A stretch of DNA of 25,194 bases, from positions 1-25,194 of the IMG/VR virus record IMGVR_UViG_3300025128_000306; one strand, written 5' to 3'. Source of the DNA: a virus. Every line of letters starts with the position of its first letter. The first letter of the stretch is position 1. The position numbers were made by a program, and so were the translations under genes. Below the pieces are notes generated by a model that saw nothing but the letters and a program-made list of their open reading frames with translations, made no database searches and was not told where the DNA came from. Positions 1-25,194 of the stretch are shown here, piece by piece.

Positions 1-127
1 GAAGAAAACAAGCACAGGGTACCATGTGTATCAGACCATCGAGTCGACCGTACCTGTGTTCAAGTTCCCTTCACGAGTGACATTGAGTGAACCGATGGGG
101 ACAGAACCACGAGGTGAAGAAGAATGA
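1..127 (+). CDS. C-terminal end of an unknown protein (5' truncated by the window)
   Basis: An open frame runs from base 2 to the TGA at 125-127 and gives a 41-residue C-terminal fragment ending in EPRGEEE. The beginning lies outside the window. I do not recognise it. Its stop overlaps the ATG of the next gene as ATGA, and the last 15 bases are the same stop/start cassette found at two later junctions. That overlap, and the continuity with a packed + strand gene row, are the reasons for calling it coding. Confidence 0.55.
   Translation, partial: KKTSTGYHVYQTIESTVPVFKFPSRVTLSEPMGTEPRGEEE
113..127 (+). repeat. Stop/start coupling cassette, copy 1 of 3
   Basis: The 15-base sequence GGTGAAGAAGAATGA ends one gene (residues GEEE, stop TGA) and starts the next (ATG at 124). 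It contains a GGTGA Shine-Dalgarno-like core eight bases before the ATG. Identical copies lie at 220-234 and 747-761. The match to copy 2 extends two bases further (AG). Confidence 0.85.
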
Positions 128-234
128 AGAAAATTGAGAAGTGGCAATTGATGAATATGTTGGATGAGATGACTAAAGAGGAACTCATCCTATTGAGAAA
201 CCAATTGAATTGTAGGATTGGTGAAGAAGAATGA
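124..234 (+). CDS. 36-residue unknown small protein
   Basis: ATG at 124 overlaps the previous stop as ATGA. The gene encodes 36 residues beginning MKKIEKWQLMNMLDEM and ending RIGEEE. It looks mostly helical, with charged and hydrophobic residues alternating. It lacks cysteines and membrane segments, and I recognise no family. The stop at 232-234 overlaps the ATG of the next gene, so three genes in a row are joined by the same motif. It could be a small regulatory or adaptor peptide, but nothing in the sequence shows this. Confidence rests on the precise coupling at both ends. Confidence 0.5.
   Translation: MKKIEKWQLMNMLDEMTKEELILLRNQLNCRIGEEE
220..234 (+). repeat. Stop/start coupling cassette, copy 2 of 3
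   Basis: Identical 15 bases to 113-127 and 747-761. It again encodes the terminal GEEE and the overlapping ATGA that starts the gene at 231. Confidence 0.85.
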
Positions 235-761
235 AGTTGATAAGAAGACCCGTGTTGAAGAGCGATGACAAAGCGATTGCTCATGCTTTGAAACACATCA
301 ACATGAATCACCCGAACACAGATGGCTACGAGGTCATACTTCACAATTGGGAAAAGAATGGAAAAACATCGTGGTCGGCACGGAAGTGGGCTAATAAGGC
401 TACAATATGGCTACGAAGAATTACTGTTCATACCCCCGATACAGATGGCCTTGGTATTACTTTCATCTTTGAAACGAAACCCGATACTCGTTGGGAATAT
501 GTGAACGGGTACAGTGAATGGGATGGTCGTAAAGATGTGAACTGCCGTACCCTTCGTCTTGTTGATAAAAAGCGTTTAGAATGGGACGACCCTAAAAAGA
601 TGGACCTTCTTGGTGGAAAGGTGGCGGTGGAAGAAGCAATCTATACCACAAATGGCACGACGCTACAACGAAGCGATGCCACGGAAGCAATGCTACGACT
701 GGTGTGTACATGGGTAATGAAGCACGGTTATGAAGCACAAAAGGAAGGTGAAGAAGAATGA
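231..761 (+). CDS. Unknown 176-residue early-region protein
   Basis: ATG at 231 lies in an ATGA overlap with the previous gene, and the SD-like GGTGAAGAAGA sits directly upstream. The 176-residue product is soluble, rich in W, K, R and D, with no signal peptide or membrane segment. Tryptophans are clustered in residues 40-65 and again near WEYVNGYSEWDGR (about 93-105), suggesting a compact globular domain. The C-terminus ends in EGEEE, again through the repeated cassette. I do not recognise the family. Its place at the head of the replication genes suggests an early role, but that is only context. Confidence 0.75.
   Translation: MKLIRRPVLKSDDKAIAHALKHINMNHPNTDGYEVILHNWEKNGKTSWSARKWANKATIWLRRITVHTPDTDGLGITFIFETKPDTRWEYVNGYSEWDGRKDVNCRTLRLVDKKRLEWDDPKKMDLLGGKVAVEEAIYTTNGTTLQRSDATEAMLRLVCTWVMKHGYEAQKEGEEE
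747..761 (+). repeat. Stop/start coupling cassette, copy 3 of 3
   Basis: Identical 15 bases to 113-127 and 220-234. It ends the 176-residue gene and starts the next at ATG 758. A related but diverged form (GGAGTGAATAAGAATGA) precedes the gene at 1023. Confidence 0.85.
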
Positions 762-916
762 CAACTAAAGATGTTCAAGACCGTTATGACAGATTACCCC
801 TTGAACTCAAACAGTGTCTTGTTCAAGGCTGTACGAACCTCCGAACTCCTATCATGGTTTGGCATGGTTTCAAAAGATGTGAAATGGCTAACTGTCTTTA
901 CAAGGGGCGTGCCTGA
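758..916 (+). CDS. Small four-cysteine (putative zinc-binding) protein
   Basis: ATG at 758 is in the third stop/start cassette and the TGA is at 914-916. The 52-residue product has cysteines at 20, 25, 41 and 46 (C-x4-C, then C-x4-C), separated by a basic aromatic stretch. This is the spacing expected of a small zinc-binding knuckle, but I cannot name a family. The next ATG begins at the base right after the stop. It is one of several Cys-rich microproteins in this replication region and could act as a DNA-binding or adaptor protein. Confidence 0.55.
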   Translation: MTTKDVQDRYDRLPLELKQCLVQGCTNLRTPIMVWHGFKRCEMANCLYKGRA

Positions 917-1030
917 ATGAAGCGAGTGAAATGTGAAGAGTGTGAGAGATTAAGGTTGCTTAACATGTTGGGAAAATACCCATTTTGTGTTGATTGGCCA
1001 GATTGTAAAGGAGTGAATAAGAATGAGTGA
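917..1030 (+). CDS. 37-residue four-cysteine microprotein
   Basis: ATG at 917 follows the preceding stop with no gap, and the product is 37 residues long. Cysteines at 6 and 9 form CEEC, with further cysteines at 24 and 30, so four potential zinc ligands are present in a very short protein. Its last eight bases overlap the start of the coiled-coil gene at 1023. No family is recognised. Back-to-back placement with another Cys-rich gene and translational overlap on both sides favour a genuine gene. Confidence 0.5.
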   Translation: MKRVKCEECERLRLLNMLGKYPFCVDWPDCKGVNKNE

Positions 1031-1208
1031 GATTGAAGACTTAGAGAAAAAGATTGAGAGCATGGAAGCGTACCTCGACGAACTGATGGTGCGAATTGAA
1101 AGAGCCGAACGACTTGTCGGTGCAGTGGAAGAACTCCAGAACGAAGTTGCCAAGATTAGAGGAGCCCCGGTAGGGATGCTCTTTGATTTCTGGGGGTCTA
1201 AGAAATGA
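1023..1208 (+). CDS. Coiled-coil microprotein with PIP-box-like C-terminal tail
   Basis: A 61-residue protein starting at ATG 1023 behind GGAGTG. Residues 3-46 have a strong heptad-like pattern of leucine, isoleucine and glutamate/lysine, predicting one long coiled coil. The tail, VGMLFDFWGSKK from residue 50, fits the PCNA-interacting pattern xxx-L-xx-F-(F/W), with L53, F56 and W57. It resembles the TLFDFLKK-type tail at the C-terminus of archaeal RFC large subunits, although the usual glutamine is a valine here. The gene overlaps the RFC small subunit gene as ATGA, and PCNA is encoded 3.4 kb downstream. I infer a clamp or clamp-loader tether; the function is untested. Confidence 0.7.
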   Translation: MSEIEDLEKKIESMEAYLDELMVRIERAERLVGAVEELQNEVAKIRGAPVGMLFDFWGSKK

Positions 1209-2146
1209 CTGCGTGGAGAGAGAAGTACCGTCCTCGGACTGTGGCAGACTTGGTAGGTTGTAAGGTGTTCAAGCAACAAGCACAACACTGGTCGTTAGAA
1301 ACGGCACCACCCTGCCTCCTGTTCATCGGAGGCCCCGGTGTCGGCAAAACCACAGCGGCCCGTGCTCTGGCACGGGATTGGCTTGGTGAGTGGTTCGGTC
1401 AAGAGAACTTCATCACCACCAATGCCAGCGATGACCGTGGAATTGGGTATGTCCGTGACCACCTCAAGCACATCTCAAGGCTCAAGGGTCTGATGGTAGC
1501 AAAGCGTGTCATCTTTTTAGACGAGGCTGACTCATTGACCAAGGACGCACAGAAAGCACTGCGTCAAATCATGGAAGACAGTCACGACACTATCATTTGG
1601 ATTCTTGCAGGGAACGACATCTCTGCTTTCCACAAAGCAATCAAGGACAGGTGTACAACATACGAATTCAAGTCGCACGGTCCTAACGAGATAGAGAAAG
1701 CCTGCCTCAAAATCCACGAGGCCGAAGGACTTCCCGAAGAATGGAAGCAGTACTACCGCAACCTTGCTCCCCTCTGCGAAGGCAGTCTGAGGCAGACGGT
1801 TGATACGCTACAATCATTATCAAAGACACCGGAGGCACTGGAGAAAAGAGTCCGGTCCTCTGGTCAAGACATGTCAAGAGCCGCTCTCCACTTAGCGGCA
1901 GGTGACTTTACTACGCTTAACGCATTCCTCAATCAACAGTTAGAGAAAGGCGACAGCCGATTCTATTTGTTGAAGACCCTTCGGTACAAGGCTAAGGGCC
2001 TCATCGAAGAAGGGGATGATTGGTTTGCTTTCATGAAGACCTACGGGGATTTCATGATGATGGCAACACAATGGCCGGATGACGATATGGCCTTCTTTGA
2101 ATACTTCGTCGCCACTCTCCAACAGAATAGGAGGTTGCATAAGTGA
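1205..2146 (+). CDS. rfcS: Replication factor C small subunit (clamp loader AAA+ ATPase)
   Basis: The 313-residue AAA+ ATPase matches the usual length of about 320 for archaeal RFC small subunits. Visible motifs are REKYRPRTVADLVG at the N-terminus, Walker A GGPGVGKT (42-49), TNASDDRGI (72-80), Walker B VIFLDEAD (102-109), sensor 1 AGND (135-138) and KDRC (147-150), which replaces the usual SRC arginine-finger motif. RFC opens PCNA and loads it on primed DNA using ATP. No RFC large subunit is visible here, so the viral protein may form a homomeric loader, borrow the host large subunit, or use the PIP-tailed coiled-coil protein encoded just upstream. Start ATG 1205 overlaps the preceding stop. 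Confidence 0.93.
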   Translation: MTAWREKYRPRTVADLVGCKVFKQQAQHWSLETAPPCLLFIGGPGVGKTTAARALARDWLGEWFGQENFITTNASDDRGIGYVRDHLKHISRLKGLMVAKRVIFLDEADSLTKDAQKALRQIMEDSHDTIIWILAGNDISAFHKAIKDRCTTYEFKSHGPNEIEKACLKIHEAEGLPEEWKQYYRNLAPLCEGSLRQTVDTLQSLSKTPEALEKRVRSSGQDMSRAALHLAAGDFTTLNAFLNQQLEKGDSRFYLLKTLRYKAKGLIEEGDDWFAFMKTYGDFMMMATQWPDDDMAFFEYFVATLQQNRRLHK

Positions 2147-2160
2147 GAATCATTGTCGAA

Positions 2161-2180
2161 AAGAAAGATGTTATATATGG
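2161..2180 (+). promoter_or_regulatory. Candidate archaeal BRE/TATA promoter for the SSB-RecA-PCNA-PolB run
   Basis: In the 93-base gap before the next gene, the A/G-rich AAGAAAGATG is followed by TTATATATGG (2171-2180), which resembles a BRE plus TATA box. Initiation about 25 bases downstream would fall near 2200 and leave a leader of roughly 40 bases, with AGGTGA before the ATG at 2240. This is one of the few real gaps in the + strand gene row. The transcription start is inferred only. Confidence 0.5.
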
Positions 2181-2239
2181 CTACTCAATCGGCAAAGATG
2201 CACCCGATGCAAAAACAAAAACAACACAGGTGAAAAAAC

Positions 2240-3490
2240 ATGAACAGTGAAATGATGGAAAAGATTGCCGCTTATGCGGTAAGAACAGGAAAGACAGAAG
2301 ACGAGGCTAAAGCCGCATTTGCGGCTTGGTTGAAAGATGAGTTCGGTGTGGTCGACATGGCCACCGAAGATGAATACTTGCTCAACGAATGGGCAGAGAT
2401 GTTCGTCATTGAAACACGGAACCTCGGAGCAAGCGGCGGCGGTGGTCGAGAAACGACAGTGTTCCTCGGTCACATCTGCGGTCTAAATGAAGCGATTCGT
2501 GACCAACGACAGAACCAGCGTGAAGCGGCAATTCTCGCCTTCCGACAAGACAGAAACAAAGCGATTGACAACGGTACTATTGGTATCGTTGCCGCCAATG
2601 ACGGTGTGTGGAACATCAACGGCAAGCCTACCAAGGACCGTGTCGATGGTGAACTACCATGGTACGCCTTCCTTGTGGACGGTACAGCGATTACCATGCT
2701 CAACACCAACAAAGAGTCACAGTCCTACGGGAAACCGATGGCGAGTGAAAGCAAAGTACGCTACATGTACTTCCTTGGCAACACCCAAGAGTCCTTCATC
2801 AATGAGCCTAAGATGTGGCGAATTGCTCTGAACGGCGATGACATGACACATACTTACGAACTCGGACAATTGTGCAGAGTTGAAGTCGTCCCGTCTTCTA
2901 ATGCTGACTCGGACATTCTTTACACCAACCGTGGCTTCGCCAAGACGGTTAAGTACAACACCGATGAAAGCATCCCTACTCAGTACACTGACGCTGGTCG
3001 GTTCTGGACGAATCCTGAACATGGCTCATGTGTCAACTTGGCTAACCTGTTGGAAGAGTACGAGGAACGAAAGGTCCCCTACAACAACAACTTCATCCCA
3101 CCAGTCGTTTTGACAAAGGGCTACATCAGCCGCATGTCTGTCGAGCCGACTGACAATCAGTACGATGATACCGGTAGGAACTTCCGCATCAGCGTCACCA
3201 GTCTTGAGTTGCAATCGACCTATGGTCGTGAGTCCAACCTTGCAGAGGTGACCGTCTGGGTCCCCGGTCGAACCTTCGACAGCACTCACCCATTTGAGTT
3301 CCACAACGGTGACGAATGGGTACCATACGCTGAGCGCACACAGGTAATCATCTGTGGCAAGGTCAAGACACGAATGTACCGTGAAGACATGGTCCCAAGC
3401 ATCACAGCACTGGGTATCTATGTCCCACCTCGTACAGCCCGACCCGGTGCTCGTGGCGGAAACACTGACACATCACAATTGGAGGAATAA
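2240..3490 (+). CDS. Putative single-stranded DNA-binding protein (RPA/OB-fold-like)
   Basis: A 416-residue soluble protein starting at ATG 2240 behind AGGTGA. The N-terminal 40 residues form a helical, UBA-like segment. A glycine-rich linker (GASGGGGRE, about 63-71) follows, then a long beta-rich, aromatic-rich region and an acidic C-terminal end (TDTSQLEE). An acidic tail after a beta-rich core is common in SSB proteins. I assign the role mainly from this layout and from its place between the clamp loader and a RecA/Sak4-like ATPase, PCNA and PolB. No zinc finger is seen. A virus-specific replication protein unrelated to RPA remains possible. Confidence 0.45.
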   Translation: MNSEMMEKIAAYAVRTGKTEDEAKAAFAAWLKDEFGVVDMATEDEYLLNEWAEMFVIETRNLGASGGGGRETTVFLGHICGLNEAIRDQRQNQREAAILAFRQDRNKAIDNGTIGIVAANDGVWNINGKPTKDRVDGELPWYAFLVDGTAITMLNTNKESQSYGKPMASESKVRYMYFLGNTQESFINEPKMWRIALNGDDMTHTYELGQLCRVEVVPSSNADSDILYTNRGFAKTVKYNTDESIPTQYTDAGRFWTNPEHGSCVNLANLLEEYEERKVPYNNNFIPPVVLTKGYISRMSVEPTDNQYDDTGRNFRISVTSLELQSTYGRESNLAEVTVWVPGRTFDSTHPFEFHNGDEWVPYAERTQVIICGKVKTRMYREDMVPSITALGIYVPPRTARPGARGGNTDTSQLEE

Positions 3491-3492
3491 AC

Positions 3493-4605
3493 ATGGGAGC
3501 ATTTGACGCATTGAAGAAGCATGTCGACCTCACAAACAAAGGAGTCGACGAAGACAAAGTTGGCGCTTTGGTCGCAGAGGCACTCAACCTTGAGAAGCAC
3601 CCTGCGCCACCGATGCCTCCTACGGAAGAAGCATCTGTGACAAACCAAGCACGAGGTCGACAGGGAGAAAGCCTTGTGGAACACATTGAGCGGACAACAT
3701 CTGAGCCAGCCGAACCTGCCACCAACTTCCCTGACCTCGCCAAAGAACTGGCCGCACAGACCTCTGTCAACAGAGTCAAGCCTTCGACCACATTCTGTGG
3801 TATCGTCGGTCACAGTGGGCGTGGTAAGACAGGCATCTCCATGGACTCATTCATGCACAACTCAGGTCCAAACGACATGATGTGGTGCATTGACTTTGAC
3901 GGCGGTGCACTTGATTGCAAGCACGCTCACTACCCTGACAGCGATGACAAGATTCGCATCTGGAACCCGTGGGAAACACAGGCACATGACCGTGTTGCTT
4001 TCAACTACCCTAAGACTCACCAGCGCACAATGAATCTGTGCAAGTTCGCACTTGAGCAAGCACGGAAGCAACAGGCTCCCGACTACGACGGACCTCGACT
4101 GACCACACTACTGGTCACTGCTGTTGACCAATACGACCAAGTCTGTATCAACAACATGAAGATTTACGACCTTGAGATGGATGCGAAGGATGCCATTGAA
4201 GCGGCCGCCTCCAAGTTGAACCAAGACATTGGTTGGAACTGGAACATTCGTACCACTCGTTTCAAGCAGTTGACGGCGCTCTGCCGCCAATTGAACTTCG
4301 CAGGTGTCGATGTGTTTTGGGAAACCCACATCAAGTCTGATGACAAAGAGTACAGTCACGATGGCTGGAAGTTCGTGTGGGAGAAGAACGCTAACAACGA
4401 CCTGACTCAAATCATCTGGTGCAAGGACCAAAAGATTCGCAACGAAGATGGCAAGGAGACTGGTGAGACACGATATGTGGCTGACTTTGTCAAGTGCAAG
4501 ACCAACCCTGACCTTCAAGGTCAAGAGCGTGTGTTCTTTGTGACCAAGAAGGGCCTACCGGCAACATGGATGGGCCTCGCAGAGTTGCGGGACAAAACAC
4601 TCTGA
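3493..4605 (+). CDS. RecA-fold P-loop ATPase, Sak4/AAA_24-like recombinase
   Basis: The 370-residue protein has a low-complexity, charged first 90 residues and then a RecA-like ATPase core. Walker A is GHSGRGKT (106-113), followed by MWCIDFDGGA (about 130-139), which resembles the acidic strand of Sak4/AAA_24 proteins. A Walker B-like strand TLLVTAVD spans about 205-212. Phage Sak4 proteins work with an SSB to anneal or exchange strands; here the putative SSB gene ends two bases upstream. The start ATG 3493 has GGAGGAA ahead of it. RadA is an alternative, but the classical RadA signature and HhH domain are not seen. The role in recombination-dependent replication is inferred. Confidence 0.6.
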   Translation: MGAFDALKKHVDLTNKGVDEDKVGALVAEALNLEKHPAPPMPPTEEASVTNQARGRQGESLVEHIERTTSEPAEPATNFPDLAKELAAQTSVNRVKPSTTFCGIVGHSGRGKTGISMDSFMHNSGPNDMMWCIDFDGGALDCKHAHYPDSDDKIRIWNPWETQAHDRVAFNYPKTHQRTMNLCKFALEQARKQQAPDYDGPRLTTLLVTAVDQYDQVCINNMKIYDLEMDAKDAIEAAASKLNQDIGWNWNIRTTRFKQLTALCRQLNFAGVDVFWETHIKSDDKEYSHDGWKFVWEKNANNDLTQIIWCKDQKIRNEDGKETGETRYVADFVKCKTNPDLQGQERVFFVTKKGLPATWMGLAELRDKTL

Positions 4606-4614
4606 GGTGATTGA

Positions 4615-5373
4615 GTGGCCTCCTTCACAATCAGCCGTAAGGCATTGTCGTCATTCTTGGGTTCATTCACCAAGGGAACCGACAATCTTGCGATAAGAGT
4701 GGGTGACGGCACCATCACTGTTGCAGTGGGTGCTCTCACTCATTACTTGAAGCGGTCTGTCGAAGTACAGGAAAGTGATGCTGGGAAGATATTCATCACT
4801 GACCTGACTCGACTGATGACCTACCTCGGAACAGCGTCTGCTTCTGATGTCACAGTCAGCCAGTCTGGACGGGGTAGGGCCTTGCAGGTCCGTGCCGGTA
4901 AGTCCTCCTTGGAACTACCGACATCGTCATTCGTTGCATCCGAAGAACAAGTACCTCTGATTGAGAAGGTCATCGCTAAGGCAGAGGGTTCAATGTGGAC
5001 TTCCTTTGGCCCTGCTTCTCTTGAAGCATCAGGCAACATCAGTGGTGTTGACCTGTATGGGCTCAGCAAGGCCGACAAGATTGTTGGTAGTGGCTTGAGT
5101 TGCAAAGTGGTGTATCGTCCTCGTGACAACGAGTTGGCCCTCATGGCCAAGAACACGAACAAGGGCAAGATGTTTGCAACAGCAGAAGTCGAGGCCGTGA
5201 GTGGGTCTAAGGAATCATACGAATCTAACTTCGCACACTGGCTCCCCGAACTCCTCACTACTGTTCCCGATACAGTCGTACAGTTCCACATGGGAGAATC
5301 AGCCCCATTAGTCATCCGTGACCAAGACGGCTCATATCTCCTACTTGTGTTCGACCAAGAGGTGGAAGCATGA
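4615..5373 (+). CDS. pcn: Sliding clamp, PCNA-like
   Basis: The 252-residue product has the length of archaeal and eukaryotic PCNA (about 245-260). The N-terminal ADSF-like strand, the repeated beta-hairpin pattern in two halves, and the C-terminal PLVIRDQDGSYLLLVFDQ (compare the PLK-YL-PR end of PCNA) support a trimeric ring clamp for PolB. The start is GTG at 4615, chosen because GAGGTGATT stands a few bases upstream and the previous gene stops at 4605. Sequence identity to cellular PCNAs looks low, so it may prefer viral partners. The stop overlaps the next ATG as ATGA. PolB is 350 bases downstream and RFC 2.5 kb upstream. Confidence 0.8.
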   Translation: MASFTISRKALSSFLGSFTKGTDNLAIRVGDGTITVAVGALTHYLKRSVEVQESDAGKIFITDLTRLMTYLGTASASDVTVSQSGRGRALQVRAGKSSLELPTSSFVASEEQVPLIEKVIAKAEGSMWTSFGPASLEASGNISGVDLYGLSKADKIVGSGLSCKVVYRPRDNELALMAKNTNKGKMFATAEVEAVSGSKESYESNFAHWLPELLTTVPDTVVQFHMGESAPLVIRDQDGSYLLLVFDQEVEA

Positions 5374-5540
5374 GGCGAGATGTTTGTTGGCTTTGTGGTG
5401 GCAAGTTGATTTGGCAATGTGACTACGACTTAGAAGACTATGGCTACATGGGCGTCGAAGGTATGATTGCTACGCTTGTCTGTTCCGACTGTGGAGCAGA
5501 TGTAGTGTACACTCTCCAAAACGAATTGGAGGAAGAGTGA
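5370..5540 (+). CDS. 56-residue zinc-ribbon-like microprotein
   Basis: ATG at 5370 overlaps the PCNA stop (ATGA). The protein has two CxxC knuckles, C6-x2-C9 and C38-x2-C41, about 28 residues apart, typical of a zinc ribbon. An extra cysteine is at 17 and the end is acidic (NELEEE). It has no enzymatic motif. Its position, coupled between PCNA and a second zinc microprotein leading into PolB, suggests a replication accessory or transcription-regulating role, though this is contextual. The stop shares its last base with the ATG of the next gene. Confidence 0.65.
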   Translation: MRRDVCWLCGGKLIWQCDYDLEDYGYMGVEGMIATLVCSDCGADVVYTLQNELEEE

Positions 5541-5731
5541 TGTCTATTTGCGTGGGATGCAGTGAACCCTTTGGGCAATCGGAACTGGTCGACGGAGACT
5601 GGTGTGAGGCCTGTTGGGAAGCGGTATCTCATGTAAAATGCAAACGACCACTCAAGCACCGTCCGAAAATGGAAGGTGTACTACACTGTAAGACATGTGC
5701 AAGGGAGGAGCGTGAGGTCGATGATTGTTGA
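5540..5731 (+). CDS. Zinc-binding microprotein with three CxxC motifs
   Basis: The 63-residue product from ATG 5540 has CxxC at 4-7, 22-25 and 50-53, plus C34 and C63, enough ligands for two zinc sites. A GTG three bases earlier is a possible alternative start, but the ATG sits in a TGATG junction behind GGAGGAAGAG and is preferred. Its 3' end overlaps the PolB start by 11 bases, so PolB translation is probably coupled to it. No family can be named. The middle is basic (KCKRPLKHRPK), which would suit nucleic acid contact. Confidence 0.65.
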   Translation: MSICVGCSEPFGQSELVDGDWCEACWEAVSHVKCKRPLKHRPKMEGVLHCKTCAREEREVDDC

Positions 5732-8108
5732 TGCTTACATTCCCCATTACGAGTCTCGTGATGTACTTTACTGTCGCTGGCGTGACAAGGATGGCTCTCT
5801 CATAGAGAAACATGTGACTGATTTCGAGCCGTACTTCTGGGCCAATGCGTCTGACAGAAACAAGTTAGTCAGCATGGTGTCAGCGTACCCCGGTGCTCGT
5901 ATTGATTGGAATCAAAAGGCCACTGGGCGGAACAAGGAAGAACTCGTGAAGGTCTTACCGTACCGCCACAAGGATATTTGGGGCATGAGAAAACAAGTTG
6001 ATACTTGGGAAGCAGACATGAAATTGTCTGACCGCTACCTCATAGACAGTTGGACACAGATGCCTGATTGGAAGCCGAGAGTATGGCACATCGACCTTGA
6101 GTGGGACCCAAAGGATAAGTTCACCACCGTGATAGGGATAGCCGACAGTCAAAGCGGAGAGCATGTGGCCTTCTGCTGGTCAGAAGAATCAGCCGAACAA
6201 CTCAGGGAATGGGAGTCGGTTGAAACGACCCGCTCTATGGACTGGGAAAACAGTAAGGGTCAGGTATCTGATGTCACATACCGCAGAGTACTGTGCAATT
6301 CAGAGAAAGCCATTTACACCAAGTTCCTTGATTATCTTGAAGAGTGCAACCCCGATGTCATTGTTGCGCACGCTCTTATGTGGGCAGACCTGCCTCATAT
6401 CATCGCTCGTTTGAGCGACCGAAAGGTGCTTGGGAAAGATGCTTATCGTCGCCTCAGCCCTATCGGGAGGGTGATGAAACCTGATGAAAATGGCTACAAG
6501 AAGCCTACAATGCAACCAATCGCTGGTCGTCTGTGTTTTGATACAGCCGCCTCACTTGAGAGCGGTACAGGCTTTGAGCGGGTGTGGAAGGACAGTGGTA
6601 AGCCCCAGTTGGCCAGTCGGAAATTGGACTTTATCACAGGGCCAGACCTGTTGGACTACGGTGGTAAGTTGGAAATGTCCGTATTCACTGGCTGGTACGA
6701 ACGATTCGATGAGTTCGTCGACTATTGTATGCGAGATGTAGCATTGCTCAAGCGTATGGATGAAAACAACCACATACTTGCCTTTTTCTTCGCTCTCCAA
6801 CGAGTATGTGGCGTAGCCTTCGATTCAACTCACAATGTCACCAGATTTGCAAGGGGGCTTATTGGTCGTCGTACAGACACCAAAGCACCTACCAACATGG
6901 ACATCGAGCCGGAAGACTACCCCGGCGGCCACATTCCTGCTCCTACCCCCGGTCGATACCAAAATGTCGCCGTGGTGGATTACAAGCAACTTTACCCCTC
7001 AATTATTCAATCTCATAATCTCAGTTGGGAGTCCCGTGTTGACAGAGAACTACGCTTTGAAGACGATGTACGGGAACTACCTGACGGTACCTGTTGGCGA
7101 CAAGGTAAGCCTGCCCTGTTGCCAAGGATTGTCACCGAGTTGGTCAAACTCCGTGACGAATACAAAGGCAACATGAAGACGGCCGCTGACCCTATCGAAA
7201 GGTCTGGCTGGAACACTATGCAACTCGCAGTAAAAAGGTGTATGGCGTCACTATATGGTATGTGCGCAAGTACTTACTGGGGATGGGCGGCCCCCGACAT
7301 CGCCTCTGCTATCACGGCCTGTGGTCGTGAGGCAGTCAAATTTCTCATGGAAGAATCTGAGAAGCAGGGCTACAATGCACTGTACGGTCACACCGACTCA
7401 GCCTTCGTACAAATCCCATTCGACGAGGTGCCAGCACTTGCTGAGCATCTGACACAGACGGTTCAAAGAGAACACCAAGCAAGTCACTTTATTGTTGAAT
7501 TTGAAGCGTTCATGCCCTACTGGGTCACTGGTGGTAAGAACCTGTACTATGGTATTTGCTCATGGCCTCCAGAGGACGAAGGTAAGGCCAAGTCAGCACG
7601 CTGGGGCAAAATCAGTACCCTGTCTCCTGTGTCGAGGACGCTTGAAAAGGATGTGCTGAACATGCTTTGTAAGGGTGCTGATGAGAACGAAGTAGTCACT
7701 CATGTGAGGGAAATATCTCTGCGAATCAAATCAGGTGACATTGACATACCGGAGGTTTCTGGCGTCACTCGTATTCAAAAGGACCTGTGGGAGTACGCTG
7801 ATAGCGTAGGTGTCCCCGGTGTAAAGGGTGCACGGTACTACAACCTGCACCTCTCTGACCAATTCACTCACCCCATATTCAAGAAGGGTGACAGCGTCAA
7901 ATGGGTCTATGCAAAATCGGACCCTCAAGGTAGGCACATTGATGACATTGTAGCCTATCACGAAACAGAAGACCTTGATGGCTTTACTCTCGACCACGAT
8001 AAGATGGTTCAGAAGTTAGTCGTTGAGAAAATCAAACCTATGTTCAAGGCCATGAAGTGGTCAACAGACTATGCGAGCGGTATGCCTCGCCCCAAAACCT
8101 ACTGGTAG
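5721..8108 (+). CDS. polB: Family B DNA polymerase
   Basis: The protein has 795 residues with ATG 5721 as start; an upstream in-frame ATG at 5676 would place 15 unlikely residues inside the previous gene. Exonuclease motifs: Exo I IDLE (D125, E127), Exo II region AHALMWADL with only D223 conserved, Exo III YCMRD (Y335, D339). Polymerase motifs: A VDYKQLYPSII (D420), B KRCMASLYG (K505, Y512), C YGHTDS (H557, D559). This is the replicative polymerase that would pair with the viral PCNA and RFC. Odd points: motif C has His in place of the first Asp, motif B lacks the usual Asn, and Exo II lacks the NxxxF part. The two main metal-binding carboxylates (D420, D559) are present. No intein is seen. 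Confidence 0.95.
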   Translation: MIVDAYIPHYESRDVLYCRWRDKDGSLIEKHVTDFEPYFWANASDRNKLVSMVSAYPGARIDWNQKATGRNKEELVKVLPYRHKDIWGMRKQVDTWEADMKLSDRYLIDSWTQMPDWKPRVWHIDLEWDPKDKFTTVIGIADSQSGEHVAFCWSEESAEQLREWESVETTRSMDWENSKGQVSDVTYRRVLCNSEKAIYTKFLDYLEECNPDVIVAHALMWADLPHIIARLSDRKVLGKDAYRRLSPIGRVMKPDENGYKKPTMQPIAGRLCFDTAASLESGTGFERVWKDSGKPQLASRKLDFITGPDLLDYGGKLEMSVFTGWYERFDEFVDYCMRDVALLKRMDENNHILAFFFALQRVCGVAFDSTHNVTRFARGLIGRRTDTKAPTNMDIEPEDYPGGHIPAPTPGRYQNVAVVDYKQLYPSIIQSHNLSWESRVDRELRFEDDVRELPDGTCWRQGKPALLPRIVTELVKLRDEYKGNMKTAADPIERSGWNTMQLAVKRCMASLYGMCASTYWGWAAPDIASAITACGREAVKFLMEESEKQGYNALYGHTDSAFVQIPFDEVPALAEHLTQTVQREHQASHFIVEFEAFMPYWVTGGKNLYYGICSWPPEDEGKAKSARWGKISTLSPVSRTLEKDVLNMLCKGADENEVVTHVREISLRIKSGDIDIPEVSGVTRIQKDLWEYADSVGVPGVKGARYYNLHLSDQFTHPIFKKGDSVKWVYAKSDPQGRHIDDIVAYHETEDLDGFTLDHDKMVQKLVVEKIKPMFKAMKWSTDYASGMPRPKTYW

Positions 8109-8119
8109 GGTTAAATACC
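8109..8119 (+). promoter_or_regulatory. Candidate TATA element after PolB
   Basis: GGTTAAATACC lies in the only gap (32 bases) downstream of PolB. Its centre is about 27 bases before the ATG at 8141, so initiation at the normal archaeal distance would give an almost leaderless transcript. AGGTG at 8130-8134 would instead serve as an SD on read-through transcripts. Confidence 0.35.
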
Positions 8120-8140
8120 AGAATAAGTTAGGTGCCTAAT

Positions 8141-8689
8141 ATGCGAAACATTGATGATGAAATTGTGAAAGCCGTTGAGAAAAACCCCGGACTAAGTCGT
8201 GGCGGTTTGATTAAACAGAACAAACCACTGCAAGATAGAAACAAGCAGTACATAGGCCTGCGATTACAGCACCTTTGTGAAAATGGTTTGATAAGTAAAA
8301 AAGGTGAGCGTAAGGGTACGAGATACTATCCGTGTACAAATCAGGATAACTACGACCCAATAGGCTTCATGAAAAACAAGCAGACCTCGCAGAAAATCAT
8401 TGATGTGTTCGATGAGGTTAAGCGTATGGTCGTCAAGAAAAACCAAGCATACGGTGACAGTATCTTCAAGCCGTCCCGAGTCTTTTACAAGGGCTCTGCT
8501 GAGCCCGGTGATTTGATTCGCATACGCATGGATGATAAGATTAGCCGCCTGATTCAGGGCGACAAGGACATTGGCTCTGACGAAGATGTCATCAAAGACC
8601 TCATGGGCTACTGTGCTATTCTCTTAGTGACCATGCGGGAAGACAAGGAACCACCGCAGAGTTCGATGAGGGATTACTTTGAGTCGTGA
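8141..8689 (+). CDS. Winged-helix domain fused to Nmad1/DUF1599-like domain
   Basis: The 182-residue product has two parts. Residues 1-65 look like a winged helix (EIVKAVEKNPGLSRGGLIKQ, then a recognition-helix-like LRLQHLCENGLISKKG and a wing ending RYYPC). Residues about 85-175 resemble the DUF1599/Nmad1 domain: KKNQAYGDS, then RIRMDDKISRLI and an EDVIKDLMGYCAILL helix with conserved acidic residues. Nmad1 proteins were predicted in phages to take part in DNA nucleotide modification. I chose ATG 8141 because AGGTG stands six bases ahead; a GTG at 8132 would add three residues. A pyrophosphatase-like all-helical domain is an alternative for the C-terminal half. Confidence 0.6.
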   Translation: MRNIDDEIVKAVEKNPGLSRGGLIKQNKPLQDRNKQYIGLRLQHLCENGLISKKGERKGTRYYPCTNQDNYDPIGFMKNKQTSQKIIDVFDEVKRMVVKKNQAYGDSIFKPSRVFYKGSAEPGDLIRIRMDDKISRLIQGDKDIGSDEDVIKDLMGYCAILLVTMREDKEPPQSSMRDYFES

Positions 8690-9635
8690 TTGGTCCGCCT
8701 ACGCTAAGTCCACCTACAAGTGGTACCAAGGGCACGAGAAGATGCTTCGTGTCACGAAATCGAGCCTTACCTCTGATTTTTCTTACTGTCCTAAGCAGTA
8801 CGAGTACAAGCGCATCGACGGACGGAAGTCTCCACAGACAGATGCCATGACTCGTGGTACGAATGTTCACGATGCAATGGAACACTTCTATTTGCATGTC
8901 AAACCAGTGTATAGAAAGGCATACGAGCAAGTCAAAAAGAAAGACCGTGAAGGTGCAATGGAAGCACTCATGGCCTGCCTACCACAGCCAGACGAACCAT
9001 ACACACTGGGTGAAGAACCAATTCTGCGCCAACGCATAGAGTGGGAACTCGTGCGTCTTGAAGCAGACCCTGACAGGTTCCTACCCATCATCAACGAATT
9101 AGAGGTACATGCGTACCAAGATGTGGTTTTTGAGTTCAATGGCGAAAACATCACAGTACCTATTCACTTTGCGGGTAGCATTGACAGAGGCTATGAAACA
9201 GAGGAAGGGAAAGTCGCCTTGATGGAATTGAAGACTGGTAAGTGGAAACCTACCAACTTCAAGATACGAGGTATGCGTACTGAGATGGCCTTTTACATGG
9301 ACCTCTTGCAGAAGGCAGAACACCCACTGAAAGATGTGACCCATTGGGGCTGGTTTTACCCAGCAGGGGAACGACCTGATGAGCATGGTACACAGAACGA
9401 TGTGACCTACGAGAAAGTGAACCGTCGCTACCTGACCTCACTACGAAACCAACTCAACAATCTTCTGGAGGCATACTTCACGAACAATTTCAAACCCGAC
9501 CCAAGCCCCGGAAAGTGCGCTTGGTGTGATTTCATAGCAGAGTGTCCTGCTTGGCAGGATGATGGTGATAAGTATTGGAAGATGCCACCAACTCGCCTTG
9601 AGAAACAAAGAAAACGGGAGGAGGCCCAAGAATGA
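8679..9635 (+). CDS. Cas4/RecB-like PD-(D/E)XK exonuclease with Fe-S cysteines
   Basis: The 318-residue protein shows the Cas4/RecB nuclease pattern: SSLTSDFSYCPKQYEYKR with C37, a conserved H64 in GTNVHDAMEHF, D169 in FAGSIDR, then E183 and K185 in MELKTGK, and a TExxFYM helix near 201-208. Three C-terminal cysteines, C280, C283 and C289, together with C37 make the four ligands of the Cas4/AddB-type 4Fe-4S cluster. The enzyme would be an ssDNA or dsDNA end-processing nuclease in recombination-driven replication. The start is a TTG at 8679 overlapping the previous gene by 11 bases, with GAGG upstream; ATG 8742 (residue 22) is the alternative. There is no CRISPR array nearby, so a viral replication role is likelier than adaptation. 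Confidence 0.8.
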   Translation: MSRDWSAYAKSTYKWYQGHEKMLRVTKSSLTSDFSYCPKQYEYKRIDGRKSPQTDAMTRGTNVHDAMEHFYLHVKPVYRKAYEQVKKKDREGAMEALMACLPQPDEPYTLGEEPILRQRIEWELVRLEADPDRFLPIINELEVHAYQDVVFEFNGENITVPIHFAGSIDRGYETEEGKVALMELKTGKWKPTNFKIRGMRTEMAFYMDLLQKAEHPLKDVTHWGWFYPAGERPDEHGTQNDVTYEKVNRRYLTSLRNQLNNLLEAYFTNNFKPDPSPGKCAWCDFIAECPAWQDDGDKYWKMPPTRLEKQRKREEAQE

Positions 9636-9874
9636 TGTTGCTACCCTATGTGACAGAGGCAATTTGTTTCTGGATTAAATCGAAGTACGACCGTCCGTCG
9701 GTCGTGGGGTGGAGCCACCTTGACACAGGAGTGGTGAACATCAAGACCTTTGATGAAGAGGTTGAGATAACTTTGGATTACTCGCTACTTACCCCCAAGG
9801 GTGCGGCTCTTCGGACCATACTCACAAACATTGATGCTTTTTTGGAGGACTGGGTAAATGAGGCTGAAACTTGA
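9632..9874 (+). CDS. Unknown 80-residue acidic protein
   Basis: The start ATG 9632 forms an ATGA overlap with the nuclease gene, and GGAGGAGG lies upstream (about 9617-9624). The product is short and acidic, with a hydrophobic N-terminal helix (MMLLPYVTEAICFWIKSKY) too polar at its edges to call a membrane segment, a beta-like middle (VVNIKTFDEEVEITLDY) and a helical end. No cysteine motif or known family is evident. It overlaps the primase gene by 17 bases, so the three genes are probably translated as a coupled set. Its function is unknown; an accessory subunit of the nuclease or primase would be a guess. Confidence 0.65.
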   Translation: MMLLPYVTEAICFWIKSKYDRPSVVGWSHLDTGVVNIKTFDEEVEITLDYSLLTPKGAALRTILTNIDAFLEDWVNEAET

Positions 9875-10961
9875 TTACCCTCGTGAAGTCCTTGAACTCA
9901 GCACCGAGAAAGGAAGAGGGTTCAGGAAACTTGTGAACAGCAAGAGTGACTTTGAGAGGTACTGGCGTGGTAAGAATGGCGTGTCAAACGCCTACACTAC
10001 CGTCTATGGGTACCGGGCCACACAGGCCCCACATCACCGCAGAGTAAATCTGTACACCCCTATCATCCGCCACTTTGTGCTGGACTTCGATGCCATAGAT
10101 TTCCGAGATAGGAATCGTGGTTTGGTCGAGCCGGAAGAGCCGTTGGCACAGGCCATCAAACTTCACCGTCATTTGGTTGATAAGAACATCAGGCACGGTG
10201 TATGGTTCAGCGGCGGAGGCTACCATGTATGGATAGCCTTGGCAGAGACACTCACGCCCTCAACGGGTTCACAACTGTCTGCAATCAAAGAAGCAGGTAT
10301 GCGGCAAGTCAACGACTGGGTTAAGGAATTTGACTTGTACTGCTGTGACCCTGCTGTGCCATTTGATACGAGTGGCTTAATTAGAATTCCCAACTCGTTT
10401 AACGCCAAGCGGGGTTTCTGGAGCATCCCTCTTTCAACAGAAGACTTGGAGAAGGGGTACTTACACATCGTACAGCAAGCAAAAGCCCACAAGAGCGGCT
10501 ACATTGAGTACGGTACAAACGGTATCGCTCTTGAAATCCGTAAGGTTGCAGACAAGGTTGAAATCTTCAATCCTCAGTCCGAGGCGCTCGATTTACCTAC
10601 TGTCAAAATGAACGATGTTATCATACTCCCTTGTCTGAATCAAGCGGCCTGTCAAGTTGGAGGCAACCCCAGCCATGATGCCCGTGTTCAGTTGGTCAAG
10701 TATCTGGCCAAGCGTAAGCGCAACTTCCTCTCCATCGAGCATTTCTCAAATGCGGACCTCCGGTCACACGGTGAAGAAATCGTCGACTACATTATGCGAC
10801 TTCAATGGGCTGACCAAGACGAAGGTGTCACACGGTATCAGGTTGATACCATTGTCACTAAGGATTATCCTCAAACATGCAAGATGCTGTGGGGCAAGGG
10901 TTTGTGCCTTGGTAAATGCAGGTATTGGGACAAAACAGGAAGTGTTGAAAATGGCAGTTAA
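9858..10961 (+). CDS. Archaeo-eukaryotic primase with PriL-type Fe-S C-terminal domain
   Basis: A 367-residue protein with an AEP catalytic core: motif I VLDFDAIDF (D76, D78), motif II SGGGYHVW (118-125, H123) and motif III IRIPNSFNAK (R176, N182, K184). The C-terminal third has C259 in ILPCL, then GNPSHDARVQLVKYL, TRYQVDTI and three cysteines C341, C350 and C354 in a CxxxxxGxGLCxxxC arrangement. That order matches the Fe-S domain of the archaeal/eukaryotic primase large subunit, so this looks like a compact PriS-PriL-like fusion. It would make primers for PolB. Start ATG 9858 lies behind GGAGG. No Zn-stem insert is evident between motifs I and II. Confidence 0.87.
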   Translation: MRLKLDYPREVLELSTEKGRGFRKLVNSKSDFERYWRGKNGVSNAYTTVYGYRATQAPHHRRVNLYTPIIRHFVLDFDAIDFRDRNRGLVEPEEPLAQAIKLHRHLVDKNIRHGVWFSGGGYHVWIALAETLTPSTGSQLSAIKEAGMRQVNDWVKEFDLYCCDPAVPFDTSGLIRIPNSFNAKRGFWSIPLSTEDLEKGYLHIVQQAKAHKSGYIEYGTNGIALEIRKVADKVEIFNPQSEALDLPTVKMNDVIILPCLNQAACQVGGNPSHDARVQLVKYLAKRKRNFLSIEHFSNADLRSHGEEIVDYIMRLQWADQDEGVTRYQVDTIVTKDYPQTCKMLWGKGLCLGKCRYWDKTGSVENGS

Positions 10962-11169
10962 TTGGTGCAGATTTTGTGGAAGGAAAATCAACCCGAGTAC
11001 ACAAGGGAAAAGGAGAAAAAAACCCATGTGCTACACCTGTCGGGAAGCAGGTGCTCCAGATGAGTTCAGATGCAAAGGTACCAATTCAAGTAAAAAAAGG
11101 TGCAAACAATGGGCCCTTGAAGACAAGAATTACTGTGTTTCGCACAAACATCTGGAGGATAAAAAATGA
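10951..11169 (+). CDS. 72-residue double zinc-knuckle protein
   Basis: ATG 10951 overlaps the primase stop by 11 bases. Cysteines form two sets: C6-x2-C9 with C27-x2-C30, and C41-x9-C51-x10-C62-x2-H65. The second set resembles the short phage domain that ends in a C-x2-H pair (DUF5763-like). The segments between them are very basic (GKRRKKP, SSKKRCK), so DNA binding is plausible. It sits, translationally coupled, between the primase and the ERCC4 nuclease. A much longer reading frame upstream in the same phase overlaps the primase and is not used. Confidence 0.7.
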   Translation: MAVNWCRFCGRKINPSTQGKRRKKPMCYTCREAGAPDEFRCKGTNSSKKRCKQWALEDKNYCVSHKHLEDKK

Positions 11170-11876
11170 GTACACCACCCCTAATTGTCGATAGCAACGA
11201 ACGAGGCCCTCTGTACGAAGCAGTGGAACGCATGGCCCGTAAGGAGGGTATCTTGGTCAAATCTCAATTCCTACAAGGGATGGGAGATTACAAAGCAGGT
11301 GACGGACATGTTGAGTGTAAAAGCCTCAACGACTTCTTCCAATCCAGCCATAGCGGTCACTTGTGGCGTCAACTCGACAACCTCGACGCCAATTGTGGGC
11401 GTGTGTTTTTGGTTGTCCATGGTGACATTGCCAAGTACATCAAGATGGCACAGGCACGAGGTAAGAAGACTTCATACTCACGAGTCACCAACGAATTGAT
11501 GGGTACTTTTGCCCGCATCATGGCTGATTTCGATTGTCATATTTACAAAGCCAAGGACCATGTGGAAGCCGCAATGTTCCTTGTCAAATTACATCAAAAG
11601 TTGCATAAGCCAGCCAGTAGGCATGGTGCAAGGGCGGTCACAAGAGTGTCCACTAACGATGTACGGCAGGACATGTTGCTCGCAATTCCGGGCTTTGGTC
11701 CCGATTTAGTCAGTAAGTTAATCGACAAATGTGGCAGTATTGAGGAGATGGTTTATATCGAATCACTGAAACGGGTCAAAGGTATGGGACCCGTATTGCG
11801 CCAAAGGCTCATCGATGTTCTTACATCGGAAGAAGCCGTGCGTGTCGAGAAAACATATCAGAAACGGAGAGAATGA
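11166..11876 (+). CDS. XPF/ERCC4-type structure-specific nuclease with HhH domain
   Basis: The 236-residue product has an ERCC4 nuclease core: VDSNERG (D9, E12, R13), GMGDYKAGDG (D41) and VECKSLNDF (E50, K52), a variant of the canonical ERKxxxD signature with Cys in place of Arg. After a basic linker it carries two helix-hairpin-helix motifs, IPGFGPDLVSKLI (about 173-185) and VKGMGPVLRQRLI (about 203-215). It would cut branched DNA such as flaps, forks or recombination intermediates as a dimer. No helicase domain or C-terminal PIP box is present, unlike many archaeal XPF/Hef proteins. ATG 11166 overlaps the preceding stop as ATGA. Confidence 0.9.
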   Translation: MSTPPLIVDSNERGPLYEAVERMARKEGILVKSQFLQGMGDYKAGDGHVECKSLNDFFQSSHSGHLWRQLDNLDANCGRVFLVVHGDIAKYIKMAQARGKKTSYSRVTNELMGTFARIMADFDCHIYKAKDHVEAAMFLVKLHQKLHKPASRHGARAVTRVSTNDVRQDMLLAIPGFGPDLVSKLIDKCGSIEEMVYIESLKRVKGMGPVLRQRLIDVLTSEEAVRVEKTYQKRRE

Positions 11877-11877
11877 A

Positions 11878-13293
11878 ATGATGGACCACAACGCAGACAA
11901 GTACGAAGCAGTGCAACGATACCCGATTTTAAAGGGCTACCTCAGTCACTTTAGAGAGGTAAGTAAAAACAACGAAATTCCCGGCATGCTGTCATTCTTT
12001 TACATCCTCGGGCAGGTTTCCCTGCCCTTTGTCCGAATCCCAATCGGCGGGAGCAACATCGATAGCAGAGTCAGCGTCTTCTGGATTCAGGACACACGGA
12101 CAGGTAAATCGGTAGCATTTGAAATCGTACAGCGTGTCTGTCGTGACATTGGCATAGAGGCTGTGGATTACAGTACTGGTACAGATGCGGCTCTTGTGGG
12201 GTCATTCGTACAGGAGAACTCCGATGAGCCCCCTGTTCAAAGACCCGGCGTTCTGGCAGGACGAAAATGCATGAACTTCGACGAAGGTAGCATCTTACTC
12301 AAACCAAACCAGCACTCTGAGGGAACAGTTCTGTTCTTACAGACAGCCCTAAACGCCGCCGGTACCGGTCGAAATGTACTGACTAAGCACTTGCGTGATG
12401 GTACAATCAACATCAAATCCGAAGTGTCACTCTGGATTACAACATTCCCTCCGAAGGGAATCAGAGAGCATGTACTGGACAAGGGTATCTTTCAAAGAGT
12501 ACTGCTCTATTGGCGTGACTGGACCATCGAGATGAAGCGTGAAGTCGCTCACGAACTGGCGGCAAGTGTTCACAGAAGAACAAAGCACTCTGTGTCTTAC
12601 AATGAGATTATCAAGTTCTTTAACGAACTTCAACTAAGCCTTCGCAGAAGAGTCTGTGACTTGGTAGGCATCACGCCCTTGCAGTGGGAAGAGGCTGACG
12701 ACGACAGTCAGGAAGCATGGGCTATGGAGGTCATAGACGAGATGTTCACAATCGACGATTCGTATGTACCTGCACTCATCAGTGCGATTGACGAGTACTA
12801 CCACTTGGTCGAGCAAATGGACCCCCACAAGCAAGGCGTCTGTGCGTCGTTTATCATGGGACTTCAAAATTACACCAACATCATCGCTCACCACTTCGCT
12901 ATGATTGAGGGTACATGGGTTGTCCGTGGCGACCACATTGACATGGCTAAGGAAATCCTGTACGACCTGTATCACAACCTCATCCACTGGCTGGAAGCAG
13001 AAGTGAAGGTCGGAATGGGTGTCAAAGAAGCCAAGAACATGGAAATCGGATGGAAGAAGGGCTACTTCGCCTGTCAGCGTGTTGACTTCGACGATGCCCG
13101 TGGAGAGGGCTGGGTCAGGAAGACAGAACTGTACACTTCATACGGTAAGAACCAGAACCTCAGTAGCAACAATTCAATCAACAAGCGGTACAATGATTTC
13201 GGTGCCAAGTTGTTTGAAGAAACCAGTCACAAAGTCAAGAAGTATGTACGCCTACGCAAGGAGCACCTCAAGGGAGGAATCCCGAATGAGTGA
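11878..13293 (+). CDS. Putative replicative helicase, DUF3987/AAA-like ATPase
   Basis: The 471-residue product starts at ATG 11878 (or 11881) just after the ERCC4 gene, with GGAGAG upstream; an in-frame earlier start lies inside that gene and is not used. The ATPase core has a degenerate Walker A QDTRTGKS (71-78; the first Gly is Gln), Walker B MNFDEGS (D135, E136), a sensor-like LWITTFPP (about 195-202) and an arginine-finger-like GIFQRVL (R217). The order resembles DUF3987 phage replicative ATPases and MCM/D5-type helicases that work beside AEP primases. The C-terminal half is helical with no clear domain. Helicase activity is inferred from motifs and the primase-polymerase context. It overlaps the next gene by eight bases. 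Confidence 0.6.
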   Translation: MMDHNADKYEAVQRYPILKGYLSHFREVSKNNEIPGMLSFFYILGQVSLPFVRIPIGGSNIDSRVSVFWIQDTRTGKSVAFEIVQRVCRDIGIEAVDYSTGTDAALVGSFVQENSDEPPVQRPGVLAGRKCMNFDEGSILLKPNQHSEGTVLFLQTALNAAGTGRNVLTKHLRDGTINIKSEVSLWITTFPPKGIREHVLDKGIFQRVLLYWRDWTIEMKREVAHELAASVHRRTKHSVSYNEIIKFFNELQLSLRRRVCDLVGITPLQWEEADDDSQEAWAMEVIDEMFTIDDSYVPALISAIDEYYHLVEQMDPHKQGVCASFIMGLQNYTNIIAHHFAMIEGTWVVRGDHIDMAKEILYDLYHNLIHWLEAEVKVGMGVKEAKNMEIGWKKGYFACQRVDFDDARGEGWVRKTELYTSYGKNQNLSSNNSINKRYNDFGAKLFEETSHKVKKYVRLRKEHLKGGIPNE

Positions 13294-13438
13294 GTGCATG
13301 GTATGCGGTGACCCCGGTCACGGTGAGAATTTCTCACAGTGCGGTACCGACTACAAGGGTCGGCCCAAGTATATTTGTCCGCCATGTTCAAAAGTCGTGA
13401 ACGAAGTCTTTGCAATTGTCGGGAGGCCGCTGGTATGA
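13286..13438 (+). CDS. 50-residue zinc-ribbon microprotein
   Basis: ATG 13286 overlaps the helicase end by eight bases, with GGGAGGAAT upstream. The protein has C4-x2-C7 and C31-x2-C34, with C19 and H12 as extra candidates, so a single zinc ribbon is likely. It again sits between two replication enzymes and is coupled to the exonuclease by ATGA at 13435. Nothing indicates an enzymatic role. Confidence 0.65.
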   Translation: MSECMVCGDPGHGENFSQCGTDYKGRPKYICPPCSKVVNEVFAIVGRPLV

Positions 13439-14046
13439 CGGGAATCTTATCTATTGACATCGAAACAAAGAACTTCTCACACGAGATAGGCGGCTGGGGC
13501 AACACCCATCTTTTTGAGCCTACCGTGGTTGCTACATGGGACGGTACTGATGGTACCGTGTACTGCAACAAGTCACAAGCAAAGGAATTCCTTGACAAAG
13601 GCGTCAAGGTAAAACCCCTACACTCAGAAATACTTGGCAAGGACATAGAAGCACACATAGCCAAGGGTGGCAAGGTGATTGGTCACAACATCGTGGGCTT
13701 CGATTTACCTATTCTCAGAGATAGCCTTGACTGCTGGTCAGCGGGCGATATTCTCGGCAAGGCAGGGGATTGTATCATCGATACTTCTGCAAAATTACGG
13801 TCGGCCACAGGGTCGACAATTCCGTTGGCAGACGCATGTCTGCACACCCTTGGTAAAGGGAAGACGATGAAAAGCCACGACGCTCCATTGGAGTGGCGCA
13901 AAGGCAACTATGGCAAGGTGGCAGACTACTGCCTCAAGGACGCTCAACTCGCATACGAATTATGGGAGCATGGGAACAAAGAAGGATTTGTCAAGGCCCG
14001 TTGCAGAAAGACGGGCGTCGTCAAAGAATTCGACATACAATGGTAA
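13435..14046 (+). CDS. Stand-alone DEDDy 3'-5' exonuclease (RNase H fold)
   Basis: A 203-residue protein from ATG 13435 (GGGAGG upstream). It has complete exonuclease motifs: Exo I SIDIET (D8, E10), Exo II VIGHNIVGFDLPIL (N85, D90) and Exo III YCLKDAQ (Y165, D169), so it belongs to the DEDDy class that includes PolB proofreading domains. There is no polymerase domain. It could trim mismatched primer ends, which is notable because the Exo II site of the viral PolB is degenerate. Processing of RNA or recombination ends is an alternative. It is coupled to the zinc microprotein upstream and followed 13 bases later by the thermosome gene. Confidence 0.82.
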   Translation: MTGILSIDIETKNFSHEIGGWGNTHLFEPTVVATWDGTDGTVYCNKSQAKEFLDKGVKVKPLHSEILGKDIEAHIAKGGKVIGHNIVGFDLPILRDSLDCWSAGDILGKAGDCIIDTSAKLRSATGSTIPLADACLHTLGKGKTMKSHDAPLEWRKGNYGKVADYCLKDAQLAYELWEHGNKEGFVKARCRKTGVVKEFDIQW

Positions 14047-14059
14047 GAGAGGAATACAC

Positions 14060-15565
14060 ATGACCGAGAAAAAACAAACAGCACAGAGCCTAAACATCAG
14101 AGCCGCTAAAGCGATTGCCGACACAGTTCGGTCAACGCTTGGACCAGCGGGGATGGACAAAATGATGGTTGACGGGGGTGGCAATGTCATCGTGACAAAC
14201 GATGGCGCTACAATCCTACAACAACTTGACATCACCCACCCCGGTGCGAAGATGATTGTTGAAGCCGCAAACACGCAAGAAACCATGTGCTACGATGGCA
14301 CTACGACTACGACAATTCTGGCTGGCGAACTGCTGGCCAATACACAAGAACTGTTCAACAAAGGATTGCATCCTAATGTAGTCTGCAAAGGGTATCGTCA
14401 AGCCGCCAAGTGGGCAGTGGAACACATCAATGGTATCACCGTCGAAGACATCGAGCCGTACCTACGAGAAGTGGCAAGGACCGCTATTACAGGCAAAGCA
14501 CTGGAGAGCAACGAGGAGCAAGTCAGTGCCCTCTGCGTTGAGGCAGTCAATCGTGCCAAGGGCGACATCAAGCGCATCAGCGTCGTGTGTCAACCGGGCG
14601 GCTCACTGGAAGATTCGTACTGTTTCTCTGGCAAAATCTTGAATCAGACTTTCATGATGTCAAGCATGAAGAACGAGCCTACACCACAGGTAGTCCTCAT
14701 TAACTCTGGACTTTCCAAGAAAGAAGACAGCGTACAAGTCAATGTGTCAAATGTTGGTGACTACAAGTCGTATCAAGAATATGCTAACAAGGACATCTGG
14801 CAAGAGAAGGTGGAAAAAATCGCCAACCTACTACCGAAAGGTGGAGTTGTCTTCTGCCGTGATTCAGTCAACGAACTGGTAGCGGCCCTGCTTTCCAAGA
14901 ACAACATCAGTGTTGCTCAGCGAGTCCCTCCGAGCGACATGGAGGCCATGGCTATCCTCCTCGGCACGACAGTGGCCCACTCAGTCGAAGACTTGAATGG
15001 TGCTGACCCAGCAGGCAAGGTGCTTCAATTCACCATGGGTGATATGCAATACATCAGCATCGAGGATGTCCACGGTGGAGAAAACACCGTCACTACCTTG
15101 GTCCTACGAGGAGCCACACGCCAGACACTCGACGAAACGGAACGAGGCTTCGACGACGCATTGGGCGTGGTCTGCCTTGCTTTCAACAGCGAGCGCATCG
15201 TCAGAGGAGGAGGCTCGTCTTACATGAACGCCGCCCTCAACCTGCGCTCCCGTGCCGCTGAAATCGGCGGTCGGGCACAGATGGCTATCGAAGCCTTTGC
15301 CAACGCCTTGGAGAGCATCCCTGCTACCATTGCGCAGAACGCAGGTCACGACCCGCTGGACACCATCCTTGAGTTGAGGAACGAACATCTGCAAGGCAAC
15401 TTTGATTACGGCCCCGATATTTACAACGGCGGTACAATCTCAATGGAAGGGGCGAATGTATGGGAACCGTACGAACTTGTGAAGCAGGCTATTCAGTCAG
15501 CAAGCGAGGTCAGCATTAGCATCCTACGCATCGATGACATCATTGGACGGAAGTCTGAGGATTGA
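14060..15565 (+). CDS. Group II chaperonin (thermosome subunit)
   Basis: The 501-residue product has thermosome signatures: STLGPAGMDKMM (25-36), NDGATIL (47-53), YDGTTTTT (78-85, with D79), ERGFDDAL (361-368, with D366 in the place of the catalytic Asp) and RIDDII near the end. ATG 14060 follows AGAGGA; a longer upstream frame overlaps the exonuclease and is not used. The protein is shorter than cellular thermosomes (about 545) and lacks the Gly/Met-rich C-terminal tail. GGGSSYM replaces the usual GGGAxE, so the ring interior or inter-subunit contacts may be specialised. Viral chaperonins are thought to fold capsid or tail proteins. Its 3' end overlaps the convergent gene by 26 bases. Confidence 0.95.
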   Translation: MTEKKQTAQSLNIRAAKAIADTVRSTLGPAGMDKMMVDGGGNVIVTNDGATILQQLDITHPGAKMIVEAANTQETMCYDGTTTTTILAGELLANTQELFNKGLHPNVVCKGYRQAAKWAVEHINGITVEDIEPYLREVARTAITGKALESNEEQVSALCVEAVNRAKGDIKRISVVCQPGGSLEDSYCFSGKILNQTFMMSSMKNEPTPQVVLINSGLSKKEDSVQVNVSNVGDYKSYQEYANKDIWQEKVEKIANLLPKGGVVFCRDSVNELVAALLSKNNISVAQRVPPSDMEAMAILLGTTVAHSVEDLNGADPAGKVLQFTMGDMQYISIEDVHGGENTVTTLVLRGATRQTLDETERGFDDALGVVCLAFNSERIVRGGGSSYMNAALNLRSRAAEIGGRAQMAIEAFANALESIPATIAQNAGHDPLDTILELRNEHLQGNFDYGPDIYNGGTISMEGANVWEPYELVKQAIQSASEVSISILRIDDIIGRKSED

Positions 15566-16520
15566 CATCTCCTGCCGCTTGTTGCTCTTGGAGCATTTGT
15601 TCGTAGCGTATTTGGTCTTCCGATGGTCCGGCCATATGTAATTCTGAAATGTCGCTTCTGAGTTCAGGGTCTGGGTGGAAAAATTCAGCCCCTTGGTACA
15701 TGGAGTCGCCCATGTCGTCAAGTCTTTGTTCGGGAGTCGTGAAACCAGTTGGACTACTGCTGTCAGGTGTCAGACTGTAAGCGCCGAATTCGTGAGCCAT
15801 TGAATGCAAGATAGGATAAGCACTTTGTGCTTGTTCGACATCCAAATCTGTCAATAATTCAGGTATGATTGAGCCATGAGGGTCGACATTTACACCTGCT
15901 CTTACCAACACATCGGTTGCGGTCTTTGGTCTATTCCATCGCATCCTTGGTCCACTGAACTTCCCTTGAGGGGGATATTGTTGGGTCAATCGTGCAATGT
16001 TCTCTTTCTGTTCTCGCTTCAATGCTTCGATGTTGCTTTGCTGTTTCGCCCATTGTTCAACTTCATCCTCGATAAGAGAGTGTACATTTTCATGAGCACC
16101 GATGTTGGCTATTTTCTCAGCACCCTTGTCAAAGTCTTCTTCAAAAATTTTGCCTAATTCTGGGTACAAATGCGTACCAACATAAGAGCCATCCTCCCGC
16201 AATCGTGGCACTGAGCCTCCTCGGTAGTATCTTCCGTCTACACCATCTTCGGGCGCAGGGAAATTAGGCCTGTCCTTTGGCCCGGCCCGAAAAGTCAATT
16301 TCGTATTGAACGGTTTCTTTTCGTCTTCGGTCGCTGGACGGTCGCTCAATTCTGGGAAATTAGCGACTCTTCCTCTGACATGCATTAAAGGTCTTTCATA
16401 CATCGGACCAGCATATCCTGTCATGTCTTCGCCTGCTCTTGCGAAATGACCGCCGTGTTTATATCCCAAATGAAAATCCGACTTGAGGATTGACCAAGCG
16501 ACATCAAGTGGCCTGACCAT
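15540..16520 (-). CDS. Putative HExxH metalloprotease-like late protein with AWxxLK N-terminus
   Basis: A 326-residue protein from ATG at 16520. The N-terminus VRPLDVAWSILKSD shares the AWxxLK pattern found in three other late proteins. Residues 143-147 are HENVH, an HExxH zinc-protease signature in a helix followed by LIEDEVEQW; H243/E244 in AHEFGAY could supply a third ligand. A coiled-coil-like stretch with basic and glutamine residues follows near 155-182. No signal peptide is seen. Possible roles are prohead maturation, virion-carried protease or host wall/S-layer cleavage, none shown. Its 3' end overlaps the thermosome gene in convergent orientation, and it lies 15 bases after the HMG-CoA lyase gene. 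Confidence 0.7.
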   Translation of the reverse strand: MVRPLDVAWSILKSDFHLGYKHGGHFARAGEDMTGYAGPMYERPLMHVRGRVANFPELSDRPATEDEKKPFNTKLTFRAGPKDRPNFPAPEDGVDGRYYRGGSVPRLREDGSYVGTHLYPELGKIFEEDFDKGAEKIANIGAHENVHSLIEDEVEQWAKQQSNIEALKREQKENIARLTQQYPPQGKFSGPRMRWNRPKTATDVLVRAGVNVDPHGSIIPELLTDLDVEQAQSAYPILHSMAHEFGAYSLTPDSSSPTGFTTPEQRLDDMGDSMYQGAEFFHPDPELRSDISELHMAGPSEDQIRYEQMLQEQQAAGDVNPQTSVQ

Positions 16521-16535
16521 GTACAGGCGTAGCCC

Positions 16536-17375
16536 TCAATGTCTAATCAAATTATCCTCTTGACCTTTGAGAATGTCCTTCACGACATCCAGAGCAGGGC
16601 GTAAGTCGGCTTCCTTAATGCCGCAGTTGAATCCCCATACATTGAGATGGCGCACCAAGGCTTCGGTCGATAGGTTAGCCCCACTGCCCTTGGCAAAGGG
16701 ACAGCCGCCAAGACCACCGATGCTTGAGTCGAACTGCTTGATACCACTCATCAGGCCGCTTCTGACAAGACTCAGGGCACTTGCTTCGTCACCCTTGTGG
16801 TGCAAGTGAAGAGCAGGGGTCAAACCCTCATCTTGGGCCATTTCAGCCCACAGCGCCACTTCTTGACGAGTGCCACAGCCTACTGTGTCAGAAAATACAA
16901 CAGTTGTCCCGAACATCTTAGCGTCCCGTAAGCACAGCCGCATCATTGATGAAGAAACTTCACCACTGTGTGGCGAGCCAAATGCCATAGAAAGGTACAC
17001 TCGTACTTTCTCCTTGGGTACCTTGTCCATGAATGTCTTGTACATCAGAACAATCTCTGAGCGAGTCTTACCCATGTTTTGGATGTTGAATGTTTCACAT
17101 GGACTGAACACGATGTTGATTTTATCGACGCCTGATTGCTGTGCACGAAGGAAGCCTCGCTTGTTCATGACAAGTCCAGCGCCTTTGTTGTACACGGCCT
17201 CTGCGTCAGCCATCTGTGGCAGAACCTTTGGGTGAGCAAATGAAACTTCTTCGATGTCGGTGATGCCAGAGGCGTACAGTTCCTTTATCAGAAGCCTTTT
17301 GGTTTTTGTACTGACCACAGTGCCCAAAGCCTGCAACCCATCTCTTGGTCCGACTTCATAGACACTAATGTTCAT
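16536..17375 (-). CDS. Hydroxymethylglutaryl-CoA lyase (auxiliary metabolic gene)
   Basis: A 279-residue TIM-barrel metallolyase. It retains the family signature and the catalytic set expected for HMG-CoA lyase: EVGPRDGLQ (R11, D12), E43 in EEVSFAHPK, SDTVGCGT (162-169), HLH metal ligands H180 and H182, and GGLGGCPFAKG with C215, then N224 nine residues later as in the human enzyme. The reaction splits HMG-CoA into acetoacetate and acetyl-CoA. The start at 17375 is preferred to an earlier in-frame one because it overlaps the upstream stop as ATGA and has GGAAGGG ahead. In an archaeal host it could feed leucine/acetyl-CoA catabolism or drain the mevalonate precursor of membrane lipids. It is unusual in a virus-like context. 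Confidence 0.92.
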   Translation of the reverse strand: MNISVYEVGPRDGLQALGTVVSTKTKRLLIKELYASGITDIEEVSFAHPKVLPQMADAEAVYNKGAGLVMNKRGFLRAQQSGVDKINIVFSPCETFNIQNMGKTRSEIVLMYKTFMDKVPKEKVRVYLSMAFGSPHSGEVSSSMMRLCLRDAKMFGTTVVFSDTVGCGTRQEVALWAEMAQDEGLTPALHLHHKGDEASALSLVRSGLMSGIKQFDSSIGGLGGCPFAKGSGANLSTEALVRHLNVWGFNCGIKEADLRPALDVVKDILKGQEDNLIRH

Positions 17376-17527
17376 TGCTGACCCTTCCGCAACCCGTCCA
17401 TACACATTTCTTGCAATTCAGCACTGTCAGTGAAGAATACAACATCGGAGCCTAAGTCATCTGTGACATACCAAGTGAACAAAAATCCGCAGATAAAACT
17501 CAAGATAAAAAACAGCCAAAGACCCAT
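17372..17527 (-). CDS. 51-residue small membrane protein coupled to HMG-CoA lyase
   Basis: Reading from ATG 17527 leftwards gives 51 residues: MGLWLFFILSFICGFLFTWYV is one clear membrane helix, followed by a polar acidic tail and a short basic end. The TGA at 17374-17372 overlaps the lyase ATG (ATGA), so the two are probably co-translated. There is no family assignment. It could anchor or regulate, or act as a small viral membrane protein such as a holin-type peptide. The AT-rich promoter element lies about 25 bases upstream of its start, suggesting that it is the first gene of this transcript. Confidence 0.6.
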   Translation of the reverse strand: MGLWLFFILSFICGFLFTWYVTDDLGSDVVFFTDSAELQEMCMDGLRKGQQ

Positions 17528-17546
17528 GTGCAGGGACAGCGCGGTG

Positions 17547-17558
17547 TAAAAATTAAAT
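17547..17558. promoter_or_regulatory. Shared AT-rich element, candidate bidirectional TATA box
   Basis: TAAAAATTAAAT lies in the 53-base divergent gap between the genes starting at 17527 (- strand) and 17581 (+ strand). Its centre is about 25 bases from one ATG and 28 from the other, the usual TATA-to-start distance in archaea. Neither ATG has a good SD, so both transcripts could be leaderless. Orientation and use are inferred. Confidence 0.5.
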
Positions 17559-17580
17559 CTTCCGGTTCATACGGCCCACC

Positions 17581-17679
17581 ATGGACCGCTCCGACAAGGT
17601 CCTACTCCCACTCGCATTATTGGTTGTCATCGGCTGGGTCATCGGTCTGGTCATGCATCACGCATGGCTTGAGAAATGA
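17581..17679 (+). CDS. 32-residue membrane peptide on the + strand
   Basis: From ATG 17581 the reading frame encodes MDRSDKVLLPLALLVVIGW and continues as a single membrane helix (about residues 7-25), ending HHAWLEK. It is the only + strand gene inside the - strand late block. Its last 29 bases overlap the end of the convergent zinc-ribbon gene. The promoter-like element 28 bases upstream supports expression. Such short single-span peptides can be holin-like or regulatory, but there is no direct evidence for function. It may also be a chance frame, so confidence is moderate. Confidence 0.45.
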   Translation: MDRSDKVLLPLALLVVIGWVIGLVMHHAWLEK

Positions 17680-17914
17680 GCATGCGGGACAGCGCCCCGT
17701 AGCGTTTGGCCTTCAACCGCTTCTTCGCTTTCTTGGCCGACTCCTTCTGCCCTAAAGGACCAAAGCCACCATGCTTGCGGACATAGCCACACTGAGGGCA
17801 TTCGTGATACACCACATGCTTACCATTAGCGTACCGTCCGCTAACAGACAAAGGTAGGGCTGTTGTACCACAGCACTCGCAGGTCTGCATCAAAGATTCG
17901 ACAAGAGCGCCCAT
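17651..17914 (-). CDS. Zinc-ribbon protein with basic C-terminal half
   Basis: The 87-residue product from ATG 17914 (a TTG one codon earlier is possible) contains C12-x2-C15 and C39-x2-C42, a typical zinc ribbon. It then has a lysine/arginine-rich stretch (KESAKKAKKRLKAKR) and a short helix. Its ATG shares one base with the stop of the fibre-like gene, so it is coupled to the virion block. The basic tail suggests nucleic acid binding, perhaps late transcription control or a virion-packaged DNA-binding protein. The family is not recognised. Confidence 0.7.
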   Translation of the reverse strand: MGALVESLMQTCECCGTTALPLSVSGRYANGKHVVYHECPQCGYVRKHGGFGPLGQKESAKKAKKRLKAKRYGALSRMLISQAMRDA

Positions 17915-19044
17915 CAACTCACCGTGTGCAGGTCCAACTTAGCCCACGCTGAACCAGTGTACACGAACTTAGCATACTGGTTGATGGTCACATTTTGATT
18001 GAGCGTTCCTGAATCGAAGTGCAAGTTGTGTGACCCAGCCGCATGATACACCTCAACCGTATGGCCGTGTGGGAATGTACCTGTTGGATTGAGTGTGATT
18101 GCGGCTCCGGTTGTAATAATCCAAATGTTCGGTCCTGTGATGGTGACTGATTGATTAGAACTGGTTGTTAGAACCTTGACTTCATTTGGAGCCAACCGCC
18201 ATGTGGCACGGGCAGGACTACCACCAATGCTACGCACGGCGCTGTACATAAGCACCGAATGTCCATCAGGGCTGTGTGTCTGCCACATACCTCCGAAGGG
18301 CGAAGCACCAAACCCACCTGCTGATGGTGATGAATAGATACCATCGATGTCGGAACTGTCGTCAAATGCGTTGGATGCTGTGACATTGCCCGCCGCTCCC
18401 TTTGTCATGTGATGCAGGTACAAAGGACTTGGACGAATGAAAGTACGCTTATCGTACACTGTTGGCGTGTTAAGAGAGGCAGTCAATGCACCTCCAGCAG
18501 ATACCTCGTAAAGGAGGATTGCTAACACAGTTGTCTTTCTGTTATCTGGACCCGGTAGGTTGAGGAAGGTATTGGGAACTTGAGGCGTTTCACTGGCCGT
18601 GTCGGCAAGGGTACCGAACTCATACTTGATGTTCGCCTTGCCACTGTCGGCCGCCACATAAATGACACAATAGGCTTTCTTTGCCACCGAACCATGAGGA
18701 GAAGGAAGACTACCGGAGTGATTACTGGTCGTACCGATAGTTGTGGCCGTGGAAGTCGCACCCGGACCACCTGCGAATTGATACACAATTCCGTCGAGGA
18801 CAGCATAGCCTCCTGATACTGTGAGTCCACCACCTGAGCCAACAGCCACATGGCCTTCTGTTCCACTGCCCGTAGCGTTCCTCGTGCCACCATAGCCGCC
18901 GTCAGCCACTCTGAGAATGCCGTTGCCGTGTAGGGCCTCGTATGGGTTGGTAAGTGAGGGGCTTGTCAATCCGTCACCGTCACGCAGGCCTGTGGCACTG
19001 CTAAACCCTGTTGCGCTCGTATGTCCTGCTAATGGATTACTCAT
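17914..19044 (-). CDS. Putative tail fibre / virion surface protein
   Basis: A 376-residue protein from ATG 19044 with GAGGTGA upstream. The first 110 residues are extremely rich in Gly, Ser, Thr and Ala (GGYGGT, GSGGGLTVSGGY), followed by beta-rich blocks. The C-terminus has repeated threonine/asparagine strands (SVTITGPNIWIITTGAAITL, then FPHGHTVEVYHAAG) resembling the beta-structured tips of phage fibres. No enzymatic motif is seen. It is the third in a run of virion-like genes, one base after the previous stop. I infer a trimeric fibre or baseplate-associated adhesin that contacts the archaeal surface; the family could not be named. Confidence 0.55.
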   Translation of the reverse strand: MSNPLAGHTSATGFSSATGLRDGDGLTSPSLTNPYEALHGNGILRVADGGYGGTRNATGSGTEGHVAVGSGGGLTVSGGYAVLDGIVYQFAGGPGATSTATTIGTTSNHSGSLPSPHGSVAKKAYCVIYVAADSGKANIKYEFGTLADTASETPQVPNTFLNLPGPDNRKTTVLAILLYEVSAGGALTASLNTPTVYDKRTFIRPSPLYLHHMTKGAAGNVTASNAFDDSSDIDGIYSSPSAGGFGASPFGGMWQTHSPDGHSVLMYSAVRSIGGSPARATWRLAPNEVKVLTTSSNQSVTITGPNIWIITTGAAITLNPTGTFPHGHTVEVYHAAGSHNLHFDSGTLNQNVTINQYAKFVYTGSAWAKLDLHTVS

Positions 19045-19045
19045 T

Positions 19046-19399
19046 TTAGTTCACCTCGATTATGGTTGCGAACCGGAGTTCGTTGTTGCTGGTCTTGCTG
19101 ACCGATTGGAATGTGTACCTGAACAACACTGTTGTGTCAGTAGCGTCAGATGGGTTTTGATATTGGATGCATACCTCACGCAGGGGCAATGTGAAGGTCG
19201 AAGACAATGGTAAGATGGCCTCGACATAGATAGTATGGTCGTCCACGATACGAGTCGTAGGTACGGCTGTGTAAGCAGGGCGTCCTGCTCCACCGTCCTC
19301 GGAAGTAGCAACCGTTCCATCGAAACCAAACACGACTTGATTGATTCGGCTATTTAATTGGTCGACCAAGAATCTGTTTCCGTCTGTTAGCAATGGCAT
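19046..19399 (-). CDS. Small putative tail/virion protein
   Basis: I chose ATG 19399, giving 117 residues beginning MPLLTDGNRFLVDQLN. It follows AGGAGAGGA and lies one base after the stop of the upstream gene, whereas the longest frame begins inside that gene. The product is beta-rich with alternating hydrophobic and polar residues (HTIYVEAILPLSSTFTLPLR, then TVLFRYTFQSVSK). It has no cysteine pair or catalytic motif. Position between two larger virion-like genes suggests a tail-collar or fibre-attachment protein. Confidence in coding is high; confidence in role is low. Confidence 0.65.
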   Translation of the reverse strand: MPLLTDGNRFLVDQLNSRINQVVFGFDGTVATSEDGGAGRPAYTAVPTTRIVDDHTIYVEAILPLSSTFTLPLREVCIQYQNPSDATDTTVLFRYTFQSVSKTSNNELRFATIIEVN

Positions 19400-19400
19400 G

Positions 19401-20810
19401 TCATCCTCTCCTTGTGATTGTTTCTTGACGCTTAGGGTTTTGAATCTTGAGTAAAGCCACTTGCTTGGCCTGAGCCTCACTTGCGTTGCCGCCGATAATA
19501 CTGCGGGTACCGTGACCAATCAAAAAGCCAGCGGAGTCAACAATCGTATTCCCAAGGTCCCATTTGGTTGAAATCTTGAATCGTGCGCTGGCTGAGAACT
19601 CTTTTGTTTCGATTTGTCGACTGTGCTCATCTCCTACCTCATCAAGTGACACAATGTCACCTTGCTGGAACCTCTGGAGTAGGTCTTCAATTCCACTGTC
19701 GAGCGAACCTATCTTGAAATCAGTCATCTTCTCAATCAGATGGTGTCGGGCCTGCAACACATGGTAGATGTCATCATCTCCGTGCGCTTGGTAGCGTACC
19801 TTTTCAGCAGGCTGTAGTGAAGAAGACCTGACAACTTTGTTCAGTGTGATTGAGCCAGTTGCATTAGCGGCACTGGATAAGAAACGCTGTCCGATTGCTT
19901 TGGCACTTGCTCGTGAAACAGCAGTGGGAGCGAATATGCCACCGGGTACTTCTATGATACCGTTCTTTTGAGCATTGAGGTCGCCCACAACCACAGTATT
20001 GTCGTCGTTGTTTGCCCGAACTTTACCTCTTACAGTCACGCTGTTAGGCAAACTCTTACTCTTCGTACTGCTTTTGCCATCCGTGACCATCTGCCCTGTC
20101 AAATAATGCATTTTATTGCTTTGAAGTTGATGTTGATAAGACAAATTGCCAAACCTGTCTCCAACAAGGCGGTGACCGTCATGTCTGCTTACGAAACGCA
20201 TGGCTGTGACCCCATCAACACCGTTGAAATCCTTCGCAACAAAGGTTCCACTACCACGAGAGCGGGCAATCTCGACTGAGTTGAGTGAACTGGTCTGATT
20301 GTCGCCTATTCGGGCGGCAAGGTCGCTCGCACGGAGCCCAATACTTGCTTTCTGAGTGATTTGTACCTCTGTGCCATCAAAACCAAGGTCGGATAGCGAT
20401 TTTCCCTTTAAATTAGGCAAAATAAACCGTGTTCCCTTGGTAGCAGACTCAATTTGGCTCATTGTAAGAGCCTGAGAGACATTATCTGCATTTACAAGCA
20501 GTGCAGGAGGCGAATCTCCTGCGCTAAGTGAGTCGTCCGAGTGAAATAGCGAACCGGTGTAGCGATGACTGTCTGTTTTCTTGTGCACCAGTTCAATTGT
20601 GTCTTCTTGCTCCACCAAAGTGTACCTACGGTCATGCGCAGGTGCAAAATCTGATTGAACAGGCTTCGCTACCTGTCTTTTTGCTGATGTTTGGGTGTAC
20701 ACACCGTGCTTGACGCCATTATCAACAAACCGTGGCTTACGAACTCGCTTCATAATTGCACTTTGTGCCGCATCAGAACGACCAGTTGACAAATTCTTAC
20801 CAAGCGCCAT
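19401..20810 (-). CDS. Unknown large late protein, putative virion/tail component
   Basis: A 469-residue product from ATG 20810 with GGTGGAA upstream. The N-terminal 60 residues are basic and probably disordered. The rest mixes beta strands with helical segments (ARHHLIEKMTDFKIGSLDSGIEDLLQRFQ near residues 355-385). A DGHRLVGDRFGNLSYQ stretch around 213-230 recalls the G-rich hairpins of phage tail hub proteins, but the match is only impressionistic. No transmembrane segment or signal is present. It overlaps no neighbour, but is one base from the next gene and 29 from the previous. Tail or baseplate function is inferred from context. Confidence 0.55.
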   Translation of the reverse strand: MALGKNLSTGRSDAAQSAIMKRVRKPRFVDNGVKHGVYTQTSAKRQVAKPVQSDFAPAHDRRYTLVEQEDTIELVHKKTDSHRYTGSLFHSDDSLSAGDSPPALLVNADNVSQALTMSQIESATKGTRFILPNLKGKSLSDLGFDGTEVQITQKASIGLRASDLAARIGDNQTSSLNSVEIARSRGSGTFVAKDFNGVDGVTAMRFVSRHDGHRLVGDRFGNLSYQHQLQSNKMHYLTGQMVTDGKSSTKSKSLPNSVTVRGKVRANNDDNTVVVGDLNAQKNGIIEVPGGIFAPTAVSRASAKAIGQRFLSSAANATGSITLNKVVRSSSLQPAEKVRYQAHGDDDIYHVLQARHHLIEKMTDFKIGSLDSGIEDLLQRFQQGDIVSLDEVGDEHSRQIETKEFSASARFKISTKWDLGNTIVDSAGFLIGHGTRSIIGGNASEAQAKQVALLKIQNPKRQETITRRG

Positions 20811-20839
20811 CAGTCATTCCACCGTAGGTCTGCTTTTCA

Positions 20840-21070
20840 TCACAGTCCATCCATGAGAACAACATCACCATGAGGTGAAATTTTTACATTGCCCATCTTG
20901 TCAATGATTTTCTTACACTCAGGCTTTGAGCGTTTGCAGGCTTTACAACAATCCTCCAAAGAAGCCGCTCCACCTTCCTTTTTCAAACAAGCAATGATTT
21001 TTGCTTTCGCCTCTTCTAAATCTCCGTCATCCTCTTTTAGCAAATTCCATGCTTCGTCCATTGGGTTCAA
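20840..21070 (-). CDS. Small Cys-rich late protein with AWxxLK N-terminus
   Basis: The 76-residue product starts at a TTG (21070): this gives MNPMDEAWNLLKEDD, the same beginning as its upstream neighbour. The TTG overlaps that gene's stop as TTGA and stands six bases after GAGGTG. A GTG at 21079 and an ATG at 21061 are weaker choices. After the shared motif comes a helical acidic-basic stretch, then cysteines in DCCKACKRSKPEC and a winged-helix-like end (KKIIDKMGNVKISPHGDVVLMDGL). It may bind DNA or metal. The shared N-terminus is the main clue to a common fate with the other tagged proteins. Confidence 0.65.
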   Translation of the reverse strand: MNPMDEAWNLLKEDDGDLEEAKAKIIACLKKEGGAASLEDCCKACKRSKPECKKIIDKMGNVKISPHGDVVLMDGL

Positions 21071-21384
21071 CAGTTCCACCTCTTTAATGACGCTCCCTTG
21101 GGCGTCAACTTGCCCTTCTTACTGGTTGGTCCTTTGACACCAGTCATACGAGCACAGAATGATTTTCTTCGCTTGGCGGACTTACTACCCGGCTTCAATT
21201 TGCTGGGTTTTTTGGTCACAGGAGGCTTGAGATTAGCACCTGTTTTACGCTTAGCGGCGGCACGACCTTTAGCGTTCAGTCCGCCCTTTTTGTTGTGCTT
21301 GTTAGGATTGTACCCGTGAAACGGTTTGCTTTTCTTTTTCTTAGCGGCTTTTAATACAGCCCACGCTTCGTCCATAGGGTTCAT
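21067..21384 (-). CDS. Very basic DUF6321-like protein with AWxxLK N-terminus
   Basis: A 105-residue protein from ATG 21384, coupled to the preceding gene by ATGA. After MNPMDEAWAVLKAAKK it is strongly basic (about a third Lys/Arg). The body GLNAKGRAAAKRKTGANLKP, then SAKRRKSFCARMTGVKGP, matches my memory of the DUF6321 domain common in marine phages (Gly-Lys-Gly-Arg start, RRKSFCARM core). The charge suggests nucleic acid binding, perhaps as a packaged histone-like or genome-condensing protein. The N-terminal tag could direct it into the virion. The domain identity should be confirmed by profile search. Confidence 0.65.
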   Translation of the reverse strand: MNPMDEAWAVLKAAKKKKSKPFHGYNPNKHNKKGGLNAKGRAAAKRKTGANLKPPVTKKPSKLKPGSKSAKRRKSFCARMTGVKGPTSKKGKLTPKGASLKRWNC

Positions 21385-21599
21385 TCTTCACCCCTCCATG
21401 CATCACATGTGCACTTACTGTTGCACTCAAAATCGAATAACTTGCACTTGCCCATGCCTTCTCCTTTAGCGACCCAGTGTCGGCAGTTGCCACATCGTTC
21501 GTTTTGGTTATCTGCTGGACAACGATAATTTGGAGCGTCCTCCTTTGCTTTAAGTAGCGTCCAAGCCATGTTCAAAGCGTCGGCATCCATGTTGCTCAC
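21381..21599 (-). CDS. Seven-cysteine late protein with AWxxLK N-terminus
   Basis: The 72-residue product begins at GTG 21599 (GTGA overlap with the large gene); ATG 21590, three codons in and six bases behind a GGAG, is an equally plausible start. The N-terminus DALNMAWTLLKAKED carries the shared motif. It is followed by C27, C36-x2-C39, C52, C59, C63 and C65 in RCGNCRHW, GKCKLFDFEC and KCTCDAW, a spacing like metal- or Fe-S-binding phage proteins (HiPIP-like pattern). Function is unknown; a virion or assembly role is inferred from the operon. Confidence 0.65.
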   Translation of the reverse strand: MSNMDADALNMAWTLLKAKEDAPNYRCPADNQNERCGNCRHWVAKGEGMGKCKLFDFECNSKCTCDAWRGEE

Positions 21600-24500
21600 T
21601 CCGTGCTGTGGTCACCGCTATTAAAAGATGTATCGCCTTTACTGCCCTTTGGGTGTAATGTTTGACTGTGACGGGGCTCAACAGAGTAGTCTTCCTTTCT
21701 TGCGGCATCGCTTCTGAAATGCTCCAGTGTGTTCTCACTCATTGTGATACGGGCTACTGGTTGCGTGATGTCAGTCTTGTCATAACCAGACACATCGACT
21801 CCGAGAATCTTAGGTCCTTGGCTCACTGCGGCACTGTTAGCAGGGTTGACACTGTACACAGGTGCGTACGGTGGACTGCTTGGTGTACCTGTACGAGCAG
21901 AGGCCGCATCGCTGGTATAGATACCATACTTCCCACCTGCTGTGGCGGCGTAAAATGTACCGCCTGCTTGAGGTGCTCCTGACTTTACTGCCATGTTAGA
22001 ACGGAACAACTGTACATGTGAGTTATCTAAAACAAAGGCTGGTCTAACCAAAAACTCAATTTCAGAGTCAGCGTGGTTTATGTTCTCAGTCACCGAAGTG
22101 TGATTACTATCTTGGTATGGATTGGAGGAAGAAGTTGCTCCGGCCTCGCCCCAGCCAGTCACATCGAGTGCACCTGCTCTGCGCTTCCAATTCATAACAT
22201 AGGTACCACCAAGAGCCCAGAATGAGTGTGCATCAGACACCTTGATGATGCCTTTTACAGGTTGCCCTGTCCAGTCCAGTGCAGTCATATCGAGGTGACC
22301 AAGTGTACGATTGCCGACATTCATGGCTCCTCTGAGTGTCGTTCGCTGACCAACATCTCTGTTGCTGTGTAGGCTGTGCGCTTCTGTCGACATAACCACA
22401 TACTCACGGCTCACACCGTCGTTGAGTTCTCCGAGTGTGTCAACATCCAATCCAATCCGCACACCGTCACCGCCGACAGGCTCTGCAAGCATGGTGTCCG
22501 TGGTGATTGATTCAGTCGTTTCATTGACCATTGCAGTCGGCTTGAGAAGCCCATCATCGTCAGCGAGGTCGAGGCGTGCACTGATACCACGGTCTGTTTC
22601 ACCGGCTTGCAATACATCGTTTCTCGGGCGAACTAAGCCCTTACCAACGGTAGGCTCAGCAGTCGGTTGAGACAGCACCAGCCCTGTCGGCTCAACGGTT
22701 TCAGAAATATCCATGAGGAGGCTTTCGTTGAAATGTGTAGGCCACCGTACACCACGCCCATCCCCTCGGTCACCTACTCGCATAGCGTTCGTTGGGTTGA
22801 ACCAATCCACGATAGCCATAGCCGCTACATCGTTATTGGCTGTGTTGGAATTGCCACTCTGTCGGTCAGTACTGGTGGCAAAGAGGCCATTCGCTTCTGG
22901 TCGATTGCCACTGCCGCCGTCTTCGTATGCATCTTCTGGGTCCCACGCAGGAGAAATACCGAAGCCACGCACTGGGAAGCGACGGACATCTTCTCCACGA
23001 GTGTTGCCCCACCAGTCAACCATGTAGTAGCGGTGTGCTTGAGCAATCTCTGCAATTTCTAAGCCCGCCCTGTCACCTGCGTACATCCTTCGTACACTGG
23101 ACGAGTTGCGGATTGTACGAACAGGACAGCCAAAAGCACGAGTCATTCTGCGTCCGTCGCTGTATCTGACTTGGCGGCCCAATTGGTCTTGATTGAGCAA
23201 TGCACTAATTTGAGTAAGTCGTTCCAAAACACCCGTGTAAGTTGCAGGATAATCAGTGCCGCCTACCCAACCGTCATCTTTGTTATCTTGCTGGATGAAT
23301 GGTCCATGGTAATAACCAAGCAAAGCATTGGCGTTAGCCACTTCCAAGTAGCCTCGGACATAAGGCGACCAGCGTGGGCGATTGTACGGTTGACGCAAAG
23401 CAAAGCGATAGCCAAAGCAAGTATTTCGGGCATTATCAGATGCTGTCGTCATCTGTGCGTATGTTCGCTCTTCAAGACCAGTGTTGTCATGGAAACTCAC
23501 ACAGTCAACTCCGAATAACTTCCCACCCCATCCAATGAGTGTTTCAAGGAAACCATCTAAACGACTGGAGCCTGCTCCTCCTCTGGAACCACCCGGCCAA
23601 TAGCCTGCGAAATTGTATTTGTCCGAACCAATAGTGCCTCCTTGATGCGAAAGATTACCGTCACCATCCATGTCAGCACCACTTTTAGTGGTACCAGTTC
23701 CACCTGTACCTGCCGCACCGGGCGGTATAATCCACCTCATTCCAAATGTGAACGGACCTTTAGAGGCCGCATAGAAGAAATCATTGTAGTGAATTGTTTC
23801 AAAGTGTTCAGGGACATTGTTGAGTCCTTTCTTGAGAACAGGTGTATCTGTTGCTCCGTTCTTGTCGTAAAAGCCTCTGCTGTTGTCATCGGAGTAGTAA
23901 GTGAAAGGACGGCCCAAGTTCGGATGCCACATACACAAATACGCATCAGCAAGATGTAGGCTGTTTGTATCACGAGTACCATTCATGGTTTGTGGCATAA
24001 CCCGAGTTGTCATGCTGACAAGCGAATTAGTGAAAATTTCATCTGCCTTCCGGTTGTCATAAGGCCCGCTTAAACGAATAATTGTGTCATTGGTTAAGTT
24101 GTCAAAGAATAGAGGAGTGACTTCCGTGACACCTTGGAACTGTGTAGGCGTCCCAAGAGTAGCGTGGGCCAATGTTCCTGTTCGGTTTGTGTAGGTAGCC
24201 GTCTGCCTTTCCCCGTTAGCATCTGTGTATTCCAAAACCTCTCCGTAGTATGCTTTGACTGGGAACAGTTCAGCATTATCCACATTGACTGTACTGCCTC
24301 CAGCAGATGAGGCTGTGACCTTAGCATTGGGGTTCAAAGAGCGAACACGATAGTGCTCTGCGTAAATGTCAGGGTAGCATGTAGGATAACCAGCAAGTGT
24401 AATCTGAGCACCTACTGCGCCAAAGGTAGCCCTGTTCATCTGATAGTAGTGGTCAGGTGTATGCCACTCCAAATGTCTGAAATGTGTAGCGGCTGATGCA

Positions 24501-25194
24501 GTTGCTCCGTCCTTGTGCAACTGTGCCCACCACGGCACTGTGAGCGTAAATCCGGGTGTAGTCTGAATGAACATGTTGGGGTGGTAGGGCAAGGTGCGTC
24601 TGCTAAATGCAGGTGATGTAGTCTCTTCTACACCAAGAGCGTTGTAGTTGGCCAATGGAGGCAGGTTTGTGAATTGGCTGGAGGCATCAGGCTCAAGGTC
24701 GAGCATAATTTCATTGAGCATAATTTCACAACCTCTGACATCCGCCATGGTTGCCTCTGCCAAAATCAAGGTATAGGCACCATTTGTGTTGCTCCCGTCA
24801 TCGTGAGCGATGGCGACCACGGTGTTCACCTGTTGCCCTGTCAATTCTGTGACCTTAGTACCAGATTCGGATGGGGCCTTCACTGCGTCTGAATGGTTGC
24901 TGTGATAACCAGAGAATTGTTGCTTGAACACATTTGGCTGAATAATAATCTGATATGCTCCGACTTCCATAGGGTCAGGGAAATGGTCGTTGAGAGTGTA
25001 GGAACCAGCCGCCTCTAACACAATGGAGTGGCCTCCCTGTGAATTAGTCGTGCCTGCACTACCTTTCGATGCGGCTATCCCGTAGCCGTCGAATTTGACT
25101 TTGGTTTCAGTCAAGAGAGTGAATGCCCCGCCGTGTATGTCAGAAGGTCCGTATGGTGCAGACGCACCTGAGAACCAAACCAGAGGGTCACGAG
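21596..25194 (-). CDS. Very large virion-like protein (5' truncated by window)
   Basis: The frame stays open from the window's right edge (through 25193) to the stop at 21596-21598. A TTG at 25114 could give 1172 residues, but sequence upstream of it (DPLVWFSGASAPYGPSDIHGG) looks coding, so the gene continues beyond the window and has at least 1198 residues. Composition is Gly, Asn, Thr, Ser and Tyr rich with many short beta motifs, and no membrane or signal segment within the visible part. Tyr/Trp-rich blocks (YMVDWWGNTRGEDVRRFPVRG, about 716-736) recur. This suits a large tail, baseplate or host-recognition protein, not an enzyme. The family is not recognised. Confidence 0.6.
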   Translation of the reverse strand, partial: RDPLVWFSGASAPYGPSDIHGGAFTLLTETKVKFDGYGIAASKGSAGTTNSQGGHSIVLEAAGSYTLNDHFPDPMEVGAYQIIIQPNVFKQQFSGYHSNHSDAVKAPSESGTKVTELTGQQVNTVVAIAHDDGSNTNGAYTLILAEATMADVRGCEIMLNEIMLDLEPDASSQFTNLPPLANYNALGVEETTSPAFSRRTLPYHPNMFIQTTPGFTLTVPWWAQLHKDGATASAATHFRHLEWHTPDHYYQMNRATFGAVGAQITLAGYPTCYPDIYAEHYRVRSLNPNAKVTASSAGGSTVNVDNAELFPVKAYYGEVLEYTDANGERQTATYTNRTGTLAHATLGTPTQFQGVTEVTPLFFDNLTNDTIIRLSGPYDNRKADEIFTNSLVSMTTRVMPQTMNGTRDTNSLHLADAYLCMWHPNLGRPFTYYSDDNSRGFYDKNGATDTPVLKKGLNNVPEHFETIHYNDFFYAASKGPFTFGMRWIIPPGAAGTGGTGTTKSGADMDGDGNLSHQGGTIGSDKYNFAGYWPGGSRGGAGSSRLDGFLETLIGWGGKLFGVDCVSFHDNTGLEERTYAQMTTASDNARNTCFGYRFALRQPYNRPRWSPYVRGYLEVANANALLGYYHGPFIQQDNKDDGWVGGTDYPATYTGVLERLTQISALLNQDQLGRQVRYSDGRRMTRAFGCPVRTIRNSSSVRRMYAGDRAGLEIAEIAQAHRYYMVDWWGNTRGEDVRRFPVRGFGISPAWDPEDAYEDGGSGNRPEANGLFATSTDRQSGNSNTANNDVAAMAIVDWFNPTNAMRVGDRGDGRGVRWPTHFNESLLMDISETVEPTGLVLSQPTAEPTVGKGLVRPRNDVLQAGETDRGISARLDLADDDGLLKPTAMVNETTESITTDTMLAEPVGGDGVRIGLDVDTLGELNDGVSREYVVMSTEAHSLHSNRDVGQRTTLRGAMNVGNRTLGHLDMTALDWTGQPVKGIIKVSDAHSFWALGGTYVMNWKRRAGALDVTGWGEAGATSSSNPYQDSNHTSVTENINHADSEIEFLVRPAFVLDNSHVQLFRSNMAVKSGAPQAGGTFYAATAGGKYGIYTSDAASARTGTPSSPPYAPVYSVNPANSAAVSQGPKILGVDVSGYDKTDITQPVARITMSENTLEHFRSDAARKEDYSVEPRHSQTLHPKGSKGDTSFNSGDHSTE

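What the first reader, a model, noticed from the sequence alone, without database searches (positions are those of the whole stretch)
1..25194. GATC, CTAG, AGCT and ACGT appear to be completely absent
Reading every line and line boundary, I found no GATC and no CTAG. A second pass found no AGCT and no ACGT. At this base composition each would be expected on the order of 100 times. Other 4-base palindromes such as GTAC, CATG, TCGA, GGCC and TGCA are frequent, so this is not general palindrome loss; CGCG is very rare (one seen at 17540-17543). Complete loss of four palindromes across both strands and both modules points to strong restriction or motif-targeting selection by the host. Site loss of this type is established for some haloarchaeal viruses, but I know of no report for marine group II viruses. 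My counts are manual.
Basis: partly seen in the sequence, partly recalled or inferred. Interest (0 to 1): 0.85.

Follow-up and report, generated by a model that had tools for sequence, protein, structure and literature searches.

The report
Ocean archaeal virus purged restriction sites
This stretch of a marine archaeal virus holds no copy of at least nine short DNA words, most of them likely restriction-enzyme sites, and the five four-letter words it lacks or nearly lacks are the same five that are rarest in one sampled lineage of its likely hosts, so the losses look like an adaptation to restriction enzymes.

Summary
The count is right and understates the effect. The window has 0 GATC, CTAG, AGCT, ACGT and 1 CGCG (expected 87, 37, 89, 76, 45), and also 0 CCWGG, GCWGC, GTWAC and CTGAAG. 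It matches part of a 90-kb magrovirus-like record where the losses persist and more words vanish. In 80 related viral loci plus the window, AGCT is absent from 81 of 81, CCWGG from 79 of 79 testable, GATC from 66 of 81; ACGT, CTAG, TCGA, GTAC and others come and go between clades. Pelagiphage-type controls often lack GATC too, and CCWGG is missing in two reference phages, but none lacks AGCT, ACGT or CTAG. In pooled Poseidoniales loci GATC, AGCT and CCWGG are the lowest words of their classes; in the ~50% GC sample the five rarest of 136 tetranucleotides are exactly the window's five. Best explanation: restriction sites purged under Poseidoniales restriction-modification pressure. Unsolved: recognisable host systems are sparse, with none identified for AGCT, ACGT, CTAG or CGCG. 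Site avoidance is a known kind; lost asymmetric words and the host-matched set are the new parts.

The parts
1..25194 (.). Whole window: zero GATC, CTAG, AGCT, ACGT, CCWGG, GCWGC, GTWAC, CTGAAG, GGATAC; one CGCG
17540..17543 (.). The single CGCG, in the gap between the HMGL-like ORF (16536-17405) and an 88-aa ORF (17651-17917)
1205..2146 (+). AAA ATPase, clamp-loader (RFC small subunit) type; supports magrovirus identity
   Evidence: PF00004, DNA_pol3_delta2; clamp loader among the PHROGs of the G001 proteins
5676..8108 (+). Family B DNA polymerase; query that found the first ten relatives
8679..9635 (+). PD-(D/E)XK nuclease (PDDEXK_1); considered and rejected as a virus-encoded restriction enzyme
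11166..11876 (+). ERCC4-type nuclease; considered and rejected as a restriction enzyme
14060..15565 (+). Group II chaperonin (Cpn60_TCP1); its relatives gave the tree of 81 rows. Start moved by me from 13910 to the ATG after the preceding ORF
16536..17405 (-). HMGL-like gene (HMG-CoA lyase is a listed magrovirus auxiliary gene)
21596..25192 (-). 3' part of a giant ORF (5,168 aa in G001, tail or fibre by guess) running off the window

Best explanation
The window is part of a roughly 90-kb tailed virus of the magrovirus group (lytic by analogy with that group) that infects Poseidoniales (Marine Group II archaea). Its DNA has been stripped, mainly by synonymous changes, of the recognition sites of many restriction enzymes met in its host population: a core of AGCT, CCWGG and GATC shared by nearly the whole sampled virus group, plus a lineage-specific set (here CTAG, ACGT, CGCG, GCWGC, GTWAC, CTGAAG and several six-base palindromes). 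Incoming unmethylated viral DNA with no sites cannot be cut, so no viral methyltransferase is needed. Shown: the loss, that it exceeds what proteins and codon usage predict, conservation of the core, turnover of the rest, and a match of the four-base words and CCWGG with words depleted in sampled host genomes. Inferred: the host itself, that the agents are host restriction-modification systems, and which enzymes they are.
For: Counts and nulls. G001, which holds all but the left end of the window, over 90,220 bases: AGCT 0/309, GATC 0/290, ACGT 0/244, CTAG 0/121, CGCG 3/186, GCWGC 0/173, CCWGG 0/146, GTWAC 0/72. Palindromes are the target: 7 of 31 six-base palindromes with expectation of at least 8 are absent, against 5 of 3,478 non-palindromic six-mers. 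Tree of 81 rows: fewest changes 0 for AGCT and CCWGG, 2 for GATC and GTWAC, 3 to 13 for TCGA, GTAC, GCWGC, CTAG, CTGAAG, CCAGA, ACGT, CGCG. Host match: in 475 kb of host loci GATC (0.47) and AGCT (0.53) are the two lowest of 136 tetranucleotides and CCWGG (0.70) the lowest of 32 five-base W/S palindromes, while 1.1 Mb of other, nearly all archaeal, loci give GATC 0.91 and AGCT 1.12. In 10 host loci of GC at least 0.48 the five lowest are AGCT, GATC, CGCG, CTAG, ACGT, and again in 419 kb of one 2.06-Mb contig, G025. Four low-GC host loci do not deplete CTAG (0.95), and 3 of 54 low-GC viral loci lack it, against 18 of 21 at GC 0.46-0.54 and 6 of 6 above. Controls never lack AGCT, ACGT or CTAG where testable. 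Some hosts carry fitting genes: Dam-type methyltransferases closest to DpnM, one MvaI/BcnI-family enzyme in chromosomal context. A relative, G002, encodes an ArdA-family antirestriction protein. Profiles built from host methyltransferases found none in G001, G002 or G004.
Against: Recognisable host systems are few: DpnII-family enzyme 0 of 186, MjaI-family (CTAG) 0 of 186, MvaI/BcnI 2 of 186 of which one lies on a T4-like phage contig, C5 methylase 24 of 186. G025 shows one PF01555 match and one Eco57I-domain match (43 bits) and none for PF02086, PF00145, PF15515, PF04556, PF09568 or PF01420; other families, such as PF02384, were not searched. GCWGC, GTWAC, CTGAAG and the six-base palindromes tested are not depleted in G025. 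AGCT is ordinary in some host loci: L056 69/70, L081 42/49, L431 58/63, L441 90/71, L442 37/37, L445 23/27. In the group without PF01555 TATA (0.62) lies between GATC and AGCT, and in the group with it and in G025 TTWAA is slightly below CCWGG. By GC class the match is partial: 39 of 54 low-GC viral loci lack ACGT although four low-GC host loci do not deplete it (0.95), and only 10 of 21 mid-GC loci lack CGCG. Loss of GATC, and of CCWGG in HF2 and HTVC011P, is not specific to this group. No call proves which host this virus infects.
Confidence: 0.8

Rival explanations
1. The restriction enzymes are carried mainly by mobile elements and competing viruses in the same host population rather than by host chromosomes; site loss is a defence in virus-virus conflict.
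For: A 73-kb T4-like phage contig binned with G156 carries an MvaI-family enzyme and two methyltransferases and keeps CCWGG (104 of 141) while lacking CCGG (0 of 57). Host chromosomes show few such genes. PMC8651126 (section 9 read) reports apparently functional R-M pairs in some archaeal tailed viruses.
Against: That contig is probably a bacterial phage binned by mistake (my inference). Sampled host genomes deplete the same five words, which suggests long exposure of chromosomes.
Confidence: 0.12
2. The virus encodes its own site-specific nucleases against host or rival DNA and is immune because its genome lacks the sites.
For: The group carries PD-(D/E)XK and ERCC4 nucleases; the Apasviridae profile lists 'restriction enzyme-like nucleases' (PMC12999244, whole text read). 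One G001 protein matches a homing-endonuclease model of PADLOC, E 1.4e-12.
Against: PDDEXK_1 and ERCC4 are, to my knowledge, exonuclease-like and structure-specific families. Among the listed families of 57 G001 proteins the only restriction-labelled ones are helicase-domain matches of one SNF2 helicase (ResIII, ZorD, DpdE, DrmD and a fusion named DNA methyltransferase), though each list was cut at 25 families. One virus would need about ten enzymes, and the sets change quickly between close relatives.
Confidence: 0.04
3. Shared mutational or compositional bias: the virus copies the host's oligonucleotide habits.
For: The same five tetranucleotides are lowest in G025 and absent or nearly absent in the virus.
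Against: Host values are 0.33 to 0.67, the virus is at zero or nearly so. Products of C-to-T change are not clearly enriched in G025 (AGTT 1.02, GATT 1.11, CTAA 1.06, ACAT 0.96, CGCA 0.89, CGTG 0.84). GCWGC, GTWAC and CTGAAG are ordinary in G025 but absent or nearly so in the virus. Close relatives differ in whole words.
Confidence: 0.03
4. Artefact of library preparation or assembly.
For: All these viral sequences come from collections of metagenome-type contigs.
Against: Contigs of 73 to 105 kb from several samples carry the gaps, in clade-specific sets on a protein tree; control contigs from the same collection keep AGCT, ACGT and CTAG.
Confidence: 0.01

Closest known systems
Palindrome avoidance in HF1-group haloviruses (PMC7230728, passages read)
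   Same: Tailed archaeal viruses with zero GATC and CTAG, AGCT absent in one (HRTV-7), twenty-one six-base palindromes absent in all; explained by host restriction. An HF2 stretch also lacks CCWGG (0/27).
   Different: Other host order and environment. Here AGCT and CCWGG are absent across the sampled group; ACGT, CGCG, GCWGC and GTWAC are added in the window's clade; asymmetric words are lost on both strands; and the four-base set matches words depleted in host genomes.
Motif purging or self-methylation in haloarchaeal tailed viruses (PMC8651126, section 9 and passages read)
   Same: Viruses without the Dam methyltransferase lack GATC; the authors infer escape from restriction by methylation or by purging.
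   Different: Many of those viruses encode methyltransferases or 7-deazaguanine pathways; G001 has no recognised methyltransferase and lacks many words at once.
Restriction-site avoidance in prokaryotic viruses (PMC6286503, passages and part 1 of 2 of the Discussion read)
   Same: Site elimination, strongest in non-temperate dsDNA phages, against orthodox Type II systems.
   Different: That survey saw no elimination of Type I or Type IIG sites and few under-represented Type III sites; here asymmetric words such as CTGAAG, CCAGA, TGACA and TGACCA are absent or nearly so on both strands in one or more records. That these are Type IIG or III sites is recalled or unknown, not tested.

Membership tests
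Order Magrovirales (magroviruses) | dsDNA tailed-virus genome of about 90-110 kb | tested here: met
   Window lies in G001, 90,220 bases (completeness not given); relatives G002 and G004 are 104,980 and 103,328
Order Magrovirales (magroviruses) | Replication and morphogenesis modules in opposite directions; PolB, RFC-S, nucleases, chaperonin, HMG-CoA lyase | tested here: met
   against the profiles; DNA ligase, primase and MCM were not looked for one by one
Order Magrovirales (magroviruses) | Capsid protein related to Druskaviridae | tested here: met
   G001 capsid protein 32.4-34.6% identical to HVTV-1, HCTV-5, HCTV-1 and near relatives over 98% of its length
Order Magrovirales (magroviruses) | Sequence relation to the named reference genomes OR863078 or ON649702 | not testable with these tools
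   Neither accession is held
Order Magrovirales (magroviruses) | Host is Poseidoniales | tested here: inconclusive
   Indirect: depleted-word match; the HMGL search found no host relative and had no positive control
Viral restriction-site avoidance | Sites absent beyond chance under models that keep composition and proteins | tested here: met
Viral restriction-site avoidance | Avoided words are mainly short palindromes | tested here: met
   7 of 31 palindromic against 5 of 3,478 non-palindromic six-mers absent in G001
Viral restriction-site avoidance | Cognate restriction enzymes in the host | tested here: inconclusive
   Dam/DpnM-type methyltransferases and one chromosomal MvaI/BcnI-type enzyme found; none identified for CTAG, AGCT, ACGT, CGCG
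Viral restriction-site avoidance | Cleavage of site-bearing DNA and escape of site-free DNA | not testable with these tools
   needs experiment

The most novel reading that the evidence does not exclude
The absent-word set is a readable record of a large and partly uncharacterised restriction repertoire in Poseidoniales. A lineage represented by G025 has been under selection against AGCT, CGCG, CTAG, GATC and ACGT although almost no canonical methyltransferase or restriction gene was recognised in it, which would mean restriction systems unlike the known families, or ones that come and go faster than genome collections capture. Word sets could then assign uncultured viruses to host lineages.
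Probability: 0.25. Interest if true: 0.8.

Novelty: new variant of a known kind. Interest (0 to 1): 0.6.

Why it matters
Poseidoniales are abundant uncultured ocean archaea whose defences are little known. My searches 'Poseidoniales' with 'restriction-modification', and 'Marine Group II' with 'restriction-modification' and 'virus', gave 1 and 8 papers; I read passages of two of them (PMC7318539, PMC8651126) and saw no report of site loss in magroviruses. The magrovirus survey PMC10160649 does not hold the words restriction, methyltransferase or palindrom. Two further searches returned one unrelated paper and none. The magrovirus papers PMC5434244 (2017) and PMC11706807 (2025) are not held, so a report there cannot be excluded. 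If the reading holds, viral genomes give a list of motifs against which host enzymes can be sought, a sequence-only clue to link virus and host lineages, and a case of complete loss of asymmetric words, which an earlier survey did not see for Type IIG systems.

Tried and rejected
Virus-encoded enzymes: families of 57 G001 and 71 G002 proteins listed (each list cut at 25 families), and profiles from host methyltransferases run on ORFs of 90 aa or more of 12 joined records and 90 viral loci; viral hits only in G014 (28-789), G006 (63182-63961) and the T4-like contig G156:C62 (two). The C5 profile was built from 9 of 20 loci, and the host control set gave it a single hit, so its negative result is weak. 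Deamination as the cause of host depletion: not supported. The MvaI-family hit of G156 was first read as a host system; searches show a T4-like phage contig, so only G026 counts, and its enzyme is nearly as close to R.BcnI as to R.MvaI. HMG-CoA-lyase gene as a host link: no match in 186 genomes. A link between the conserved PF01555 methyltransferase and AGCT depletion: groups with and without it both deplete AGCT (0.40 and 0.64), so no case.

Rows dropped or doubtful: L036 (genome G022) was in the host pool but left out; it shows ordinary GATC (68/69) and AGCT (58/38), and its place in Poseidoniales is not established. L285, L287, L295 and L298 were left out as virus-like, L206 for the same reason. 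L012, L056, L081 and L087 are titled only as euryarchaea; I took them as Poseidoniales from recall. Much of the pool surrounds methyltransferase genes, and some loci may be contaminants (L292 holds a small-GTPase-like ORF). The control pool includes one record titled bacterium (L041). One search used 76 of 80 viral loci (10 kb or more) and 43 of 80 control loci (8 kb or more). In one search, of 20 loci 15 had 5 kb or more; 10 made the high-GC set, 4 the low-GC set, 1 lay between. 'Absent' means under 0.05 of expectation; in the GC table, under 0.1. Viral loci are not independent: 81 rows hold 62 different chaperonins, and L091 is the same virus as the window. Restriction-enzyme names attached to words, and the gene names pgk and peptidase, are recalled or read from the sequence, not from a call.


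Full report
Observation. The recount confirms the finding exactly: 0 GATC, 0 CTAG, 0 AGCT, 0 ACGT and 1 CGCG (at 17540) in 25,194 bases, against third-order Markov expectations of 87, 37, 89, 76 and 45. Two further nulls agree: no palindrome was absent in 300 second-order Markov sequences, and 200 synonymous codon shuffles of 21 gene segments, which keep the proteins and the codon usage, gave 25 to 99 copies of each of these five words against none in the genes. The loss can therefore be made by codon choice alone. The effect is larger than reported: CCWGG, GCWGC, GTWAC, CTGAAG and GGATAC are also absent (shuffled means 44, 44, 44, 16 and 9; whole-window counts).

Setting. The window is held as a virus record of 25,194 bases. 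From about position 1026 on it is nearly identical to bases 12,097-36,265 of G001, a 90,220-base record; the left end is rearranged. Gene content fits magroviruses: family B polymerase, clamp-loader ATPase, PD-(D/E)XK and ERCC4 nucleases, group II chaperonin, HMG-CoA-lyase-like gene, replication and structural genes on opposite strands, as in the ICTV profiles (PMC12999244 and PMC10768690, whole texts read). The G001 capsid protein is 32-35% identical to those of HVTV-1 (Druskaviridae), HCTV-5 and HCTV-1. Reference magrovirus genomes were not available for direct comparison.

Whole genome. In G001 the counts are AGCT 0/309, GATC 0/290, ACGT 0/244, CTAG 0/121, CGCG 3/186, GCWGC 0/173, CCWGG 0/146, GTWAC 0/72, CTGAAG 2/43, GGATAC 0/21, CTACAG 1/31. 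Of 31 six-base palindromes with expectation of at least 8 that hold none of the shorter words, 7 are absent (CCCGGG, TTCGAA, GATATC, CTGCAG, AATATT, AGCGCT, GGCGCC); of 3,478 non-palindromic six-mers, 5. Other full records show their own sets, some with asymmetric words absent on both strands: TGACA 0/176 in G008; CCAGA 0/102 and CTGAAG 0/46 in G005; TGACCA 0/56 in G006.

Relatives. Ten loci found by the polymerase all lack the four words. Eighty loci found by the chaperonin, plus the window, give (absent = under 0.05 of expectation): AGCT 81 of 81, CCWGG 79 of 79 testable, GATC 66 of 81, ACGT 52, CGCG 51, CTAG 25, GCWGC 10, TCGA 9, GTAC 4 of 81; AGCT and CCWGG counts are zero in every one of these rows. 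On the chaperonin tree the fewest changes are AGCT 0, CCWGG 0, GATC 2, GTWAC 2, TCGA 3, GTAC 3, GCWGC 3, CTAG 5, CTGAAG 6, CCAGA 8, ACGT 11, CGCG 13. So there is a fixed core and a fast-changing periphery.

Controls. Of 43 pelagiphage-type loci of at least 8 kb, 32 lack GATC and one lacks AATT. AGCT is testable in 43 and absent in 0 (pooled 0.92), ACGT in 31 and 0, CTAG in 43 and 0, TCGA in 18 and 0, CCWGG in 8 and 0 (pooled 0.36), GCWGC in 16 and 4, CGCG in one only. HTVC011P (30 kb) itself has GATC 0/58, TCGA 0/16 and CCWGG 0/19; HF2 (25 kb) GATC 0/117, CTAG 0/53, CCWGG 0/27, TGCA 1/25; HVTV-1 (30 kb) GATC 0/121; a P-SSM2 stretch lacks none of the 12 palindromes tested. Loss of GATC and CCWGG is thus shared with unrelated viruses; loss of AGCT and ACGT is not seen in these controls, and CTAG only in HF2.

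Hosts. In 475 kb of loci taken as Poseidoniales, GATC (0.47) and AGCT (0.53) are the two lowest of 136 tetranucleotides and CCWGG (0.70) the lowest of 32 W/S five-base palindromes: the same three words that form the viral core. In 1.1 Mb of other, nearly all archaeal, loci GATC is 0.91 and AGCT 1.12. In smaller samples the order is less clean: TATA (0.62) lies between GATC (0.59) and AGCT (0.64) in the group without PF01555, and TTWAA lies just below CCWGG in the group with it. Splitting the latter by GC, the ten high-GC loci have AGCT, GATC, CGCG, CTAG, ACGT as the five lowest (0.37 to 0.71), and 419 kb of G025 give the same five (0.33 to 0.67). A random pick would hit this set once in 4,368 among the 16 palindromes. 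GC was used as the split because the window's GC is 0.49; the choice was made after one search had shown the pattern in single loci, so G025, of which 399 kb were fetched later, is the cleaner test, though its first 20 kb had been seen. Four low-GC host loci do not deplete CTAG or ACGT (0.95 each). Only 3 of 54 low-GC viral loci lack CTAG, in agreement, but 39 of 54 lack ACGT, against it. AGCT is ordinary in six of the host loci examined.

Mechanism. Site loss protects unmodified DNA from Type II enzymes; this is the accepted reading for phages (PMC6286503) and haloarchaeal viruses (PMC7230728; PMC8651126). Here it goes with absence of a recognised viral methyltransferase in G001, G002 and G004 and, in G002, an ArdA-family protein. 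Host genes that fit: D12 methyltransferases (PF02086 in 27 of 186 genomes, 11 of them below 1e-20, one of these being G156, whose two loci I treated as virus-like), of which those of G204 and G086 have DpnM as nearest solved relative, the former beside a BglII-family enzyme and a C5 methylase; an MvaI/BcnI-family enzyme beside a methyltransferase in G026. Two genomes carry a methyltransferase beside a Tsp45I-family enzyme (by profile in G190; by likeness of the sequence start in G155), whose word GTSAC is not avoided by G001 (304/260). A PF01555 match is found in 111 of 193 genomes (105 over the cut-off); in five loci inspected it is a methyltransferase gene between what I read as pgk and a peptidase gene, with no restriction gene seen beside it.

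What does not fit. Enzymes for CTAG (MjaI family) and GATC (DpnII family) were found in 0 of 186 genomes; nothing was found for AGCT, ACGT or CGCG, for which no family was at hand to search. G025, whose five lowest words match, has almost no recognised system. Either the systems are accessory and lost from assemblies, or they turn over, or they belong to unrecognised families. Host depletion is not explained by C-to-T change.

Verdict. A real, strong and group-wide case of restriction-site purging in magrovirus-like viruses, with a host-matched word set. The kind of phenomenon is known; its breadth, the asymmetric words and the host match make it a new variant.

Noticed in passing
L349-L428 (pelagiphage-type loci): GATC is absent in 32 of 43 loci of at least 8 kb related to the capsid protein of Pelagibacter phage HTVC011P; CCWGG is low in the pool (0.36).
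   Followed up: partly
L208, L226, L235, L303, L304: A conserved PF01555 methyltransferase of about 320 aa lies between what reads as pgk and a peptidase gene in Poseidoniales genomes, with no restriction gene seen beside it.
   Followed up: partly
G002 (L176-L181): A relative of the window virus encodes an ArdA-family antirestriction protein, E 6.5e-23.
   Followed up: no
G156:C62 (L328-L331): A 73-kb T4-like phage contig binned with a genome of the Poseidoniales set carries an MvaI-family R-M pair and a second methyltransferase; it lacks CCGG (0/57) and has few AGCT (47/166).
   Followed up: partly
window 1-1025: The left end differs from G001: the first 125 bases match 504 bases further along than the rest, and the 176-aa ORF at 231-761 lies in the rearranged part.
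   Followed up: partly
G001 32667-48173 (window 21596-25192): Giant ORF of 5,168 aa, tail or fibre by guess.
   Followed up: no
G014 28-789; G006 63182-63961: Two relatives carry a methyltransferase-like gene (N4/N6 type and D12 type); G014 belongs to the clade in which GATC is only partly depleted.
   Followed up: no
G001 proteins (A1): One protein matches a homing-endonuclease model of PADLOC, E 1.4e-12; which one was not traced.
   Followed up: no
L272, L274, L278, L289: Host-set loci with varied R-M genes: DUF6996/DUF6997 beside a methyltransferase (L272), Tsp45I family (L274), HNH beside a methyltransferase (L278), BglII family (L289).
   Followed up: partly
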